Shown piece by piece: positions 1-64,000 of a stretch of DNA of 64,000 bases. Source of the DNA: Micromonospora violae (lineage in GTDB: Bacteria > Actinomycetota > Actinomycetes > Mycobacteriales > Micromonosporaceae); NCBI RefSeq assembly GCF_004217135.1, contig NZ_SHKK01000001.1, forward strand, positions 4,526,001 to 4,590,000. Reading direction: 5' to 3'. How positions within the stretch are numbered: the stretch's first letter is position 1; each line of letters opens with the position of its first letter. Both the position numbers and the translations under genes were made by a program. Below the pieces are notes generated by a model that did not search any database, was not told the DNA's origin, and saw only the letters and a list, made by a program, of their open reading frames with translations.

Positions 1-648
1 GGCTGGGCCGACCTGGCCGCCCGCCACGGCGCGGATTTCGAGGTGCACGACTTCACCGACGTGCCGCTGGACGAGTGCCTGCGCCGCGACGCCACCCGCC
101 CGGTCGACGACCAGGTCGGCGCGGACGCGATCCGCCGGCTGCACGAGCGGTACCTCGAGGGGCGGACCCTGCCGTTGCCGGTGCCAGCGGCCCGCACCGG
201 ACGCTCCGCCGTGGTGCACCCGCCGTCGACCGAGCCACCGGAGATCGTTCTGGTGGACATCGACGGCACCGTCGCGCTGGCCGTCTCCCGCAGCCCATAC
301 GACATGACCCGGGTGGGCCAGGACCAGCCGAACACGGCGGTGATCGCGGCGGTCCGGGCGATGCACGCCGCCGGGTACGGGGTGGTCTTCTGCTCGGGGC
401 GGGACGCCTCCGCCCGCGCGGCCACCGAGGCGTGGCTGGCCCGGCATGTCCGAGTGCCCTACCTGGGCCTGCACCTGCGCGCCGTCGGCGACTCCCGGAA
501 GGACTCGATCGTCAAGCGGGAGATCTACGACCGGGAGATCCGGGACCGTTACCGGGTGGCCGGTGTCTTCGACGACCGCGTCCAGGTGGTCCAGATGTGG
601 CGTGCCCTCGGCCTCACCGTCTTCCAGGTGGCCGACGGCGACTTCTGA
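1..648 (+). CDS. Polynucleotide kinase / 3'-phosphatase-type protein, 5' end outside the window
   Basis: The frame is open from the first base, so only the last 215 codons are present. The first ~50 residues look like the end of a P-loop polynucleotide kinase domain (VPLDECLRRDATRP, then a helix ending ERYLEG). A HAD phosphatase follows, with VDIDGT giving catalytic aspartates at visible residues 86 and 88, then FCSGRD and a late FDDR motif. Kinase followed by phosphatase is the arrangement of T4-Pnkp-like end-healing enzymes, which phosphorylate 5'-OH ends and remove 3'-phosphates from RNA or DNA. The gene is convergent with rho, and a strong hairpin lies between the two stops. The kinase P-loop itself is not visible, so substrate preference is unknown. 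Confidence 0.8.
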   Translation, partial: GWADLAARHGADFEVHDFTDVPLDECLRRDATRPVDDQVGADAIRRLHERYLEGRTLPLPVPAARTGRSAVVHPPSTEPPEIVLVDIDGTVALAVSRSPYDMTRVGQDQPNTAVIAAVRAMHAAGYGVVFCSGRDASARAATEAWLARHVRVPYLGLHLRAVGDSRKDSIVKREIYDREIRDRYRVAGVFDDRVQVVQMWRALGLTVFQVADGDF

Positions 649-672
649 GGGCTCCGGGGCCACTGGACATGG

Positions 673-707
673 CGAAGGGGCACGGCCGCGATGGCCGTGC
701 CCCTTCG
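673..707. terminator. Bidirectional hairpin between polynucleotide kinase and rho
   Basis: A perfect 15-bp stem (673-687 with 693-707) with a 5-nt loop, placed between two convergent stop codons. It has no long U-tract, as is usual in actinomycetes. It could end both transcripts. Confidence 0.75.
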
Positions 708-724
708 TCGTTACCCGGGAATGG

Positions 725-2824
725 TTACTCCCCCGGCGTCGACTTCGCGATCTGCATCAGGAACTCGATGTTCGTGCGGGACTGCTTGAGCCGGTCCAGC
801 AGGAGATCCATCGCGGCCTGCGAGTCCAGCGAGTGCAGCACCTTCCGGAGCTTGTGGATGATGGCCAGCTCCTCCGGTGCGAGCAGGACCTCTTCCTTGC
901 GCGTACCGGACGGGTTGATGTCGATGGCCGGGAAGGTCCGCTTGTCGGCGATCTTCCGGTCCAACTTCAACTCGGCGTTGCCGGTGCCCTTGAACTCCTC
1001 GAAGATGACCGTGTCCGCCATGGACCCGGTCTCCACCAGCGCCGTGGCGATAATGGTCAGCGACCCGCCGTTCTCGATGTTGCGGGCCGCGCCGAGGAAA
1101 CGCTTCGGCGGGTAGAGCGCGGTGGAGTCGATACCACCCGACATGATCCGGCCGCTGGCCGGTGCCGCCAGGTTGTACGACCGGCCGAGCCGGGTCACCG
1201 AGTCGAGCAGCACGACGACGTCGTGTCCAAGCTCGACCAGGCGCTTGGCCCGCTCGATGGCCAGCTCCGCCACCGTGGTGTGGTCCTGCGGCGGACGGTC
1301 GAACGTGGCCGCGATGACCTCGCCCTTGATCGACCGCTGCATGTCGGTGACCTCTTCAGGCCGCTCGTCCACCAGCACCACCATCAGGTGGCACTCCGGG
1401 TTGTTGCGGGTGATCGCGTTCGCGATCGCCTGCAACACCATCGTCTTACCCGCCTTCGGCGGAGACTGGATGAGTGCCCGCTGACCCTTGCCGATCGGCA
1501 TGACCAGGTCGATGACCCGGGTGGTCAGGATGTGCGGCTCGGTCTCCAGGCGCAGGCGCTCCTGCGGGTAGAGCGGAGTGAGCTTGTAGAACTCCGGACG
1601 ACGCCGCGCCTCCTCCGGCTCCATCCCGTTGATCGTGTCCAGCCGCATCAGCGGGTTGTACTTGTCGCGCCGCTGGTCACCGCTGTTGCCGCCCTCACGG
1701 GCCGCCCGCACCGCACCGGTGATCGCGTCACCGCGGCGCAGGCCGTACTTCTTGATCTGGGACATCGAGACGTACACGTCGTTCGGGCCGGCCAGGTAGC
1801 CGGTCGTCCGCACGAAGGCGTAGTTGTCGAGCACGTCGATGATGCCGGCCACCGGGACGAGCACGTCGTCCTCACTGACCTGCGGTTCGCGACCGCCGGT
1901 GTCGGCGCCGGTCTCGCCGCGCTCGCCGCGCCCGCGACGACGGTCCCGGAAGCGGCTGCGCCGGCCGCGCCGGCCGCCACCCTCGCCGTCGTCGTCGTCG
2001 CTGTCCCGCTCGGTCCGTTCGGCCCGCTGACCACGATCATTACGGTCGTTGCGGTCACCCCGGTCCGAACGCTCGGCACGCTCACCGCGCTCGGCACGCT
2101 CACCGCGCTCGGCACGCTCAGCCCGCTCGCCCCGCTCAGCCCGGTCACCGCGCTCGGCCCGCTCGCCCCGCTCGGCGCGGTCACCGCGCTCGGCCCGGTC
2201 ACCGCGCTCGGCCCGCTCGCCCCGCTCGGCGCGGTCACCACGCTCGGCCCGCTCGCCACGCTCGGCGCGGTCGCCACGCTCGGCACGCTCCGGACGCTCG
2301 GCCCGGTCGCGGCGGGTCTCGCCACGGTCGGCCCGCTCGCCGGCTTCCGCCTCGTCGGTGCGCGTCTCGGTTGCACGCGCCTCAGCGGGGCGCGCCTCGG
2401 TGGCACGGGCCTCCGCCGTTGCGGAGCGGCTGCGCCGGGTCCGGGTACGGCCCTCGGTCTCGGCGGCCGGCTCGGCTGGCGCCTGCTCGGCACCGCGCCC
2501 TTCGGCCGCCGGCCGGTCGGCGGTCTCCCGCACCTCGGCGCGCACCCCCTCACGGGTCGGGGCGGCCGCGGCCGCGACCTCGGCCCGTGGTCGAGGGGTC
2601 CCGGCGGCGTTGCCGCCCTGCCGCTCGGAAATCGCGGCGATCAGCTCGCCCTTGCGCATGCGAGCCGTGCCGGAGATGCCGAGCGACGCAGCCAGGCTCT
2701 GCAGCTCTGGCAGCAGCATCGCCGACAGACCGGTGCCGCTACGCCGACGACGGGCGGGAGCGGCGGCGGTGGCATCGCCAGCGACGTTGGAAACATCCGA
2801 CGTCACGTCGGTGGTGTCGCTCAA
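725..2824 (-). CDS. rho: Transcription termination factor Rho with large charged insertion
   Basis: Hexameric RNA-dependent ATPase/helicase that terminates transcription. The TTG at 2824 was chosen because GGAAGG lies 6 bases before it and the Rho_N helical domain then starts ~30 residues in. The frame is open further upstream, but that part resembles nothing. Order: Rho_N ~33-75; low-complexity Arg/Glu/Asp/Gly region ~90-310, with tandem AERGD/AERGE units at ~175-261 and a DDDD patch; cold-shock RNA-binding domain ~315-400 (VPVAGIIDVLDNYAFVRT); Walker A PPKAGKT ~456; Walker B VVVLLDSVTRLGR; R-loop YPPKRFLGAARN. At 699 aa it is much longer than E. coli Rho (419 aa), and the excess is the insertion. 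Insertions of this kind are known in actinobacterial Rho proteins and aid RNA binding and termination on GC-rich RNA. It has its own long leader and lies downstream of thrB. Confidence 0.97.
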   Translation of the reverse strand: MSDTTDVTSDVSNVAGDATAAAPARRRRSGTGLSAMLLPELQSLAASLGISGTARMRKGELIAAISERQGGNAAGTPRPRAEVAAAAAPTREGVRAEVRETADRPAAEGRGAEQAPAEPAAETEGRTRTRRSRSATAEARATEARPAEARATETRTDEAEAGERADRGETRRDRAERPERAERGDRAERGERAERGDRAERGERAERGDRAERGDRAERGERAERGDRAERGERAERAERGERAERGERAERSDRGDRNDRNDRGQRAERTERDSDDDDGEGGGRRGRRSRFRDRRRGRGERGETGADTGGREPQVSEDDVLVPVAGIIDVLDNYAFVRTTGYLAGPNDVYVSMSQIKKYGLRRGDAITGAVRAAREGGNSGDQRRDKYNPLMRLDTINGMEPEEARRRPEFYKLTPLYPQERLRLETEPHILTTRVIDLVMPIGKGQRALIQSPPKAGKTMVLQAIANAITRNNPECHLMVVLVDERPEEVTDMQRSIKGEVIAATFDRPPQDHTTVAELAIERAKRLVELGHDVVVLLDSVTRLGRSYNLAAPASGRIMSGGIDSTALYPPKRFLGAARNIENGGSLTIIATALVETGSMADTVIFEEFKGTGNAELKLDRKIADKRTFPAIDINPSGTRKEEVLLAPEELAIIHKLRKVLHSLDSQAAMDLLLDRLKQSRTNIEFLMQIAKSTPGE

Positions 2825-3119
2825 TGGATTCCTTCCCTCGATAGGCCGGGGCTGCCCGGAGTCGGAACTCAGGTGGCCGGGCGGCCTCGGTGCACCCGCC
2901 TCGCAAGGACGCGTCGCGGGAGTCTGTGACACAGCAGCCGGTCGGTATCCCGACTCACCAACGTCGGTGAGCAGGTCTCGCCGTCTGCGGCGACCTGTGG
3001 AAACTGCGGTGCGGCGTGGGCCTTGGCAGGGGTAGACGGGCTGACCGCCGAGAGCTTCGGGGGTGCGCCGCCCCGCAGGAGATCGCGTGCTTCGCGGCTG
3101 TGCTAGGTCTAGAGCGTAA
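2825..3119 (-). promoter_or_regulatory. Long 5' leader / intergenic region of rho
   Basis: 295 bases separate the thrB stop from the rho TTG start. The frame is open through part of it, but I see no credible gene. A bulged 10-bp hairpin is visible at 2972-2997. A leader this long suits autoregulation of rho by Rho-dependent attenuation, as known in E. coli. Which element does this here is inference, and no clear -35/-10 pair was found. Confidence 0.4.
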
Positions 3120-4064
3120 TCAACTCTTCCGACCTGCGGCAACAGGGTCCCGCTCGGCGTGTCCAAGTCTACCCCGTGCGACCCGTGCGCCGCTGACGTC
3201 TATCGGCAACTGCCAGATCTCCCAGTCTGTTCCCACTGGGAAGCCCGCTGGCGGCTCGCTGAGCGCCAGCACAGTCGGCCCCGCCCCACTGACCACAGCT
3301 GCCACACCGGCCGCGCGCAACGCGCTGACCAGGGAAAATGTCTCCGGCATGCCGGCTGCTCGGTAATCCTGGTGGAGCCGGTCAACGGTTGCCGGCAGCA
3401 ACAAGGTCGGGGCCGTGGTGAGCGCGTGCACCAGCAGCGCCGCCCGTCCCGCGGTCAACGCGGCGTCGCCATGCGGGACGGTGGCCGGCAGAGCCGCCCG
3501 CGCGGTCGCGGTCAATCCGCGTTCCGCCGGGACGAAAACGGTGGGCCGCACCTCGTCGGCGACCGGCAGGGACACCGCCCGGGCGCCGCCCGGCTCGGAC
3601 CAGGCCACCGTGAAGCCGCCGAGCAGGCACGGCGCCACGTTGTCGGGGTGGCCCTCGATCTCGGCGGCCAACCGGAGCGCGCCGGCGTCGTCGAGGCGGC
3701 GCTCCCCATCGACGACGAGGGCGCGGGCCAACAGCACCCCGGCGACGATCGCGGCGGACGAGGAGCCCAGCCCCCGCGCCTGGGGGATCCGGTTGACGCA
3801 CTCCACGCTCAGCCCGTCGGGATGGGCGCCCAGCACGTCGAACGTGGCGCGCATGGCTCGCACGACCAGGTGTCGGTCGTCGTCGGGCAACTCACCGGCG
3901 CCCTGCCCGGTCACCGTCACCCGGACACCGCTCGACGCGACCTCGGCGGCCACGTCGTCATAGAGCCCGAGGGCGAGACCCAACGCATCGAAGCCCGGGC
4001 CCAGGTTGGCGCTGGTCGCGGGAGTCCGGACCCGGACCGGCCCGGCGGTGAAATTCGTCGGCAC
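3120..4064 (-). CDS. thrB: Homoserine kinase
   Basis: Phosphorylates L-homoserine to O-phosphohomoserine, the substrate of ThrC. It is a GHMP-family kinase of 314 aa, a normal length. The N-terminal substrate motif PATSANLGPGFD (residues 15-26) and the ATP-binding GLGSSSAA motif (~98-105) are intact, and the C-terminal GHMP motif VVSGAGPTVLAL is present. The GTG at 4064 puts the first beta strand in the usual place; the ATG eight bases upstream is out of frame. The MFS gene ends 65 bases upstream on the same strand, so the two may be co-transcribed. thrC lies almost 6 kb away, with three unrelated genes between. Confidence 0.95.
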   Translation of the reverse strand: MPTNFTAGPVRVRTPATSANLGPGFDALGLALGLYDDVAAEVASSGVRVTVTGQGAGELPDDDRHLVVRAMRATFDVLGAHPDGLSVECVNRIPQARGLGSSSAAIVAGVLLARALVVDGERRLDDAGALRLAAEIEGHPDNVAPCLLGGFTVAWSEPGGARAVSLPVADEVRPTVFVPAERGLTATARAALPATVPHGDAALTAGRAALLVHALTTAPTLLLPATVDRLHQDYRAAGMPETFSLVSALRAAGVAAVVSGAGPTVLALSEPPAGFPVGTDWEIWQLPIDVSGARVARGRLGHAERDPVAAGRKS

Positions 4065-4129
4065 GCGCTCATGCTAGGGCTCGACACCGACCAACCCGGC
4101 GACGCGCCCGCTGCCTGGGACCGCCGACG

Positions 4130-5374
4130 TCAGCCGGCCGGGTCCGGGACCGGCTCGGCGGCTGGATCGGTGAGCGAGAGCCGGCGGGTGGCGATCCGCC
4201 AGCCGACCGCGTACACGATGGTGATCAGACCGCAACCGGCGAGCACCACCCGTTCGTCGACCGCGTCCACCACCAGGGCCACCGCCAGTTGGCTCACCGA
4301 GATCGCCAGCGTCGCCAGCATCATGTCGGTGGCGAAGACCCGACCCCGCAACCGATCCGGGACCTCGCCCTGCAAGGCGAAGTTCGACATCACCCAGTTG
4401 CTGCCACCGGCGAAGTGCGCCACGAAGACCAGCAGCAGCACCAGCGGAAACCATCGCACCACCGAGGTGCCCAGGTAGGACAGGCCGTACAGCGACATGG
4501 ACAACGCGAGCCCGGGCAGCAGCCAGGCCCGGTTGGTCAACACCCGGCGCATGAGGATCGGCCCCACCAACGCCCCCGCGCCACGCACCGCGAAGAGCAG
4601 GCCGGCGCCGAGCGGGCCGACACCGTAAACCCCGGCCAGCAGCGGGAACACGGTCAGCACGCCGTTGCCCAGACCCACCGCCGACTTCACCGTGACGAGC
4701 GCGAGCACCCGGGGGCGGTGGCCGATGTAGCCGAGCGCCTCGCGGACCGCCGACCAGGTCCGCTGGGCCGGTTGGTCAGCGTCGCGGGGTGCCTGCAACG
4801 GCCGGCGGATCCGCGTGGCGATGCCCGCGGCCCCCGCCAGGCCCACCGCCGCCAGCCAGAAGCAGGCGTACGGGCCGGCGGCGGTGCTGAGCACTCCGCC
4901 GAGCGAGGCGCCGACCACGGTCATGGTGCCCCAGGCCGAGCCGGCGACGGCGTTGCCAGCGGCGAGTTCGTGCGGCTCCAGCACGTTGGGCAGCGCGGCC
5001 TGGGCGGCCGGCGAGTAGAACGCCTTGGCGACCGCCACCACGCCGATCGAGACCAGGGCCAGCCACGCCGTTCCGGCACTCCGTACGCCGAGCAGCAGCA
5101 GCACGCCCGCGAGCGCGGCCACGTTCGCCGCGATCATGATCTTCCGGCGGTCGAAGCGGTCGGCGATCGTGCCGGTGTACGGCAGCAGCAACGCCACGAT
5201 GCCGGTGTCCACCGCCAACACCAGCGCACCCCAGACGCCGCTGCCGGTCAGGTGCGGCAGCAGCACCAGCAGCGGCACCATGACGAACCAGTCGGCGCCG
5301 AAGACCACCAACTCGGCGAGGAAGAGATTGCGAAAGCTCCGATTGCCGGTCAGAACCGAGAGGGTGGACGCCAC
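4130..5374 (-). CDS. MFS transporter (enterobactin-exporter-like, MFS_3 type)
   Basis: Predicted 414-aa, 12-helix inner-membrane exporter. The conserved loop after TM2 reads GTIADRFDRRK, the MFS signature A region, and a second charged loop is PDRLRGRVFATD. Long hydrophobic segments cover most of the rest. The GTG at 5374 starts just before the first helix, and the frame upstream of it is a shadow of the deacetylase gene. The deacetylase stop is only 11 bases upstream, so the two are very likely co-transcribed, possibly with thrB downstream. Substrate cannot be read from the sequence; this branch includes siderophore and drug exporters. Confidence 0.85.
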   Translation of the reverse strand: MASTLSVLTGNRSFRNLFLAELVVFGADWFVMVPLLVLLPHLTGSGVWGALVLAVDTGIVALLLPYTGTIADRFDRRKIMIAANVAALAGVLLLLGVRSAGTAWLALVSIGVVAVAKAFYSPAAQAALPNVLEPHELAAGNAVAGSAWGTMTVVGASLGGVLSTAAGPYACFWLAAVGLAGAAGIATRIRRPLQAPRDADQPAQRTWSAVREALGYIGHRPRVLALVTVKSAVGLGNGVLTVFPLLAGVYGVGPLGAGLLFAVRGAGALVGPILMRRVLTNRAWLLPGLALSMSLYGLSYLGTSVVRWFPLVLLLVFVAHFAGGSNWVMSNFALQGEVPDRLRGRVFATDMMLATLAISVSQLAVALVVDAVDERVVLAGCGLITIVYAVGWRIATRRLSLTDPAAEPVPDPAG

Positions 5375-5385
5375 GGAGCGCGACC

Positions 5386-6204
5386 CTACCTGGTCGGTGT
5401 CGGAGCCACACCCGCTCCCAGCAGCGCGGAGACCGTGACGAAGGTGTAACCGCGCGACCGTAGCCCCTTGATCATGTCGGTCAGACCGCGCAGTGCGACC
5501 AGCCGCCGGTGCGCCCCCACATCGTGACCGAGCACGATCGTTCCCGGTTGGACGTCGGCCACGATCCGCTGGGCGTGACCGGCCGGATCGCCGGGGAACT
5601 CGCGCTCCACCATCTGCAACGACCAGAGCACCAGCCGATAGTCGAGTCGGGCCGCCGCGTGCAGCACCGCCCCGCCCAGGTGGCCGTACGGCGGGCGCAG
5701 GAGCGCCGGCGGCGTGCCGGTGAGCTCGGCGATCGCGTCGTGGCTGCGGCGCAGGTCGTCGTACGCCTCGGCGGCGTCCAACTCGGCCAGGTCCCGGTGT
5801 TCCCAGCTGTGGTTGCCCACCTCGTGCCCGGCGAGCCGGTCGCGGACGACGTCGGCGTGCCGGCGGACCTGGGCTCCGACCATGAAGAAGGTGGCCGGGA
5901 CCCGGTGCTGGGCCAGGGTGTCCAGCACCATCGGTGTCCACTGTGGTGCGGGGCCGTCGTCGAAGGTGAGGGCCACCAGTCGCTGGCTGGTCCGACCCGA
6001 CCAGACGACGTCGAGCGCGCCGGAGCCGACATCCTGCTGGCCGTTACCGAGGGTGGCGCTGGCGGGGCCGCCGGCGATCGGCAGCCGGCGATGGGTGATC
6101 GACCACGCCTCGGATGTCCCCGCGCCGATGACCACACCGCCCGCCACCAGCAGGCCACGGCACAGCAGGTCGCGTCGCCCCCACCCGCGCACACCGTCGG
6201 CCAT
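5386..6204 (-). CDS. Secreted polysaccharide deacetylase (NodB / CE4 family), Tat-type signal
   Basis: Predicted 272-aa metal-dependent deacetylase of N-acetylated glycans (peptidoglycan, chitin oligomers). CE4 motifs are complete: TFDDG 80-84, HSWEH 132-136 (metal histidines), RPPYG 170-174, LWSLQM ~190 and a late LGHDVG. The N-terminus GWGRRDLLCRG followed by a hydrophobic stretch (~17-30) is a twin-arginine signal peptide, so it is exported folded. The ATG at 6204 is preceded by a GGAG-rich stretch. Longer versions of the frame overlap the RND gene's 3' end and lack sense. The downstream MFS gene follows after 11 bases. Confidence 0.9.
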   Translation of the reverse strand: MADGVRGWGRRDLLCRGLLVAGGVVIGAGTSEAWSITHRRLPIAGGPASATLGNGQQDVGSGALDVVWSGRTSQRLVALTFDDGPAPQWTPMVLDTLAQHRVPATFFMVGAQVRRHADVVRDRLAGHEVGNHSWEHRDLAELDAAEAYDDLRRSHDAIAELTGTPPALLRPPYGHLGGAVLHAAARLDYRLVLWSLQMVEREFPGDPAGHAQRIVADVQPGTIVLGHDVGAHRRLVALRGLTDMIKGLRSRGYTFVTVSALLGAGVAPTPTR

Positions 6205-6310
6205 CCGCCCGCCCCGCTCCACCCACACCCCCACCCGTCTACGAGGAGTATGCAAGAGGTTACCCAAAGTGCAGGGCGGTCGGGTCGGAGTGTTTCGGCC
6301 GGATGAACCT

Positions 6311-6346
6311 GGAACGCCCCCGGCAGAGATCTGCCGGGGGCGTTCC
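6311..6346 (-). terminator. Strong hairpin terminator of the RND transporter gene
   Basis: A perfect 16-bp GC-rich stem (6311-6326 with 6331-6346) with an AGAT loop, about 35 bases beyond the RND stop codon and well upstream of the deacetylase start. It separates the two transcripts. Confidence 0.8.
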
Positions 6347-6379
6347 GAACCGCGCGTCGACCTACTCGGTCGGCTCCAC

Positions 6380-9300
6380 CTACTCGGTCGGGTCCGTCGG
6401 AGGCAGCGGTGAGGTACGGCTACGGGGCAGCCGCAGCACCTCGAACTGGTCCGTACCCTCCACCAACGCGGCCGACGGCGCGGGACGCCCCGCCGGCTTC
6501 GCGCCGGCGGCCGCAGCCGGGGCGGGCGCGCCACTCGGCACCGCGACCTGGTTCGGGGCTGGCGCCTCGTCCGGCTCCACCGTGGTCACCGTCGACCCCC
6601 CGGAGCGCCGCTGTGCGCGCCGGTCGCGCAGCGACTCCTTGGTGTGCTCCACCATGCTGTACAGCGTCGGCACCAGGATCAGCGTGAGCAGCGTCGAGCT
6701 GAGCAGACCACCGATCACGACCACCGCCAGCGGCTGGGAGATGAAGCCGCCCTCACCGGTCAACCCGAACGCCATCGGCAGCAGGGCGAAGATGGTCGCC
6801 ACCGCCGTCATCAGGATGGGGCGCAGCCGACGCCGGCCACCCTCGACCACCGCCTCGTGGACCCCCATGCCCTGCGCCCGGTACTGGTTGATCAGGTCGA
6901 GCAACACGATCGCGTTGGTCACCACGATGCCGACCAGCATCAGCACACCGATCAGCGCCGGCACACCGAGCGGCGTGCCGGTGACCAACAGCAGGCCGAT
7001 CGCACCGGTCGCCGCGAACGGGATCGAAATCAGCAGGATCAGCGCCTGGGTGAGGCTGCGGAACGTGGCCACCATGATCAGGAAGACGATCGCGATCGCG
7101 GCCAGCACCGCCAGGCCCAGGTCCGCGAAGGCATCCGCCTGGTCCGCGCTGACACCACCAATGGTGAAGCTCGCACCCGGCACGTCGATGGCGTCCAGCC
7201 GCTTCTGCAACTCCTGGCTGGTCGCGCCCAGGTTCGAGCCGGTCGCCGCGCCGGTCACCGACACGCTGCGCTCGCCGTCGATCCGGGTGACCTGCTGCGG
7301 ACCCTCACCCTGGGTGACGTCCGCGATGTCGTCCAGCTTGACCGGACCCACCGGCAGCGCCCGCAGCTCCTCCACGGTCATCGGCGGCTGCGTACCCAAC
7401 CGCAGCACCACGTTCTGCTGCTGCCCGTCGAGCGCCACCTGACCCAGCGGCGCTCCCCGGAACGCCTGCGACACCAACTGTCCCACGGCGGCCTCGGTGA
7501 GCCCGGCCCGACCGGCGGCGACCCGGTCGACAGTCACGTCGACGCGCGGCACCCGCGCCGCCAGGCTGGTGGAGACGTCCTCGACGTCCGGAACGCCGGC
7601 CATCGCGGCCCGCGCCTCCTCGGCCGCCCGGGTCAGCACCTCCGGGTCGCTGGCCTGGACGATCACCTCCAGCTGGCTGGTGGACGCCTCCTGCCCGCCG
7701 CCGAAGCTGACCTCACCCACGCCGGCGCCGAGCTTGTCGAACTCCTTGCGCAGCACCTCACGCATCTGCTTGGCGTCGGTGTCACCGCCGAGCGCCAGCG
7801 ACCAGTTGGCGACGTTGTTGCCGCCACCGCCCGCCCACGGGTTGTCCCCACCGCCCGCGGTCACCTGGTACGTCTCGACGCCCTCGGTGCGGGACAGCAC
7901 CGACTCCACCTGCTTGGCCGCCGCGTCGGTGGCCGCCAGACCACTGCCGGCCGGCAGCTCCTGGCTCATGTTGAGGGTGTCCTGGCCGGAGTCGTCCAGG
8001 AAGTTGGTCTCCAACTTCTGCGCCAGGCCGAAGGTGCCGAAGAGCAGCAGCAGGCCGAGCCCGACGGTGATCCAGCGGGTCGACCGCTTGCCGGTGGCGA
8101 ACCCGATCACCGGCAGGTACGCCCGCTGCAACGGGCTGCGCAGCTCCTTCTCCTCCGCGGCGCGGCGCACCGCCTCGTCGTCCGGGGTGCCGCCGGGCGG
8201 CTTGAGGAACCAGTACGCGAGGACCGGGATCACGGTCAGCGACACCAGCAGCGACGCGAGCAGCGCCACCGTCACGGTGATCGCGAACGGCGCGAAGAGC
8301 TGACCCACGAAGCCGCCGACCAGCGCGATCGGCGCGAACACCGCCACCGTGGTGAGGGTGGACGCGGTCACCGCACCGGCCACCTCGCGGACGCCGGTGA
8401 CGATGGCGTGCCGCTTCTGCTCGCCGTACTCCAGGTGTCGTTTGATGTTCTCCAACACCACGATCGAGTCGTCCACCACCCGACCGACCGCGATGGTCAA
8501 CGCGCCGAGGGTGAGCAGGTTGAGCGAGTAGTCACCGATCCACAGGGCGATCAGCGCCACCAGCACGGAGAGCGGGATGGAGACCGCGGTGACCACCGTC
8601 GAGCGCACCGACAGCAGGAAGACCAGGATGACGATGACCGCCATCACCAGGCCCAGCAGGCCCTCAGTGGTCAACGACTCGATCGACTTCTCGACGAACG
8701 GCGCCTGGTCGAAGACCACGGTCAGCTCCGCGCCGGAGGCGTCCTTCAGGTCGTCGAGCCGGTCGCGGATCTCGTGCGAGATCTGCACGGCGTTGCCGTC
8801 CGGAGCGGCGGTGATCGCGATACCGAGGCTGTCCTTGCCGTTGGTCCGGGTGATCGCCGTGGCCGGGGCGAGCTGCTGCTCGACCGTCGCCACGTCACCG
8901 AGGCGGACGGGTGCCGCGCCCGGGGCGACCACGATGCCGCGCAGGTCCTCCAGGGTGGCGATCGGCGTGCCGACCTGCACCGGGAGGGCCAGCGCGCCGT
9001 CGGTCACCGCGCCGGCCGGAACCGCCACGCCGTTGGTCTTCAGCGCCGCGCCGATCGCCGTCGGTTGGATCTTCGCGGCGGCCAGCTTCGCCAGGTTCGG
9101 GGTGACCACCACCACGTCGTCGCGGGTGCCGGTCACCTCGACGGTGCGTACCCCTTCGATGCCCTCCAGCTCCGGCACGACCGTGGAGCGCAGCTTCTCG
9201 GCGAGCGCCCGCTCGTCCGTCGCCCCGGCCGCGGCCAGCACCACCGCCGGAAGGTCGTCGGTGCTGCCCGCGATGACCTGCGGGTCGACGTTCTCCGGCA

Positions 9301-9658
9301 GTTGGGCGTCGATCCGGCTCAGCGCGGTCTGCATCTTGTTGACCACGTCGTCGAGGTCGGTGCCGAACTCGTACGTCACCTGGACGGTCGCCGCCCCCTC
9401 ACGGGACGTGGAGGTGACCTTGTCCAACCCGGGGATGCCCTGGAGGGCGTTCTCGATCGGCTCGGTCACCTGCGACTCGACGATCTCGGGCCCGGCGCCG
9501 GGGTAGGGGGCCACGATGAACGCGGCCGGGAACTCGAGCGACGGCAGCAGTTGCTGCTTCAGCGACGGCACGGCGAACGCTCCGAACACCGTGGTCACCA
9601 CCGCGATGAGGGCAATCAGCCCTCGATTGGCGAGGCTGAATCTAGCGAGCAGCGACAT
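6380..9658 (-). CDS. AcrB-like RND efflux permease
   Basis: 1092-aa proton-driven efflux permease of the HAE-RND/AcrB type rather than MMPL. It has a start helix, two large extracytoplasmic loops (residues ~40-330 and ~560-860) and two helix blocks. The proton-relay segment GRVVDDSIVVLENI lies at ~390-405, with the family's acidic residues. The N-terminal PYPGAGPEIVESQVTEPIE and the EFGTDLDD pattern are typical. The ATG at 9658 follows AGGAGTGAG at ~10 bases. The C-terminal ~70 residues are a Pro/Ala-rich cytoplasmic tail. No membrane-fusion adaptor or outer-membrane channel gene is adjacent, as in B. subtilis SwrC-like monocistronic pumps. It sits between thrC and thrB but looks transcriptionally separate, with its own terminator. 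Confidence 0.92.
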   Translation of the reverse strand: MSLLARFSLANRGLIALIAVVTTVFGAFAVPSLKQQLLPSLEFPAAFIVAPYPGAGPEIVESQVTEPIENALQGIPGLDKVTSTSREGAATVQVTYEFGTDLDDVVNKMQTALSRIDAQLPENVDPQVIAGSTDDLPAVVLAAAGATDERALAEKLRSTVVPELEGIEGVRTVEVTGTRDDVVVVTPNLAKLAAAKIQPTAIGAALKTNGVAVPAGAVTDGALALPVQVGTPIATLEDLRGIVVAPGAAPVRLGDVATVEQQLAPATAITRTNGKDSLGIAITAAPDGNAVQISHEIRDRLDDLKDASGAELTVVFDQAPFVEKSIESLTTEGLLGLVMAVIVILVFLLSVRSTVVTAVSIPLSVLVALIALWIGDYSLNLLTLGALTIAVGRVVDDSIVVLENIKRHLEYGEQKRHAIVTGVREVAGAVTASTLTTVAVFAPIALVGGFVGQLFAPFAITVTVALLASLLVSLTVIPVLAYWFLKPPGGTPDDEAVRRAAEEKELRSPLQRAYLPVIGFATGKRSTRWITVGLGLLLLFGTFGLAQKLETNFLDDSGQDTLNMSQELPAGSGLAATDAAAKQVESVLSRTEGVETYQVTAGGGDNPWAGGGGNNVANWSLALGGDTDAKQMREVLRKEFDKLGAGVGEVSFGGGQEASTSQLEVIVQASDPEVLTRAAEEARAAMAGVPDVEDVSTSLAARVPRVDVTVDRVAAGRAGLTEAAVGQLVSQAFRGAPLGQVALDGQQQNVVLRLGTQPPMTVEELRALPVGPVKLDDIADVTQGEGPQQVTRIDGERSVSVTGAATGSNLGATSQELQKRLDAIDVPGASFTIGGVSADQADAFADLGLAVLAAIAIVFLIMVATFRSLTQALILLISIPFAATGAIGLLLVTGTPLGVPALIGVLMLVGIVVTNAIVLLDLINQYRAQGMGVHEAVVEGGRRRLRPILMTAVATIFALLPMAFGLTGEGGFISQPLAVVVIGGLLSSTLLTLILVPTLYSMVEHTKESLRDRRAQRRSGGSTVTTVEPDEAPAPNQVAVPSGAPAPAAAAGAKPAGRPAPSAALVEGTDQFEVLRLPRSRTSPLPPTDPTE

Positions 9659-9799
9659 CGGCCTGGCTCACTCCTGAACGAGAAGGCGGGTGGGGATACC
9701 CGAAAGTGTGCCGGACTCGCATACCCCAGCCCTCGCCGCCCCCGGGCCGTTCCGCGCTCCGCTCACCCGCCGTCGGTCACCACCCGGACGGCGGCGCGG

Positions 9800-10849
9800 T
9801 CAGGCCAGGTCGAGGGCGCGGGCCGCGGCCAGCACGTCGTTCGCGATGGTCAACGGCGCCGGCGCGGTGGAGATCGCCCACTCCGGGTCCTTCAACCCGT
9901 GACCGGTCACCGTGCAGACCACCGTGGAACCGGGCGGCACCGCGCCCGCCGCGGCCTGCTGGAGCAGGCCGGCCACGCTGGCCGCGCTGCCCAACTCGAC
10001 GAAGACCCCCACCTCGCGGGCGAGCAGGCGGTACGCGGAGAGGATCTCCCGGTCGGTCACCGCCGTGATCAGGCCACCGGAGGCGTCCCGGGCGTCCAAC
10101 GCCTTGGTCCAGCTCGCCGGGTTGCCGATCCGGATCGCGGTGGCGATCGTCGACGGCTCCGGCACCACCTGGCCGGTCACGATCGGGGCGGCCCCGGCGG
10201 CCTGGAAGCCGTACATCTTCGGCGTCCGGGTGGTGGTGCCAGCGATCATCTCCTCCGCATAGCCCATCCAGTACGCGGAGATGTTGCCGGCGTTGCCGAC
10301 CGGCAGGCAGTGGATGTCGGGCGCGTCACCGAGCGCCTCGACGATCTCGAACGCGGCGGTCTTCTGGCCGTGCAGTCGGTCGATGTTGACCGAGTTGACC
10401 AACGCGACCGGGTAGTCCTGGGCGAGCTTGGCGGCCGTCGCGAGGCAGTCGTCGAAGTTGCCACTCACCTGGAGCAGCTTCGCTCCGTGCACCAGCGCCT
10501 GGGCCAGCTTGCCCAACGCGATCTTGCCCTGCGGCACCAGCACGGCGCAGGTCAACCCGGCCCGAGCGGCGTACGCCGCGGCGGAGGCGCTGGTGTTGCC
10601 GGTGGAGGCGCAGATGATCGCCTTGTTGCCGGCCTCGACCGCCTTGGACACCGCGAGGGTCATCCCCCGGTCCTTGAAGGAGCCGGTCGGGTTGGCGCCC
10701 TCCACCTTGAGGTGCACGTCGCAGCCGAGCCGGGCGGAGAGCACGGGCGCCGGCAACAGCGGGGTGTTCCCCTCGTGCAGCGTGACGACCGGCGTGGCCG
10801 CGGTGACCGGCAGCCGATCCCGGTACGCCTCGATCAGACCCCGCCACAT
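9800..10849 (-). CDS. thrC: Threonine synthase
   Basis: PLP enzyme converting O-phosphohomoserine to L-threonine. 349 aa, the short actinobacterial form. GSFKDRG places the Schiff-base lysine at residue 59. [11 protein letters not shown] and the serine/glycine phosphate-cup region ([17 protein letters not shown]) are intact. The ATG at 10849 is preceded by GAGGAG at 7-8 bases and begins at [10 protein letters not shown], as in family members; the extra N-terminal codons of the open frame are not needed. hom ends 139 bases upstream on the same strand, with no hairpin between, so a hom-thrC transcript is plausible. Confidence 0.96.
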
Positions 10850-10988
10850 GTCGCTCTCCTCGCCTCTACCGCCGCGCCCAGCCACGCATCAGGGCCACCT
10901 TGGACCAGCCTGCCGGACCGATCAATGGCACACCCCGGCTTACCCATCTGGCGGGACGGGCGAGCCGCCCCGTCGATGATGTAACGAG

Positions 10989-12311
10989 TCAGGCGTCGCC
11001 CTCGACCCGCAGCACACTCGTCACCGACCGGACAATCTCCAGCCCGCGCAGCTCGCCGACGGTCGCGGCGAGCGCGGCATCCGGTGCCACATGCGTGACG
11101 ATGACCAACTCGGCGTCGCCGTCGCGGCCCGCCGGCCCGGCCGCCGAGCCCTGCCGCACCGTCGCGATCGACACGTCGTGCCGGGCGAACACGCCCGCCA
11201 CCGACGCCAGCACACCTGGACGGTCGGCCACGTCGAGGCTCACGTGGTAGCGGGTCAGCGCCTCGCCCATCGGCCGGACCGCGAGGTCCGCGTACGCGCT
11301 CTCGCTGGCCGCCCGCACCCCGGCGAGCCGGTTGCGGGACACCGCGACCACGTCGCCGAGCACCGCGCTGGCGGTGGGCGCGCCCCCGGCGCCCCGGCCG
11401 TAGAACATCAGCTGCCCGGCTGCGTCCGCCTCCACGAAGACCGCGTTGAACGCGTCGCCGACGCTGGCCAGCGGGTGGCTGCGCGGGATCATCGCCGGGT
11501 GCACCCGGACGCTGACCGTCTCCCGGCCGGTCTGGTCGACGCCCCGGGCCGCGATGCAGAGCAGTTTGATCGTGCAGCCCATCGCCTGGGCGCTGGCCAT
11601 GTCCGCGGCGGTCACCTCGGTGATGCCCTCGCGGTGCACGTCGGCGGCGCCGACCCGGGTGTGGAACGCCAGCGAGGCGAGGATCGCCGCCTTCGCCGCC
11701 GCGTCGAAGCCCTCCACGTCGGCGGTCGGGTCGGCCTCCGCGTACCCCAGGGCGGTGGCCTCTTCCAGGGCCTCGGCGAAGCCGGCGCCGGTCGCGTCCA
11801 TCGCGGAGAGGATGAAGTTGGTGGTGCCGTTGACGATGCCGGTGACCCGGTTGATCCGATCGCCGTGCAGCGACTCCCGCAGTGGGCGCAGCAGCGGGAT
11901 GGCCCCGGCCACGGACGCCTCGTAGTAGAGGTCGCCGCCGCCCTCGGCCGCCGCCTCGTGCAGGGCCACGCCGTCCTCGGCGAGCAGCGCCTTGTTGGCG
12001 GTGACCACGCTCTTGCCGGCGCGCAACGCCTCGACCAGCCAACTGCGGGCCGGCTCGATGCCACCGACCACCTCGACGACCACGTCCACGTCGTCGCGCT
12101 TGATCAGGCCGAGCGCGTCGGTGGTGAACAGGTCGTCGGCGACCGGCAGGTCACCCCGCTCGCGGCCGAGCCGACGGACGGCGATGCCGGCGATCTCCAG
12201 CGGAGCGCCGATCCGTGCGGCCAGGTCGGCCGCCTGCTCGTGCAGCAGCCGGACCACCTCCTGGCCGACCGTGCCGCAGCCGAGCAGAGCCAAGCGCACA
12301 GGTGACGTCAT
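10989..12311 (-). CDS. hom: Homoserine dehydrogenase with C-terminal ACT domain
   Basis: NAD(P)H-dependent reduction of aspartate semialdehyde to homoserine, the branch point toward Thr/Met/Ile. 440 aa. Rossmann motif LLGCGTVGQEV at ~9-19, substrate region ANKALLAEDG at ~105, catalytic-domain signature GIVNGTTNFIL, and a C-terminal ACT domain (~355-435, beginning YHVSLDVADRPGVLA) that normally carries threonine feedback inhibition. Its ATG overlaps the lysA TGA as ATGA, so translation is coupled. thrC follows downstream. There is no aspartokinase in the window. Confidence 0.96.
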   Translation of the reverse strand: MTSPVRLALLGCGTVGQEVVRLLHEQAADLAARIGAPLEIAGIAVRRLGRERGDLPVADDLFTTDALGLIKRDDVDVVVEVVGGIEPARSWLVEALRAGKSVVTANKALLAEDGVALHEAAAEGGGDLYYEASVAGAIPLLRPLRESLHGDRINRVTGIVNGTTNFILSAMDATGAGFAEALEEATALGYAEADPTADVEGFDAAAKAAILASLAFHTRVGAADVHREGITEVTAADMASAQAMGCTIKLLCIAARGVDQTGRETVSVRVHPAMIPRSHPLASVGDAFNAVFVEADAAGQLMFYGRGAGGAPTASAVLGDVVAVSRNRLAGVRAASESAYADLAVRPMGEALTRYHVSLDVADRPGVLASVAGVFARHDVSIATVRQGSAAGPAGRDGDAELVIVTHVAPDAALAATVGELRGLEIVRSVTSVLRVEGDA

Positions 12312-13693
12312 CCCACATCCAAAGCGAGCAGGTCCTCTTCGGTTTCCCGCCGGACGATCAGACGCGCCTGGCCGTCACGCACCGCGACCACCGGTGGCCG
12401 GGGCACATGGTTGTAGTTGCTGGCCATGCTTCGGCAGTACGCACCGGTGCCGGGCACTGCGACAAGATCTCCGGGCTGCACGTCGGCGGGCAGGAATTCA
12501 TCCTTCACCACGATGTCCCCGGACTCACAGTGCTTTCCCACCACGCGGGCGAGCAACGGCTGCGCGTCGGAGGCCCGCGAGGCCAGCGTGGCCGAGTAGG
12601 ACGCGTCGTACAGGGCGGTGCGGATGTTGTCGCTCATCCCGCCGTCGACGCTGACGTACGTCCGGATGCCGTCGAGGTCCTTGACCGTGCCCACCTCGTA
12701 GAGGGTGAACACGGCCGGTCCGACGATGGCCCGGCCCGGCTCGATCGACAGGTGCGGCACGGCCAGGTTCTCCGCCGCGCACTCCGAATCGACGATCTTG
12801 CGGAGCCGCTTGGCCAGATCCTGCGGTGTCGCCGGGTCGTCCTGGGTGGTGTACGCGATACCGAAGCCACCACCAAGGTCCAGCTCGGGCAGCTCCACCC
12901 CGCGCGCGTCGCGGATCTGCGCCTGTAGGGCGAGCACCCGACGGGCCGACACCTCGAAGCCGCTGGCGTCGAAGATCTGCGAGCCGATGTGCGAGTGCAG
13001 ACCGCGCAGCTCCAGCACACCCTCGTCGAGGATCTTGAACGCGGCGTTCGCCGCCGCGCCGCCGGCCAGCGAGAAGCCGAACTTCTGGTCCTCGTGGGCG
13101 GTGGCGATGAACTCATGGGTGTGCGCCTCGACGCCCACCGTGACCCGGACCAGCACCCGCGGCCGGACCCCGCGCTCACGGGCCAGCGCGGTGAGCCGGT
13201 CGATCTCGGTGAACGAGTCGACGATGATCCGACCCACCCCGGCGTCCAACGCCCGACCCAGCTCAGCGACCGACTTGTTGTTGCCGTGGAAGCCGATCCG
13301 CTCCGGCGGCATCCCGGCCGACAGCGCGGTGGCCAACTCGCCGCCGGTGCAGACGTCCAGGTACAGCCCCTCCTCGGCGATCATCCGAACCACCGCTCGG
13401 CAGAGGAACGCCTTGCCCGCGTAGTAGACGTCCTCGGTCGGGAAGGCCGCCCGGAAGTCGCGGCAGCGCGACCGCAGGTCGGCCTCGTCGAGGACGTACA
13501 CGGGGGTGCCGAACTCGGCCGCGATGTCGCGGACGCTCAGGCCCGCGACGGCGACCGCGCCGTCGGCCCCGCGCGTCACCGACCGCGGCCACAGCGCCGG
13601 CACGAGGGCGTTGACGTCGGCCGGGGTACGCAGCCAGGCCGGCCCCTGGTTGCTGATGTCCGCGTGCAGCGCACCAGCCTCATGAGCCCGCAT
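12308..13693 (-). CDS. lysA: Diaminopimelate decarboxylase
   Basis: Last step of lysine synthesis: decarboxylates meso-diaminopimelate to L-lysine. It is a fold-type III PLP enzyme. The PLP lysine is in YYAGKAF (residue 94), the phosphate loop in LDLGGGFGIAY, and the C-terminal GKHCESGD and GAYCRSMASNYN motifs complete the active site from the partner subunit. At 461 aa it has the ~35-residue N-terminal extension common in actinobacteria. The start at 13693 lies one base from the argS stop, and its stop overlaps hom, so argS-lysA-hom reads as one tightly packed operon. Confidence 0.96.
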   Translation of the reverse strand: MRAHEAGALHADISNQGPAWLRTPADVNALVPALWPRSVTRGADGAVAVAGLSVRDIAAEFGTPVYVLDEADLRSRCRDFRAAFPTEDVYYAGKAFLCRAVVRMIAEEGLYLDVCTGGELATALSAGMPPERIGFHGNNKSVAELGRALDAGVGRIIVDSFTEIDRLTALARERGVRPRVLVRVTVGVEAHTHEFIATAHEDQKFGFSLAGGAAANAAFKILDEGVLELRGLHSHIGSQIFDASGFEVSARRVLALQAQIRDARGVELPELDLGGGFGIAYTTQDDPATPQDLAKRLRKIVDSECAAENLAVPHLSIEPGRAIVGPAVFTLYEVGTVKDLDGIRTYVSVDGGMSDNIRTALYDASYSATLASRASDAQPLLARVVGKHCESGDIVVKDEFLPADVQPGDLVAVPGTGAYCRSMASNYNHVPRPPVVAVRDGQARLIVRRETEEDLLALDVG

Positions 13694-13694
13694 G

Positions 13695-15362
13695 TCACAT
13701 CCTCTCGGGTGCGGAGACGCCGAGCAGGAAAAGGCCGTTGGCGATCACCGTGCGGGTGGCGTTGTTGAGCCAGAGCCGCGCGCGGTGCAGGTCGGTGACC
13801 TTCTCGTCGCCCAGCGGCAGCACCCGGCAGTTGTCGTAGAACCGGTGGTATGAGGCCGCGACGCTCTCCTCCAGGTAGCGGGCCACCCGGTGCGGCTCGC
13901 GCAGCTCGGCGGCGGTGGCGACCACCGCCGGGAACTCGGCGAGCGCCTTGAGCAGCTCGTTCTCCTTCTCGTGGTCGAGCAGCTCGGGGCGGAACGCCTC
14001 GGCGTCGCCCGGAACCAGCCCCACCTCGGCGGCGTTGCGGGCCACGCCCGCCGTCCGGGCCGCGACGTACTGCACGTAGTAGACCGGGTTGTCGCGGGTC
14101 GCCCGGGTCCACAGCTCGATGTCGATGTCGATCGGGGAGTCGCTGGAGTAGCGGGCCAACGCGTACCGGGAGGCGTCCACCCCGATCGCCTCGACCAGGT
14201 CCTCCAGGGTGATCACGGTGCCGGCCCGCTTGCTCATCCGCATCGGGGCGCCGTCGCGCAGCAGGTTCACCAGCTGCCCGATGAGGATCTCCAGGTTGCG
14301 GTCCGGGTCGTCGCCGAAGCAGGCGGCCATCGCCTTCATCCGGCCGATGTAGCCGTGGTGGTCGGCGCCCAGCATGATCACGACCCGCTCGAAGCCGCGC
14401 TCACGCTTGTCCAGGTAGTAGGCGCAGTCCGCGGCGAAGTACGTCCACTCGCCGTTGGACTTGCGCAGCACCCGGTCCTTGTCGTCGCCGAAGTCGGTGG
14501 TGCGCAGCCAGGTGGCGCCGTCGGACTCGTAGAGGTGCCCCTGCTCACGCAGCCGGTTCAACGCCAGGTCCAGCTCGCCGCGGTCGTGCAGGTCCTTCTC
14601 GTTGAAGTAGGTGTCGAACTCCACCCCGAAGTCGCGCAGCGAGGAGCGGATCTCGTCGAACATCAACGCGACGCCCTCGACCCGGAAGACCTCCTGGGCG
14701 GCGTCGTCGTCGAGCGAGCGCACCTCCGGCCGGCGGGCCTGCACCTCGGTGGCGATCTCGGCGATGTACGCCCCGCCGTAACCGTCCTCCGGCGCCGGCT
14801 CACCCTTCGCGGCGGCGAGCAGCGACCGGGCGAACCGGTCGATCTGCGAACCCGCGTCGTTGAAGTAGTACTCCGTGCCGACGTCGGCGCCGGTGGCCCG
14901 CAGCAGCCGGCTCAGCGCGTCACCCACCGCCGCCCAGCGAACCCCGCCGATGTGCACCGGCCCGGTCGGGTTGGCCGAGACGAACTCCAGGTTGATCTTC
15001 TCGCCGGCGAGCCGGTCACTGCGGCCGTACTCCGTGCCGGCCTCGACGATCACCCGCGCGAGCTGACCGGCGGCGGCCGCGTCGAGCCGGATGTTCAGGA
15101 AGCCCGGCCCGGCGATTTCCACCGATTTCACACCCGCTGCCCGGCTCAACTCGTCGGCCAGGGCCGTCGCCAGCTCCCGGGGCGGAACGCCCACCTTCTT
15201 GCTCAACTGCAGCGCGAGCGTCGAGGCGTAGTCGCCGTGCTCGGGGTTGCGCGGTCGCTCCACCACCGTGCTCGCCGGCAACGCGGCGCGGTCAAACCCA
15301 CGCTGCTCGAAGACGGCGTGGGCGGCGGCAAGGACGACCGAGGCTAGTTCTGCAGGAGTCAC
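13695..15362 (-). CDS. argS: Arginyl-tRNA synthetase
   Basis: Class I aminoacyl-tRNA synthetase charging tRNA-Arg, 555 aa. The HIGH motif appears as HIGG at 137-140 ([10 protein letters not shown]), the usual actinobacterial form, and the KMSK loop as MSKRAGT near residue 375. An N-terminal Add-1 type domain (~1-110) and a C-terminal DALR anticodon-binding domain are present. The GTG at 15362 gives the family N-terminus, and a good Shine-Dalgarno is lacking. It heads the argS-lysA-hom operon. A DUF3105 gene diverges 97 bases away. A tRNA-Arg(CCG) gene lies 2.8 kb off. Confidence 0.96.
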
Positions 15363-15459
15363 CCAACCATGTTATCGGGGGTAGACTCGGGCACTCGGCG
15401 GCTCCCCTGCGCGTCATCCGGCCCGCCACTCCCCTGACCGACCGACTTGACGAGGCACG

Positions 15460-16257
15460 ATGAGCATCAGCACCCCGGGTGGCCCTGAGCGCCGCCCGAC
15501 CGTGGTCAGCACCGGCAAGAAGCCGGCCGCGGGCCGGCCGGCGGCCGGCGCCAAGGCCGGTTCCGGCAAGTCGACGGGCTCCCCCCGCACCGGTGGCAAG
15601 GGCCCGCGCAAGCCAGTCGCCCCGGTCAAGGTGAGCCAGGGCCGCGCCTGGGGTCCGATCGCGCTCTTCGTCGCGGTGGGCGTCCTCGCCGCCGGCATCA
15701 TCGGGTACGGCGCCTGGGCGTCGTTCCAGGGCTCCAAGCCGTGGGACAAGCGCGCCGACGCCATCGAGGGCATCGTCAACATCCGCAAGTCCGACCCGGA
15801 CAGCCTGAAGTACGAGTCGCACAAGTCGGGCCCGCTGACCTGGAACTACTCCCCGCCGGTGGGTGGGGTGCACAACGCCGCCTGGCAGAACTGCATGGGC
15901 GACGTGTACGACGCCCCGATCGCCAACGAGCACGCGGTGCACAGCCTGGAGCACGGCGCGGTGTGGATCACCTACCGCCCCGACCTGCCCAAGGACCAGG
16001 TCGACAAGCTCGCCGGCAAGGTGCGCGGCGTCGAGAAGACCTTCATGAGCCCGTACGAGGGCCTGGACAAGCCGATCTCGCTCCAGGCCTGGGGCTACCA
16101 GCTCAAGGTCGACAACGCCGACGACTCGCGGATCGACGAGTTCATCAAGGACCTGCGGGTGAACGCCTCCGTCGAGGGCCCCACGGCGCTCTGCAACACC
16201 GGCATCACCGCCACCGGCACCACGCCGCGTGAGCTCCAGCAGCAGCCCACCCAGTAA
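15460..16257 (+). CDS. DUF3105 membrane-anchored protein
   Basis: 265 aa. Residues 1-60 are Gly/Pro/Lys-rich and disordered, followed by one transmembrane helix (~65-85, GPIALFVAVGVLAAGIIGYG) and an extracytoplasmic DUF3105 domain. The domain holds the conserved cluster NEHAVHSLEHGAV (~155-170), whose histidines and acidic residue look like a metal site, plus two cysteines (QNCMGD and ALCNTG) that could form a disulfide. Function is unknown. The DUF305 gene starts only 8 bases downstream, so the two form an operon. Divergent from argS. Confidence 0.85.
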   Translation: MSISTPGGPERRPTVVSTGKKPAAGRPAAGAKAGSGKSTGSPRTGGKGPRKPVAPVKVSQGRAWGPIALFVAVGVLAAGIIGYGAWASFQGSKPWDKRADAIEGIVNIRKSDPDSLKYESHKSGPLTWNYSPPVGGVHNAAWQNCMGDVYDAPIANEHAVHSLEHGAVWITYRPDLPKDQVDKLAGKVRGVEKTFMSPYEGLDKPISLQAWGYQLKVDNADDSRIDEFIKDLRVNASVEGPTALCNTGITATGTTPRELQQQPTQ

Positions 16258-16265
16258 GGACCGCA

Positions 16266-16937
16266 ATGACCGCTCCGGCAACCACCGACAGCGAGTACGA
16301 CGAGATCCCGGCCGCCCCCGACGAGGGCGGCCGGGCCCCGGCGTCGCGCTACGGCGTGCTGGCGCTCGCCATCATGCTGGTGGTGGGGCTCCTCCTCGGC
16401 TACGCGGGCGGTCTGCTCACCCCGCGGCTCACCCGCCCCGGTGACGCCTCGGTCGAGGCGGGCTTCGCCCGGGACATGACGACCCACCACGCGCAGGCCG
16501 TGGAGATGAGCCTGATCGCGTACCGGTCGGCGACCCTCCCCGAGGTGCGGCAGATCGCCGTCGACATCGCCACCGGGCAGCAGGGCGAGATCGGCGCCAT
16601 GCAGACCTGGCTGCGCGAATGGGATCTCAGCCCGACCGGGTCGAAGCCACCGATGTCCTGGATGTCCGACGGGGCTTCCGTCAAGGACGGCCTCATGCCA
16701 GGCATGGCCACGCCACAACAGATGACCGCCCTGCGCGACGCCCAGGGCATCGAGGTCGACCGGCAGTTCCTGGCTCTGATGTACGACCACCACCTGGGCG
16801 GCATCCACATGATCGACGCGGCGCTCGGGGCCACCGACAACGCCGAGGTCCTGCGCGTGGCGAAGACCATGAAGGCCACCCAGCAGACCGAGCTGAACAA
16901 CCTCCGGCAGCTTCAGGAGCAGGCAGCCAAGAGCTGA
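16266..16937 (+). CDS. DUF305 membrane-anchored protein (possible metal/copper handling)
   Basis: 223 aa. Acidic N-terminus, one membrane anchor (~29-52), then a DUF305 four-helix domain outside the cell. The duplicated family signature is intact: DMTTHHAQAVEM (M71, H74, H75, M81) and LMYDHHLGGIHM (M172, H175, H176, H181, M182), a Met/His-rich pattern seen in periplasmic copper-binding relatives. It follows DUF3105 after 8 bases, and the pair is presumably co-translated and co-localised. Copper is inference from family members; a ferritin-like fold without copper is the alternative. A strong hairpin follows the stop. Confidence 0.85.
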   Translation: MTAPATTDSEYDEIPAAPDEGGRAPASRYGVLALAIMLVVGLLLGYAGGLLTPRLTRPGDASVEAGFARDMTTHHAQAVEMSLIAYRSATLPEVRQIAVDIATGQQGEIGAMQTWLREWDLSPTGSKPPMSWMSDGASVKDGLMPGMATPQQMTALRDAQGIEVDRQFLALMYDHHLGGIHMIDAALGATDNAEVLRVAKTMKATQQTELNNLRQLQEQAAKS

Positions 16938-16957
16938 CCCACCGGACGGGCGCACCC

Positions 16958-16996
16958 GGCCCGCGTCCCCGCCAACCTGTGGCGGGGACGCGGGCC
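16958..16996 (+). terminator. Hairpin terminator after DUF305
   Basis: A perfect 16-bp stem (16958-16973 with 16981-16996), 20 bases after the DUF305 stop, with a 7-nt loop. Confidence 0.8.
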
Positions 16997-17066
16997 GCGT
17001 CATATCGCCGAGACGCACCCCGTCCCGCAGCCCGCCCCGCCCTGGCCCCGGCCCGGCCCACCCCGA

Positions 17067-17150
17067 CCCTCAGCCCTCAGCCCTCAGCCGTCGGCCCTCA
17101 GCCCTCAGCCGTCGGCCGTCGGCCGTCAGCCCTCAGCCGTCGGCCGTCGG
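17067..17150. repeat. Tandem heptamer array, 12 units
   Basis: Twelve uninterrupted 7-bp units fit CC[C/G]TC[A/G]G: six CCCTCAG, five CCGTCGG and one CCGTCAG. The array is C-rich on the plus strand and is preceded by a further C-rich stretch from ~17027. It ends three bases before a 77-nt palindromic element. The 16938-17347 gap otherwise holds a terminator, that element, and a comparatively AT-rich promoter-like stretch at ~17245-17347. Confidence 0.95.
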
Positions 17151-17153
17151 CGG

Positions 17154-17230
17154 TGATCGACTCGGTTTGCAGGAAATCGGGCTGTCCGCGTGGTCGGGAC
17201 ACCCCGACTTGCAGAAACCCGAGTCGATCA
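17154..17230. repeat. Palindromic intergenic element, type I (copy 1)
   Basis: A 77-nt element with terminal inverted repeats TGATCGACTCGG (left) and its complement (right), and an inner inverted repeat TGTCC/GGACA. It matches the 48361-48437 element in length, ends and most internal positions, so the two are copies of one family. It lies between the DUF305 gene and the IS630-like gene, directly right of the heptamer array. Confidence 0.9.
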
Positions 17231-17347
17231 AGGCGAGGCGGCCTGCCACTTTGAGGACTAACGCCCCATTTCGTCCCCTGTGACCGTTTTGCACGACACA
17301 GGCGATTACGTTGCTTAGAGAGTTTTCTCCGCACATATCGTGACCAG

Positions 17348-18067
17348 TTGCGATTCGGGCTCGTTGCCCAAGACGTGGGGGTTGCACTCAGAGACGCACG
17401 GCGTTCGGTCACCAGCTGGTGCCGACGCCACACCATCGGTGGTGACGGGGCGGTGGCAGCCGTCCGTCGCGGACAGCGGCAGGGCGAGCCGGGAATGCTC
17501 AGCCGCGAACAGGAACTCGAGTTGATCGACACGCTGCGGGGCGTACACCCCGACGAGTTCGGCCTGGACGAGGAGCTGTGGACGCGGCAGAGCCTCACGA
17601 CGCTCATCCAGCGGCGTTTCGACCTGCCGTTGGACGCTGGAGCGGTCGGGGCGTACCTGCGGGCCTGGGGGTTGGGTCCGCGGGAACCGCGCGAGCGGGC
17701 CTGTGGGCTCTGCGTGAGCGCGGTCGAGCGTTGGGTCCGCAGCGAGTACCCGGCGATCACCCGGGCCGCCCAGGAACACCTCGCGGAGGTCTACTGGATC
17801 GGGCGGGTCCGGCTGCGCGGCACGATGCCGGCCGCCGACGTGATCTCCGCTGTCTCGTCGCGCGGGCGGGTGCGCTTCATGATCACCACGCCGACGGTGG
17901 ACCCGCCGCTCCCCCGCGACTTCGTGCTGCGGCTCAGCGGCGAGGAGCAGCGCACCGTCCACCTGATCGTCGACGGCTCCTGGCCGCGCAACGAGTGGCC
18001 GCGGCGGCTCCCTCGGCGGATCGTCCTGCACCCGCTGCCCAGCTGCGGGCGGGCGCTAGCCGCCTGA
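17348..18067 (+). CDS. IS630-like transposase-derived protein, probably catalytically dead
   Basis: 239 aa. Residues ~1-115 follow the IS630/Tc1 DNA-binding region: a first helix-turn-helix, a linker, then DEELWTRQSLTTLI and a VGAYLRAWGLGPREP segment that copies the second HTH of IS630 transposases. The rest resembles a shortened DDE domain. The first acidic strand reads VYWIGRVRL where an active enzyme has an Asp-Glu pair, the middle Asp survives in HLIVDGSWP, and the protein ends at HPLPS before the LNPIE glutamate. No inverted repeats or target duplication are visible. The TTG start is the first available in an AT-richer upstream region. It reads as a domesticated DNA-binding protein rather than a live IS; a decaying remnant is the alternative, though the frame is intact. 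Confidence 0.6.
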   Translation: MRFGLVAQDVGVALRDARRSVTSWCRRHTIGGDGAVAAVRRGQRQGEPGMLSREQELELIDTLRGVHPDEFGLDEELWTRQSLTTLIQRRFDLPLDAGAVGAYLRAWGLGPREPRERACGLCVSAVERWVRSEYPAITRAAQEHLAEVYWIGRVRLRGTMPAADVISAVSSRGRVRFMITTPTVDPPLPRDFVLRLSGEEQRTVHLIVDGSWPRNEWPRRLPRRIVLHPLPSCGRALAA

Positions 18068-18157
18068 GCACCGGGTGGGCCGGTCCGACACGATCGGCTC
18101 ACCCGATACCGATTCGGCGTACGCAGGGGAGGTTTGCTAGTCTTCTCCAGTCGCTGA

Positions 18158-18232
18158 GCCCCCGTAGCTCAGGGGATAGAGCACCGCCCTCCGGAGGCGG
18201 GGGCGCAGGTTCGAATCCTGCCGGGGGCACCA
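18158..18232 (+). tRNA. tRNA-Arg (anticodon CCG)
   Basis: Full cloverleaf. The 7-bp acceptor stem is GCCCCCG with CGGGGGC. The D arm is GCTC/GAGC. The anticodon stem is CCGCC/GGCGG with loop CTCCGGA, giving anticodon CCG. The T arm is GCAGG/CCTGC around TTCGAAT. Discriminator A is followed by an encoded CCA. It reads CGG codons. A short hairpin terminator follows. Confidence 0.97.
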
Positions 18233-18249
18233 GGCTTGGCCACCACACA

Positions 18250-18283
18250 AAGGCTCCTGACCAGAAAATCGGTCGGGAGCCTT
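18250..18283 (+). terminator. Hairpin terminator of tRNA-Arg
   Basis: A 13-bp stem (18250-18262 with 18271-18283) with one G-U pair and an A-rich loop, 18 bases after the tRNA 3' end. Confidence 0.75.
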
Positions 18284-18346
18284 GATCGTGTGCCGGGTAC
18301 GCAGCCCACCCGCAGCCGGCGAACGCGGTTGATCAAGAATGTCGCC

Positions 18347-18802
18347 ATGCTCTTTCTCCTGCTGCTCCTCGCCGCGCTGGGTGCGGCCGCGCTCGCGACC
18401 GTCCTCGCCGTCCGTGGCGTCCGGACGGCGGCGCGGAGGAGCGGACCGCCGGGTTGGCTGCGGGCGGTGGCGCTCCTCGCCGGTGCCGGCGCCGTCGCCA
18501 TGTACGCCTGGGGCCTGCTCCACCTCGGGTACGCGGTGATGCGGGCGGAGGACGGCGGGGCCGGCTCCGCCCCCGCCGGACCCTGCCGGGAGGGCGGGTC
18601 GCAACTGGCGAGCATGGTCGACGGGTACGGCGTCGACTTCCTGCCGCTCCGCTTCGAGTGCCACCTCAGCGGCGGCGGCACGTACGTCACCTCGTCGGTG
18701 CCCGGGTACGTCAACCAGGCCGCCGCCGCCCTCGGGCTGATCACCGCCGGCTGCGCAGTGCTCACGAGGACGACGGCGGGGCGCTCCCGACCGGTCGGGT
18801 GA
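18347..18802 (+). CDS. Small membrane protein, function unknown
   Basis: 151 aa from the ATG at 18347; longer in-frame starts would run into the tRNA terminator. Three hydrophobic segments (~1-25, ~36-58, ~122-142). The loop between the second and third is ~60 residues with two cysteines (GPCREGG and FECHLSGG), which could form a disulfide if the loop is outside the cell. No family recognised. Convergent with the UvrA-like gene, with only 10 bases between stops. No clear Shine-Dalgarno, so the start is uncertain. Confidence 0.6.
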
Positions 18803-18812
18803 CCGGGGACCG

Positions 18813-21194
<2,382 letters not shown>

Positions 21195-21223
21195 CGTGTC
21201 TCCATCTGTCGGGCGGTCGGGAC

Positions 21224-21634
21224 TCAGCGCGCTTGCTGGATGCGGACCATATTGCCGGCGGGATCGCGGAAGGCACAGTCGCGCACGCCGTACGGATGCT
21301 CGGTCGGTTCCTGGACGACCTCGGCGTCGCTCGCCTCCAGCTTGGCGAAGGTGGCGTCGAGGTCGTCGGTGGCCAGGTTGACGCCGAAGTAGCTGCCCTT
21401 GGCTATCAGCTCAAGGATGGTCTGCCGTTCGTCGTCGGTGATGCCCGGGTTGGCGGTCGGCGGGTGCAGGACGATGGACGTGCTGGGCTGGCCGACCGGC
21501 CCGAGCGTGATCCACCGCATCCCCTCGTAGCCGACGTCGAGGCGAACCTCGAAGCCGAGGAGGTCGCGGTAGAAGACCAGGGAGGCCTCCGGATCGGTGT
21601 GCGGAAGGAAGCTCGAGTGAATGGTGATATTCAT
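21224..21634 (-). CDS. VOC-superfamily (glyoxalase/bleomycin-resistance-like) protein
   Basis: 136 aa, one pair of beta-alpha-beta-beta-beta modules. The first begins MNITIHSSFLPHTDPEAS with FYRDLLGFEV, and the second ends with AFRDPAGNMVRIQQ, the usual closing strand. Such proteins are metal enzymes or drug-binding proteins. The DPAGN ending is common in phenazine/bleomycin-binding-like members, but the ligand cannot be told from sequence. It lies between an AraC regulator (5 bases upstream) and the UvrA-like gene (29 bases downstream), supporting a shared transcript. Confidence 0.88.
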   Translation of the reverse strand: MNITIHSSFLPHTDPEASLVFYRDLLGFEVRLDVGYEGMRWITLGPVGQPSTSIVLHPPTANPGITDDERQTILELIAKGSYFGVNLATDDLDATFAKLEASDAEVVQEPTEHPYGVRDCAFRDPAGNMVRIQQAR

Positions 21635-21639
21635 GCGAG

Positions 21640-22089
21640 TCACGCTAGGTGCGGCTGGGTGACCTGCGCTTCTCGATTCCTGACCGGTCTGGTCACCTGC
21701 TTCGCCACGCACGACGGCATCCCCGCCGTCGCCTGCGCCGCCTGCCGGCGGTAGACGCTGGGCGGCACGCCGACCAGCTCGGTGAAACGGGTGCTGAAGG
21801 TGCCCAACGACGAGCAGCCGACCGCGAAACAGACGTCGGTGACGCTCATGTCGCCACAGCGCAGCAGGGCCATCGCCCGCTCGATCCGCCGGGTCATGAG
21901 GTAGCTGTACGGAGATTCGCCGTAGGCGAGCCGGAACTCGCGGCTGAGGTGCCCGGCCGACATGTGCGCGCCACGGGCGAGCGCCTCGACGTCCAGCGGA
22001 GACGCGTACTCCCGGTCGATCCGGTCGCGGACCCGGCGCAGCCGCGCGAGGTCGCTGAATCGCTGGGTCGCGTCGGATTTGCTGCTCAC
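21640..22089 (-). CDS. AraC-family transcriptional regulator
   Basis: 149 aa, essentially only the AraC DNA-binding domain: two helix-turn-helices, SPLDVEALARGAHMSAGHLS then SVTDVCFAVGCSSLGTFST, ending in GVPPSVYRRQ. No recognisable N-terminal sensor. Small solo AraC/XylS proteins of this type usually activate adjacent stress or drug genes. The GTG at 22089 gives the N-terminus typical of relatives; an in-frame GTG at 22137 would add 16 residues. The VOC gene starts 5 bases after its stop, so it heads the operon it probably controls. Confidence 0.88.
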   Translation of the reverse strand: MSSKSDATQRFSDLARLRRVRDRIDREYASPLDVEALARGAHMSAGHLSREFRLAYGESPYSYLMTRRIERAMALLRCGDMSVTDVCFAVGCSSLGTFSTRFTELVGVPPSVYRRQAAQATAGMPSCVAKQVTRPVRNREAQVTQPHLA

Positions 22090-22158
22090 CTGGACGATCG
22101 TGCCACAGCCCGCCGACACATCGACCGCTCGCCGCACCCGGGCGGGCCGACGAGCCGG

Positions 22159-23118
22159 TCAGCCGGTCTCGCGGCGGGCGCGGGCGCGGCGCTTGCCCTC
22201 GTGCATGGCCTGCACCCGGGCCACCGGGATGGTCCGCCCCTCGGCGACCAGGTCGGCGGGGAGCGACTGCGGGGCCGGCATCAGCGCGGCCCACGGGTCG
22301 TCGTCGGCGAGCAGCGACGGTGCGGTGCGGATGGTGAAGTCGGCGGGGGTCACCTCGGTCAGGTCGGCCCAGTCGACCGGGAAGGAGACCGGCATCCCGG
22401 GGCGCAGCCGGGGGCTGTACGCGGCGGCCACCGTCGCCCCGCCGGCCCGGGTGGCGTCCACGAAGACCCGGCCACCCCGGTCCTCCTTGATGTACGCCGT
22501 GGTGGCCAGCGCCGGGTCGAGCCGCTCGGCGCGGACGGCGAGCGCCCGGGTGGCGGCGGCCAACTCCTCGGCCGTGGGCGCGTCGGTCACCGGAACGAAG
22601 ACGTGCACCCCCTTGGCGCCGCTGGTCTTGACGGCGCCGGCCAGGCCGGCGTCGGCGAGCGCCTGACGGACCAGCAGGGCCGCGTCGACCGCCGCGCGGA
22701 ACCCGTCGCCGTTCGGCGGGTCCAGGTCGAGGACCAGGTGGGTGGGCCGGTGCAGATCCGCCACGGTGGCCAGCGTCGGGTGGTACTCCACCGCCCGCTG
22801 GTTGGCGAACCAGAGCAGGGTGCGGCGGTCGTCGCAGAGGGCGTACGAGATCTCCCGGTGTGACGCCTCCGCCCAGACCGGCGCCCGGCGGACCCAGTCC
22901 GGGGTGTACCGGGGCGGGTTCTTCTGCATGAACGGCGGCTGGCCGGGACGGACCCTGATCACCGACAGCGGGCGGCCCCGCAGGTGCGGGAGGATCCGCT
23001 CACTGACCGCGTCGAGGTAGTCCACCAGGTCGCGTTTGGTCGCGTCGTCGCGGTCGGACAGCGGCTGGTCCAGGTTGGTCAGGGCCACGCCGTCCCGGGT
23101 CTCGTCAGCCTCACTCAC
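22159..23118 (-). CDS. Stand-alone LigD-type primase/polymerase (NHEJ polymerase domain)
   Basis: 319-aa archaeo-eukaryotic primase-fold polymerase homologous to the LigD polymerase domain, which adds ribo- or deoxynucleotides during end joining. Catalytic aspartates are in LVLDLDPP (D131, D133), followed by GAKGVHVFVPV and the late FPVDWADL aspartate; VFVDATRAGGATVAAAYS is the family's mid-domain signature. The GTG at 23118 is preceded by GGGAGGG at ~9 bases. No Ku or ATP-dependent ligase lies in the window, so partners must be elsewhere. Divergent from the HxlR regulator, with a palindrome in the shared gap. Confidence 0.9.
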   Translation of the reverse strand: MSEADETRDGVALTNLDQPLSDRDDATKRDLVDYLDAVSERILPHLRGRPLSVIRVRPGQPPFMQKNPPRYTPDWVRRAPVWAEASHREISYALCDDRRTLLWFANQRAVEYHPTLATVADLHRPTHLVLDLDPPNGDGFRAAVDAALLVRQALADAGLAGAVKTSGAKGVHVFVPVTDAPTAEELAAATRALAVRAERLDPALATTAYIKEDRGGRVFVDATRAGGATVAAAYSPRLRPGMPVSFPVDWADLTEVTPADFTIRTAPSLLADDDPWAALMPAPQSLPADLVAEGRTIPVARVQAMHEGKRRARARRETG

Positions 23119-23204
23119 CCGACCACCCTCCCGGCCCCGCTGCCGTCGGTCAACCGGACGCGGCGCGACACGCTCCACGAGACCCCTCCTTAATGCACGA
23201 TTTG

Positions 23205-23216
23205 TTACCTAGGTCA
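23205..23216. promoter_or_regulatory. Candidate HxlR operator in the LigD-pol / HxlR gap
   Basis: The near-palindrome TTACCTAGGTCA, with a perfect ACCTAGGT core, lies in the 138-base divergent gap and 50 bases before the HxlR start. TTAC..GTAA-type palindromes are usual for HxlR regulators. Assignment is inference. Confidence 0.5.
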
Positions 23217-23256
23217 TCGTCTGTGACCATGAACCGGAGCGGAAGGAGGCACAGTG

Positions 23257-23688
23257 ATGTCCCAGCGGAACAGCGATGTGTCCGCGCAGGTCGAGGCCGA
23301 GTCCACCTGCGCGGCCGACGACGTGCCGTTCACCCCGGGTCAGGCGCGGGCCTGCACCGTCCGCGAGGTGCTCGACCGGGTCGGCGGCAAGTGGAGCATC
23401 GGCATCCTGGTGGCCGCCTCGAACGGGCCGGTGCGCTTCACCGAGCTGGAGCGGCACATCGAGGGCATCAGCCGCCGGATGCTCACGCTGACGCTGCGCC
23501 AACTGGAGCGCGACGGGCTGCTGCACCGCACGGTCTACCCGACCGTGCCGCCCAAGGTCGAGTACACCGCCACCCCGATGGCGCTGGAGCTCTACGAGTC
23601 ACTGGTCGCGCTGACCAGCTGGGCCGAGCGGCACCGCCGGGCGATCGCCGAGGCGCGGACCAGGTACGACGCCCAGCACGCCGGATAA
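23257..23688 (+). CDS. HxlR-family winged-helix regulator
   Basis: 143 aa. The typical single-domain form: an N-terminal cysteine (RACTVREVLDRVGGKWSI), wing helix RFTELERHIEGISRRMLT, then LRQLERDGLL and VEYTATPMALEL. Strong GGAAGGAGG sits 7 bases before the ATG at 23257; a GTG one codon earlier is less well spaced. HxlR proteins sense redox, aldehydes or metabolites and often regulate a divergent neighbour. Here the neighbour is the LigD-type polymerase, with a palindromic candidate operator between them. Confidence 0.92.
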   Translation: MSQRNSDVSAQVEAESTCAADDVPFTPGQARACTVREVLDRVGGKWSIGILVAASNGPVRFTELERHIEGISRRMLTLTLRQLERDGLLHRTVYPTVPPKVEYTATPMALELYESLVALTSWAERHRRAIAEARTRYDAQHAG

Positions 23689-23725
23689 AACCCACCCCGG
23701 GTGTGGTGAACGCCACCGCTTCAGT

Positions 23726-23760
23726 CTGACCGATCGGTCAGGGTCTGACCGATCGGTCAG
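23726..23760. promoter_or_regulatory. Twin perfect TetR operators
   Basis: Two identical, perfect 16-bp palindromes CTGACCGATCGGTCAG at 23726-23741 and 23745-23760, 3 bp apart (centres 19 bp apart), ending 30 bases before the TetR start. This is the classic TetR palindrome type, so autorepression of the TetR-MMPL operon is very likely. The spacing would let two dimers bind on neighbouring, partly offset faces. Confidence 0.85.
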
Positions 23761-23790
23761 GCATGCTGGTTCGCGGGAGGTGGACCGGCC

Positions 23791-24378
23791 ATGGTCAGAG
23801 CGACACCCGACACGCACGGCGAGATCCTCGCCGCGGCGGCGCGGCGGTTCACGGTGACCGGATACCGGGGCACCTCGTTACAGGACATCGCCCGCGAGGT
23901 CGGCTGCTCCAAGGCCACCGTGCTCTACCACTTCGCCAACAAGGAAGCCCTGCTCGCCGAACTGATGGCCCCCGCCATCGACGTGCTCCGCGGCCTCGAC
24001 GACCAGCTCAACGGCCTGACCGGAGCGGCCGCCCAGGAGGTCGCCGCACAGGGCTTCGTCGACCTCGCGGTCCGGTTCCGGCAGGAGATCGCGGTGCTGC
24101 GCGGCGAGTTCCCGGAACTGCTGTCCCAGCCAGCCTTCGCGCACATCCAGCAGATCTCCGACCGGCTGCGGGGCGCGTTGGCCGGGCACTCCGACCGGCC
24201 GGGCGCCCGGATCGCCGCCCTGGTGCTGCTCGCCGGCATCTCCGAGGCGTGCGCCGAGTTCGTCGACATCCCCGACGACGAACTGCGCCCCGCCCTGCTC
24301 ACCCTCGCCCGGCGGGCCGTCGAGCCCGTCGACACTCCCCTGCCCCATCCACCCACGACCGAGGACAAGGACTCCTGA
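23791..24378 (+). CDS. TetR-family repressor of the MMPL exporter
   Basis: 195 aa. N-terminal HTH (TSLQDIAREVGCSKATVLYH, ~30-49) and an all-helical ligand domain. ATG 23791 is preceded by GGGAGGTGG. Two perfect palindromic operators lie directly upstream. Its TGA overlaps the MMPL gene's ATG by one base (TGATG), so repressor and exporter are translationally coupled. This is the standard layout of a drug- or lipid-inducible efflux operon. The ligand is unknown. Confidence 0.95.
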   Translation: MVRATPDTHGEILAAAARRFTVTGYRGTSLQDIAREVGCSKATVLYHFANKEALLAELMAPAIDVLRGLDDQLNGLTGAAAQEVAAQGFVDLAVRFRQEIAVLRGEFPELLSQPAFAHIQQISDRLRGALAGHSDRPGARIAALVLLAGISEACAEFVDIPDDELRPALLTLARRAVEPVDTPLPHPPTTEDKDS

Positions 24379-26594
24379 TGGCCACCCTGCTCTACCGGCT
24401 CGGCCGGGGCGCGTTGCGCCGGCGACGGCTCGTCGTCGCGCTCTGGCTCGTCGTACTCGTCGTCGCCGGCCTGGCCGCGGCGACCCTGCGCGGCCCGACG
24501 GCGAGCAACTTCACCATGCCCGGCACCGAGAGCCAGCGCGCGCTCGACCTGCTGGCCGACCAGTTCCCCGCAGCCAGCGGCGCCACCGGCACCATCACGG
24601 TCAAGGCGCCCGCCGACGGGCAACTGGGCACCCCGCAGGGTCAGGCCGTGGTCCAGGAACTCGTCCAGCAGGCCTCGGCACTGCCCGGCGTGGTCGGCGC
24701 GGTCAACCCGTTCCAGGTCGGCGCGGTCTCGCCCAACGGCCGGTACGCGCTGGTCCAGGTCCAGTTCGCCACCGGCGGGGACGAGGTGACCGACGCGCAG
24801 CGCACCGCGTACGAGCAGGTCGGCGCGGCGGCCAGGGCGCAGGGTTGGCAGGTCGCCCCCGGCGGTGAGGTGCTCGGCGGCGAACCGGAGATCGGTTCCA
24901 CCGAGGCGCTCGGCGTCCTGGTCGCCGCCATCGTTCTGATCATCACGTTCGGGTCACTGGTCGCCGCCGGCATGACCATGCTCAACGCGCTGATCGGCGT
25001 GGGCGCTGGCATGGCCGGGCTGTTCGCGCTGAGCGGCGCCGTCCAGCTCACCAGCACCGCACCGATCCTGGCGCTGATGCTCGGTCTCGCGGTCGGCATC
25101 GACTACTCACTCTTCATCACCTCCCGGCACCGGCAGAACCTGCTCGACGGCCTGTCCCCGGAGGAGGCGGTCGGCCGCGCCGTAGGCACCGCCGGGTCGG
25201 CCGTGGTCTTCGCCGGCGCCACCGTGGTCATCGCCCTGGCCGGGCTCGCCGTGGTGGACATTCCGTTCCTCACCGTGATGGGTCTCGCCGCCGCCGGCAC
25301 GGTCACCGTCGCCGTCCTCGTCGCCATCACCCTCCAGCCGGCGCTGCTCGGCTTCGCCGGTCGCCGGGTGCTCCCCCGCCGGCTGCGCACCGTCCCCACC
25401 GAGGCCGCCGAGGACGACACGGACGTCACCGACCGGCCGACGGTGGAGACGACCACACCCGAGGACCGCAACCGGTTCGGCTTCCGCTGGGCGCGACTGG
25501 TCACCCGGTTCCGCGTACCGGTCATCCTGGTGGGCCTGCTCGGCCTGGGGCTGCTCGCGCTGCCCACGCCGGACATGCGCCTGGCTCTGCCCGGCGCCGC
25601 GACGGCCGCCGTCGGCTCCCCCGCCCGGGTGGCGAACGACCTGACCGTCGAGGGCTTCGGCGCGGGCTTCACCGGCCGCCTCGCGGTGGTGGTCGCCGGC
25701 GACACGCCGCAGGCCACCTCGGCCGCCGTGCCGCAGGTGACCGCCCTGCTCCAGCGCACCGAGAACGTCCTCGCGGTGGCCCCACCCCAGCTCAGCCCGG
25801 ACGGCCGGACCGCGCTGCTGGGCGTGGTGCCGAAGACCGGCCCGACCGACGAGGCCACCGAGACCCTGGTCCACGACATCCGTGCCTCGGTACGCGGGAT
25901 CCCCGACGCGGACGTGCTGCTCACCGGCGTCACCGCAATCGGCATCGACGTCTCCGAGAAGCTGTCCGACGCGCTACCGATCTACCTGCTGCTGGTGGTC
26001 GGGCTCTCGGTGCTGCTGCTGATGCTGGTGTTCCGCTCGCTGCTGGTGCCGATCAAGGCGGCGCTGGGCTTCCTGCTCACCGTCGCCGCCACGTTCGGCA
26101 TCACGGTCGCCGTCTTCCAGCAGGGGCACCTCGCCGACCTCGTCGGCCTGGACACCCCCGGCCCGCTGATCAGCTTCCTGCCGATCCTGCTGATCGGCAT
26201 CCTGTTCGGGCTCGCCATGGACTACGAGGTGTTCCTGGTCTCCCGGATGCGGGAGGACTTCGTGCACGGTGAGACCGCCCGACAGGCCACCATCAGCGGC
26301 ATGGGGCACGGCGCACGGGTGGTCACGGCCGCCGCGCTGATCATGATCTCGGTCTTCGGGGGCTTCGTCTTCCTGGAGGATCCGGTGATCAAGTCGATGG
26401 GCTTCGCGCTCGCCATTGGCGTCGCCATCGACGCGTTCGTGGTCCGGATGACCATCGTCCCGGCGGTGATGTCGCTCCTCGGCGACCGCGCCTGGTGGCT
26501 GCCCCGCTGGCTCGACCGCGCCCTGCCAAACGTGGACATCGAAGGCGAAGGCCTCCGCACCCACCTCGAAGACCGCACCCCGACGCACGTCTAG
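24378..26594 (+). CDS. MMPL-family membrane transporter
   Basis: 738 aa, 12 predicted helices in two repeats with two extracytoplasmic domains (~35-185 and ~400-530). The proton-relay Asp-Tyr pairs occur in both halves: LAVGIDYSLF near 239 and GLAMDYEVF near 615. A charged Pro/Thr-rich linker (~335-370) joins the halves. MMPL proteins export lipids, siderophores or drugs in actinomycetes. The ATG overlaps the TetR stop, so it is under the repressor's control. The C-terminus ends in an arginine/proline-rich cytoplasmic tail. Confidence 0.93.
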   Translation: MATLLYRLGRGALRRRRLVVALWLVVLVVAGLAAATLRGPTASNFTMPGTESQRALDLLADQFPAASGATGTITVKAPADGQLGTPQGQAVVQELVQQASALPGVVGAVNPFQVGAVSPNGRYALVQVQFATGGDEVTDAQRTAYEQVGAAARAQGWQVAPGGEVLGGEPEIGSTEALGVLVAAIVLIITFGSLVAAGMTMLNALIGVGAGMAGLFALSGAVQLTSTAPILALMLGLAVGIDYSLFITSRHRQNLLDGLSPEEAVGRAVGTAGSAVVFAGATVVIALAGLAVVDIPFLTVMGLAAAGTVTVAVLVAITLQPALLGFAGRRVLPRRLRTVPTEAAEDDTDVTDRPTVETTTPEDRNRFGFRWARLVTRFRVPVILVGLLGLGLLALPTPDMRLALPGAATAAVGSPARVANDLTVEGFGAGFTGRLAVVVAGDTPQATSAAVPQVTALLQRTENVLAVAPPQLSPDGRTALLGVVPKTGPTDEATETLVHDIRASVRGIPDADVLLTGVTAIGIDVSEKLSDALPIYLLLVVGLSVLLLMLVFRSLLVPIKAALGFLLTVAATFGITVAVFQQGHLADLVGLDTPGPLISFLPILLIGILFGLAMDYEVFLVSRMREDFVHGETARQATISGMGHGARVVTAAALIMISVFGGFVFLEDPVIKSMGFALAIGVAIDAFVVRMTIVPAVMSLLGDRAWWLPRWLDRALPNVDIEGEGLRTHLEDRTPTHV

Positions 26595-26611
26595 CCCCCA
26601 CCCCCACCCCG

Positions 26612-26686
26612 GTCGATCATGGAGTTGTGGTGCCCGTCATGCCCCGATCAGAGGCATTTGTCCGGCACCACAACTCCATGATCGAC
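26612..26686. repeat. Palindromic intergenic element, type II (copy 1)
   Basis: A perfect 23-bp inverted repeat (26612-26634 with 26664-26686) beginning GTCGATCATGGAGTTGTGG around a 29-nt centre that has its own small ATGCC/GGCAT stem. A C-rich run of five-C blocks (26595-26610) touches its left edge. It lies between two convergent stops (MMPL and erythromycin-esterase homologue) and shares its arm with the element at 43307. Confidence 0.92.
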
Positions 26687-26704
26687 GCGATCGGGGCGCC
26701 CGGT

Positions 26705-27961
26705 TCACACCCCCGCCGGGTAGGTCTCCATCTCACCGGGGGCCGCCGGCACCGGTAGCGGGTGCAGAGCTGTGGTGTCGTCGCACCAGATGAAGGCGTC
26801 GTAGCGGTCGCCGAGGCGGGTGGGCACGTAATTGCCCCAGGACTCGAACGACGGGTCGTAGACGACCCCGATCGCCCGGTGGTCCGCGGTGTCGGTGACC
26901 CAGCCCGGCTGGTCGTCGCCGCCGAAGATCAGCACCGCCCGATCCGGCATCAGCTCGTGCAGCCGCCGCTCGATCGAGCCCTCCCGGGCCGGCGGCACCA
27001 CCATCGCCTCGGGCGGCGAACCCCACCGGGGCGCGGCGATCACCGTGCCCCGGTAATTGCCGAAGCCGATCAGGGCCACCGCGTCCTCGCCGTGCCGTTC
27101 TCGGGCCAACTGACCGATGTTGATCATCCCGTCGGCGGACATGTCCGTGGCCCGGGCGTCCCCCACGTGCGTGTTGTGCGCCCAGACGATGCCCCGGGCG
27201 TCCGGGCCGTACCGGTCCAGCAGCCGGTCCAGGGTGTCCTGCATGTGGGTGTCGCGGATGTTCCACGAGTCCGGCCCGCCGGCCACCATCGCCCGGTAGT
27301 AGCGCTCCGCGCCCGCCACCACCTCGGCGTTCTGCCAGGCCGAGAAACGGTCCGGGCCGTCGGAGAGGGCGTGCTCGCGGGTCCGGGCGAGCAACCGGAC
27401 GACCTCCTCCTCGCAGCGCGCGGAGACGAACCGGCTGGCCGCGCCGTACTCCTCGACCCTCTTGCCGTACGGCTCGAAACACCGGTACGCGTCCTGCGCC
27501 GCCTCCAGCGACTTCGGGTCCTCCTCCCCCAGGTAGTCGAAGATCGCCTGCATCGACTCCCAGAGGCTGTACACGTCGAGCCCGTGGAACCCGGCCCGCT
27601 GCCCCTCCGGCCGCTCCACGTTCCAGGCCCGCAGCCAGCTGGTGAACCGTGCCACCTCGGCGTTCGCCCACATCCAGGTCGGCCACCGCTCGAACTGATC
27701 GAGCGCGAGCTGCGGTTCGAGCGCGCCGCCGGGCGCTGCCGTCACCGAACGGTGCACCCGATCGCAGTCGGGCCAGTCACCCTCGACGGCGACGAACGAG
27801 AAGCCGCACTCCGCGATCAACCGGCGGGTGAGCTGCTCCCGCAACCGGTAGTAGTCGTAACTGCCGTGGGTGGACTCACCGATCATCACCACCCGGGCGT
27901 CGCGAACGCGCTCCAGCAACGGGTCGAAGTCGCTCGGCGCGCCGAGCCGCTGAACCAGCAT
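26705..27961 (-). CDS. Erythromycin esterase family protein
   Basis: 418 aa. The family core is intact: MIGESTHGSYDYYRLREQL, with a Glu-Ser-Thr-His active-site motif near residue 32, then VAVEGDWPDCDRVHR and, later, VWAHNTHVGDARATDM. True macrolide esterases (EreA/B) hydrolyse the lactone ring, but most actinobacterial homologues have unproven substrates. ATG 27961 begins nine residues before the core; an upstream GTG at 28018 is possible. DUF2795 diverges. No adjacent phosphoribosyltransferase, a frequent partner, is present. Confidence 0.85.
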   Translation of the reverse strand: MLVQRLGAPSDFDPLLERVRDARVVMIGESTHGSYDYYRLREQLTRRLIAECGFSFVAVEGDWPDCDRVHRSVTAAPGGALEPQLALDQFERWPTWMWANAEVARFTSWLRAWNVERPEGQRAGFHGLDVYSLWESMQAIFDYLGEEDPKSLEAAQDAYRCFEPYGKRVEEYGAASRFVSARCEEEVVRLLARTREHALSDGPDRFSAWQNAEVVAGAERYYRAMVAGGPDSWNIRDTHMQDTLDRLLDRYGPDARGIVWAHNTHVGDARATDMSADGMINIGQLARERHGEDAVALIGFGNYRGTVIAAPRWGSPPEAMVVPPAREGSIERRLHELMPDRAVLIFGGDDQPGWVTDTADHRAIGVVYDPSFESWGNYVPTRLGDRYDAFIWCDDTTALHPLPVPAAPGEMETYPAGV

Positions 27962-28090
27962 GCCAGCGGCTACCCGGCGGCCGCTGCGGCAAACCGTCGG
28001 CGCGGCGTGGGCCGACACGCCGGCCGCCGGGCCGTCGGAGGTGCCGACCAGACCGGTGTACGACCCACCGCGAGCGGGTAGCCGGCCGAC

Positions 28091-28282
28091 ATGACCGTCA
28101 CCGGGGTGCAGTTGCAGGAGTACCTGGCCGGGCTCGACTACCCGGTCTCACGGGAGGATCTGGTCCGCTGGGGGCAGGAGAACGGGGCCAGCACAGAGAT
28201 GTTGCAGATGTTGCAGGCGCTACCCCCGGAGCAGTTCAACTCCCCCGACGAGCTGAGCGCCGCCCTACCCACCCCCACCTAA
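28091..28282 (+). CDS. DUF2795 small protein
   Basis: 63 aa. VTGVQLQEYLAGLDYPVSRE and VRWGQENGA are typical of DUF2795, a small helical family often fused or adjacent to stress proteins. It has one complete copy of the domain and ends in a Pro/Thr tail. The ATG at 28091 has a weak Shine-Dalgarno. Divergent from the erythromycin-esterase homologue. Function unknown. Confidence 0.8.
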   Translation: MTVTGVQLQEYLAGLDYPVSREDLVRWGQENGASTEMLQMLQALPPEQFNSPDELSAALPTPT

Positions 28283-28352
28283 CCAACCACCCCACCCCAC
28301 CCAGCCCAACCCAACCCACCCCACCCCACCCCACCCAGCCCAGCCCAGCCCT
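28283..28352. repeat. C-rich, almost G-free pentamer tract
   Basis: About 70 bases starting right at the DUF2795 stop, made of CCACC, CCCAA and CCCAG-like pentamers with almost no G on the plus strand. It runs straight into the palindromic element at 28353. The composition is that of a strong Rho-utilisation site in the DUF2795 transcript (inference). Confidence 0.9.
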
Positions 28353-28413
28353 GGTGATCATGAGGTTATTGTCCTCTGCCACGGCGTGTCGCGCCGCTAA
28401 CTTCATGATCACC
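28353..28413. repeat. Palindromic intergenic element, diverged type II
   Basis: A 16-bp inverted repeat (28353-28368 with 28398-28413), GGTGATCATGAGGTTA, with one mismatch, around a 29-nt centre. The arm shares GATCATG with the type II elements. It lies between convergent stops (DUF2795 and the Gfo/Idh gene). Confidence 0.85.
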
Positions 28414-28433
28414 GGGCGCGGTGGGGGTGAGGG

Positions 28434-29339
28434 TCAGGCCGGGATGGTGACGGTGCGGGACTCGGCTCGGGCGGTTTCGGCGGCGGCGAGGATGGCGACG
28501 ACCTCACGGCCGAAGCGGACGTCGCAGCGGTGGTCCCGGGTGCCGGCCTGCACCTGCTCGACGAGCTGGTCGATGGCGACGCCGAACGCGGTGGCGGGGT
28601 CGTTCTCGCCGGACGGGACGTTCTCGATGCCGTTCTCGCCGTAGAAGACGAACTCCCGGGCCATCGACTCGGTCGGGGCGTCCAGGGAGAGCGAGGCGCT
28701 GCTGGTGGCACCGCCCTCGTGGGTGAGCAGCAGGTGCACCATCCCGCTCGGCCCGTCCATCGCCGCCACCTGCGTCACCCGGCCCAGCACGGGCAGGAGG
28801 ATCGAGAGGGCGTGCGGGGCGATGTCCCAGAGCGCTCCGTGCTCCCGACGCCACAGCGAGCCGCCGTACGGGCTGCCCTCCTGGAAGATCGAGGCGAACG
28901 CGGTGGTCCGGCCGTGCTGCCAGCCCCCGGCGGCGGCGGTGGCGGCGAGGAACGCGGTCACGTTCGGCTGGAACCGCTGGGTGAAGAAGACGACCGAGGC
29001 GACCCCGGACTCCTCGGCGGCGGCCACCACACGGTCGGCGTCGGCCACACTGAGCGCCAGCGGCTTGTCCAGCAGCAGGTGCCGGCCGGCGCGGGCCGCC
29101 CGGACCGCGATGTCGGCCTGGATGTCCGGCGGCAGGGCGACGGCGATCGCCTCGCACTGCTCGATCAGCGCGTCGACGTCGGCGTAGGCGGGCACCCCGT
29201 ACCGCTCGGCCAGCGCGGAGGCCCGCTCCGGGTTACGACCCCACACCCCCACCAGCTCCGCGTCGGGATGTGCGTGCAGCGCCTTCCCGTGCGTCTCGAT
29301 CGCCCAGTGACCGGTGCCGAACAAACCGAACCGCAGCAC
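28434..29339 (-). CDS. Gfo/Idh/MocA-family NAD(P)-dependent oxidoreductase
   Basis: 301 aa. N-terminal Rossmann fold (GLFGTGHWA at ~4-12) and the family's lysine in LLLDKPLALS (~95-104, an EKP variant with Asp). The C-terminal beta-sheet domain includes WDIAPHALS with the catalytic-region histidine. These enzymes oxidise or reduce sugars, inositols or related alcohols. The GTG at 29339 is chosen because GGAGG ends 5 bases before it. Monocistronic by context. Substrate not predictable. Confidence 0.9.
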   Translation of the reverse strand: MLRFGLFGTGHWAIETHGKALHAHPDAELVGVWGRNPERASALAERYGVPAYADVDALIEQCEAIAVALPPDIQADIAVRAARAGRHLLLDKPLALSVADADRVVAAAEESGVASVVFFTQRFQPNVTAFLAATAAAGGWQHGRTTAFASIFQEGSPYGGSLWRREHGALWDIAPHALSILLPVLGRVTQVAAMDGPSGMVHLLLTHEGGATSSASLSLDAPTESMAREFVFYGENGIENVPSGENDPATAFGVAIDQLVEQVQAGTRDHRCDVRFGREVVAILAAAETARAESRTVTIPA

Positions 29340-29553
29340 GTGTACCTCCGCTGTTTCCCCACCCCGCGGCAACGCCACGGCCGTGATCCACGCTAGTCGC
29401 CTCACCCCGGGCACCGGCGGCGGGTCGACCAACCGGGGCAGCTCACGCCCCGTGCCGCCGGGTCGGGCGCGGTCTGGTCGATGCGCGTCGCGCTGCCCCG
29501 GAGGTGGGGCGGGCCTCCCGCGCCGGGAGGGCGGCGAGGCGGCGGCGCCTGCT

Positions 29554-29570
29554 TACTACGACGGTTAGTA
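29554..29570. promoter_or_regulatory. Small palindrome before the two-gene membrane operon
   Basis: TACTA and TAGTA arms separated by 7 bases, ~30 bases before the first gene, in an AT-richer patch. It could be an operator or part of a promoter. The 29340-29600 gap otherwise holds only a short CCTCCCG/CGGGAGG hairpin at 29514-29530. Confidence 0.35.
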
Positions 29571-29600
29571 GGCTGTGGCGGTGACCGAGGCAACGACCGG

Positions 29601-30002
29601 ATGGCGCCGGTGACCAGCGTGGGCGTCGACTCGCCGGTGGATGGGTTCGTCGCGACCGTGCCGATCGTGCTGTCGCTGCTCGTCGCGGTGTGGGCGCTGG
29701 TGGCGGCGGTACGCCACCGGCCGCCGGACCGGGTGCAGTTCGTCGGTCTGGCCGTACTCGAAGTGGCATTGCTGGTGTTGTGCGTGCTGGCGCTCGTCGC
29801 GGTCGGCGGCGGGGATCGACCCGGCGAGCCCGGTGCCTTCTTCGGCTACCTGGTGACGTTGGTGTGCCTGCCGCCGCTGGCCTGGGTGCTGGCCCGGATG
29901 GAACCGACCCGCTGGGGCTCGGCGATCGTGTGCGCGGTGTGCCTGGTGACCCCGGTGGTGGTGGTCCGGTTGCAGCAGACCTGGGAGGTGCTCGGTGGTT
30001 GA
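29601..30002 (+). CDS. Small integral membrane protein, function unknown
   Basis: 133 aa from ATG 29601; a GTG at 29610 is an alternative. Four hydrophobic segments: near 15-38, 45-70 (FVGLAVLEVALLVLCVLALV), 78-100 and 108-125. Short charged loops (RHRPPDR, RMEPTR). No family recognised. The next membrane gene starts 8 bases before its stop, so they are coupled and may work as a pair. Confidence 0.75.
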   Translation: MAPVTSVGVDSPVDGFVATVPIVLSLLVAVWALVAAVRHRPPDRVQFVGLAVLEVALLVLCVLALVAVGGGDRPGEPGAFFGYLVTLVCLPPLAWVLARMEPTRWGSAIVCAVCLVTPVVVVRLQQTWEVLGG

Positions 30003-30411
30003 GACCGGGCCGGCCCCGCGGCGGACGAACTCCGGCCCGGGTCGACTGCTGATCGCGGTCTACCTGCTCTTCGCCATCGCGGCGACCAGTCGGGCGGGCC
30101 TGCAGATCGCCACCAAGCTCGACGAGGCGCCGGTGGCGTACCTGCTCTCCGGGGTGGCCGCGCTCATCTACATCGTGGCGGCGGTGGGGTTGGCCCGGGC
30201 CGGGCACGCCGGGCGACGGATCGCGCTGGCCTGCTGCTCCGTGGAGCTGGTCGGGGTCGTCGCGGTCGGCGTCCTGAGCGTGGTCGACAAGGAGCTGTTC
30301 CCGGACGAGACGGTCTGGTCGGGGTTCGGCAGCGGGTACGGCTACATCCCGCTGGTGCTGCCGGTGCTCGGCCTGATCTGGCTCTGGCGCACCCGCCGCG
30401 CACCCGCCTGA
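29995..30411 (+). CDS. Small integral membrane protein, partner of the preceding gene
   Basis: 138 aa with four predicted helices (~18-36, ~45-68, ~73-95, ~115-132) and a short positively charged C-terminus. The GTG at 29995 overlaps the previous stop by 8 bases and has GGGAGGTG upstream. No known family. The overlap suggests fixed stoichiometry with the upstream protein. Convergent with the SDR gene. Confidence 0.75.
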   Translation: MVETGPAPRRTNSGPGRLLIAVYLLFAIAATSRAGLQIATKLDEAPVAYLLSGVAALIYIVAAVGLARAGHAGRRIALACCSVELVGVVAVGVLSVVDKELFPDETVWSGFGSGYGYIPLVLPVLGLIWLWRTRRAPA

Positions 30412-30459
30412 CCCCGACCCGCACCTCGTTCACCTGGCACAGGCCCGGCAATGGCCCGG

Positions 30460-30499
30460 CGACGAGGGCGCCGGCTCACCTGCCGGAGCGCCCCCGTCG
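30460..30499. terminator. Imperfect hairpin between convergent genes
   Basis: An imperfect GC-rich inverted repeat (30460-30475 with 30482-30499) between the membrane-protein stop and the SDR stop. Likely a bidirectional terminator. Confidence 0.5.
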
Positions 30500-30509
30500 G
30501 GGGTACGCG

Positions 30510-31268
30510 TCAGTCCCGGGGGCCACCCGCGACGTAGATGACCTGACCGGAGACGAAGCCGGCGCCCTCGCTCGCGAGGAACGAGATGGTGTGCGCGACG
30601 TCCTCCGGCCGACCGGGGCGACGCACCGGGATCTCGGCGGCGGCGTGCTTCTGGAAGTCGTCGAAGTCGACCTTCATCCGGGCGGCGGTGGCGGCGGTCA
30701 TGTCGGTGACGATGAAGCCGGGAGCGACCGCGTTCACGGTCACCCCGAACGGCCCCAGCTCGATGGCGAGCGTCTTGGTGAAGCCCTGCAGACCGGCCTT
30801 GGCGGCGGCGTAGTTCGCCTGCCCCCGGTTGCCCAGCGCGGAGGTGCTGGAGAGGTTGACGATCCGCCCCCACTTGCGGTCCACCATGTGCTTCTGTGCG
30901 GCCTGGCTGAACAGGAACGCGCCGCGCAGGTGCACGCCCATCACCGTGTCCCAGTCGGCGTTGGTCATCTTGAACAGCAGGTTGTCGCGGAGCACCCCGG
31001 CGTTGTTGACGAGCACGGTGGGCGCGCCCAGTTCGGCGGCGATCCGGGCCACCGCCGCCTCGACCTGATCCCGGTCGGAGACGTCGGCGCCCACTCCGAG
31101 CGCCCGGCCGCCGGCGGCGGCGATGGCGTCCACCGTCTCCTTGGTGGCCGTCTCCTCGATGTCGACCACGGCGACGGCCATTCCGTCGGCGGCCAGCCGC
31201 CGGGCGGTGGCCGCACCGATACCGCGTGCGGCTCCGGTGACGATGGCGACGCGGGGCTCCTCCGACAT
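30510..31268 (-). CDS. Short-chain dehydrogenase/reductase (FabG-like)
   Basis: 252 aa. TGAARGIG cofactor motif (11-18), NNAG (88-91), and catalytic Ser140, Tyr153 and Lys157 (S..YAAAK). VNAVAPGFIVTDMT and GFVSGQVIYVAGG are typical of FabG/acetoacetyl-CoA reductases, so a 3-oxoacyl reductase role is likely. ATG 31268 has CGGAGGT 5-6 bases upstream. It is not in a fatty-acid synthase cluster, so substrate is open. Divergent from the subtilase, with an AT-rich patch between. Confidence 0.92.
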   Translation of the reverse strand: MSEEPRVAIVTGAARGIGAATARRLAADGMAVAVVDIEETATKETVDAIAAAGGRALGVGADVSDRDQVEAAVARIAAELGAPTVLVNNAGVLRDNLLFKMTNADWDTVMGVHLRGAFLFSQAAQKHMVDRKWGRIVNLSSTSALGNRGQANYAAAKAGLQGFTKTLAIELGPFGVTVNAVAPGFIVTDMTAATAARMKVDFDDFQKHAAAEIPVRRPGRPEDVAHTISFLASEGAGFVSGQVIYVAGGPRD

Positions 31269-31336
31269 GATTACCTCCGGGTAACTTGGGGTCGATCGAA
31301 GGAGCCTAACCCGCTCACCGACAGTAACGCAGCGAT

Positions 31337-31366
31337 GACTTTCACTTTACAGAAATAATGATCTTC
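31337..31366. promoter_or_regulatory. AT-rich promoter patch between SDR and subtilase genes
   Basis: The only clearly AT-rich stretch in the 166-base divergent gap (contains CACTTTACAGAAATAATG). It probably carries the promoter of the subtilase, the SDR gene, or both. No consensus -35/-10 pair can be fixed. Confidence 0.4.
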
Positions 31367-31434
31367 CGCGCGTACCGTGCCGATCGCTGTCACCCCGTCA
31401 GCACCGACACGACGAGGCAAGGAACGACATCCAC

Positions 31435-34400
31435 TTGAAGTTTTCGCGTACCCGCAGGGCCTGGCTCGCCGCCGCGGCCGCTGCGGCCCTCGCGGCGACC
31501 GGCGGAACACCCGCCCTGGCCGCCACCTCCGCGACGCCGGCCGACCCCGGCACCGCCCCCGTGACCGACCTGCCCACCCCACCCGGCACCCACTCGGTCA
31601 CCCTGATCACCGGCGACACGGTCACCACCCGACAGAGCGCCAACGGCAGCACCGTCGACGTACGACGTCCCGACGGCGCCCCGACACCGGTACGGGTGAT
31701 GGAGGCCGGCGACGACCTCTACGTCTACCCCCAGTCGGTGCTGCCCTACGTGACCGCGAAGACGCTGGACAAGCGACTGTTCAACGTCACCCAGCTGATC
31801 GCCGACGGGTACGACGACGCCCGGATGGACCGTCTGCCGCTGATCGTGTCGTACGCCGACACGGCCGGCCTGCGGGCCGGCGGCACCCCCGCCGGTGCGA
31901 CCCGCACCCGCACCCTCAGCAGCATCGGCAGTGCCGCGCTGAGCGAGGACCGCGACCAGGCCGACGAGTTCTGGGCCGCGATCACCGCCCCCACCGCGAA
32001 GGCGGCCACCGCGACCGGCGGTGCGGGACGCTTCTCCGGCGGGATCGCCAAGATCTGGTTGGACGGAAAGGTGCACGCCGACCTGGCCGACACCACCGCC
32101 CAGATCGGTGCCCCCGCCGTCTGGGCCAACGGCGACACCGGCACCGGCGTACGAGTCGCCGTCCTGGACACCGGCGTCGACCCGACCCACCCGGACCTGG
32201 TCGGCCAGATCGGCGCGTCCGCCGTGTTCGTGCCCGGCGAGGAGATCACCGACCGGGCGGGGCACGGCACCCACGTCGCGTCCACCGTGGCCGGCACCGG
32301 CGCCGCCTCGGACGGCCTGGAGAAGGGTGTCGCCCCCGGTGCCCAACTCGCCATCGGCAAGGTGCTCAGCGACAACGGCAACGGGCAGGAATCCTGGATT
32401 CTCGCCGGCATGGAGTGGGCGGCCCGGGAGGCCGCCGCCACCGTCATCAACATGAGCCTGGGCTCCAGCCAGCCCAGCGACGGCACCGACCCGCTGAGCC
32501 AGGCGGTCAACCGGCTCAGCGCGGAGACCGGCGCCCTCTTCATCACCACCGCCGGCAACGGCGGCCCCGGCGTGAGCGCCCCCGGCGCGGCGGACGCCGG
32601 CCTGACTGTCGGCGCGGTCGACAGCGACGACACCCTCGCCTACTTCTCCAACCGCGGCCCGCGGATCAGCGACGAGGCGATCAAACCCGATCTGACCGCG
32701 CCCGGCGTCGGTGTGCTCGCCGCCCGCTCGCAGTACTCACCCGGCGAGGGTTGGTACAAGGGCATGGACGGCACCTCGATGGCCGCGCCGCACGTCGCCG
32801 GTGCCGCCGCCCTGCTCGCCGCGAAGCACCCGGACTGGACCGGCCAGCAACTGAAGGACGCGCTGGTCAGCACGACCAAGGCCACGCCGGCGTTCGACGC
32901 CTTCCAGGCCGGCAACGGCCGGCTCGACGTCGCCGCCGCCGTCCGCGCGCCGATCGTCGCCACCGGCACCGTCTCCACCACCGCGCACTACGAGACCGCG
33001 AACCCGGGTCGCGTCACGCACCCGGTGACGTACACCAACACCACCGGGCAGCCGATCACGCTGAGCCTGTCGGTGGACGCCCCGAACGCACCGGCCGGGC
33101 TGTTCAGCCTCTCCGCCGCGCAGGTGAGCGTGCCCGCGAGCGGCACCGCCACGGTCACCCTGACCACTGACACCTCCCGGTCCAGCGCCGGCAGCCGGTA
33201 CACCGGCCAGGTCGTCGCCACCGGGGCGGACCGGGCCGTGCTGGCCCGTACCGCGATCTCCGTGGGCACCTTCACCCCGCACCACAAGCTTCGGCTTGAG
33301 CTGACCGACCGGGACGGCAAGCCGGCCCCCGGGACGATCGAGCTGGGCCAGCCGGGCAGCTACGAGGCCGACTTCCTCTCGACCAACCCGGACGGCACGC
33401 TGCTGCTCAACCTGCCCGAGGGCGTCTACTCGGCGATGAGCTTCCTGAACGTCACCGGCAGCCACGGGCCGAACTCGCTCGGCCTGGCGCTGCTCGGCGA
33501 CCCCGACATCGACCTGCGTCAGGACACCACGGTTCGGCTGGACGGTAAGGCGGCCCGCCGGGTCGAGTCGACGGTGCCGGAGCAGACCGCCGACACCTTC
33601 ACCCGGCTGGACTACTTCCGGTCGCAGGGCGAGGGCCGCTGGCGCTCGTTCATCGCCGGCGGCGTCTTCTACGACAGCTTCTGGGCGCAGCCCACCAGCA
33701 AGGACGTGCGGCACGGCGACTTCTACCTCGGCGCCCGGTGGCGTAAGGAGCAGCCGGTGCTGAGCGTCGGCACCAAGAAGGTGAACTTCGACGACGTGGT
33801 CCGCCAGCAGGGCACCACCCAACTGCCGGAGGGCAGCTCGACGCTGCCGGTGGTCTACGCCGGCAACGGCGCGCCGAGCGACTACGCCAAGCTGGACGCC
33901 CGGGGCAAGGCGGTAGTGGTCCGGCACAACCTGGATGTCGGTGACGCCGAGCAGGCCGCCGCGGCGACCGCCGCCGGGGCGAAGCTGATGCTGGTGGTCA
34001 ACGACTGGCCGTGGCGTGAGGTGCGCGACTACTCGATCGACTTCGTCACCCCGACCCCGATCGAGGTGGCGCTGCTCAGCATGGACGAGGGCGAGGCGCT
34101 GATCCAGCAGATCCAGCGCGAGTCGACGAAGGTCGAGGTTGCCTCGCAGCCCATCGCCGACTACGTGTACGACCTCGTTCAGGGTTACCACAACAAGATC
34201 CCGAGCAACATGAGCCGGGCCGAGACCAAGAAGACGCTGGCCCGGATCGACGTCAATTTCACCTTCCCCGACCGGCAGACCCGCGGTGGCGAGTTCCGCT
34301 ACGACTGGCCGTCGTACAACAACTGGGGCATCGGCGAGAGCAGCAACCGGCCGCTCGCTCCGGTCCGCACCGACTGGGTCTCCATCAACGACCTGTACAC

Positions 34401-35154
34401 CTGGGGTCAGGAGGCGTACATCGACGGCGGCACCTACCAGATCGATCCCCGGACCAGCTACCGCGCCGGCAGCAAGAACGAGGAGCGGTTCTTCGAGCCG
34501 ATCGAACGGCCGCACCTGAACAACAACTTCACGCTGCCCACCCGCTCCGGCGACTCCCTCAAGTTCGACGTGCCGGGTTGGGGCGGGGCCGACCACGTCG
34601 GCATGGCCATGAACGGCGCCGGGCAGACCAACCAGCTCTACCAGGGCCGGACGCTGCTCGCCGAGAGCAGCAGCACCTGGATCAGCGGCACCGCGCCGAA
34701 GGCGGGCGACCTGCCGTACCGGTTGGTGGTGGGAACCACCCAGGACCCGACCGGCGGTCCGTACTCCACCAGCACCACCACCGAGTGGACGTTCCGCTCC
34801 AAGGCGCCGGCTGCCGGGGTGGAGTCGGCGGTGCTCCCGCTGCTCCAGCTCGACTACGCGGTCGACACCGACACCGCCGGCACCGCGAAGGCCCACACCG
34901 ATCTGACCGTGTCCGCCAACCACCTGCCCGGCGTCACCGGGTGCGGCACCGTCGGGTCGGTCACCCTGGAGATCTCGTACGACGACGGGGCGCACTGGCA
35001 GAAGCAGTCCCTGGACCGAGCGAAGGACGGTTCGTGGTCGACGAAGCTGAGCGCGCCGAAGGGCGCCACGTTCGTGTCGCTGCGCGCCAGCGCCGCGGAC
35101 AGCTCAGGCAACTCGATCAACCAGACCGTGCTGCGCGCGTTCGGCGTGCGCTGA
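31435..35154 (+). CDS. Large secreted subtilisin-like serine protease (S8)
   Basis: 1239 aa. The Sec signal peptide (Lys/Arg start, then an Ala-rich core to ~30, cleavage near TPALA-A) is followed by a propeptide. The catalytic triad is intact: Asp245 in AVLDTGVD, His277 in GHGTHVAS and Ser448 in GTSMAAPHVAG. After the peptidase domain come beta-sandwich regions and a PA-like segment near 800-880 (ARGKAVVVRHN and AAGAKLMLVVND), so the PA domain sits downstream of the triad instead of between His and Ser. The C-terminal ~350 residues are further beta domains. No membrane anchor, so it is released. TTG start with AAGGA upstream. A perfect 17-bp hairpin follows. Confidence 0.93.
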   Translation: MKFSRTRRAWLAAAAAAALAATGGTPALAATSATPADPGTAPVTDLPTPPGTHSVTLITGDTVTTRQSANGSTVDVRRPDGAPTPVRVMEAGDDLYVYPQSVLPYVTAKTLDKRLFNVTQLIADGYDDARMDRLPLIVSYADTAGLRAGGTPAGATRTRTLSSIGSAALSEDRDQADEFWAAITAPTAKAATATGGAGRFSGGIAKIWLDGKVHADLADTTAQIGAPAVWANGDTGTGVRVAVLDTGVDPTHPDLVGQIGASAVFVPGEEITDRAGHGTHVASTVAGTGAASDGLEKGVAPGAQLAIGKVLSDNGNGQESWILAGMEWAAREAAATVINMSLGSSQPSDGTDPLSQAVNRLSAETGALFITTAGNGGPGVSAPGAADAGLTVGAVDSDDTLAYFSNRGPRISDEAIKPDLTAPGVGVLAARSQYSPGEGWYKGMDGTSMAAPHVAGAAALLAAKHPDWTGQQLKDALVSTTKATPAFDAFQAGNGRLDVAAAVRAPIVATGTVSTTAHYETANPGRVTHPVTYTNTTGQPITLSLSVDAPNAPAGLFSLSAAQVSVPASGTATVTLTTDTSRSSAGSRYTGQVVATGADRAVLARTAISVGTFTPHHKLRLELTDRDGKPAPGTIELGQPGSYEADFLSTNPDGTLLLNLPEGVYSAMSFLNVTGSHGPNSLGLALLGDPDIDLRQDTTVRLDGKAARRVESTVPEQTADTFTRLDYFRSQGEGRWRSFIAGGVFYDSFWAQPTSKDVRHGDFYLGARWRKEQPVLSVGTKKVNFDDVVRQQGTTQLPEGSSTLPVVYAGNGAPSDYAKLDARGKAVVVRHNLDVGDAEQAAAATAAGAKLMLVVNDWPWREVRDYSIDFVTPTPIEVALLSMDEGEALIQQIQRESTKVEVASQPIADYVYDLVQGYHNKIPSNMSRAETKKTLARIDVNFTFPDRQTRGGEFRYDWPSYNNWGIGESSNRPLAPVRTDWVSINDLYTWGQEAYIDGGTYQIDPRTSYRAGSKNEERFFEPIERPHLNNNFTLPTRSGDSLKFDVPGWGGADHVGMAMNGAGQTNQLYQGRTLLAESSSTWISGTAPKAGDLPYRLVVGTTQDPTGGPYSTSTTTEWTFRSKAPAAGVESAVLPLLQLDYAVDTDTAGTAKAHTDLTVSANHLPGVTGCGTVGSVTLEISYDDGAHWQKQSLDRAKDGSWSTKLSAPKGATFVSLRASAADSSGNSINQTVLRAFGVR

Positions 35155-35170
35155 TCGTCCGGCCCTGACC

Positions 35171-35210
35171 GCGTGACGTCCGGCCGGCGCCGACCGGCCG
35201 GACGTCACGC
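35171..35210. terminator. Perfect bidirectional hairpin between subtilase and GH13 genes
   Basis: A perfect 17-bp stem (35171-35187 with 35194-35210) with a 6-nt loop, centred between two convergent stops. Confidence 0.85.
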
Positions 35211-35232
35211 GTGATCGGGAAACCGCCGCGCG

Positions 35233-36885
35233 TCAGAAGCCCCGGCCCCGGCAGAGGCGGATCCAGCGGTATCCGTGGCCGGAGACCTTCACCGCGCCGA
35301 GCTTGCCCAACTCGCCGTAGCCACGGTCGGCGAGCACGTCGATCGGCAGGTCGGCCTCGGGCTCAAGGCTGCTGAGGTCCACCTCGACGTCGTCGGTGCC
35401 CAGGTTGTGCACGAAGACCATCGTCCCCGTCGGCCCGTCGGCGCGGTGCGCGAGCACGCCGGGCGGCATCGCCACGTCAATGTGGGTCGTCGACCCGGAC
35501 CCGATCTCCGGCGCCTCCCGCAGCGTACGGATCATGCGCTCGAACCAGGCGAGCAGCGACTTGACGTCGCCCCGCTGGGCGGTGACGTTGACGTTCTGGT
35601 AGCCGAACTCACCCTTGTCGATCACCGGGCGGACCAGCTTCTCCTCCTCCGCCGTGGAGAAGCCGGCATTCGGCTGGTACGACCACTGCATCGGGGTACG
35701 GATCGACTCCCGTCCGGGCAGTGACAGGTCCTCGCCCATCCCGATCTCCTCGCCGTAGCGCAGCACCGGCGTGCCGCGCATCGAGAACTGCAGGGCGTAC
35801 GCCAGCTCGATGCGCCGCCGGTCGTTGCCGAGCATCGGGGCGAGCCGGCGACGGATGCCCCGGTCGTAGATGCGCATGTTCTCGTCCGGGCCGAACTGCG
35901 CGTACACCTGGTTGCGCTGTTCGGTGGTCAGCCGGGACAGGTCGATCTCGTCGTGGTTGCGCAGGAAGGTGGCCCACTGCCCGCCGACCGGCAGCTTCGG
36001 GGTGTCGTGCAAGGCGTCGATCAGCGGCTCGGGGTCCTCGCGGGCCAGGGCGAGCATGAGTCGCCCGTTGAGCATGAAGTCGAAGAGCATGTGGATCCGG
36101 TTGCCGGAACCGCTGGCGTCACCGAAGAACGTCGCCAGCTCGTCCGGTTCGACGTTCGCCTCGGCCAGCAGGACGGCGTCGCCACGCCGCCACTGGACGT
36201 GCTGGCGCAGCTCGGTGAGGAACTCGAAGTCCTTCGGGGAGTTCGGGTTGCCCGGCTCGGTCAGCTCGATGATGAACGGCACGGCGTCCATCCGGAAACC
36301 GGAGACACCGAGCTGGAGCCAGAACGACATGATCTTCTTGACCTCGGCCCGGACCTGCGGGTTGGCGAAGTTGAGGTCCGGCTGGAACTTGTAGAACCGG
36401 TGGTAAAACCACGCCTTGGCGGTGCGGTCGTAGCTCCACGTCTCCTTCTGCTCGCCGGGGAAGACCATGCCCTGATGCCGGTCGTCCGGCTCGGTGTCGG
36501 ACCAGACGAACCAGTCGCGGTACGGCGAGTCCGGCGCGGAACGGGCGGACTGGAACCACGGGTGCTCGTCGGAGGTGTGGTTGACCACCAGGTCGATGAT
36601 CACGCGGATGCCCCGGTTCTGCGCCTGGTGCAGCAGCTCGGCGAAGTCGCCCAGGGTGCCGAAGCGCGGGTCCACGTTGTAGAAGTCGGTGACGTCGTAG
36701 CCGTCGTCGCGGTTGGGCGACGGGTGGATCGGGTGCAACCACAGACAGGTCACACCGAGCCGGGCCAGGTAGTCCAGTCTCCCGATCAACCCACGGATGT
36801 CACCGACCCCGTCGCCGTCCGAGTCGGCGTACGTGTCGATGTCGAGGCAGTAGACGACGGCTTCGGAATACCAACGGTCACCCAT
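35233..36885 (-). CDS. GH13 alpha-amylase-family enzyme (trehalose-synthase-like)
   Basis: 550 aa, a (beta/alpha)8 glucanotransferase/hydrolase. The triad is complete: nucleophile Asp200 in GFRMDAVPF, acid/base Glu in LLAEANVE (~243) and transition-state Asp in FLRNHDEIDL (~306). DSDGDGVGD and DLVVNHTSDEHPWF near the start are typical of the maltose/trehalose-interconverting and sucrose-isomerase branch. No signal peptide, so cytoplasmic. The ATG at 36885 was chosen; one at 36912 would add nine residues. No maltokinase fusion or treY/treZ/glg genes adjoin it. DUF1349 diverges 57 bases away. Confidence 0.88.
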   Translation of the reverse strand: MGDRWYSEAVVYCLDIDTYADSDGDGVGDIRGLIGRLDYLARLGVTCLWLHPIHPSPNRDDGYDVTDFYNVDPRFGTLGDFAELLHQAQNRGIRVIIDLVVNHTSDEHPWFQSARSAPDSPYRDWFVWSDTEPDDRHQGMVFPGEQKETWSYDRTAKAWFYHRFYKFQPDLNFANPQVRAEVKKIMSFWLQLGVSGFRMDAVPFIIELTEPGNPNSPKDFEFLTELRQHVQWRRGDAVLLAEANVEPDELATFFGDASGSGNRIHMLFDFMLNGRLMLALAREDPEPLIDALHDTPKLPVGGQWATFLRNHDEIDLSRLTTEQRNQVYAQFGPDENMRIYDRGIRRRLAPMLGNDRRRIELAYALQFSMRGTPVLRYGEEIGMGEDLSLPGRESIRTPMQWSYQPNAGFSTAEEEKLVRPVIDKGEFGYQNVNVTAQRGDVKSLLAWFERMIRTLREAPEIGSGSTTHIDVAMPPGVLAHRADGPTGTMVFVHNLGTDDVEVDLSSLEPEADLPIDVLADRGYGELGKLGAVKVSGHGYRWIRLCRGRGF

Positions 36886-36942
36886 GCCGGAGGAACATCT
36901 CCGTTCGATCATCGCGGCAAACCCTTGGTTATCGTGCCTGTC

Positions 36943-37557
36943 ATGGGAAACGACCTGGTACCGCCGAGTGAGCCGTTGGACTGGTCCCGGGGCAGTTGGC
37001 TGCACCCACCGGTACGCGTCGAGGAGGGCCCGGCCGGTGAGCTGGTCGTCGAGCCGGCGGCGGAGAGCGACTTCTGGCGGCGGACCAGCTACGGCTTCGT
37101 CCACGACAACGGCCCGGCCCTGCTGGCACCGCTGCCGACCGGCACCGCCATGGAGGTGAGCTTCCGGCTCGACTTCTCGGCGCAGTTCGACCAGGCCGGT
37201 GCGTTCGTCCGCGTCGACGAACGCACCTGGACCAAGGCCGGTGTCGAGGTCAGCGACGGCGAGGTGCAGCTCGGCGCGGTGGTGACCCGGGAGTTCTCCG
37301 ACTGGTCGGTCGGGCCGGTGCCGGAGTGGGCGGGCCGGGAGGTGACCGTCCGGGTCAGCCGGGCCGGCGACGCGCTGGCCGTCCGCGCCCGGGTCGACGA
37401 CGAGCCGTGGCGTCTGGTCCGGCTCGCCCCGCTGGACCCGACGGCCGAGGTGCTGGCCGGGCCGTTCTGCTGCGCGCCATCCCGCGCTGGCCTGACTGTG
37501 GTGTTCACCGGCTGGCGGCAGGGCCCGGCGGACACCGCGCTGCATCCGGAGGTGTAA
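36943..37557 (+). CDS. DUF1349 concanavalin-like protein
   Basis: 204 aa. A single beta-sandwich domain of the DUF1349 (concanavalin A-like lectin/glucanase) type, with SDFWRRTSYGFVHDNGPALL early and AGAFVRVDERTWTKAGVE, the family signature, at ~85-102. No signal peptide. Relatives are loosely annotated as regulators of enolase, with little proof. ATG 36943; a GTG three codons earlier is possible. Divergent from the GH13 enzyme, so a carbohydrate-binding role is a reasonable but unproven guess. Confidence 0.82.
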   Translation: MGNDLVPPSEPLDWSRGSWLHPPVRVEEGPAGELVVEPAAESDFWRRTSYGFVHDNGPALLAPLPTGTAMEVSFRLDFSAQFDQAGAFVRVDERTWTKAGVEVSDGEVQLGAVVTREFSDWSVGPVPEWAGREVTVRVSRAGDALAVRARVDDEPWRLVRLAPLDPTAEVLAGPFCCAPSRAGLTVVFTGWRQGPADTALHPEV

Positions 37558-37614
37558 CGACCGCTCCGGTGGGTATGACCGTACGATCCCGAGCACCGAC
37601 GCGGAAGGACGACA

Positions 37615-38286
37615 ATGGCGTACGCCCAGGCTGGCGACCCGTCCGAGTTCACCGGGTTGACCGGTTGGGTGGCCTCGGTGATCGAGGTGATGGGTCCGGT
37701 CGGAGTGGCGCTGCTGGTGGCGTTGGAGAGCATCGTTCCTCCGATCCCCAGCGAGATCGTGCTGGCGCTCGCCGGTTTCCTGGCGCACGAGGGCGAGTTC
37801 AACGTCCTCCTCGTGGTGCTCGCCGCGACGGTCGGTTCGCTGGTCGGCGCGTTGGTGCTCTACTGGCTCGGCGCGGCGCTCGGCGAGGACCGGCTCAAGC
37901 GCTGGTTGGACCACATCCCCTTGGTGGACAGCGACGACCTGGAGAAGGCCGACAGGTGGTTCGAGCGGCACGGTCGGTGGGCGGTGCTGATCGGCCGGGT
38001 GGTGCCGGTGGTCCGCAGCCTGGTCTCCGTACCGGCCGGGGCCAACCGGATGCCGCTGGGCGAGTTCATCCTGCTCACCACCATCGGCAGCGGCGTGTGG
38101 AACGGTCTCATCGTGGGTGCCGGTTACGCGCTCGGGAGCCGTTGGCAGGACGTCGCGCGCTACAGCGACTGGTTCAACTACGCGATCGGCGCGATCTTCG
38201 TCGTCATGGTGGTCAGTTGGGTGATCCGTAAGGTCCGCAAGCGTCGGGACCGCGACGACCGGCGGTCGGTGACCGCCGGCCGCTGA
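37615..38286 (+). CDS. DedA-family membrane protein (SNARE-associated / VTT domain)
   Basis: 223 aa. Has the family's re-entrant segment VPPIPSEIVLALAGFLA (~40-58), the acidic residue in ESIVPPIPSE, and the arginine motif GRVVPVVRSLVSVPAG (~125-140), both needed for function in E. coli DedA proteins. Five or so helices and a basic C-terminus. DedA proteins are lipid scramblases/flippases that recycle undecaprenyl phosphate or phospholipids. GGAAGGA upstream of the ATG. It follows DUF1349 after 57 bases and may share its transcript. Confidence 0.92.
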   Translation: MAYAQAGDPSEFTGLTGWVASVIEVMGPVGVALLVALESIVPPIPSEIVLALAGFLAHEGEFNVLLVVLAATVGSLVGALVLYWLGAALGEDRLKRWLDHIPLVDSDDLEKADRWFERHGRWAVLIGRVVPVVRSLVSVPAGANRMPLGEFILLTTIGSGVWNGLIVGAGYALGSRWQDVARYSDWFNYAIGAIFVVMVVSWVIRKVRKRRDRDDRRSVTAGR

Positions 38287-38299
38287 TCCGCGGTGGCGC

Positions 38300-39064
38300 C
38301 TACCGCCGGCGCCCAGGACGGCTGTCCAGCGAGCCCGACGGAACCGCCGACGGGCGGCGAAGCACCGCCTGCTCGATGGCGGACCACCCGCTCGTGGTCA
38401 CCAGGTAGATCACCGCGGCGAGCGGCAGCACCAGCGCCACCAGCACGGTGGTGAAGGGCAGCAGGGGTAGCAGCCGCCCGAGCGTGGCCGCTCCCGGCCC
38501 CTCGGTGGGCGTACCGGCCACCGTGCCCACCGCCGCCGACGCACGGCGGGCCCGCCGCGACGACCACCAGGCGATCAGCAACACCACCAGCAGTACGCCG
38601 AAGAGCGGTCCGGCCGCACCCGCCAGCCCGTCGCCGAGATGGTGACCCAGCGGTACGCCGGCCAACCGCTCGTCCAGCAGCCCGGTGCCGCCCTCGCGTG
38701 TGCTGAACAACCGGTACAGCACCAGCAGGAACGGCGCTTGGAGGAGCAACGGCAGGCAACCGGCGATCGGGTTCGCGCCGGCCTCCCGGTACAGCGTGAA
38801 CACCTCGCGCTGAAGCGTCGCCGGGTCGTCGGCGTACCGCCGCTGAAGGTCGCGCACCTGTGGGGCGAGCGCCGCGCGACGCCGCTCCCCGCGGACCTGC
38901 GCGACGGTCAGCGGCGAGATCAGCAGACGGACGGCGATGGTGAACAGCACGATGGCGGCGGCGGTGGCCGCCCCACCGGCCAGTGGTTCGAGCAGTTCGG
39001 TGAGCCAGGACAGTGCACTGCCGGCAGCGCCGACAGCGTCGTGCAGTGGTGCGAAGGCAAGCAT
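38300..39064 (-). CDS. YidC/Oxa1-family insertase paralogue
   Basis: 254 aa, a short YidC-type insertase with five helices. The first region TIAVRLLISPLTVAQVRGERR (~42-62) carries the conserved groove arginine, followed by LAPQVRDLQRRYADDP and GCLPLLLQAPFLLVLYRLF, both YidC signatures. It is not the housekeeping yidC, which normally lies in the rnpA-yidC-jag cluster at oriC. ATG 39064 is preceded by GAGGGG. The small DUF6412-like gene ends 101 bases upstream on the same strand, a likely partner. Convergent with dedA. Confidence 0.88.
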   Translation of the reverse strand: MLAFAPLHDAVGAAGSALSWLTELLEPLAGGAATAAAIVLFTIAVRLLISPLTVAQVRGERRRAALAPQVRDLQRRYADDPATLQREVFTLYREAGANPIAGCLPLLLQAPFLLVLYRLFSTREGGTGLLDERLAGVPLGHHLGDGLAGAAGPLFGVLLVVLLIAWWSSRRARRASAAVGTVAGTPTEGPGAATLGRLLPLLPFTTVLVALVLPLAAVIYLVTTSGWSAIEQAVLRRPSAVPSGSLDSRPGRRR

Positions 39065-39165
39065 GGGGAACCCCTCGGTCCGACTCCGGTGGGGCCCTCC
39101 CCCGGGCGGCATCCGCTCAGCAGGGGGGCCGGTGACGACGGGATCGGCCGCGCGGCGGCGAGGCG

Positions 39166-39459
39166 CTACGCGACCGAGGGGTGCCCCGGAGCCCGGGGAC
39201 GAGGCCGACCGGCGGCGTCCGGGTCGATCTGGCGGGGCATTCGGCGACTTCGGGAGCGGGCCCGCAGGCCGGCCCACCGTGGCCCGGCACCAAACGTGCC
39301 CGCCCAGCCGTGCACCCGGGCCGCGAGCACCACCGCGAGCAACACCAGCGCGGTCAACGCGGCACCCGCGAGCAGATCGGCCGGGCGACCGGCGAGCAGG
39401 GTGAGCTGGGCGAACGCGGACATCCACGCGACCCCGAGATAACCCAGCAGCACCGGCAC
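39166..39459 (-). CDS. Small membrane protein, DUF6412-like
   Basis: 97 aa. Two hydrophobic segments (~1-22 and ~30-50), then a basic arginine-rich stretch (LRARSRSRRMPRQ) and a C-terminal tail DPDAAGRPRPRAPGHPSVA. This tail and layout match the small actinobacterial family found beside YidC paralogues (DUF6412, from memory). The GTG at 39459 has TATGCT 6 bases before it and no Shine-Dalgarno, so the mRNA may be leaderless. The basic tail could contact RNA or ribosomes (inference). Confidence 0.6.
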   Translation of the reverse strand: MPVLLGYLGVAWMSAFAQLTLLAGRPADLLAGAALTALVLLAVVLAARVHGWAGTFGAGPRWAGLRARSRSRRMPRQIDPDAAGRPRPRAPGHPSVA

Positions 39460-39551
39460 GGGCCCAGCATAGGACCCGCTGTCACCCCACCCGGCCGAAT
39501 CCGGGTCCGCCCGCGCCCGACCGGCCGCCGCCACGTTTCCCGACATCGCCA

Positions 39552-39567
39552 CGTTGGGTAACCAACG
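39552..39567. promoter_or_regulatory. Palindrome before the YbdK-type ligase gene
   Basis: CGTTGG and CCAACG arms around GTAA, 45 bases before the ligase start, in the divergent gap. Candidate operator; its regulator is unknown. Confidence 0.4.
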
Positions 39568-39612
39568 GTGGACCGACGCGGACGGCCCGCGAACGGTAGG
39601 AACGGACGGGTG

Positions 39613-40755
39613 ATGTCGATGACCGGTCAGGTGGCGGAGGCGCCCAGCGACATGGCTGCGGCGACCGGGTTGCTCACCGTGGGTGTCGAGGAGGAGTTCC
39701 TGCTCGTCGACCCGCACACCGGGGCCGCGGTTCCGGCCGTGGACCTGGTCATGGAGCAGGTGCCGGCCGAGCTCCGCGGGCAGGTGGAGCGGGAGTTCCA
39801 GACCAGTCAGATCGAGATCGGCAGCCCGCCAGGCCTGGAGCTCTCGTCGATCCGGCACTCCCTCGGCGTCCTGCGTCGGGCGCTCTCCGACGCCGCCGAG
39901 CGGGCCGGCGTACGCCTGCTCGCCATCGGCACCGGCCCGGTCGACGGCCCGGTGCCACCGGTGGTGGACAAGCCCCGCTTCGACCGGATGATCGAACGGT
40001 TCCGGCTGCTCGTTCCCGGCCCCGGCAACAACGGTATGCACGTACACGTGGGGGTGCCTGACCCGGACACCGGCGTGCAGGTGCTCAACCACGTACGGCC
40101 GTGGCTGCCGATGCTGCACGCGGTCACCACCAACTCGCCCTTCGCCGGCGGTGCGGACACCGGCTACGCCAGTTGGCGCTCGGTGGAGTGGGAGCGCTGG
40201 CCGTCGGTGGCCCCGACGCCGTTTTTGGAGTCGCACGAGCACTACCAGCGGCTGATCCGCCAGTTGATCTCCAGTGGGGTGATGCTCGACGAGGGGATGC
40301 TCTATTGGTACGCCCGCCTGTCGGCGAAGTACCCGACGGTGGAGCTGCGGATCGGCGACGTCTGCCCGTCGGTCGACGACGCGGTGCTGGTCGCCGCGCT
40401 GGTCCGGGCGCTGGTGGCCACCGCCATGGCGGACGTCGAGGCCGACCGGCCGGCGTTGCGCACCGACCACCACCTGCTGGTCGGCGCGCACTGGCGGGCC
40501 GCCCATGACGGCCTCGAAGGCGAGGCCGTGGACGTCACCACCGGTGAGCTGCGCCCGGCCTGGGAGTTGTTGGACCGGTTCGTGGAACGGATGCGGCCGG
40601 CGTTGGAGCAGCACGGCGACTGGGCCGAGGTGACCGACCTGCTGGGTGGTCTGCGTCGGCACGGCAGCGGCGCGGCACGGCAGCGGGCGGTGTTCGAGCG
40701 CACCGGCCGACTCACCGACGTGGTGCGGGACGTCGCGCGACAGACCCGCGGCTGA
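39613..40755 (+). CDS. Carboxylate-amine ligase, YbdK/GCS2 family
   Basis: 380 aa. The glutamate-cysteine ligase family 2 core is clear: TVGVEEEFLLVDPHTG near the start, then GPGNNGMHVHVGVPD and YPTVELRIGDVCPS. These are ATP-dependent gamma-glutamyl ligases with glutamate-cysteine activity that is weak in E. coli YbdK. Actinomycetes use mycothiol, so the product here may be another gamma-glutamyl amide or a precursor for ergothioneine-like thiols. ATG 39613; GTG 39610 also possible. A CoA-disulfide-reductase-like gene begins 23 bases downstream. Confidence 0.88.
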   Translation: MSMTGQVAEAPSDMAAATGLLTVGVEEEFLLVDPHTGAAVPAVDLVMEQVPAELRGQVEREFQTSQIEIGSPPGLELSSIRHSLGVLRRALSDAAERAGVRLLAIGTGPVDGPVPPVVDKPRFDRMIERFRLLVPGPGNNGMHVHVGVPDPDTGVQVLNHVRPWLPMLHAVTTNSPFAGGADTGYASWRSVEWERWPSVAPTPFLESHEHYQRLIRQLISSGVMLDEGMLYWYARLSAKYPTVELRIGDVCPSVDDAVLVAALVRALVATAMADVEADRPALRTDHHLLVGAHWRAAHDGLEGEAVDVTTGELRPAWELLDRFVERMRPALEQHGDWAEVTDLLGGLRRHGSGAARQRAVFERTGRLTDVVRDVARQTRG

Positions 40756-40778
40756 TCAGTGCGTGACAGGATGAACCC

Positions 40779-42158
40779 GTGGCGCAACGGCTGATCGTCA
40801 TCGGCGGGGACGCCGCCGGCATGTCGGCGGCGTCCCAGGCCCGACGCCGCCGCGACCGTGGCGACCTGGAGATCGTGGTCTTCGAGCGGGGCCACTTCAC
40901 CTCCTACGCGGCGTGCGGCATCCCCTACTGGATCAGCGGCCTGGTGCCCGGTCCCGAGACGTTGATCGCCCGCACCCCGGAGACGTTCCGCACGGAGTAC
41001 GCCATGGACGTACGTCTGCGTCACGAGGTCACGACAATCGACCTGGAACGCCGCGAGGTCGTCGCCCAGGACCTGAACGGCGGCGGCGAGGTCCGCGAAC
41101 GCTTCGACGACCTGGTGTACGCCACCGGCGCGGTGCCGGTGAAGCCGCCGTGGGCCGTCACCGACGTGGACGGCGTGTTCGGCGTGCAGACCCTCGACGA
41201 CGGTGCCGCGCTCCGCGACTGGCTGGACGCCGAGCCACAGCCGCGCCGGGCCGTGGTGGTCGGCGGTGGGTACATCGGCGTCGAGATGGCCGAGGCCCTG
41301 ATCCAACGCGGCCTCTCGGTGACCCTGGTGGAGGCGGGCGAGCAGCCCATGGCGACCGTCGACCCCGACATGGCCGAGTTGGTCACCGAAGCCATGCGCA
41401 GCCTCGGCATCACCATCCGCACCAGCCTGCCCGTCAGTGGCCTGGAACAGCGCGACGGCCGGGTCTCCGCCGTGGTCACCGCCGAGGGGCCGATCCCGAC
41501 CGACGTCGTGGTCCTGGGCCTCGGCGTACGCCCCAACACCGCGCTCGCCAAGGCGGCCGGGCTGCCCCTCGGGCCGACCGGGGCGATCCGGGTCGACCGC
41601 CGGATGCGGGTGCCCGGGCTCCCCGGAGTCTGGGCGGCCGGCGACTGCGTGGAGTCCCTGCACCGGGTCAGCGGGTTGCCGGTGCACGTGCCGCTCGGCA
41701 CGCACGCCAACAAACATGGGCGGGTCGCCGGGACCAACATCGGCGGCGGGTACGCCACCTTCACGGGCGTGATCGGCACGGCCGTGACCAAGGTCTGCGA
41801 CCTGGAGGTGGGCCGGACCGGCCTGCGCGAGCGGGAGGCCGCCGCCGCCGGGTTCGAGTTCGTCTCGGTGATCGCCGAGTCGACCAACCGGGCCGGCTAC
41901 TACCCCGGCTCCCGGCCGATGACGGTCAAGCTGATCGCCGAGCGTCCCAGCGGCCGGTTGCTCGGCGCACAGATCGTCGGTTGGTCCGAGGCGGCCAAAC
42001 GGATCGACACACTGGCCGTCGCGTTGTGGAACGGCATGACGGTGGACGATATGACACAGCTGGACCTGGGTTACGCTCCGCCATACGCGCCGGTGTGGGA
42101 TCCGGTGCTGATCGCCGCCCGAAAAGCGGTCGACGCGCTCGCCGCGCTCAACCATTGA
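40779..42158 (+). CDS. CoA-disulfide reductase / NADH oxidase-like flavoprotein
   Basis: 459 aa FAD/NAD(P)H pyridine nucleotide-disulfide oxidoreductase. FAD motif IGGDAAGMSAA (8-18), NAD motif VVVGGGYIGVEMAEAL (~162-177), and one redox-active cysteine in SYAACGIPYW (Cys46), the mark of CoA-disulfide reductases and NADH oxidases. The C-terminal dimerisation domain contains RPMTVKLIAERPSGRLLGAQ and YAPPYAPVWDP, and no rhodanese domain follows. GTG 40779 with AGGATG upstream. The 23-base gap to the ligase and 27 bases to the LacI gene suggest a thiol-related operon. Confidence 0.92.
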   Translation: MAQRLIVIGGDAAGMSAASQARRRRDRGDLEIVVFERGHFTSYAACGIPYWISGLVPGPETLIARTPETFRTEYAMDVRLRHEVTTIDLERREVVAQDLNGGGEVRERFDDLVYATGAVPVKPPWAVTDVDGVFGVQTLDDGAALRDWLDAEPQPRRAVVVGGGYIGVEMAEALIQRGLSVTLVEAGEQPMATVDPDMAELVTEAMRSLGITIRTSLPVSGLEQRDGRVSAVVTAEGPIPTDVVVLGLGVRPNTALAKAAGLPLGPTGAIRVDRRMRVPGLPGVWAAGDCVESLHRVSGLPVHVPLGTHANKHGRVAGTNIGGGYATFTGVIGTAVTKVCDLEVGRTGLREREAAAAGFEFVSVIAESTNRAGYYPGSRPMTVKLIAERPSGRLLGAQIVGWSEAAKRIDTLAVALWNGMTVDDMTQLDLGYAPPYAPVWDPVLIAARKAVDALAALNH

Positions 42159-42185
42159 CCCGCGCCCGCCGTGGAGGACCACCCC

Positions 42186-43199
42186 GTGACCCAGACCCCG
42201 ACCCGGCCGACCGCGCGTCGGCGTCCCACGATGGTCGACGTGGCCCGACGGGCCGACGTCAGTTTGAAGACGGTCTCCCGGGTCGTCAACGACGAGCCGG
42301 TGGGGCAGGAGTTGGTCGGCCGGGTGCTGGCCGCAATCGCCGAGCTGGGCTTCCGGCGCAACGACATCGCCCGGAACCTGCGCTCCCGGCAGCTCAACGC
42401 CACCGTCGGGCTGCTGATCGAGGAGATCGCCAACCCGTTCTACGCGACCATCGCCAGCGTCGCCGCCGAGATCGCCGCCGCCCACGGCACCATGCTGATC
42501 ACCGCGTCGTCCGAGGAGGACCCGGAGCGGGAACGCGCCCTGCTCCAGGATTTCACCCAGCGCCGGGTCGACGGCCTGCTGGTGGTGCCGGCCGGCCTCG
42601 ACCACTCGTTCCTCCGTCGTGAGGTCGAGCTGGGCATGCCGGTGGTGTTCCTGGACCGGCCGCCGCAGGGGCTGCAAGCCGACGCCGTGCTGCTGGACAA
42701 CCGGGGCGGCAGCCATGCCGCGGTGAGCGCGCTGCTCGACCAGGGGCACCGACGGGTGGGGCTGCTGCTCGGCGCGCCGAGCGTGCCCACCATGCGGGAG
42801 CGGCTGGCCGGAGCGCGGGCGGCACTGGACGCCGCCGGGGTCGAGCCGGACGGGTCGCTGGTCCGTGAGCGGCTCATCGCCCCCGAGGAGGCCGGGCGGG
42901 CGGTCGCCGCGCTGCTCGACCTTCCGGAGCCGCCCACCGCGTTCTTCTGCGCCAACAACCGGCTCACCGTCGGCGCCCTCCAGGAGCTGCACCGGCGGGG
43001 CAGCGACGCCGCGCTGGTCGGCTTCGACGACTTCGAACTGTCCCACCTGATGCCCCGACCGCTGACCGTCGTCGCGTACGACACCCGGGAGTTGGCGAGG
43101 GTGGCCACCGAGCGACTGTTCCAACGCGTCGCCGGCGACGACACCCCGCCGTCCACAACGATCCTCCCCACCAGGCTCGTCGAACGCGGCCTGACCTGA
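42186..43199 (+). CDS. LacI-family transcriptional regulator
   Basis: 337 aa. N-terminal HTH (TMVDVARRADVSLKTVSRVV, ~15-34) with hinge helix IARNLRSRQ, then a periplasmic-binding-protein-like sugar domain (GLLIEEIANPFYATI to AALVGFDDFE). GTG 42186 lies ~8 bases after GGAGG; the earlier in-frame GTG contains that site and is rejected. It follows the flavoprotein after 27 bases. A good candidate target is the convergent isomerase-fructokinase operon, whose upstream region contains a LacI-type palindrome at 45789-45802 (inference). Confidence 0.92.
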   Translation: MTQTPTRPTARRRPTMVDVARRADVSLKTVSRVVNDEPVGQELVGRVLAAIAELGFRRNDIARNLRSRQLNATVGLLIEEIANPFYATIASVAAEIAAAHGTMLITASSEEDPERERALLQDFTQRRVDGLLVVPAGLDHSFLRREVELGMPVVFLDRPPQGLQADAVLLDNRGGSHAAVSALLDQGHRRVGLLLGAPSVPTMRERLAGARAALDAAGVEPDGSLVRERLIAPEEAGRAVAALLDLPEPPTAFFCANNRLTVGALQELHRRGSDAALVGFDDFELSHLMPRPLTVVAYDTRELARVATERLFQRVAGDDTPPSTTILPTRLVERGLT

Positions 43200-43200
43200 C

Positions 43201-43306
43201 GCGCCCGGCACGCCCGCCCGCGCCCGCGCGAGCCCCACGCACGCCCGCGCACGCCCGCGCACGCCCGCGCCCGCACGCCCGCGCACGCCCGCCCGCGCCC
43301 GCACGC
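43201..43306. repeat. C/G-rich simple-repeat tract with decamer units
   Basis: Starts at the LacI stop. It contains three perfect tandem ACGCCCGCGC decamers (43241-43270) and further near-copies to ~43294, and it runs directly into a palindromic element at 43307. Confidence 0.9.
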
Positions 43307-43381
43307 GTCGATCATGGACTTGTGGTGCCTCGCGTATGCCGCAAAGAGGGGTTAACCGCCCACCACAAGTCCATGATCGAC
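43307..43381. repeat. Palindromic intergenic element, type II (copy 2)
   Basis: A perfect 21-bp inverted repeat (43307-43327 with 43361-43381), GTCGATCATGGACTTGTGG and its complement, around a 33-nt centre. The arm differs from the 26612 element at one base within the first 19. Between convergent stops (LacI and fructokinase-like gene). Confidence 0.92.
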
Positions 43382-43390
43382 CCGCGACGG

Positions 43391-43410
43391 AGCACAAGTC
43401 CATGATCGAC
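43391..43410. repeat. Solo right arm of a type II element
   Basis: 20 bases repeat the right arm of the adjacent element (ACAAGTCCATGATCGAC core) with no left partner. A partial duplication of the element's end. Confidence 0.85.
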
Positions 43411-43426
43411 CCGTGCCGGTGTGGGT

Positions 43427-44380
43427 TCAGGTCGCGGTGGTCAGCAGGGCTTCGACCTCGGTGCGGGTCGGGGGGTTGGCGCCTCGGCGGGCGCAGGTCA
43501 ACGCGGCCACCGTGGCCGCCTGCCGGAGCACCACACCCCACTGCGACCCGGTCACCGCGGCGAGCCGGTCGGCTGGCCGGTCACCGAGCGCGTCGAGGTC
43601 GGCCAGCGCCGCCAGCAGACCGCCGGTGAACGAGTCGCCGGCACCGACCGTGTCGACCACGGTGGTGCGGACCGCCGGCTCCTCGTGCAGCGAGCCGTCC
43701 GGGGCGAGCAGCCAGGCGCCCTCCCCGCCGCGGGTCACCACGGCACACGACACGCCGGCCGCACGCCATCCGGTCATCACCTCGGCCACCGAACGCTCCG
43801 GGTAGAGCCAGGCCAGGTCCTCGTCGCTGGCCTTGACCAGGTGCGCGAGGCGAATCTGCCGGCGTACCCGCGCCTGCTCCGCCGCCCGGTCGGTGACGAT
43901 GCTCGGCCGCAGGTTGAGGTCGATGGAGACGGTCAGTCCGTCCCGCTGACGTTCCCGGGCGAGCAGGCCCTCCAGCGCCTCTGCGCCGGGGGCCAACGCG
44001 AGCGCGAGCGATCCGGTGTGCAGCGCGATCGCCGGCGACCCGGCCAGTTCGGGCAGCTCCTGCGGCGTCCACTGCCAGTCGGCCGCACCGGCCAACCGGA
44101 ACTCGTAGCTGGCCTGCCCGGCGGCGTTCAGGGTGGCCACCGCCACCGAGGTGGGCTCCGCGGCGCGAACCGCCCAGTCCAGGTCCACACCGTTGGCGCT
44201 CAGATGCGCGACGAGTTGCCGACCGTATTCGTCGCTGGCGAGCCGGGCCAGCAGCCGTACCGGCTGATCGAGCCGGGCCAGGGTGACCGCCACGTTGGCC
44301 GGGGAGCCGCCGGGCACGGCCCGCTGCCCCTCGGCGGTGACGACCAGATCGATCAGCGCTTCACCCGCGACGACGATCAC
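43427..44380 (-). CDS. PfkB-family sugar kinase (fructokinase-like)
   Basis: 317 aa ribokinase-fold kinase. PfkB signature 1 region (VPGGSPANVAVTLARL, ~24-39) and signature 2 with catalytic Asp in DTVGAGDSFTGG (~250-261) are intact. The upstream gene is a mannose/fructose-type isomerase and its stop overlaps this GTG (GTGA), so the enzymes are made together. The pair therefore probably feeds a keto-sugar into glycolysis as fructose 6-phosphate. The specific substrate is inference from context. Confidence 0.9.
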   Translation of the reverse strand: MIVVAGEALIDLVVTAEGQRAVPGGSPANVAVTLARLDQPVRLLARLASDEYGRQLVAHLSANGVDLDWAVRAAEPTSVAVATLNAAGQASYEFRLAGAADWQWTPQELPELAGSPAIALHTGSLALALAPGAEALEGLLARERQRDGLTVSIDLNLRPSIVTDRAAEQARVRRQIRLAHLVKASDEDLAWLYPERSVAEVMTGWRAAGVSCAVVTRGGEGAWLLAPDGSLHEEPAVRTTVVDTVGAGDSFTGGLLAALADLDALGDRPADRLAAVTGSQWGVVLRQAATVAALTCARRGANPPTRTEVEALLTTAT

Positions 44381-45642
44381 GCGGTCACCTCCGCCGGTGC
44401 GCGCGGGCCGGGGCCACCGAGCCCGTCGGCCGCGCGGGACAGCAGTACCGCCTGGTACGCGTGGTAGACGTCCGGCCGGCCGTGCCAGACCGTGTCGGCG
44501 GGCAGGTTCTGTACGTCCAACTCGTGCCGCCATCCGGTCTGATCGATGAGGTTACGGCGGGCGTACGCCCAGAAGACCTGGTACCAGTCGCGGTAGACCG
44601 CGTCGCCGGTGCGGCGGTGCAGGGTGATCGCCGCTCCGATGGCCTCGGCGAGAACCCAGTGCATCCGGGAGCGCACCACCGGCCGGTCGTCCCAGTCGAT
44701 GGTGTAGACGAAGCCGTCCGCGCCGTCGACCGCCCAGCCACGACGCACGGCGGCGGCGAACAGGGCACGGGCGTCGGCGAGCAGCCAACGGGGTGGCTGC
44801 GGCAGCACCGCCTCCAACTCCAGCAGCAGCCGGGCCCACTCCAGCCAGTGCCCGATGGTCGAGCCGTACGGCCGGAACGGGTCGGCGGGCTGGTCCCGGT
44901 TGTAGTCGGGCAGCGGCGTCCAGTCGGTGGTGAAGTGCTCGGGCAGCCGCCAGTCGTGCCGGGCCGCCTCACCGTGCACGAGGTGGGTGGCGATCCGCAG
45001 GGCCCGGTCGGCCCAGCTCGCGTCGCCGGTGGCGGCGGCAGCGGCGAGGAACGCCTCGACCATGTGCATGCTGCTGTTGGCGCCCCGGTAGTCCTCGGTG
45101 ACGGTCCAGTCCCGGTTCCACGATTCGCGGACCGCGCCGGCGTCGTCGTCCCAGAATCGGTCCCGGACGACCGCCAGCACGTCGGCGAGCAGCTGCTCCG
45201 CGCCGGGACGTCCGGCGCGCGCGGCGCTGGAGGCGGCGAGCAGGACGAACGCGTGGTCGTAGCCGGCCTTGCGATCGTTGACGGGCACCCCCTGCTGGTC
45301 CACCGCGCTGAACCAGCCGCCGTAGCGGTCGTCGCGCAGCAGCGTGCTGAGCGCGGCGATCCCGTGGTCGACCAGGGCGGCGGCGTCCGGGTCGCCGTTG
45401 CGATGGGCGAGGGCGGCCACGTGGGTCATCCGACAGGTGATCCAGGCGTGGATCGGTTCGCCACGATCCGGGGTGCGGTCGTCGGTCAACCACCAGAAGC
45501 CGCCCTCGGACCGGACCGAGCGGCGGGCGGTGTCGAGCAGCGTCCGGGTCTGGTCGACGAGGAACTCGTCCAGATCGGGCAGGTCTGGTGACCCCGGCGG
45601 AGCGGGTGTCGTTTCGGCGTCGGATCGGGGCACGTCGGTCAT
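44377..45642 (-). CDS. AGE-family sugar isomerase/epimerase (mannose isomerase-like)
   Basis: 421 aa (alpha/alpha)6-barrel protein of the N-acylglucosamine 2-epimerase/YihS group. Conserved histidines occur in SSMHMVEAF, STIGHWLEWA and the C-terminal WHGRPDVYHAYQA, the last being typical of aldose-ketose (mannose/sulfoquinovose) isomerases rather than true epimerases. Cytoplasmic. The first gene after a possible 36-aa leader ORF and two palindromes, and translationally coupled to a fructokinase-like gene. The chain mannose to fructose to fructose 6-phosphate is the simplest reading. Confidence 0.87.
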   Translation of the reverse strand: MTDVPRSDAETTPAPPGSPDLPDLDEFLVDQTRTLLDTARRSVRSEGGFWWLTDDRTPDRGEPIHAWITCRMTHVAALAHRNGDPDAAALVDHGIAALSTLLRDDRYGGWFSAVDQQGVPVNDRKAGYDHAFVLLAASSAARAGRPGAEQLLADVLAVVRDRFWDDDAGAVRESWNRDWTVTEDYRGANSSMHMVEAFLAAAAATGDASWADRALRIATHLVHGEAARHDWRLPEHFTTDWTPLPDYNRDQPADPFRPYGSTIGHWLEWARLLLELEAVLPQPPRWLLADARALFAAAVRRGWAVDGADGFVYTIDWDDRPVVRSRMHWVLAEAIGAAITLHRRTGDAVYRDWYQVFWAYARRNLIDQTGWRHELDVQNLPADTVWHGRPDVYHAYQAVLLSRAADGLGGPGPRAPAEVTA

Positions 45643-45651
45643 CTCAGCTGG

Positions 45652-45762
45652 TCACCGTCGGGTAGGAATGGGACATACGGCCAGGATCGGCGGACGGACC
45701 GGGTCCGCGCCGGAGAACGTCAACAGGACACCGCGCACGGGGTGCGGCCGGAAGTGGACCAT
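45652..45762 (-). CDS. Possible 36-residue leader ORF upstream of the isomerase
   Basis: ATG 45762 has GGAAGGGA upstream at a usable distance. The ORF (MVHFRPHPVRGVLLTFSG start, PTRR end) stops 9 bases before the isomerase ATG. No homology is recognised. It could be a genuine small protein, a leader peptide coupling translation to the isomerase, or chance. The isomerase itself lacks a clear Shine-Dalgarno, which mildly supports coupling. Confidence 0.35.
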   Translation of the reverse strand: MVHFRPHPVRGVLLTFSGADPVRPPILAVCPIPTRR

Positions 45763-45788
45763 CGTACGATCCCTTCCTTTTTGTCCGT

Positions 45789-45802
45789 TGACATCGTTGT
45801 CA
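45789..45802. promoter_or_regulatory. Candidate LacI-family operator of the isomerase-kinase operon
   Basis: TGACATCGTTGTCA: 5-bp arms TGACA/TGTCA around a central CG, the form common to actinobacterial LacI-family sites. It lies 27 bases before the possible leader ORF. The nearest LacI gene is 2.6 kb away at 42186. Confidence 0.5.
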
Positions 45803-45819
45803 CCACCCAACCCTGCTCC

Positions 45820-45837
45820 GACAGTCGGCCGACTGTC
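45820..45837. promoter_or_regulatory. Perfect 18-bp palindrome
   Basis: GACAGTCGGCCGACTGTC, a perfect palindrome 18 bases from the LacI-type site. On the minus strand a TTGACA hexamer overlaps its edge (45834-45839). Operator or small hairpin, between the nucleoside deaminase and isomerase genes. Confidence 0.5.
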
Positions 45838-45875
45838 AATTCCGTCTGCGTCACACCATCGCGCCGCAGCTCCGC

Positions 45876-46301
45876 TCAGTAGTAGTCGTCGATCGGCTGG
45901 CGCGCCTCGTCGAACAACGCCGGCCCCTCGTACCGAACCGGAGGCAGCGCCGGGGTGGCCGGCTTGACCTGCTCGAACTGCTCCGTGGACAGGGCGTACA
46001 CCACCCGACCCAGGCCGGAACGGTCGATCGCGGTCGCGCACATCGCGCAGGGCTGGCAGCTGGTGAACATCGTGGTGCCGGCGGCCACCTCCAGAGAAAG
46101 CTCCCGCGCCGCCCAGCGGGCCAACTTCAACTCCGGATGGGCGGTGATGTCCGCGTCGGACACCACAGTGTTGTGGTCCTCGATCAGGACGACACCCTCC
46201 GCATTGACCAGCAACGACCCGAACGGCCGTTCACCGGAGGCCCCGGCCCGCCTGGCGATCTCCACGGCGTGCCGGAGAAACTTCTCGTCGTCCGGGGTCA
46301 T
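45876..46301 (-). CDS. Nucleoside/base deaminase (CDA-fold)
   Basis: 141 aa zinc deaminase. Zinc and catalysis motif HPELKLARWA (His55, Glu57; Pro replaces the more usual Ala) and the PCAMC motif (Cys85, Cys88). Length and the TSCQPCAMC context fit guanine/cytosine-type or tRNA-adenosine-type deaminases; the ALFDEARQPIDDYY tail is more like free-base or nucleoside enzymes. ATG 46301 has AGGAGG immediately upstream. Divergent from the APH-like kinase. Exact substrate unknown. Confidence 0.87.
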   Translation of the reverse strand: MTPDDEKFLRHAVEIARRAGASGERPFGSLLVNAEGVVLIEDHNTVVSDADITAHPELKLARWAARELSLEVAAGTTMFTSCQPCAMCATAIDRSGLGRVVYALSTEQFEQVKPATPALPPVRYEGPALFDEARQPIDDYY

Positions 46302-46487
46302 CGATCCTCCTGGGACTTGTGATGCTCGGCCACGTCCGGGGTCACCGCCGCACGTCGGGCTCGGCGCCCGAAGCGACGTTCGGTACGTTCACGCCCATCC
46401 GCACCCGTCCACGCTAGCCACTGTGGACCAGCGTGGGAACGCCCCTCACCCACCGACGCGCACGACCGCACGGCTCAGGAGGGCCAG

Positions 46488-47369
46488 ATGGATCTACCCG
46501 TTGGGCTCGACTGGGTACGCGGAACACCCGCCGGCCGGGCCTGGCTGGCCGTGCTCCCCACCTGGCTGACGGAGTGCGCCGAACGGTGGTCGCTGCGGCT
46601 CGGCCCGCCCTTCCCGTACGCGTACGCCTCACTGGCGCTCCCCGCCGACCTGCCCGACGGCACGGCGGCGGTGTTGAAGCTCCAGTACCCCGACGAGGAG
46701 AGCCGGCACGAGGCCGACGCGTTGGCCCACTGGGACGGCGACGGGGCGGTCCGACTGCTCGCCCACGACCCCGAGCGGCGTGCCCTGCTGCTCGAACGCT
46801 GCCAGCCCGGCACCGCACTGCACGAACTCCCACCGGAGCAGGCACTGGACGCGATGATCGGGCTCCTCCCCCGGCTCTGGCGACCGGCCGGCGCGCCGTT
46901 CACCCCGCTGGCCGACGAGGCCGCCGGCTGGATCGACCGGATGCCCCGTGCCTGGCAACGGGCCGACCAGCCGTACGAGCGGCGGTTGCTGGACGCGGCA
47001 CTGACCCTGCTCGGCGAGCTGGCGTCGAGTCAGGGCGAGCAGGTGCTGGTCAACCAGGACCTGCACGCCGGCAACGTGCTCGCCGCCGATTCGCTCGCCG
47101 CCGATCGGGGGCCGTGGCTGGCGATCGACCCGAAGCCGCTGACCGGGGAGCGCGAGTTCTCCGTCGTGCCGATGGTGCGCGGCGCCGAGTTGGGCCACTC
47201 ACCGGCCGCCGTCCGACACCGGCTGGACCGGCTCAGCACCGAGCTGGGACTGGACCGGGAACGGGTCCGAGGTTGGACGATCGGACACACGCTGGCCTGG
47301 AGCGTCGCCGACGGCACTGTCTTTCCGCAGAAGGTCGAAGTGGTCCGCTGGTTGCTCAACGGCGACTGA
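46488..47369 (+). CDS. Aminoglycoside/hydroxyurea antibiotic kinase family protein (APH(6)-like)
   Basis: 293 aa kinase-fold phosphotransferase. ATP lysine in AVLKLQYPDE (Lys64), catalytic loop LVNQDLHAGN (Asp191, Asn196) and magnesium Asp in WLAIDPKP (~213). This pattern belongs to the streptomycin 6-kinase/hydroxyurea-kinase group. Whether it inactivates a drug or phosphorylates a metabolite is unknown. GGAGGGCC sits just before the ATG. The 46302-46487 gap holds a CCACGCT/AGCGTGG inverted repeat (46409-46436), a possible regulatory hairpin. Convergent with the glycosylase gene. Confidence 0.87.
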   Translation: MDLPVGLDWVRGTPAGRAWLAVLPTWLTECAERWSLRLGPPFPYAYASLALPADLPDGTAAVLKLQYPDEESRHEADALAHWDGDGAVRLLAHDPERRALLLERCQPGTALHELPPEQALDAMIGLLPRLWRPAGAPFTPLADEAAGWIDRMPRAWQRADQPYERRLLDAALTLLGELASSQGEQVLVNQDLHAGNVLAADSLAADRGPWLAIDPKPLTGEREFSVVPMVRGAELGHSPAAVRHRLDRLSTELGLDRERVRGWTIGHTLAWSVADGTVFPQKVEVVRWLLNGD

Positions 47370-47406
47370 GGCACAAGGCGCGGTGGGCGCCGGGGCGACG
47401 ACCGGC

Positions 47407-48216
47407 TCAACCGCCCTGGCAGGTACGACACCAGTACAGGTTGCGGCCGGCCAACTCGCCCCGGCTGACCTCGGTGCCACAGACGTGGCAGGGTGCCCCC
47501 GGACGACGGTAGACGTACACCTCGCCACCGTGCCGGTCCACCCGCGCCGGTCGGCCCATCGCCTCCGGCAGGTGCGCGTCGCGGACCGTGTCGATCCGCC
47601 CGTGCTCGACCGCGAGTCGCATCAACCCGACGAGATCAGCCCAGAGCACGTCCCAGATGGCTCTGGTCACCTGTCGACCCGGCATGGTCGGCGGCAGGCC
47701 GGCCCGGAACAGCGCCTCAGTCACGAAGATCAACCCCGTGCCGGCCACCACCGACTGGTCCAGCAGCAACGCGGCGAGGGGCGTGGAACTGCGCGAAATC
47801 CGGGCGTACGCCCGCTCCGGGTCGGCGTCAGCGCGCAACGGATCCGGCCCGAGGCGACCCCGCAGCGCAGCCACCTCGGGCGGGGTGAGCAGCTCACAGG
47901 CCGTTGGCCCGCGCAGGTCGAGCCAGTGCCGGTCGCTGGCCAGCCGCAGCCGCACCTGACCGACCGGCTCCGGTGGCTCCCCCGCCCCGTCGGTGAACTT
48001 GCCGTACAACCCAAGGTGAACGTGCAGCGTCAGCTCGCCGGCGTGGTGGTGCAGCAGGTGCTTCCCGTACGCCTCGGTGCCCTCCAGCACGGTCCCGGAC
48101 AGCCGGGCGGACCCCTCGGCGAAACGACCCTGCGGGCTCGCGGCGTGCAGCTTGTCCCCGGCGAACAGCTCGGCGTGCCGGGCCGCCAGGCGATGGATCG
48201 TGTGTCCCTCTGGCAC
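47407..48216 (-). CDS. Fpg/Nei-family DNA glycosylase with altered H2TH asparagine
   Basis: 269 aa. GTG 48216 yields the required MPEGHTIH N-terminus (Pro2 nucleophile, Glu3). EAYGKHLLHH supplies the conserved lysine, and the C-terminal zinc finger CHVC...CRTC is complete. It removes oxidised bases in base-excision repair. The helix-two-turn-helix motif, normally G-[VI]-G-N-x-Y-x-x-E, reads GTGLIFVTEALF. The DNA-phosphate-binding Asn is Leu and the Tyr is Phe, so lesion cleavage may be impaired. Convergent with the APH-like gene and divergent from the proline-rich membrane protein. Confidence 0.9.
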   Translation of the reverse strand: MPEGHTIHRLAARHAELFAGDKLHAASPQGRFAEGSARLSGTVLEGTEAYGKHLLHHHAGELTLHVHLGLYGKFTDGAGEPPEPVGQVRLRLASDRHWLDLRGPTACELLTPPEVAALRGRLGPDPLRADADPERAYARISRSSTPLAALLLDQSVVAGTGLIFVTEALFRAGLPPTMPGRQVTRAIWDVLWADLVGLMRLAVEHGRIDTVRDAHLPEAMGRPARVDRHGGEVYVYRRPGAPCHVCGTEVSRGELAGRNLYWCRTCQGG

Positions 48217-48279
48217 GGGTGCCAAGGATAGCCAGCCCTCCCCCGCCAAGCCCCGCACGGACCAACATGGGTCCCGCCG

Positions 48280-48372
48280 CGCCGATCACCGCAGGCCCTC
48301 ACCGCGCGTTGATCGACTCGGACCTCGCCCCGCCGAACGCCGCAGGCCCTCACCGCGCGTTGATCGACTCGG
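48280..48372. repeat. 51-bp spaced direct duplication containing element ends
   Basis: A 42-bp sequence at 48280-48321 recurs at 48331-48372 with two or three differences. Each copy ends in the TGATCGACTCGG terminus of the type I element, and the second copy runs into the full element at 48361. The 48217-48598 gap holds this, the element, and the promoter region of the next gene with an ACCCAGGTGGGT palindrome. Confidence 0.85.
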
Positions 48373-48437
48373 GTTTCAGGAAACCGGGGTGTCCACGTGG
48401 GCGGGACACCGCGTTTTGCAGGAACCCGAGTCGATCA
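48361..48437. repeat. Palindromic intergenic element, type I (copy 2)
   Basis: A 77-nt element with TGATCGACTCGGGTTTC ends and inner TGTCC/GGACA arms, the same length and design as 17154-17230. It lies in the divergent gap between the glycosylase and the membrane protein. Confidence 0.92.
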
Positions 48438-48598
48438 AGCCCACGGCATGACAGGGCGGGGCAGGCCCCACCAAGGCGACTCTCGGCGGCCGTACCCAGG
48501 ATTGGTGTCAGGAAACACCCAGGTGGGTACTCAAGAGACGACACCGCGTGGGTGCCACCCTTTTCGTCGGCCACCACGCATTCATCAGGAGGTGTGTA

Positions 48599-49495
48599 GT
48601 GGTCAGGATTCCTTCGCTGTCCCGCCGGTCCGAGCCGGCACCGCCGCGGGACGAGAACCTCGACGGCCGCGTGGACGGCCGCGACACCCCGGTCACCGGG
48701 ACTGGCCCGACCGGCGACAACGGCGGCCGCCCGGTGGTCACCGACCGCGATGGCGACCAGACGACGTACGCCAGCGCCGGCGCGACCGACGGCCAGCCCA
48801 GCGAGGCCGAGCGGCGGGCCAACGAGCGGGCGGCGGTGGCGCGGGCCGCCACCAAGCGACCGGCGGAGGCCGAGCCGCGGACCGGCACCGCCCGCCCGGT
48901 CGCGCCCGAGCCGTCGAACGGCACCACCCGCCCCGTCGCACCCGAGCCCGTGACCGGCACGACCCGCCCGGTCGCGCCCGAGCCGCGCACCGCCCAGACC
49001 GACGCCCGGCCCGCCGTCGCCCCGACCACGGCGCGCACCGCCGAGCGCGACGCCGACCTCGACAGCACTTCCACCCGGCGGCCCGACGCCACCGACCGGG
49101 TCGGCACGGGCCGCTCCGTCGACCGGACCCCGGGCGTGACCGCGCCCGAGCCGCCGGTGACGCGTGACCCGAAGCCGCGGGCCAGCCTGCTCGCCACGCT
49201 CGGCCTGATCGTGTCCGTGGCCGGTGCGCTCTTCGTGCTGACCGGGACCCTGGCCGGGTACGGCATCGGGCTCGGCGCGTTCGGTGCGGTGCTCGCGGTG
49301 CTCGGCCTGATGGCCACCCGCCGTCGGCACGTCGCCGGCAAGACCGACGCGCTCTTCGGGGTGCTCATCGGGCTGGCCGCGGTCGTGATCGGAGTGCTCG
49401 CGATGACCGGCCAGTTCGACTGGCCCACCACCGACGGCGACTGGGTGCAGCGGTTCCGCGAGTGGCTTGACTCACAGTTTGTCGATCGTTTCTAG
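48599..49495 (+). CDS. Proline-rich protein with C-terminal membrane domain, unknown function
   Basis: 298 aa. Residues 1-205 are disordered (Pro, Ala, Thr, Asp, Arg), including three GT[A/T]RPVAPEP-type units near 97-130. Then three hydrophobic helices (~208-228, ~231-249, ~260-280) and a short acidic/aromatic tail. GTG 48599 is 5-6 bases after AGGAGGT, which settles the start. No enzyme motif. It could be an anchored scaffold or a wall-spanning protein, depending on topology. A multi-hairpin region follows its stop. Confidence 0.8.
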   Translation: MVRIPSLSRRSEPAPPRDENLDGRVDGRDTPVTGTGPTGDNGGRPVVTDRDGDQTTYASAGATDGQPSEAERRANERAAVARAATKRPAEAEPRTGTARPVAPEPSNGTTRPVAPEPVTGTTRPVAPEPRTAQTDARPAVAPTTARTAERDADLDSTSTRRPDATDRVGTGRSVDRTPGVTAPEPPVTRDPKPRASLLATLGLIVSVAGALFVLTGTLAGYGIGLGAFGAVLAVLGLMATRRRHVAGKTDALFGVLIGLAAVVIGVLAMTGQFDWPTTDGDWVQRFREWLDSQFVDRF

Positions 49496-49510
49496 CGGGC
49501 ACTGTTCCGC

Positions 49511-49621
49511 TCGCCGGTGATGCACCGGCGAACAGCCGGCGGTTCGCCGGCAGCCCGACCAGTCCGGTGGTTCACCGGCCGGGCGACACCCTTTCAGGGG
49601 CGGCGGTTCGCCGCCCCTGAA
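49511..49621. repeat. Array of four short-loop hairpins
   Basis: Four successive perfect stems with 3-nt loops: 49511-49531 (loop ATG), 49535-49551 (GTT), 49564-49578 (GTT) and 49593-49621 (GTT, 13-bp stem). The arms are all GCCGG/CGGTG-like. The last is followed by TTTT and can act as a terminator for the gene ending at 49495. Confidence 0.85.
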
Positions 49622-49729
49622 GTGTTTTCGGGCTTCGCCAGTCCCCTCGGGATGGCTCGCCGGCACAAACGAACAGAAACCCTGCGGACAGCGACGGCCC
49701 AACCGCGGTGCCTGCCCCCTTTGCTCTGC

Positions 49730-49763
<34 letters not shown>

Positions 49764-49837
49764 ATGCGCCACTCACACGCCCAGCGCCCGGGCGTCCGGG
49801 CGGGCACCCGTGCGTCCGGGCGGGCACGGCGGTGGGC

Positions 49838-49909
49838 GCGCGGGCGCACAGACAGGCGGGTGCGCGGGCGCACAGACAGGTGGGTGCGCGGGCGCACAGA
49901 CAGGTGGGT
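49838..49909. repeat. Three tandem 24-bp repeats
   Basis: Units at 49838-49861, 49862-49885 and 49886-49909 (consensus GCGCGGGCGCACAGACAGG plus TGGGT); copy 1 differs by one base. No spacers, so not a CRISPR. Confidence 0.9.
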
Positions 49910-50056
49910 GGCGCGTATTAGGCAGCAGAGCAAAGGCTCTGCGAAAGCCCCACGGCAGGTGGCCGGAAACACGAAGCCCGACCCGCACAACCCGCAGCAC
50001 AACGTTTCGTAGCCAAAAGCCGTCCAGACGCAACGAATCTTCGGTCTGCGCAACTC

Positions 50057-50079
50057 TCAGTGGTGGATCCTGCCGCTGA
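50057..50079. promoter_or_regulatory. Candidate operator/promoter of the arginine-catabolic pair
   Basis: Imperfect palindrome TCAGTGG...CCGCTGA around GGATCC, followed at 50087 by TAACGT, a plausible -10. About 78 bases before the first gene. An Lrp/AsnC- or ArgR-type regulator would fit the genes, but none is nearby. Confidence 0.3.
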
Positions 50080-50156
50080 CGCCGCATAACGTTGAGCCAC
50101 GGCGCCAGCCCGTGGGCCACGGTGGCCGGGCGCGCCCGACCCCTGGGAGCAGGACA

Positions 50157-50978
50157 ATGACGATGGACGCCACCAGCCAGCGCCTGTTGATGTGCCGGCC
50201 GACGTACTTCGCCGTCGACTACGCCATCAACCCCTGGATGGACCCGAGCGCGCCGGTCGACGCCGCGCTGGCCATCCGGCAGTGGGAGCAGCTGCGCCAG
50301 ACGTACCGCGACCTGGGCCACACCGTCGAGGAGATCACTCCGGTGCCCGGTCTGCCCGACATGGTCTTCGCTGCCAACGGCGGCACGGTGATCGACGGCA
50401 AGGCGATGGCCGTGCAGTTCCGTGACCCGCAGCGCGCCGACGAGGCGCCCGCGTACCGGGCCTGGTTCGAGGCCGCCGGCTTCGAGATGTACGACCCGAA
50501 GCACGTCAACGAGGGCGAGGGCGACGTCCTGTTGGCCGGTGACCACCTGCTGGCCGGCACCGGCTTCCGTACGGCGCACGCCGCGCACGCCCAGTTGCAG
50601 GAGGTCTTCGGCTACCCGGTGATCACCATGCAGTTGGTCGACCCGCGCTTCTACCACCTGGACACCGCGTTGACCGTGCTCGACGAGCGGACCGTGGCGT
50701 ACCTGCCGGAGGCGTTCTCCCCCGGCAGCCAGGCCGTGCTGCGGCGGCTCTTCCCCGACGCGGTGCACGCCACCATGGCCGACGCCGAGGTGCTGGGACT
50801 GAACGCGGTCAGCGACGGGCGGCACGTGGTGCTGCCCGCGCAGGCCACCGACCTGGCCGCCGCGTTGCGCGACCGGGGCTACGAAACCATCGGGGTCGAC
50901 CTGTCCGAGCTACGTAAGGCCGGCGGCGGACCGAAGTGCTGCACGCTGCGACTCCGTCAGGGAAAGGCAAGCAAGTGA
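50157..50978 (+). CDS. DDAH / arginine-dihydrolase-like amidinotransferase-fold hydrolase
   Basis: 273 aa penta-beta/alpha propeller enzyme. Catalytic His167 in RFYHLDTALTV and Cys261 in GGGPKCCTLRL, with substrate-binding MVFAANGG near 69-76. The family includes dimethylarginine dimethylaminohydrolase (methylarginine to citrulline) and the arginine dihydrolases of cyanobacteria (arginine to ornithine). Its TGA overlaps the GTG of rocD (GTGA), and ornithine is RocD's substrate, so an ornithine-forming activity makes good sense here. That point is inference. GGGAGCAGGA precedes the ATG. Confidence 0.88.
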   Translation: MTMDATSQRLLMCRPTYFAVDYAINPWMDPSAPVDAALAIRQWEQLRQTYRDLGHTVEEITPVPGLPDMVFAANGGTVIDGKAMAVQFRDPQRADEAPAYRAWFEAAGFEMYDPKHVNEGEGDVLLAGDHLLAGTGFRTAHAAHAQLQEVFGYPVITMQLVDPRFYHLDTALTVLDERTVAYLPEAFSPGSQAVLRRLFPDAVHATMADAEVLGLNAVSDGRHVVLPAQATDLAAALRDRGYETIGVDLSELRKAGGGPKCCTLRLRQGKASK

Positions 50979-52192
50979 TCGTGGATGACAAGCTGCGTAC
51001 GCCGGGAGCGGTCCGGGACGCCGAACGCTGGACCGCGCACAACTACCACCCGCTGCCGGTGGTGATCTCGTCCGCCGAGGGTGCCTGGCTCACCGATGTG
51101 GACGGCCGCCGCTACCTGGACTGCCTGGCCGGCTACTCCGCGCTGAACTTCGGTCACCGGCACCCGCAGCTGATCGCCGCCGCGCACGCCCAACTGGACC
51201 GGCTCACGCTGACCAGCCGGGCGTTCATCCACGACCAGTTCGCCGACTTCTGTCGGGAGTTGGCCGAGCTGTGCGGCAAGGACCTCGTGCTGCCGATGAA
51301 CACCGGCGCGGAGGCGGTGGAGACCGGGATCAAGGTGGCCCGCAAGTGGGGCTACCAGGTCAAGGGTGTGCCCGCCGGGCAGGCCAACATCGTGGTCGCG
51401 GAGGGCAACTTCCACGGTCGGACCACCACCATCGTGAGCTTCTCCACCGACGAGGACGCCCGCGCCGACTTCGGGCCGTACACCCCGGGGTTCACGGTCG
51501 TGCCGTACGGCGACCTGGACGCGCTGACCGCCGCGATCAACGAGAACACCGTGGCCGTGCTGCTGGAGCCGATCCAGGGTGAGCAGGGTGTGGTGGTGCC
51601 GCCGGAGGGCTACCTGCCGGGCGTACGCCAGGTCTGCACCGAGCGCAACGTGCTGTTCATCGCCGACGAGATCCAGTCGGGCCTGGGGCGTACCGGCGCG
51701 ACCTTCGCCTGTGACCACGAGGGCGTGGTGCCCGACATGTACCTGCTCGGCAAGGCGCTCGGCGGCGGCATCGTGCCGGTGTCCGCGGTGGCCGCGAACG
51801 CCGACGTGCTCGGCGTGCTCAAGCCCGGCCAGCACGGCTCCACCTTCGGCGGTAACCCGCTCGCCTGCGCGGTGGCGATCGAGGTGGTCCGGCTGCTGTC
51901 CACCGGCGAGTTCCAGCGCCGTTCAGCCCAGCTGGGCGAGCGGCTGCGGGCCGGCCTGGAAGGGCTGGTCGGCAAGGGTCTCGTCGGGGTACGCGTCCGT
52001 GGCCTGTGGGCGGGTCTGGACATCGACCCGGCGCTGATGACCGGTCGGGAGGCGTGTGAGCGGCTCGCCGCCCGGGGTGTGCTCGCCAAGGACACCCACG
52101 GTTCCACCATCCGGCTCGCCCCGCCGCTGGTGATCACCGAGGAGGAGATCGACCTGGCGGTGACCCAGCTGGCCGAGGTGCTGGCCGGCTGA
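50975..52192 (+). CDS. rocD: Ornithine aminotransferase
   Basis: 405 aa class-III PLP aminotransferase making glutamate-5-semialdehyde from ornithine. PLP lysine Lys260 in LLGKALGGG, preceded by FIADEIQSGLGRTG; MNTGAEAVETGIKVARKWGY and EPIQGEQGVVVPPEGYL are strongly RocD-like. GTG 50975 overlaps the upstream stop, with GGAAAGG as ribosome site. With the upstream hydrolase it forms an arginine/methylarginine catabolic operon leading to glutamate or proline. A perfect hairpin follows. Confidence 0.94.
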   Translation: MIVDDKLRTPGAVRDAERWTAHNYHPLPVVISSAEGAWLTDVDGRRYLDCLAGYSALNFGHRHPQLIAAAHAQLDRLTLTSRAFIHDQFADFCRELAELCGKDLVLPMNTGAEAVETGIKVARKWGYQVKGVPAGQANIVVAEGNFHGRTTTIVSFSTDEDARADFGPYTPGFTVVPYGDLDALTAAINENTVAVLLEPIQGEQGVVVPPEGYLPGVRQVCTERNVLFIADEIQSGLGRTGATFACDHEGVVPDMYLLGKALGGGIVPVSAVAANADVLGVLKPGQHGSTFGGNPLACAVAIEVVRLLSTGEFQRRSAQLGERLRAGLEGLVGKGLVGVRVRGLWAGLDIDPALMTGREACERLAARGVLAKDTHGSTIRLAPPLVITEEEIDLAVTQLAEVLAG

Positions 52193-52206
52193 ACCAGGAA
52201 TGTGGT

Positions 52207-52242
52207 GGAAGGCGGGCGTCGGCGTTCCGACGCCCGCCTTCC
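52207..52242. terminator. Perfect bidirectional hairpin between rocD and FHA genes
   Basis: A perfect 16-bp stem (52207-52222 with 52227-52242) with a CGTT loop between two convergent stops. Confidence 0.85.
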
Positions 52243-52245
52243 GCG

Positions 52246-53400
52246 TCAGGGCCGGGGCAGACGCATGGCCATCGTCGGGGCCTCGGCCATCACCGAGGTC
52301 GGGGTGAACGGGGCACCGGTGGGCAGTTCCTCGGCCCGACCGATCTGCACCCCCGGGTACAACTCCACCATGTCGTTCTCGCCCAGCACCCGGGACTGCT
52401 GCGGTGCCAGCGGGATCCGGTCCGACTCGGTCATCGAACCGGCCGGGCGGATGCCGGAGCCGTTGGTGCTGACGTCGGTCACGATGACCTCGCCGACGCG
52501 CAGCTCGAAGCGGACGTGACCACGGCTGATCCAACGTCGGGCCTCGTCGTTGAGCCACTGCCCGAGCATGATCCCGCCGTCCTGCTCCGGCGCCCGGCCA
52601 GCCACCACCGGCTTTTCGTCGGTGAGCACGAACCGCCGCCGGACCAGACCGCCGATGCGCACCGCGAGCACCTCCGTACGCGGACGCGGGCCGGCGTCAC
52701 CGAGCCGTGCCCCGTGCCGGGGGCAGGTCGGCACCCCGTTGCGCAGTGCGGGCGGCGGCTGCGCGGCGGGGCTGCGGTCGGCACCCCCGGCCAGGTCGGC
52801 GAACGCGCCACCCCCACCGCCGCCGCCGAACAGGGCGCAGCCGGATTCCGGGCAGCGCCAGTGGCGGGCCAGCAGTTTGACGCCGGTCGGTGACCGTTTG
52901 CCGGCCACCGGCGAGTGACCGCCTCCGACGTGTGCGATGAACACCGGCCCGCCGGCGCCGGGCACCGGGGCGACCACCCGACCGGGCTGCTCGACCAGCC
53001 ACGGGAACCGACCGCGCAGCCCGTCGAAGCGGACCCGGCTGAGCACCGGCAGCCCGAGCAGGTCGGCGACCTCCAACATCCGGTCACCCGGGTTGTCGAG
53101 CACCTCGACGAGCCCGTCGTCGGCCCAGCGGCGGACGACCATCCGCTCGTTCGAGGTGAGGTCGGCGTCGGAGAGCAACGCCCGGTGCACCACCGCGTAG
53201 ACCTGGACGCTGTCTTCCTCCAGCTCCCGGGAGAGCGCGTCGATGACCATGCCGAGGCGCAGCAGGCTGGCCGGCCGACCACCGTCGATGTCCTGGTAGC
53301 GGATCACCTCGGCCAGGTCGACCACGGCTCGGGCCAGCCCCGGGTCGGTGCAGACCCGACCCTCGATGGCGTCCAGCACCTTGCTGATCTCGAATCTCAT
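52246..53400 (-). CDS. FHA-domain protein with zinc-ribbon-like cysteines
   Basis: 384 aa. The N-terminal half is helical and of no known family (~1-130), followed by a Gly-rich linker with CPESGC and CPRHG cysteines that may bind zinc, then a C-terminal FHA domain (~255-350) with SRGHVRFEL and DVSTNGSGI, the phosphothreonine-binding Ser-His and Asn motifs. It probably reads Ser/Thr-kinase signals. The nearest kinase gene is 7 kb away at 60705. Its ATG overlaps the stop of a 34-codon ORF (ATGA), so translation may depend on that ORF. Confidence 0.87.
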   Translation of the reverse strand: MRFEISKVLDAIEGRVCTDPGLARAVVDLAEVIRYQDIDGGRPASLLRLGMVIDALSRELEEDSVQVYAVVHRALLSDADLTSNERMVVRRWADDGLVEVLDNPGDRMLEVADLLGLPVLSRVRFDGLRGRFPWLVEQPGRVVAPVPGAGGPVFIAHVGGGHSPVAGKRSPTGVKLLARHWRCPESGCALFGGGGGGGAFADLAGGADRSPAAQPPPALRNGVPTCPRHGARLGDAGPRPRTEVLAVRIGGLVRRRFVLTDEKPVVAGRAPEQDGGIMLGQWLNDEARRWISRGHVRFELRVGEVIVTDVSTNGSGIRPAGSMTESDRIPLAPQQSRVLGENDMVELYPGVQIGRAEELPTGAPFTPTSVMAEAPTMAMRLPRP

Positions 53401-53501
53401 GCCGCACTCCGGACGATGTCGCCAATTCGCCGGGTCGGGGACCAGCCCGTCAGCCCGCCCAGCTCATCTCGCACCGCTCCCGCGGTGAGCAGGTCTGCCA
53501 T
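53397..53501 (-). CDS. 34-residue ORF resembling the N-terminus of pterin-4a-carbinolamine dehydratase
   Basis: ATG 53501. Residues 1-21 (MADLLTAGAVRDELGGLTGW) follow the first helix pattern of PCD/PhhB proteins, L-T-x-x-x-V-...-L-x-x-L-x-G-W. The ORF then runs only to RSAA and stops, without the His-His-Pro active-site region. Its TGA overlaps the FHA gene start. It is either a remnant of a deleted PCD gene now acting as a translational leader for FHA, or a chance small ORF. The resemblance is by eye. Confidence 0.4.
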   Translation of the reverse strand: MADLLTAGAVRDELGGLTGWSPTRRIGDIVRSAA

Positions 53502-53575
53502 GCGCCCGACCCTACCGGGGACGACGGCCGGCACGGACCAGCGGTAGCGGGGTGTCGATCGGCCCGATACGCGCA

Positions 53576-53609
53576 GGCGGGGACGGTGCCGTCCGGCACC
53601 GTCCCCGCC
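53576..53609 (-). terminator. Hairpin terminator of the desaturase gene
   Basis: A perfect 15-bp stem (53576-53590 with 53595-53609) with a GTCC loop, 15 bases beyond the desaturase stop. Confidence 0.82.
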
Positions 53610-53624
53610 CTCCCCCTGGTGTGT

Positions 53625-54677
53625 TCAGCCGCGCAGCGGCCGCCCCACCTCGTGCAGATGACCGAGTGCCTGCCGGTACGACTCGACCAGCCCGGTCTCG
53701 GCGTACGGGATGCCCTGCTCGACGCAGTAGGCACGGACGATCGGCTGGGCCCGGCGCAGGTTGGCGCGCGGCATGTTCGGGAAGAGGTGGTGCTCGATCT
53801 GGTAGTTGAGACCGCCGAGTGCGGTGTCCACCAATCGGCTGCCCCGCACGTTACGGGAGGTCAGCACCTGCTTACGCAGGAAGTCCAACTCGTCCTCGGC
53901 GGTCGGCATCGGCATGCCCTTGTGGTTCGGCGCGAACGCGCAACCCATGTAGAGGCCCCACAGCGCCTGGTGCACGACGGCGAAGAGCAGCGCCTTGACC
54001 GGCGACATGACCGCCAACAGCAGTGCCACGTAACCGATGGTGTGCGCGACGAGCAGCGCCGCCTCGACCGTCCGGTGCCGCATCGGAACGCTGTACCCGC
54101 CGTTCGGCTCCCGACCGACGATCGCCCGGATGCTCGCCACGTGCAGGTTCAGACCTTCCAGCAGGAGCATCGGGAAGAAGAGGTACGCCTGCCGCTTCGC
54201 CAGCCAGCGACCGACCCCACGGGTCTCCAACGCCTGCTCGCGCGTCCACACCAGGGCGCCCGCGCCGACGTCCGGGTCCTCGTCCTCGTGGTTCGGGTTG
54301 GCGTGGTGCCGGTTGTGCTTGTCGACCCACCAGCCGTAGCTGATCCCCACCGCCACGTTGCCGGCGAACAACCCCACCACCTCGCTGGGGCCACGCCGAC
54401 GGAACATCTGGCGGTGCCCGGCGTCGTGGCCGAGGAACGCGACCTGGGTGGTGGCCACCGCCATCAGGGCCGCGAGTGGAAGCTGCCACCACGAGTCGCC
54501 GAGCAGGAACACGGCCACCCAGCCGGCCACGAAGGCACCGAGGGTGAACACGATGCGGGTGACATACCAGCCGGGACGCCGCTCCAGCAGGCCCGCCTGG
54601 CTGATCCGTCGGGACAACTGTGCGTAGTCACTGCCTCGCCGTCGTACCGGCGGTTCCGCCACCGCTCCGAGCGCCAT
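53625..54677 (-). CDS. Membrane fatty-acid desaturase (front-end-like)
   Basis: 350 aa di-iron acyl desaturase. Three histidine boxes: HDAGH (84-88), HNRHH (121-125) and QIEHH (~292-296). The Gln in the last box is typical of front-end (delta-5/6-like) desaturases, but no cytochrome b5 domain is fused. Four or so transmembrane helices. ATG 54677 with GGGAGCAG upstream. The frame is open 18 codons further to a TTG, but that TTG is part of a TTGACA promoter hexamer, so the shorter start is preferred. Introduces double bonds into lipid acyl chains, usually induced by cold. Confidence 0.9.
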   Translation of the reverse strand: MALGAVAEPPVRRRGSDYAQLSRRISQAGLLERRPGWYVTRIVFTLGAFVAGWVAVFLLGDSWWQLPLAALMAVATTQVAFLGHDAGHRQMFRRRGPSEVVGLFAGNVAVGISYGWWVDKHNRHHANPNHEDEDPDVGAGALVWTREQALETRGVGRWLAKRQAYLFFPMLLLEGLNLHVASIRAIVGREPNGGYSVPMRHRTVEAALLVAHTIGYVALLLAVMSPVKALLFAVVHQALWGLYMGCAFAPNHKGMPMPTAEDELDFLRKQVLTSRNVRGSRLVDTALGGLNYQIEHHLFPNMPRANLRRAQPIVRAYCVEQGIPYAETGLVESYRQALGHLHEVGRPLRG

Positions 54678-54702
54678 CGCTGCTCCCGTTCCGCTTGCGC
54701 CC

Positions 54703-54731
54703 GTACCGGGGTGGTTCGGGCTTAATGTCAA
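54703..54731 (-). promoter_or_regulatory. Probable promoter of the desaturase gene
   Basis: A perfect -35 hexamer TTGACA (54731-54726) with a weak -10 (GTACGG-like) about 18 bases on, leaving a short 5' UTR before ATG 54677. The only perfect TTGACA placed upstream of a minus-strand start in this part of the window. Confidence 0.45.
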
Positions 54732-54779
54732 GTCTCCCGGTCGCGGTAGCGCTGAGTAACCCCGACAGCCCCCGAATGG

Positions 54780-54801
54780 GGGGTAGGGCAGGCCCTACCC
54801 C
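54780..54801 (-). terminator. Hairpin terminator of the large membrane-protein gene
   Basis: GGGGTAGGGC and its complement nearly back to back (9 bp with a 4-nt loop), 14 bases beyond the stop at 54815. Confidence 0.6.
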
Positions 54802-54814
54802 TACGGGTTCCGGT

Positions 54815-57800
54815 TCAGCCGAGTCGGCCCACGGCGGCGCGCAGTCGAGCCAGGTCACGGCGCCGCCGCTCGTAGGTGGCGGCGAGCCCGACCAGCACCA
54901 ACCCGCCGACCCCCAGATAGATCCAGCGGGGCAGCAGATCCCACCCCCGGGCCAGCTCGTGCAGCGCCAGCAGGGTCAACACCCCACCGCCGAGCAGCAC
55001 CGGCGCCTGCCATCGGCGGGTCGCCCCGGCCAGGACGACGCCGAGCGCCGCCGCGCCGAGGAGCAGCCGCCGCCACGGCTGCGGGTCCGACCCGGCCAGC
55101 ACCGACATGAGGCTGGGCAGCAACGCCGCGACCACCCCCGGGCCGAGGGCCGGCCAGCTGGTCAGCCCCGGCCGGGTGCGCAGCGCCAGCAGACCCGCGC
55201 CGACGGCGAGCGCCGCGGCCGGCAGGGTGTACGCCTCCAGCACCGTCACCCCACCGGCGGCCAGCAGCACCCAGGCCCCGAGCAACTCGCTGCCGGCGGC
55301 GATCCCGGCGAACGTCCACCGCCGACCGGCCGGTTCACCCCGGCGCAGCAGTCGCAGCGCGACGGCGACACCCCAGAGCACGCAGACGGTGGCGAGGTGC
55401 CGTGCCACCTCGACGGTGAGCACCGCAGCCACCAGCGCGACGGCCTGCGCGGTGGCGTCCAGGACGCGGCCCAGCCGGACCCGCGCCGGGGTGAGCGCTG
55501 CGGCGGCCAGCACCAACGCGGCAACCGCCAGCAGTGGGTACGCGGCGGCCCGCAGCGGCAGCCCACCGGCGAGCGGAGCGGTCACCGCCAGCGCGGTCGC
55601 CGCGCCCACGGCGGCGAGACAGCCGACGACCCGTACCTCGAACTGGCGCGCTCCGACGGCGACCGCGACCGCCGCCACCAGCAGCACCCCCTCGGCCGCC
55701 AACGTCCCGGCCCGGGTGGCCAGCAGACCGAGCACACCGGAGGCCACCAGCACCACGCCCACCGGTACGGCGATCGGTGCGAGCGCCGGGCGGGGCGCGG
55801 CCAGCGCGGTGAACAGCAGCGCGGCCAGGCCGACGAGCAGGACGGCGGCCGGCAGCACCGGCCACGGCGCGCCGACCGCGACGAGCAGCACCGGCAGCGC
55901 CGCCGCGACGAACGGCAGCACGGGCGGCAGCGGCAGGCCGACCCGCCGACCGGCCAGCGCGGCGGCCACCGCCAGCACGACCAGCGCGAACCCGACCGGC
56001 AGCACCGTCGGGTCGGCGACGACCGAGGGCACCCCGGACCACACCCGGTCCCGGCCGCCGGAAGGCGACACGAGCGCGTCCAGCACCGTCGGCAGGGCCG
56101 CCAGGACGCCCACCACCGCCAGCGTTGCGCCCGCCGCCAGCGTCAGCGCCGACCGGGCCGGTACGCGCTCGTCGGCCGTCGGCGGGTCGTCGAGGGCGAC
56201 GAACGCGACACCCAGCGCGGCGAGCGCGGCGTACAGCGCAAGCGGCTCGTCACCCGCCCCGACCAGCGGCACGAGGCCGGGCAGGGCCACCGCGACGACG
56301 GCACCGGTCAGCGCGTACCCGGTCAGCTCGGCCCGGTGGCGACGCGCCGCGAGCGCCGCGCCCAGCGACAGCCCGGCGGCGGCCAGCGCGAGCCGGGCCT
56401 GCCACCAGGGCGGCGCGCCCGTGGCGAACAGCGCCACCGCCGCGACCCCGGGCAGCGCGAGCTGCGCGACGAGCAGACCGGCGCCGGCCACCTCCCGGTA
56501 CGCTCCGGCCCCCCGTCGTACGGCCAGCGCCAGCCCGACCACCGTGAGAGCGCCGAGCGCCACCAGGGCACCGGTCGGGGCGGCCAGGGCGACCAGTAAC
56601 CCGTGCCCGAGCAGGACGGCACCACCGAGCACACGGGTGAACAGGGGCACCGGTGGAGTCGTCGGGCGGGCCAGCACGGCGAGCAGCAGCGCGACCCCGC
56701 CGACCAGGTCGACGGCCACCACCTGCGGCCAGGAGGCTGTCCAGCCGGCGGGCACGGCGAACAGCACCACCGTCGCGCCAATCGTGGCGAGCACATCCCG
56801 CACCGTGCGGGGCAGCAGGAGCACCATCGCGCCGACCGTCAGCGCCACGGCGGGGGCCAACTGCCAACCCCAGCGCAGGTCCGGCCCCATCCCGGCCCCG
56901 TCCCAGGCGGGCAGCGACCGGCCGACCGCGGCACCCGCCAGCCCAAGGGTGATCAGCACGGTGACCTGCGCCGTGCCCGCCGCGACGAAGAGCGCACCAG
57001 CACGCGGCCCGGTCCGCCAACCGTCACCTGCCGCCGCCCCGACCGACGCAGGCAGCAGCCGCACGGCGGCCGCCAGCCCGAGCGCCCCCGTCGCCGCCGC
57101 GAGCAGCAGCAGGGACGGCCGCAGCTCGGCCACCGGACGCAGCAGGGCGGCGGCGAACACCGGCACCAGCAGCCCGGCCGCCGCCGCCCGCAGCGCCCGC
57201 CCTCCGACGAGCCAGGCCGCGCCCAGGCCGGTCAGCGCGACCAGCAACAACGGCAACCCGGCCAGCAGTGGCGATCCCCCCGCCCGCCCACTGAGCAGCG
57301 GCACCACCGCACATCCGGTCGCGCCCACCAGCGCGCCGACGTGGGCGACCCCGGCCAGCACCCGGCCGACGAGCTGCGCAGCCCCCTCCCGGCCACGCAA
57401 CGCGGCGAACACCGCCAGGTTCAGCAGCGCCACCCCGAGCAGGACCAGCGCCCACCCGGCCGCCCCCAGCCCGGCCTCCGCGGCGAGCAACGGCAACACC
57501 GGCTGGGCGGCTATCAGGGCGGCGAACCAGGGCCCCGTCAACCTGCTCCACCTGCCGTACGCCACGGCGACCGCCGCGCTGGCCCCCCCGACCAGCGCGG
57601 CGTACCGGCTGCCCGGCCAGTTGGCCACCCCGGCCAGGTCCACCGACCAGGCCGCGTAACCGTCCAGCACCACCAGCAGCAACCCGACCGCGGCGAACGT
57701 CTCCGCCGTACCGCGCAGTCCACGGCGGACCGCCAGCAGCGGTACGCCCAGAGCGAGCGCCGTGAACGCCGCCAGGATCAACGCCCGCCCACCAACCCCG

Positions 57801-58243
57801 ACCGCCGCCCAGGCCACCGCGGTGAACACCACCGCAGCGGTACCCAGCAGGAGTCCACCGAGGACGAACAGCAGACCCTGCACGGTCCGGGTCGAGGTCT
57901 CCGCCGCACCCGGCCGCGCATCTCCCGCGCCCCCGGGCCCCCGGCCAATCGACGGCATCGGCGCGACCGGAGACATCGGGCGCGCCACCACCGGGGCGGC
58001 CAACCCGGCCCGGACGGCCGCCGCCAGTTCGGCCCGCCGCCGCGACACGGCCGACAGACGTCCGGCCAACTCGGTGTACGTGCGACGGGCCCGCTCCACC
58101 TCCGGCTCAAGCTCGGCGACCTCCCGGCTCAGCCGAACCACCTCAGCGGCGATCGGGTCGGGCGCGCGCCGGCAGCCGGAACAACCGGCGCTCAGATCGG
58201 CCGGCGCACCGCAGGCGGGGCAGGGGTAACGGGTGTCGTCCAC
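54815..58243 (-). CDS. Very large polytopic membrane protein, SCO7613-type
   Basis: 1142 aa. An N-terminal zinc ribbon (CPACG...CSGC, ~8-27), a short coiled coil (~38-75), a Pro/Gly linker, then ~1000 residues that are almost continuous Ala/Leu/Val/Gly hydrophobic helices (30 or more), with only short arginine-rich loops. This matches the SCO7613 C-terminal-domain family of giant actinobacterial membrane proteins of unknown function. GTG 58243 gives VDDTRYPCPACG; an earlier in-frame start is possible. Zinc ribbon plus coiled coil suggests a cytosolic docking head. CutA lies 48 bases upstream on the same strand. Confidence 0.85.
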   Translation of the reverse strand: MDDTRYPCPACGAPADLSAGCSGCRRAPDPIAAEVVRLSREVAELEPEVERARRTYTELAGRLSAVSRRRAELAAAVRAGLAAPVVARPMSPVAPMPSIGRGPGGAGDARPGAAETSTRTVQGLLFVLGGLLLGTAAVVFTAVAWAAVGVGGRALILAAFTALALGVPLLAVRRGLRGTAETFAAVGLLLVVLDGYAAWSVDLAGVANWPGSRYAALVGGASAAVAVAYGRWSRLTGPWFAALIAAQPVLPLLAAEAGLGAAGWALVLLGVALLNLAVFAALRGREGAAQLVGRVLAGVAHVGALVGATGCAVVPLLSGRAGGSPLLAGLPLLLVALTGLGAAWLVGGRALRAAAAGLLVPVFAAALLRPVAELRPSLLLLAAATGALGLAAAVRLLPASVGAAAGDGWRTGPRAGALFVAAGTAQVTVLITLGLAGAAVGRSLPAWDGAGMGPDLRWGWQLAPAVALTVGAMVLLLPRTVRDVLATIGATVVLFAVPAGWTASWPQVVAVDLVGGVALLLAVLARPTTPPVPLFTRVLGGAVLLGHGLLVALAAPTGALVALGALTVVGLALAVRRGAGAYREVAGAGLLVAQLALPGVAAVALFATGAPPWWQARLALAAAGLSLGAALAARRHRAELTGYALTGAVVAVALPGLVPLVGAGDEPLALYAALAALGVAFVALDDPPTADERVPARSALTLAAGATLAVVGVLAALPTVLDALVSPSGGRDRVWSGVPSVVADPTVLPVGFALVVLAVAAALAGRRVGLPLPPVLPFVAAALPVLLVAVGAPWPVLPAAVLLVGLAALLFTALAAPRPALAPIAVPVGVVLVASGVLGLLATRAGTLAAEGVLLVAAVAVAVGARQFEVRVVGCLAAVGAATALAVTAPLAGGLPLRAAAYPLLAVAALVLAAAALTPARVRLGRVLDATAQAVALVAAVLTVEVARHLATVCVLWGVAVALRLLRRGEPAGRRWTFAGIAAGSELLGAWVLLAAGGVTVLEAYTLPAAALAVGAGLLALRTRPGLTSWPALGPGVVAALLPSLMSVLAGSDPQPWRRLLLGAAALGVVLAGATRRWQAPVLLGGGVLTLLALHELARGWDLLPRWIYLGVGGLVLVGLAATYERRRRDLARLRAAVGRLG

Positions 58244-58291
58244 CCGGCCATCATCGACACCCGACCCGGCTTCCACCCAGAGTGCGCGTAC

Positions 58292-58612
58292 TCAGGATCG
58301 CGTGTGCTCGTACACCCACATCGCGTAGTCGGGGTTGCCGCTCTCCACCCTGGACACCAGAATCTCCGGCACCTCGTACGGATGGCTGACCCGGATCTGG
58401 TCCAGCAGCGCGGCGAGCCGATCCGGTGCGGTCTTGAACTGTACCGACCACTCGGTGCTCGTCTCCATCCCGGACCGCCACCAGTACGTGCTGTCCACCT
58501 GACCACCCACCTGGGCGCAGGCGGCGAGCCTGCCGGCGACGGCCGCGGCCGCCAGCACGTCGGCGACCGAACGCGCGTCCACCACCGTCGTCACCACGCA
58601 GATCTCGTCCAC
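58292..58612 (-). CDS. cutA: CutA1 divalent-ion tolerance protein
   Basis: 106 aa, the normal CutA length. Trimeric signalling-protein-like fold: VCVVTTVVDARS-type first strand, RLAACAQVGGQVDSTYWW (~28-45) and VSHPYEVPEILVSRVESGN near the end, all hallmark CutA segments. Linked to copper tolerance in E. coli, though its true role is uncertain. GTG start at 58612 with a GGG-rich upstream. The large membrane protein follows after 48 bases. Confidence 0.93.
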   Translation of the reverse strand: MDEICVVTTVVDARSVADVLAAAAVAGRLAACAQVGGQVDSTYWWRSGMETSTEWSVQFKTAPDRLAALLDQIRVSHPYEVPEILVSRVESGNPDYAMWVYEHTRS

Positions 58613-58644
58613 GCCCGCACCCTACGCGGCCATACGCCGCTGAG

Positions 58645-58709
58645 CCCGCCTTTCGCTCGCGACCCTTACGCTCCGCATCGTCACGCTCACCGGAACCCGC
58701 CTTTCGCTC
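58645..58709. repeat. 14-bp direct repeat between CutA and acyltransferase genes
   Basis: CCCGCCTTTCGCTC occurs at 58645-58658 and 58696-58709, 51 bases apart, the second overlapping the acyltransferase stop. Meaning unknown. Confidence 0.7.
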
Positions 58710-59712
58710 ACCGGTTACCGGCGATCCAGGAGTCAATCTGCGCCCACCAGTCGAAGAGCCAGTCGATGCGCTGCTGCCGCCCGGTCGGAACGTCCTCCGG
58801 TGGCACCGACCAGAACCGCATCACGATCCGTTTGTCCATCGGCAGTTCCCGCCACACGTCGGCGACGGTGAGCATCCGGTCCAGACCGGTGTGGGCGACG
58901 AAGATGACCCCGGCGTCCGGTGCGGCGTCCAGCGCGGCGAGCATCCCGCCGGGCTGCGGGGCGAGCACGTGCCGCATCCGCTCGGCGCGCAGGGCCATCC
59001 GTTCCAGGCCGAGGGAGCGCAGTCGGGCGATGGCGCGCAGTCGTCGCCTGGGGGTGAAGTTGCCGCCCTCGGGGAAGATCACGAACGCGTCGTTGTCGTC
59101 CAGGCCGGTGGCGAGGTGCCCGACCTGGCGTACCGTCTCCTCGCCTCGCTCCGGGGTCGGCGCGATGAACCGGTTGGGCAGCCGGTTGAGCAGCACGTCG
59201 ATCGCCGGATCCCACTGGAGGCTGTCCTTCAGGACGATCCGCGGCTCCCGGTGGAACCAGTTGACCAGACCGTGGATCAGGATGAACGAGTCGCCGGGCC
59301 CGGCGTGTCGGCAGAGCACCAGCTCGGGTCGGCCGGGCAGGGCGGTGTCCGGGTCGGTGCCGACCACGTCGATGCGCAACCGCAGTGTCCACCGCGCCTG
59401 CCAGAACAGCGCCCGCAGGAACCAGCCGGCCAACACGTAGTGGGCACGCTGGAAGGCCGGCGACCGGGTCCGCCAGCCGAAACCGGAGACCACCCAGAGC
59501 ACGAAGAGGGCGAGCAGCGCGGCGGCGTCCCAGACCAGGTAGAAGCAGCCGATCCAGAGCAGTCGCAGCGGGCGTAATCGGCCCGGGACCAGCGGGGACG
59601 CGGCCGCCGCGAGCAGCGCCCAGACCGGCAACGTGGTGACCACGAGGAAGGCGAGCAGCACGACGGCGGGGGCGAACAACAGCCGACGTAGCCACCGGGG
59701 AGGCAGCGGCAT
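58708..59712 (-). CDS. PlsC-type 1-acyl-glycerol-phosphate acyltransferase-like protein
   Basis: 334 aa. Two N-terminal helices (~12-38, ~52-78), then a lipid acyltransferase domain with the HX4D motif CRHAGPGD (His136, Asp141) and FPEGGNFTP (~214), the glycerophosphate-binding block. It acylates a lysophospholipid or a related acceptor at the membrane. The ATG at 59712 overlaps the patatin gene's TGA by one base (TGATG), so a lipase and an acyltransferase are made together, consistent with phospholipid remodelling. Confidence 0.9.
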   Translation of the reverse strand: MPLPPRWLRRLLFAPAVVLLAFLVVTTLPVWALLAAAASPLVPGRLRPLRLLWIGCFYLVWDAAALLALFVLWVVSGFGWRTRSPAFQRAHYVLAGWFLRALFWQARWTLRLRIDVVGTDPDTALPGRPELVLCRHAGPGDSFILIHGLVNWFHREPRIVLKDSLQWDPAIDVLLNRLPNRFIAPTPERGEETVRQVGHLATGLDDNDAFVIFPEGGNFTPRRRLRAIARLRSLGLERMALRAERMRHVLAPQPGGMLAALDAAPDAGVIFVAHTGLDRMLTVADVWRELPMDKRIVMRFWSVPPEDVPTGRQQRIDWLFDWWAQIDSWIAGNR

Positions 59713-60554
59713 CACCGCTCCAGGTGGGTGGCGAGGTAGCGCCGGGAAGCGGTGTACGCGCGGCTGATCCGCCGCCCCACCGCCGCCATGTCCCGGTACG
59801 CCCACGGTGTGTCGTCGCGCGGGTTGAGCCCGCCGGTCGGCAGGACGTGCACCTCCACCCCCTCGGGCAGCGCCGCCATCTCGCGGAAGAAGCGGTGCCG
59901 GCGGGAGATCTCGAACGCGACCTGCGCGATCTCCCACGGCCGGCGGGGTGGGGTCAGCTCCCGTTCGATGCGTCCCACCTGAAGGACGTAGATCCGGCGG
60001 GCGCCGACGGCCACCGCCTCGCCGATCGGGATGGAGTTGACGATCCCGCCGTCCACGTAGTGCGCGCCGTCGATCTGCATCGGTGGAAGCAGGCCCGGCA
60101 CCGAGGCCGACGCCATGACCGCCGGCACCACCGGACCGCTGTCGAACCAGTGCTCGGCGGCCCGCTCGATGTGGGCGGCGCAGCAACGGAACGGCACCCG
60201 CAGGTCGGCGAAGGTGGTGTCCACCCCCAGTTCGGTTTCGAGCAGGCGGCGCAGCGGCCGGGGTGAGTGCAGGTGGGTGCGGGCGGCGAAGCGGCGCAGC
60301 TGCCGGGCGACGGAGTCGCCGTACACCTCGCTCGCCTCCGGTGAGGCCCAGAGCCGGACCAGCCGGTCGGTCACCGCCTCCGACGGGTCGGCGGCGACCA
60401 GCGCACCGTTCACCGCGCCGATCGAGGTGCCGAGCACCATGTCGGGTTGGATGCCGGCGCGGAACAGCGCCCGCAACATGCCGACCTCGACCGCGCCGAG
60501 CACTCCCCCGCCGCCGAGCACGAACGCCACCGGTCCCCCCACCATGTCTCTCAT
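59712..60554 (-). CDS. Patatin-like phospholipase
   Basis: 280 aa. Oxyanion loop VLGGGGVLGAVEVG, nucleophile Ser44 in GTSIG and catalytic Asp168 in DGG, the complete Ser-Asp dyad. Releases acyl chains from phospholipids or other esters. ATG 60554; the ATG four codons in (60545) is possible. It is coupled to the PlsC-like acyltransferase by overlapping codons, suggesting a deacylation-reacylation cycle. Divergent from the Ser/Thr kinase. Confidence 0.9.
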   Translation of the reverse strand: MRDMVGGPVAFVLGGGGVLGAVEVGMLRALFRAGIQPDMVLGTSIGAVNGALVAADPSEAVTDRLVRLWASPEASEVYGDSVARQLRRFAARTHLHSPRPLRRLLETELGVDTTFADLRVPFRCCAAHIERAAEHWFDSGPVVPAVMASASVPGLLPPMQIDGAHYVDGGIVNSIPIGEAVAVGARRIYVLQVGRIERELTPPRRPWEIAQVAFEISRRHRFFREMAALPEGVEVHVLPTGGLNPRDDTPWAYRDMAAVGRRISRAYTASRRYLATHLER

Positions 60555-60620
60555 CCTGGCACGGGCCCGCCGCCGGCCGATGGGCCGCCGTCAACCGGCG
60601 ATCAGCGCACGGCTGCTGCC

Positions 60621-60650
60621 GCCTGTCGACGGCCGTTGGCGTTGACAGGC
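60621..60650. promoter_or_regulatory. Inverted repeat upstream of the kinase gene
   Basis: GCCTGTC and GACAGGC, 16 bases apart, overlapping a TTGACA hexamer (60642-60647). A regulatory site or a small hairpin in the patatin/kinase gap. No well-spaced -10 is visible for this TTGACA. Confidence 0.4.
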
Positions 60651-60704
60651 AGGAGACATTCGCGCAACCTGATACCGCTCCCACCCCTGAGGCAGGTGCG
60701 ATCC

Positions 60705-62177
60705 GTGAAGGCAGCGCTGCATCCGGGCCGATTGCTGGCTCGCAGATACCGACTTCTGGACCAGATCGGCGCCGGCGGCATGTCGGTCATCTGGCGTGCC
60801 CGGGACGAGGTTCTGGACCGGGCGGTCGCGCTCAAGGTGCTCGCCCCGTCACTCGCCGCCGACGCGCGGTTTCGGGGCATGGTGCGCGACGAGGCGCGGG
60901 CCGCCGCCCAGCTGGTGCACCCGCATCTGACCTCCGTGCACGACTACGGCGAGACGGTCGACCCGGACGGCTCGATCACCTCGTTCGTGGTGATGGAGCT
61001 GCTCACCGGCGAGGAGTTGAAGCTACGGCTCACCGAGGGGCCGTTGCCGTGGACCGAGGCGGTCCAGGTGGGCGCGCAGGTCGCGGACGCGCTGGCCGCC
61101 GCGCACCGGCTCGGCATCGTGCACCGGGACATCACCCCGGCCAATGTGATGATGACCGGGACGGGCGTCAAGGTGCTCGACTTCGGCATCGCCACCCGGA
61201 TCGGCGCGCCCGACGAGGACGAGGACGGCGAGACCTTCGGCACCCCGGCGTACGTCGCCCCGGAACGCCTCGACGGCGCGCCGGCCCAGCCGTCCACCGA
61301 CGTCTACTCGCTCGGCGTTCTGCTGTACGAGGCGCTCACCGGCCGGGTCCCGTATCCGGCGGACACCTGGGAGCAGCTCAGCGCCGCGTTGGCCACTGGT
61401 CCCCCGCCGACGCTGGCCGACCTACCGGACCTGCCCCCGGCGGTGGCCCAGACCTGCCTGCGCAGCCTCGCCCGTAACCCCGCCGATCGGCCGACCGCCC
61501 GGCAGGTCGCCACCGCGCTCCGCGACCACTCGCTGCCCGCCGAGCCGTCGACCGCGACCGTCCGGGTGCCCACGCCGCCCCTGCCACCGCAGTCACCCGC
61601 CGTCGCGACGGAGGCGCCCGCGGCACCGGACGGCGGGACCTCCTTCGCTGTCAGCGAGCCGACGAGCGAGTCGGGCTGGTCACGTCGACGGTTGGCGCTG
61701 GCGCTGGGGCTGGTGCTGGCCGTCGGGCTGACCCTGGCCGGGGTGGCCCTGCTGCCCGACCAGCAGCCGACCCACCGGGCGCAGCCCTCCGCTGGTCCGG
61801 TGGAGACCCCGTCGACCGATCCGCCGACCCCCGAGCCGTCCGCGCCGAGCGCGCCGACCGCGACACCGTCGACGACCCCGACCACCGGTGCGCCCACCTC
61901 GAACCCGGGCACCCTGACCGAGGCCGCGAACCGGGTCGACGGGCTGATCAGCGCCGGGCTGAGCGCCGGGGAGATCCGCGACGATGTGGCCCTCGACCTA
62001 CGCAACGAGCTGCGCAACCTGACCGTGGCCGTCGGCTCCGGCCGCGAGGACCTGGCACCGCCGGTGGCCCGGCTGCGCGAGAAGGTCACCGTCCGCCTCG
62101 GTGAGGGCGGCATCAGTCCGGCGTACGCGTCTCGGCTCGACGCCGCCATCACCGAGCTGGGTGCGACCCGGGTCTGA
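60705..62177 (+). CDS. Membrane Ser/Thr protein kinase (Hanks type) with unusual catalytic loop
   Basis: 490 aa. Kinase domain ~10-270: GAGGM loop, Lys44 in VALKVL, HRDITPAN (140-147), DFG 159-161, GTPAYVAPE and DVYSLGVLLYE. The usual lysine of HRDxK is Thr144. A Pro/Thr linker leads to one membrane helix (~328-350), another Pro/Thr-rich stretch and a small helical extracytoplasmic domain (~400-490) without PASTA repeats. Start GTG 60705 (AGGCAGG upstream) or GTG 60696. A plausible upstream kinase for the FHA protein, though they are 7 kb apart. Confidence 0.9.
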   Translation: MKAALHPGRLLARRYRLLDQIGAGGMSVIWRARDEVLDRAVALKVLAPSLAADARFRGMVRDEARAAAQLVHPHLTSVHDYGETVDPDGSITSFVVMELLTGEELKLRLTEGPLPWTEAVQVGAQVADALAAAHRLGIVHRDITPANVMMTGTGVKVLDFGIATRIGAPDEDEDGETFGTPAYVAPERLDGAPAQPSTDVYSLGVLLYEALTGRVPYPADTWEQLSAALATGPPPTLADLPDLPPAVAQTCLRSLARNPADRPTARQVATALRDHSLPAEPSTATVRVPTPPLPPQSPAVATEAPAAPDGGTSFAVSEPTSESGWSRRRLALALGLVLAVGLTLAGVALLPDQQPTHRAQPSAGPVETPSTDPPTPEPSAPSAPTATPSTTPTTGAPTSNPGTLTEAANRVDGLISAGLSAGEIRDDVALDLRNELRNLTVAVGSGREDLAPPVARLREKVTVRLGEGGISPAYASRLDAAITELGATRV

Positions 62178-62193
62178 CCCGGCCCGAGCCGGG
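62178..62193. terminator. Short hairpin between kinase and glycosyltransferase genes
   Basis: CCCGGC/GCCGGG with a 4-nt loop, immediately after the kinase stop and 14 bases from the glycosyltransferase stop. A short but plausible bidirectional terminator. Confidence 0.5.
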
Positions 62194-62206
62194 CGGATGT
62201 GGTGGG

Positions 62207-63319
62207 TCAGTTCGCCGGCACCCGGGCCGATTCCCGTACCTCGCGCCGGCCGAGGGCGAAGCGCTGGTAGACCTCCGCGTAGCCGCTCGCCATCCGCTCG
62301 ACCGAGAAGTTCTGCGCGACGTGCGCCACGCAGTCCTCCGGGTCGAGTCGCTGCGCCGCGAGCAACGCCGCGGGCAGCTCCTCCGACCGTTCCACGACGA
62401 GCCCGGTCGACCCCGGTCGAACCAGCTCCGGCACCGCACCCCGGTTGAGCGCGACCACCGGGGTGCCGGTCGCCATCGCCTCCAGCATCACCATCCCGAA
62501 CGGCTCGTCCCACTGGATCGGCATAATCAGGCAGCGGGCGTCGACCAGCATCCGCAGCGTCGTCGCGCGGTCCGCGTTGAGCACGACGGTCACGTCCTCG
62601 TCGACCATCGGCGCGACGACCTGCTCGTAGTAGCGACGCTCGGCCGGCTCGTTGCACTTGCCGGCCAGCAGCAGGGGCAACCCGGCCGCCCGGCACGCCC
62701 GGATGGCGGTGTCCGGGCCCTTGTCCGGGCTGAACCGGGCCAGCCACAGCACCGGCCCGGCGCCGGGTGCGTGCTTACGCGGAAAGCCGCGGATGTCCAG
62801 GGCGTTGTGCACCGTGCCGGCCCACGGCAGATCCTGGTTCAGCCGGCGCTGGGCGTGCGAGATCGCCACCAGGGCGACGCCCGAGTCGATGTCGCTCAGC
62901 ACGTCGCCGTACTCCCCCACCGGGTTCCCGTGCACTGTCGCGACCGTCGGCACCGCCCGGCGGCCGGCGACCAGCGGACCGATCGTGGTGTGGTCGTGGA
63001 TCACGTCGAAGTCGGCCGCGCTGATCAGCCGATTCACCCGGGCCAGGTGCGCCAGCTCGGGCAGGGATTCGCCGAGCCGCTCGTACTGGACCTCGGCGAC
63101 GGTCGAGACGAAGCCGTCGGCAGCGGTGCCGTGGTCCCCGCCGGCACCGAACAGGGTCACCGTGTGCCCCTGCCCACAGAGCGCGTCCACCAGCGCGGCG
63201 ACGACCTGCTCAAGGCCGCCGTAGCCGGGCGGCGGTACGGACAACCACGGTGGAACCACCATCGCGATGCGCAGCGACCGCTCGTCGGGGCGGCCCGGAG
63301 GCGGGTGGTTCACGGCCAC
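62207..63319 (-). CDS. GT4-family glycosyltransferase
   Basis: 370 aa GT-B fold. N-terminal acceptor domain begins PPWLSVPPPGYGGLEQVVAA. The C-terminal nucleotide-sugar domain has ARFSPDKGPDTAIRACRAAG and the GT4 glutamate motif EPFGMVMLEAMATGTPVVA. A retaining transferase using a nucleotide sugar; acceptor unknown. GTG 63319 follows GGGGAGGATGC. It stands alone, so no pathway can be assigned. The BON-domain gene lies 100 bases upstream on the same strand. Confidence 0.9.
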   Translation of the reverse strand: MAVNHPPPGRPDERSLRIAMVVPPWLSVPPPGYGGLEQVVAALVDALCGQGHTVTLFGAGGDHGTAADGFVSTVAEVQYERLGESLPELAHLARVNRLISAADFDVIHDHTTIGPLVAGRRAVPTVATVHGNPVGEYGDVLSDIDSGVALVAISHAQRRLNQDLPWAGTVHNALDIRGFPRKHAPGAGPVLWLARFSPDKGPDTAIRACRAAGLPLLLAGKCNEPAERRYYEQVVAPMVDEDVTVVLNADRATTLRMLVDARCLIMPIQWDEPFGMVMLEAMATGTPVVALNRGAVPELVRPGSTGLVVERSEELPAALLAAQRLDPEDCVAHVAQNFSVERMASGYAEVYQRFALGRREVRESARVPAN

Positions 63320-63419
63320 GCATCCTCCCCGTTGATCCGCGCTGCGACGGCGCCGCCGGTCGAACCGGTCGGCGGCGGTTTCCCCGTACCGTCCCAGGTA
63401 AACCGGACACGGCGGACGC

Positions 63420-64000
63420 TCACCCGCCCACCAGGAGCTGGTCGTGGACCATCCGCACCCCGGGCGCGGACCACGCCACCCGCTCGACCTGGTCGCGTTC
63501 CCACCAGGAACGGACCACCCCGGCGAGGACCAACGTGTCGCCGTCCACCTCGACGGTCACCCGCTCGCCGCCGAGCGTGCGCAGCAGCGCCCGCTGGACG
63601 TCGTGACGCAGCTGCTCGGCGGCCGGTGGGGCCGCGGGTCGTACCTCGATCAGGTTGGTGATGCCCCGTACGCCGTCGAGTCGACGCAGCTCGCCCTCGG
63701 CGGCACGCCGTTGCCACCCGAACTCGACCTCACCGCGCAGCATCAGCCAGCCGTTGGCCACTGTCACGTCCAGCCGTTCGGCCGGCACGAAGCTGTCCCA
63801 CTCCAGGGCCCGGGTGGCGGCGGTGGCGACCTCGGCGTCGGTACGCCCCGGAGTGCCGGGCAGCCGCACCTCCATCTCGTCGGCGACCGCCCGTACGCCA
63901 CGGACCCGCTGTGCGCACCGCGTCGCGGCCCACCCCCGCGCGGCACCGTCCACGATGCCGGTCAGGGTGACCACGCCCTGGTCGACGGTGACCCCGATCT
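63420..64000 (-). CDS. BON-domain protein, start outside the window
   Basis: The frame runs off the right edge; 193 complete codons are visible. Three BON modules, each with a G-x-V-x-L-x-G strand: VVTLTGIVDGAARGW (first, incomplete), GWLMLRGEVEFGWQRR and DTLVLAGVVRSWWERD. BON proteins bind phospholipid or attach to the envelope (OsmY-like), and multi-BON forms are common in actinobacteria as osmotic or general stress proteins. No membrane segment is seen in the visible part. Confidence 0.88.
   Translation of the reverse strand, partial: IGVTVDQGVVTLTGIVDGAARGWAATRCAQRVRGVRAVADEMEVRLPGTPGRTDAEVATAATRALEWDSFVPAERLDVTVANGWLMLRGEVEFGWQRRAAEGELRRLDGVRGITNLIEVRPAAPPAAEQLRHDVQRALLRTLGGERVTVEVDGDTLVLAGVVRSWWERDQVERVAWSAPGVRMVHDQLLVGG

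Follow-up and report, generated by a model that had tools for sequence, protein, structure and literature searches.

Palindromes of three families (F1–F3) in the genome of Micromonospora violae are located at gene 3′ ends between mirror-image flanks, C-rich on the left and G-rich on the right. The RNA entering them from either side is predicted to fold weakly, the bias spreads into the stop codons and silent sites of the neighbouring genes, and at an orthologous site other inverted repeats take the place of F1. From the sequence we tentatively suggest, with somewhat less than even confidence, that these palindromes are bidirectional gene-end elements, that is, stem–loops with weakly structured approaches. 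Such flanks mark either a symmetric gene-end module or a spot at which DNA change is locally frequent and one-sided; in both cases the pattern is sharp and recurs across the genus.

Palindromes and tracts in the window

The window is a stretch of 64,000 nt (M. violae, GCF_004217135.1, NZ_SHKK01000001.1, positions 4,526,001 to 4,590,000), and all coordinates below refer to it; palindromes are given without strand. An F1 palindrome with 23-bp arms without mismatch and a 29-nt loop (26612..26686) lies in the convergent gap between the genes of an MMPL protein (24378–26594, plus strand) and an erythromycin-esterase-like protein (26705–27961, minus strand), and a short C-rich tract on the plus strand (26595..26611) leads from the stop codon to the palindrome. 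An F3-type palindrome (28355..28412) occupies the convergent gap between a DUF2795 gene (28091–28282, plus strand) and a GFO/IDH/MocA oxidoreductase gene (28434–29339, minus strand). The plus-strand tract on its left (28283..28354) is C/A-rich with pentamer repeats of the CACCC type (about 28283–28350) and is mirrored by the G-rich right flank (28413..28433), which is C-rich on the minus strand. A further F1 palindrome with 21-bp arms and a 33-nt loop (43307..43381) is found in the convergent gap between a LacI-type regulator gene (42171–43199, plus strand) and a PfkB kinase gene (43427–44380, minus strand); it is preceded by a C-rich decamer tract (about 43200..43306, plus strand) and followed closely on the right by an additional F1 half-arm (43393..43409, minus strand). 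F4, a family distinct from F1–F3, is represented by a palindrome at 17153..17231, with a C-rich heptamer array on its left (17067..17152, plus strand) and no mirror of it on the right, and by a second one at 48360..48438.

The initial annotation had placed a C-rich repeat tract directly left of every long palindromic element. Heptamers, a short C tract, pentamers and decamers are indeed present at the palindromes at 17153, 26612, 28355 and 43307, respectively, each reaching its palindrome. Nevertheless, "every" was an overstatement, as the palindrome at 48360–48438 has a 51-bp repeat but lacks a simple C tract, although its left 80 bp are likewise C-rich (C/G 0.49/0.28), and a GC-rich hairpin at 35170 has 0.38/0.33. 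In the left 80 bp C/G amounts to 0.49/0.30 at 17153, 0.49/0.23 at 26612, where this stretch is mostly coding sequence, 0.65/0.07 at 28355 and 0.60/0.30 at 43307. On the right the values are 0.21/0.56 at 28355, 0.40/0.38 at 26612 and 0.31/0.36 at 43307, and within the window the two-sided pattern is clear only at 28355. The palindromes at 26612, 28355 and 43307 thus belong to families, F1 and F3, that have a C-rich left and a G-rich right side, and the one at 17153 belongs to F4, where the left bias is weak at most.

As annotated, the window also encodes a Rho factor with an enlarged region (664 aa, 725..2719, minus strand): about 256 residues separate the Rho_N domain (1–34) from the RNA-binding domain (291–369), which is followed by the ATPase domain (400–604). 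The sole match above the gathering threshold in an Rfam scan of the window was a tRNA at 18158–18229; none of the palindromes there matches a curated family, and a known RNA family was rejected on this basis.

Mirror-image flanks across the genome

F1-like arms with at most two mismatches occur 103 times in forward and 102 times in reverse orientation in the whole genome (control: 2 and 1). The F elements are high in copy number and patchy in their spread. The following counts for this genome refer to 2.4 of 7.14 Mb and to 71 F1–F3 copies; they leave out two of 73 paired copies which overlap a called gene, 13 unpaired half-arms and flanks shorter than 15 nt, and genes were called with a purpose-written codon-usage script rather than taken from curated annotation. 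Convergent gaps contain 38 of the 71 copies and divergent gaps two, these gaps making up 13% and 35%, respectively, of the bases in gaps of at least 60 bp. Among the tandem copies, 30 of 31 are closer to the stop of the gene upstream, at a median of 32 bp, than to the next start (108 bp).

Independent of gene orientation, C exceeds G in 65 of 67 usable left flanks (sign test, 3e-17) and G exceeds C in 63 of 67 usable right flanks (1e-14). Hence the enrichment of C on one fixed side that the initial annotation had expected of genome-wide copies is present, and its C-rich, G-poor stretch ahead of a stem at gene 3′ ends holds for F1–F3 across the 2.4 Mb; of its one-sided layout the C-rich left side stands, but the G-rich right side had been overlooked. 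Both divergent copies display the two biases, and of four divergent copies in relatives all have the left and three the right bias, the gene calls being uncertain in both samples. In convergent gaps C/G in the left 60 bp is 0.47/0.25 with an element versus 0.39/0.35 without. In the tandem setting (31 copies) the downstream-side bias is not significantly below the upstream-side bias (0.31 vs. 0.27, P = 0.56).

The bias is one of keto versus amino bases (A/C vs. G/T), not of C alone. It is not tied to the stop alone or to the palindrome alone, and it fades at 150–200 nt from the palindrome; a sharp anchor was rejected on these grounds. A composition scan of the 2.4 Mb blind to palindromes returned 28 strong C-to-G switches, 25 at F1–F3 and three at look-alikes, and no G-to-C switch at the same threshold; a palindrome is present at all 28 sites, and at one of these its arms are just 10 bp long. 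Of 70 intergenic regions with F1–F3, 30 contain short tandem repeats, compared with 57 of 772 element-free regions of at least 110 bp (P = 5e-14). Distances to the left and right convergent genes correlate (rho 0.61). The strengths of left and right skew do not (rho 0.08, P = 0.53), and a specific pairing of the two flanks was rejected, own pairs being not significantly better than cross ones (P = 0.12 at gap 3, 0.19 at gap 10 and 0.23 at gap 15).

The two-sided flanks were not seen at the families F4, P1 and P2. Mean C/G of the 18 F4 copies is 0.43/0.31 on the left and 0.35/0.38 on the right, a weak left excess with no right excess. A two-sided pattern is likewise missing from a set of 43 long intergenic inverted repeats of other kinds, in which C exceeds G in 19 of 32 usable left flanks and G exceeds C in 10 of 29 usable right flanks. 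A generic gene-end or hairpin effect is rejected, because element-free gaps show little bias and these 43 repeats have no two-sided flanks. The 80 nt entering F1–F3 have a predicted folding energy of −0.23 kcal/mol per nt compared with −0.40 at 200 sampled 3′ ends, and a C/G ratio above 2 occurs in 77 of 142 entering stretches versus three of 200 controls.

Neighbouring genes and related genomes

Coding sequence next to the elements carries the bias over about 90 nt. TAA is the stop codon of 41 of 103 element neighbours versus 77 of 1806 genes elsewhere (P = 4e-15 for stop usage) and of 26 of 681 convergent ends without element, and the TGA share is 0.515 in element neighbours versus 0.855 elsewhere. 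Within the last 10 codons, fourfold sites have a composition of C 0.69, G 0.16, A 0.13 and T 0.02 near an element and C 0.48, G 0.38, A 0.07 and T 0.07 elsewhere. Genes leading away from a palindrome have 98 C and 148 G at 50–150 nt and 686 C and 636 G at 150–400 nt (P = 7e-4). As the first codons of such genes are biased and the downstream side in tandem settings is about equally biased, sense transcription alone is insufficient as the cause.

The figures for relatives exclude the locus of the own genome (L168); 40 of the 89 loci were hand-picked from match lists, some for orthology, and related genomes are non-independent samples. Mirror-image flanks and the stop-codon shift recur in these relatives (TAA in 30 of 115 genes near elements vs. 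6 of 122, P = 7e-6). Of 30 genomes, the own included, compared at one orthologous gap (gap A), 11 contain F1, 16 a different inverted repeat and three neither; 13 of the 16 replacements have a stem score of at least 12, these inverted-repeat counts being without a chance control. Orthologous tracts adjacent to F1 vary in sequence and length yet keep C>G, and in one relative (L205) the tract orthologous to 43200..43306 is shorter and consists of different units. Another relative (L252) has the C-to-G switch without an F palindrome, which we read as element loss; a pre-existing target is also compatible. At a second gap (gap B) C/G at the end of the DUF2795 gene is 0.39/0.32 in 18 genomes without the element versus 0.48/0.17 in seven mostly closely related genomes with it (P = 0.001); this comparison is restricted to the left gene because the right-hand genes mostly differ in element-free genomes.

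Near the element silent divergence between relatives is 0.261 versus 0.193, being raised in 14 of 19 genes (P = 0.016); for 16 genes without elements the values are 0.198 versus 0.232 (P = 0.16). Pooled over the last 15 codons it is 0.38 versus 0.193, with some genes counted many times. Changes in the F1 arms are mostly uncompensated (8 matched vs. 64 one-armed), and in the F3 arms matched changes are commoner (82 vs. 43 expected).

Possible modes of action and known systems

With F1–F3 as gene-end elements that work in both directions, transcripts arriving from either side would include about 150 nt of RNA which, being C/A-rich and G/T-poor, would be weakly structured, and the stem–loop would then end or protect the transcript. 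The pressure on the flanks would act on RNA, and the function would be termination. More weakly, we suggest that Rho may load on the C-rich approach while the stem guards the 3′ end; a role of Rho at these elements is possible. Translated codons are expected to be shielded from Rho, and the reach into coding sequence counts against the gene-end reading, as do the depletion of T, the faster silent divergence, the mostly uncompensated F1 arm changes and the other 3′-end hairpins that have no two-sided flanks. The module proposed in the initial annotation, a one-sided Rho-loading tract with a protective hairpin, agrees with the C-rich, G-poor approach to gene-end stems and with the Rho gene in the window. 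It is not sufficient, because the right side is a G-rich mirror not significantly weaker in tandem settings, because the bias enters translated codons and stop codons, because T is depleted as well as G, and because F4, P1, P2 and the 43 other inverted repeats lack the two-sided pattern; we regard it as very improbable. The G-rich strand leaving the palindrome might instead fold into quadruplexes or R-loops and stall polymerases. Quadruplex motifs do occur in 71 of 142 leaving and none of 142 entering strands, but they may simply reflect composition, they are absent from half of the flanks, and the silent-site gradient and the preference of A over T are left unexplained, so we give this idea equally little credence.

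A close rival of the gene-end reading, and a real possibility, is a process at the DNA level. Cleavage, stalling or repair synthesis directed outward, recurring at F1–F3, would alter about 150 bp per side strand-asymmetrically, with G and T gained on the outward-leading and A and C on the inward-leading strand and tandem repeats expanded; the bias would then be a scar, not a signal. The same polarity, G/T on the outward strand, is known from replication origins. Symmetry regardless of gene direction, coding reach with silent-site bias on entering and leaving sides that fades at 150–200 nt, the keto/amino nature of the bias, the enriched tandem repeats with their turnover of units and lengths among orthologues, and the somewhat faster silent divergence all favour it. 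However, F4, P2 and GC-rich hairpins with comparable or longer stems have no such domain; the process would therefore require an enzyme specific to these families, for which no candidate was found. In addition, deamination gives no direct route to the dominant G-to-C change, and the effect on divergence, measured in 19 genes, is modest. It is unlikely, though worth considering, that F1–F3 are repeated start points of DNA synthesis running outward for about 150 nt both ways, e.g. from a nick or break specific to these families, which would leave a keto/amino skew like that of an origin, tandem repeats that change fast, and altered neighbouring stop and silent codons. Improbable in our opinion is that mobile palindromes insert preferentially at existing switches from C-rich to G-rich sequence. 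Their copy number, their patchy spread and the switch of L252 would fit, but unoccupied strong switch sites are absent from the 2.4 Mb, the DUF2795 gene end of gap B is less skewed in element-free genomes, and the genome has no match to the Y1 transposase family (PF01797, E 0.001; the same search was positive in five of 14 control genomes). RAYT-type mobilisation was rejected for lack of this match.

In the open-licence literature we found no publication joining Micromonospora with Rho-dependent termination or Micromonosporaceae with repetitive extragenic palindromic elements, and among the papers listed in further searches, titles and abstract openings contain no description of the mirror-image flanks. 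To our knowledge no REP family has composition flanks of this kind over about 150 bp. F1, as a high-copy intergenic palindrome, resembles the REP/BIME elements, for which roles in termination and mRNA stabilisation have been proposed (PMC3733652); F1–F3 differ from them in their length of 75 or about 55–60 bp, variable loops, missing Y1 match and flanks. With Rho-dependent terminators that carry a protecting 3′ stem–loop (PMC6407284, PMC12350095, PMC8269248) they share the C>G approach, a G-poor stretch of about 78 nt, and the terminal stem–loop. RhoTermPredict looks for a 78-nt stretch in which C/G exceeds 1 and C residues recur every 11–13 nt, and beyond it for a pause site or hairpin (PMC6407284), and in B. 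subtilis Rut anchors are reported to be U/C-rich with a bias of U over G (PMC12350095). Rho-dependent termination also calls for unstructured RNA free of ribosomes; the RNA entering F1–F3 is predicted to fold weakly, but about 90 nt of the biased sequence is translated. A preference for pyrimidines is not seen at F1–F3, where at fourfold sites C is high but T drops and A climbs; they also differ in the bias of both strands, the coding reach and the conserved repeat arms.

Intrinsic release is disfavoured when a G tract follows the stem. Like bidirectional intrinsic terminators, F1–F3 combine a hairpin in convergent gaps with strand-symmetric flanks, but C and G tracts replace the A/U tracts, of which upstream A tracts are a described feature (PMC12207403). 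No U tract follows the F1–F3 stem (0–40 nt in 5-nt steps: G 0.44–0.63, T 0.04–0.17). A stable stem without U tract is also typical of the U-less (I-shaped) terminators of GC-rich actinobacteria, and in S. clavuligerus a U tract is missing from 353 of the 535 3′ ends with structure (PMC8269248). Inverted repeats resembling this type replace F1 at gap A; unlike F1–F3, the copies seen have compact loops and lie in gaps without long C/G flanks. If the pressure acts on DNA, F1–F3 would be marked sites of local strand-biased mutation. If it acts on RNA, stop codons and silent sites would be shaped by gene-end signals, and F1–F3, as the GC-world counterparts of the A/U-tract bidirectional terminators, would provide a sequence rule for 3′ ends in actinomycetes of high GC content, in which strong U tracts are scarce.

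Palindrome families and their flanks

In the initial annotation, a C-rich tandem tract directly to the left of every long palindrome was taken as a possible Rho-loading and hairpin 3′-end module. The four cited tracts do lie where they had been placed, and each reaches a palindrome. At three of the sites the palindrome belongs to family F1 (26612–26686 with a 29-nt and 43307–43381 with a 33-nt loop, arms close to TCGATCATGGASTTGTGGTG) or F3 (28355–28412, arms close to TGATCATGARGTT); the fourth (17153–17231, TTGATCGACTCGG) is of a different family, F4. As the second F4 copy in the window (48360–48438) has no simple C tract, the word "every" is too strong. A 51-bp direct repeat at 48275–48372 includes the outer arm of this F4 palindrome. 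Other repeats in the window are a run of 33 C at 49731–49763 with tandem arrays of 20- and 24-bp units after it (49787–49915), in the gap downstream of 48599–49495, and an operator-like 19-bp palindromic unit, GTCTGACCGATCGGTCAGG, present twice in tandem at 23724–23761, immediately ahead of the gene that starts at 23791.

Of the copies in the window, the F3 palindrome at 28355–28412 alone has a clearly G-rich right side; two-sided C/G flanks are a property of the families, seen across many copies. The window covers 4526001–4590000 of the 7.14-Mb chromosome. When 2.4 Mb of this chromosome were scanned, 73 paired copies of F1, F2, and F3 were found, 71 of them outside called genes. Among intergenic flanks 15 nt or longer, the left side has more C than G in 65/67 and the right side more G than C in 63/67 (sign tests), in convergent as well as in tandem settings. 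The proposed C enrichment on one fixed side thus holds for the left flanks of F1–F3 over these 2.4 Mb. Family F4 (18 copies) has a weak bias on the left only, the palindrome families P1 and P2 have none in the 2.4 Mb, and 43 other long intergenic inverted repeats lack the two-sided pattern (left C>G 19/32, right G>C 10/29 usable flanks). Outside the window the genome holds further palindrome families without C/G flanks (GATGAGCGTGATGCCTGTGAGTCATC, AGATCTTGGACACTTTCCGTTAGC, GGGTTTCCGGGGCAGCCCGACCCGC).

A scan blind to palindromes, requiring a net excess of 18 or more C over 50 bases and then of 18 G, gave 28 C-to-G sites, of which 25 are F1–F3, two more are F3-like and the last is a GATC-type palindrome with arms of 10 bp; the opposite G-to-C switch occurred at 0 sites in 2.4 Mb. 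The association weakens as the threshold is relaxed, to 33/51 C-to-G sites at 16 (6 opposite sites) and 36/131 at 14 (68 opposite sites). Short tandem repeats are present in 30/70 gaps with F1–F3 vs. 57/772 without. By eye the F1 loop is non-random, often reading GGKGACAAA... one way or the complement the other, and therefore F1 seems to have an orientation despite its symmetric arms.

Gene ends and coding sequence

F1–F3 are gene-end elements: 38/71 copies lie between convergent genes (13% of intergenic bases) and 2/71 between divergent genes (35%), and in 30/31 tandem copies the upstream stop is the closer one (median 32 bp). The flank bias extends into the coding sequence of the neighbor genes and fades at 150–200 nt from the palindrome. 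Genes ending beside F1–F3 stop with TAA in 41/103 and with TGA in 53/103 cases, as compared to 77/1806 and 1544/1806 for other genes; beside F4 and P families TGA is found in 24/30 neighbors, near the genome level. In the last 10 codons, fourfold-site G falls to 0.16 (elsewhere 0.38) and T to 0.02 (0.07), C rises to 0.69 (0.48) and A to 0.13 (0.07), a gradient that fades out across ∼30 codons. Genes leading away from the palindrome have a weaker mirror-image bias in their first codons (C 98, G 148 at 50–150 nt vs. C 686, G 636 at 150–400 nt, P = 7e-4).

Related genomes and orthologous gaps

With strict arms F1 occurs in 19/81 genomes of the genus and F2 in 43/81, own genome included in both; a looser group pattern is present in 32/150 genomes of a family sample and in 10/44 genera. 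Related loci were recounted without one own-genome locus, with 32/36 F1 and 46/48 F2 copies kept. Left C>G was found in 20/24 (F1) and 36/37 (F2), right G>C in 24/30 and 41/41, and tandem copies lie closer to the upstream stop in 7/8 and 22/24. The coding signature is also present in relatives: TAA stops 30/115 beside elements vs. 6/122, G at fourfold sites 0.18 in the 50 nt nearest the palindrome but 0.48 at 200–250 nt, and in genes leading away C 0.28 and G 0.57 at 50–100 nt. From other genera 20 copies were fetched, 18 outside called genes, with right G>C in 15/15 and left C>G in 7/10 usable flanks. In several relatives (loci L153, L156, L160, L208, L211, and L215) F1 has a second inverted repeat next to it, close to GCGATCTTGCAGTTTCGGTC ... 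GACAGAAAGTGCAAGATCGCG.

Between orthologues the palindrome arms are retained, while the tract units and lengths vary. The gap at 26595–26704 contains F1 in 11 of 30 genomes, another inverted repeat in 16 and neither in 3; neighbor-gene composition with vs. without the element did not differ significantly there (P = 0.19 and 0.10). In L241, L247–L250, and L252 a compact hairpin like GGAGGTGTGGTGCCCG/CGGGCACCACACCTCC stands at the F1 position; the similarity of its arms to the inner arm of F1 suggests that the two may be related. L252 keeps the C/G switch without an F palindrome. The gap at 28283–28433 has F3 or F2 in 7/30 genomes, 4/30 being unreadable there. Here only the left gene was compared, because the right-hand genes are mostly different genes; its last 60 nt have C/G of 0.48/0.17 with the element (7) vs. 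0.39/0.32 without (18, P = 0.001). L242 carries F2 arms and a similar loop at the site of F3 in others.

Origin of the flanks and known systems

We tentatively favor the view that F1–F3 act as bidirectional 3′-end hairpins with open approaches. Transcripts from either side would pass a weakly structured C-rich approach and then meet the hairpin, and putative Rho loading on this approach is possible. The RNA entering F1–F3 is C-rich, its predicted folding per nt is −0.23 vs. −0.40 kcal/mol at 200 sampled 3′ ends (leaving strand −0.36), and quadruplex motifs occur on 71/142 leaving strands and 0/142 entering strands. A G-rich tract after the stem is unfavorable for intrinsic release. As the initial annotation had noted, Rho with an expanded RNA-binding region is encoded in the window. 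The gene lies at 725–2719 and its product has a long insert; 18-bp tandem repeats (13 copies, 2070–2310) fall inside the reading frame, in the part between the N-terminal and RNA-binding domains.

Alternatively, and in our view somewhat less probably, a strand-asymmetric process at the DNA level causes the flank bias. The 50-nt skew of tandem copies is symmetric (upstream 0.31, downstream 0.27, 31 copies, P = 0.56), the bias reaches coding sequence, T is lost along with G, and silent divergence is higher near elements, 0.261 vs. 0.193 (19 genes, P = 0.016; 16 genes without elements, 0.198 vs. 0.232). Such a process fits symmetry, coding reach, T loss, and divergence at least as well as the RNA hairpin. 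However, other palindromes are without such flanks, and it would therefore require a family-specific agent. We rank the two close together, the bidirectional hairpin first.

Among the matches listed, we found no description of a C/palindrome/G module, and the open-licence papers searched included none that links Micromonospora with Rho-dependent termination or Micromonosporaceae with repetitive extragenic palindromes. Known systems share single elements: RhoTermPredict asks for a 78-nt C>G site plus a pause site or hairpin (PMC6407284), Rut mapping in B. subtilis gave U/C-rich anchors and C>G bubbles, mostly antisense (PMC12350095), and Streptomyces 3′ ends include stems without a U tract (PMC8269248). 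A cross-species comparison describes A tracts as marking bidirectional terminators, virtually absent in Streptomyces (PMC12207403).
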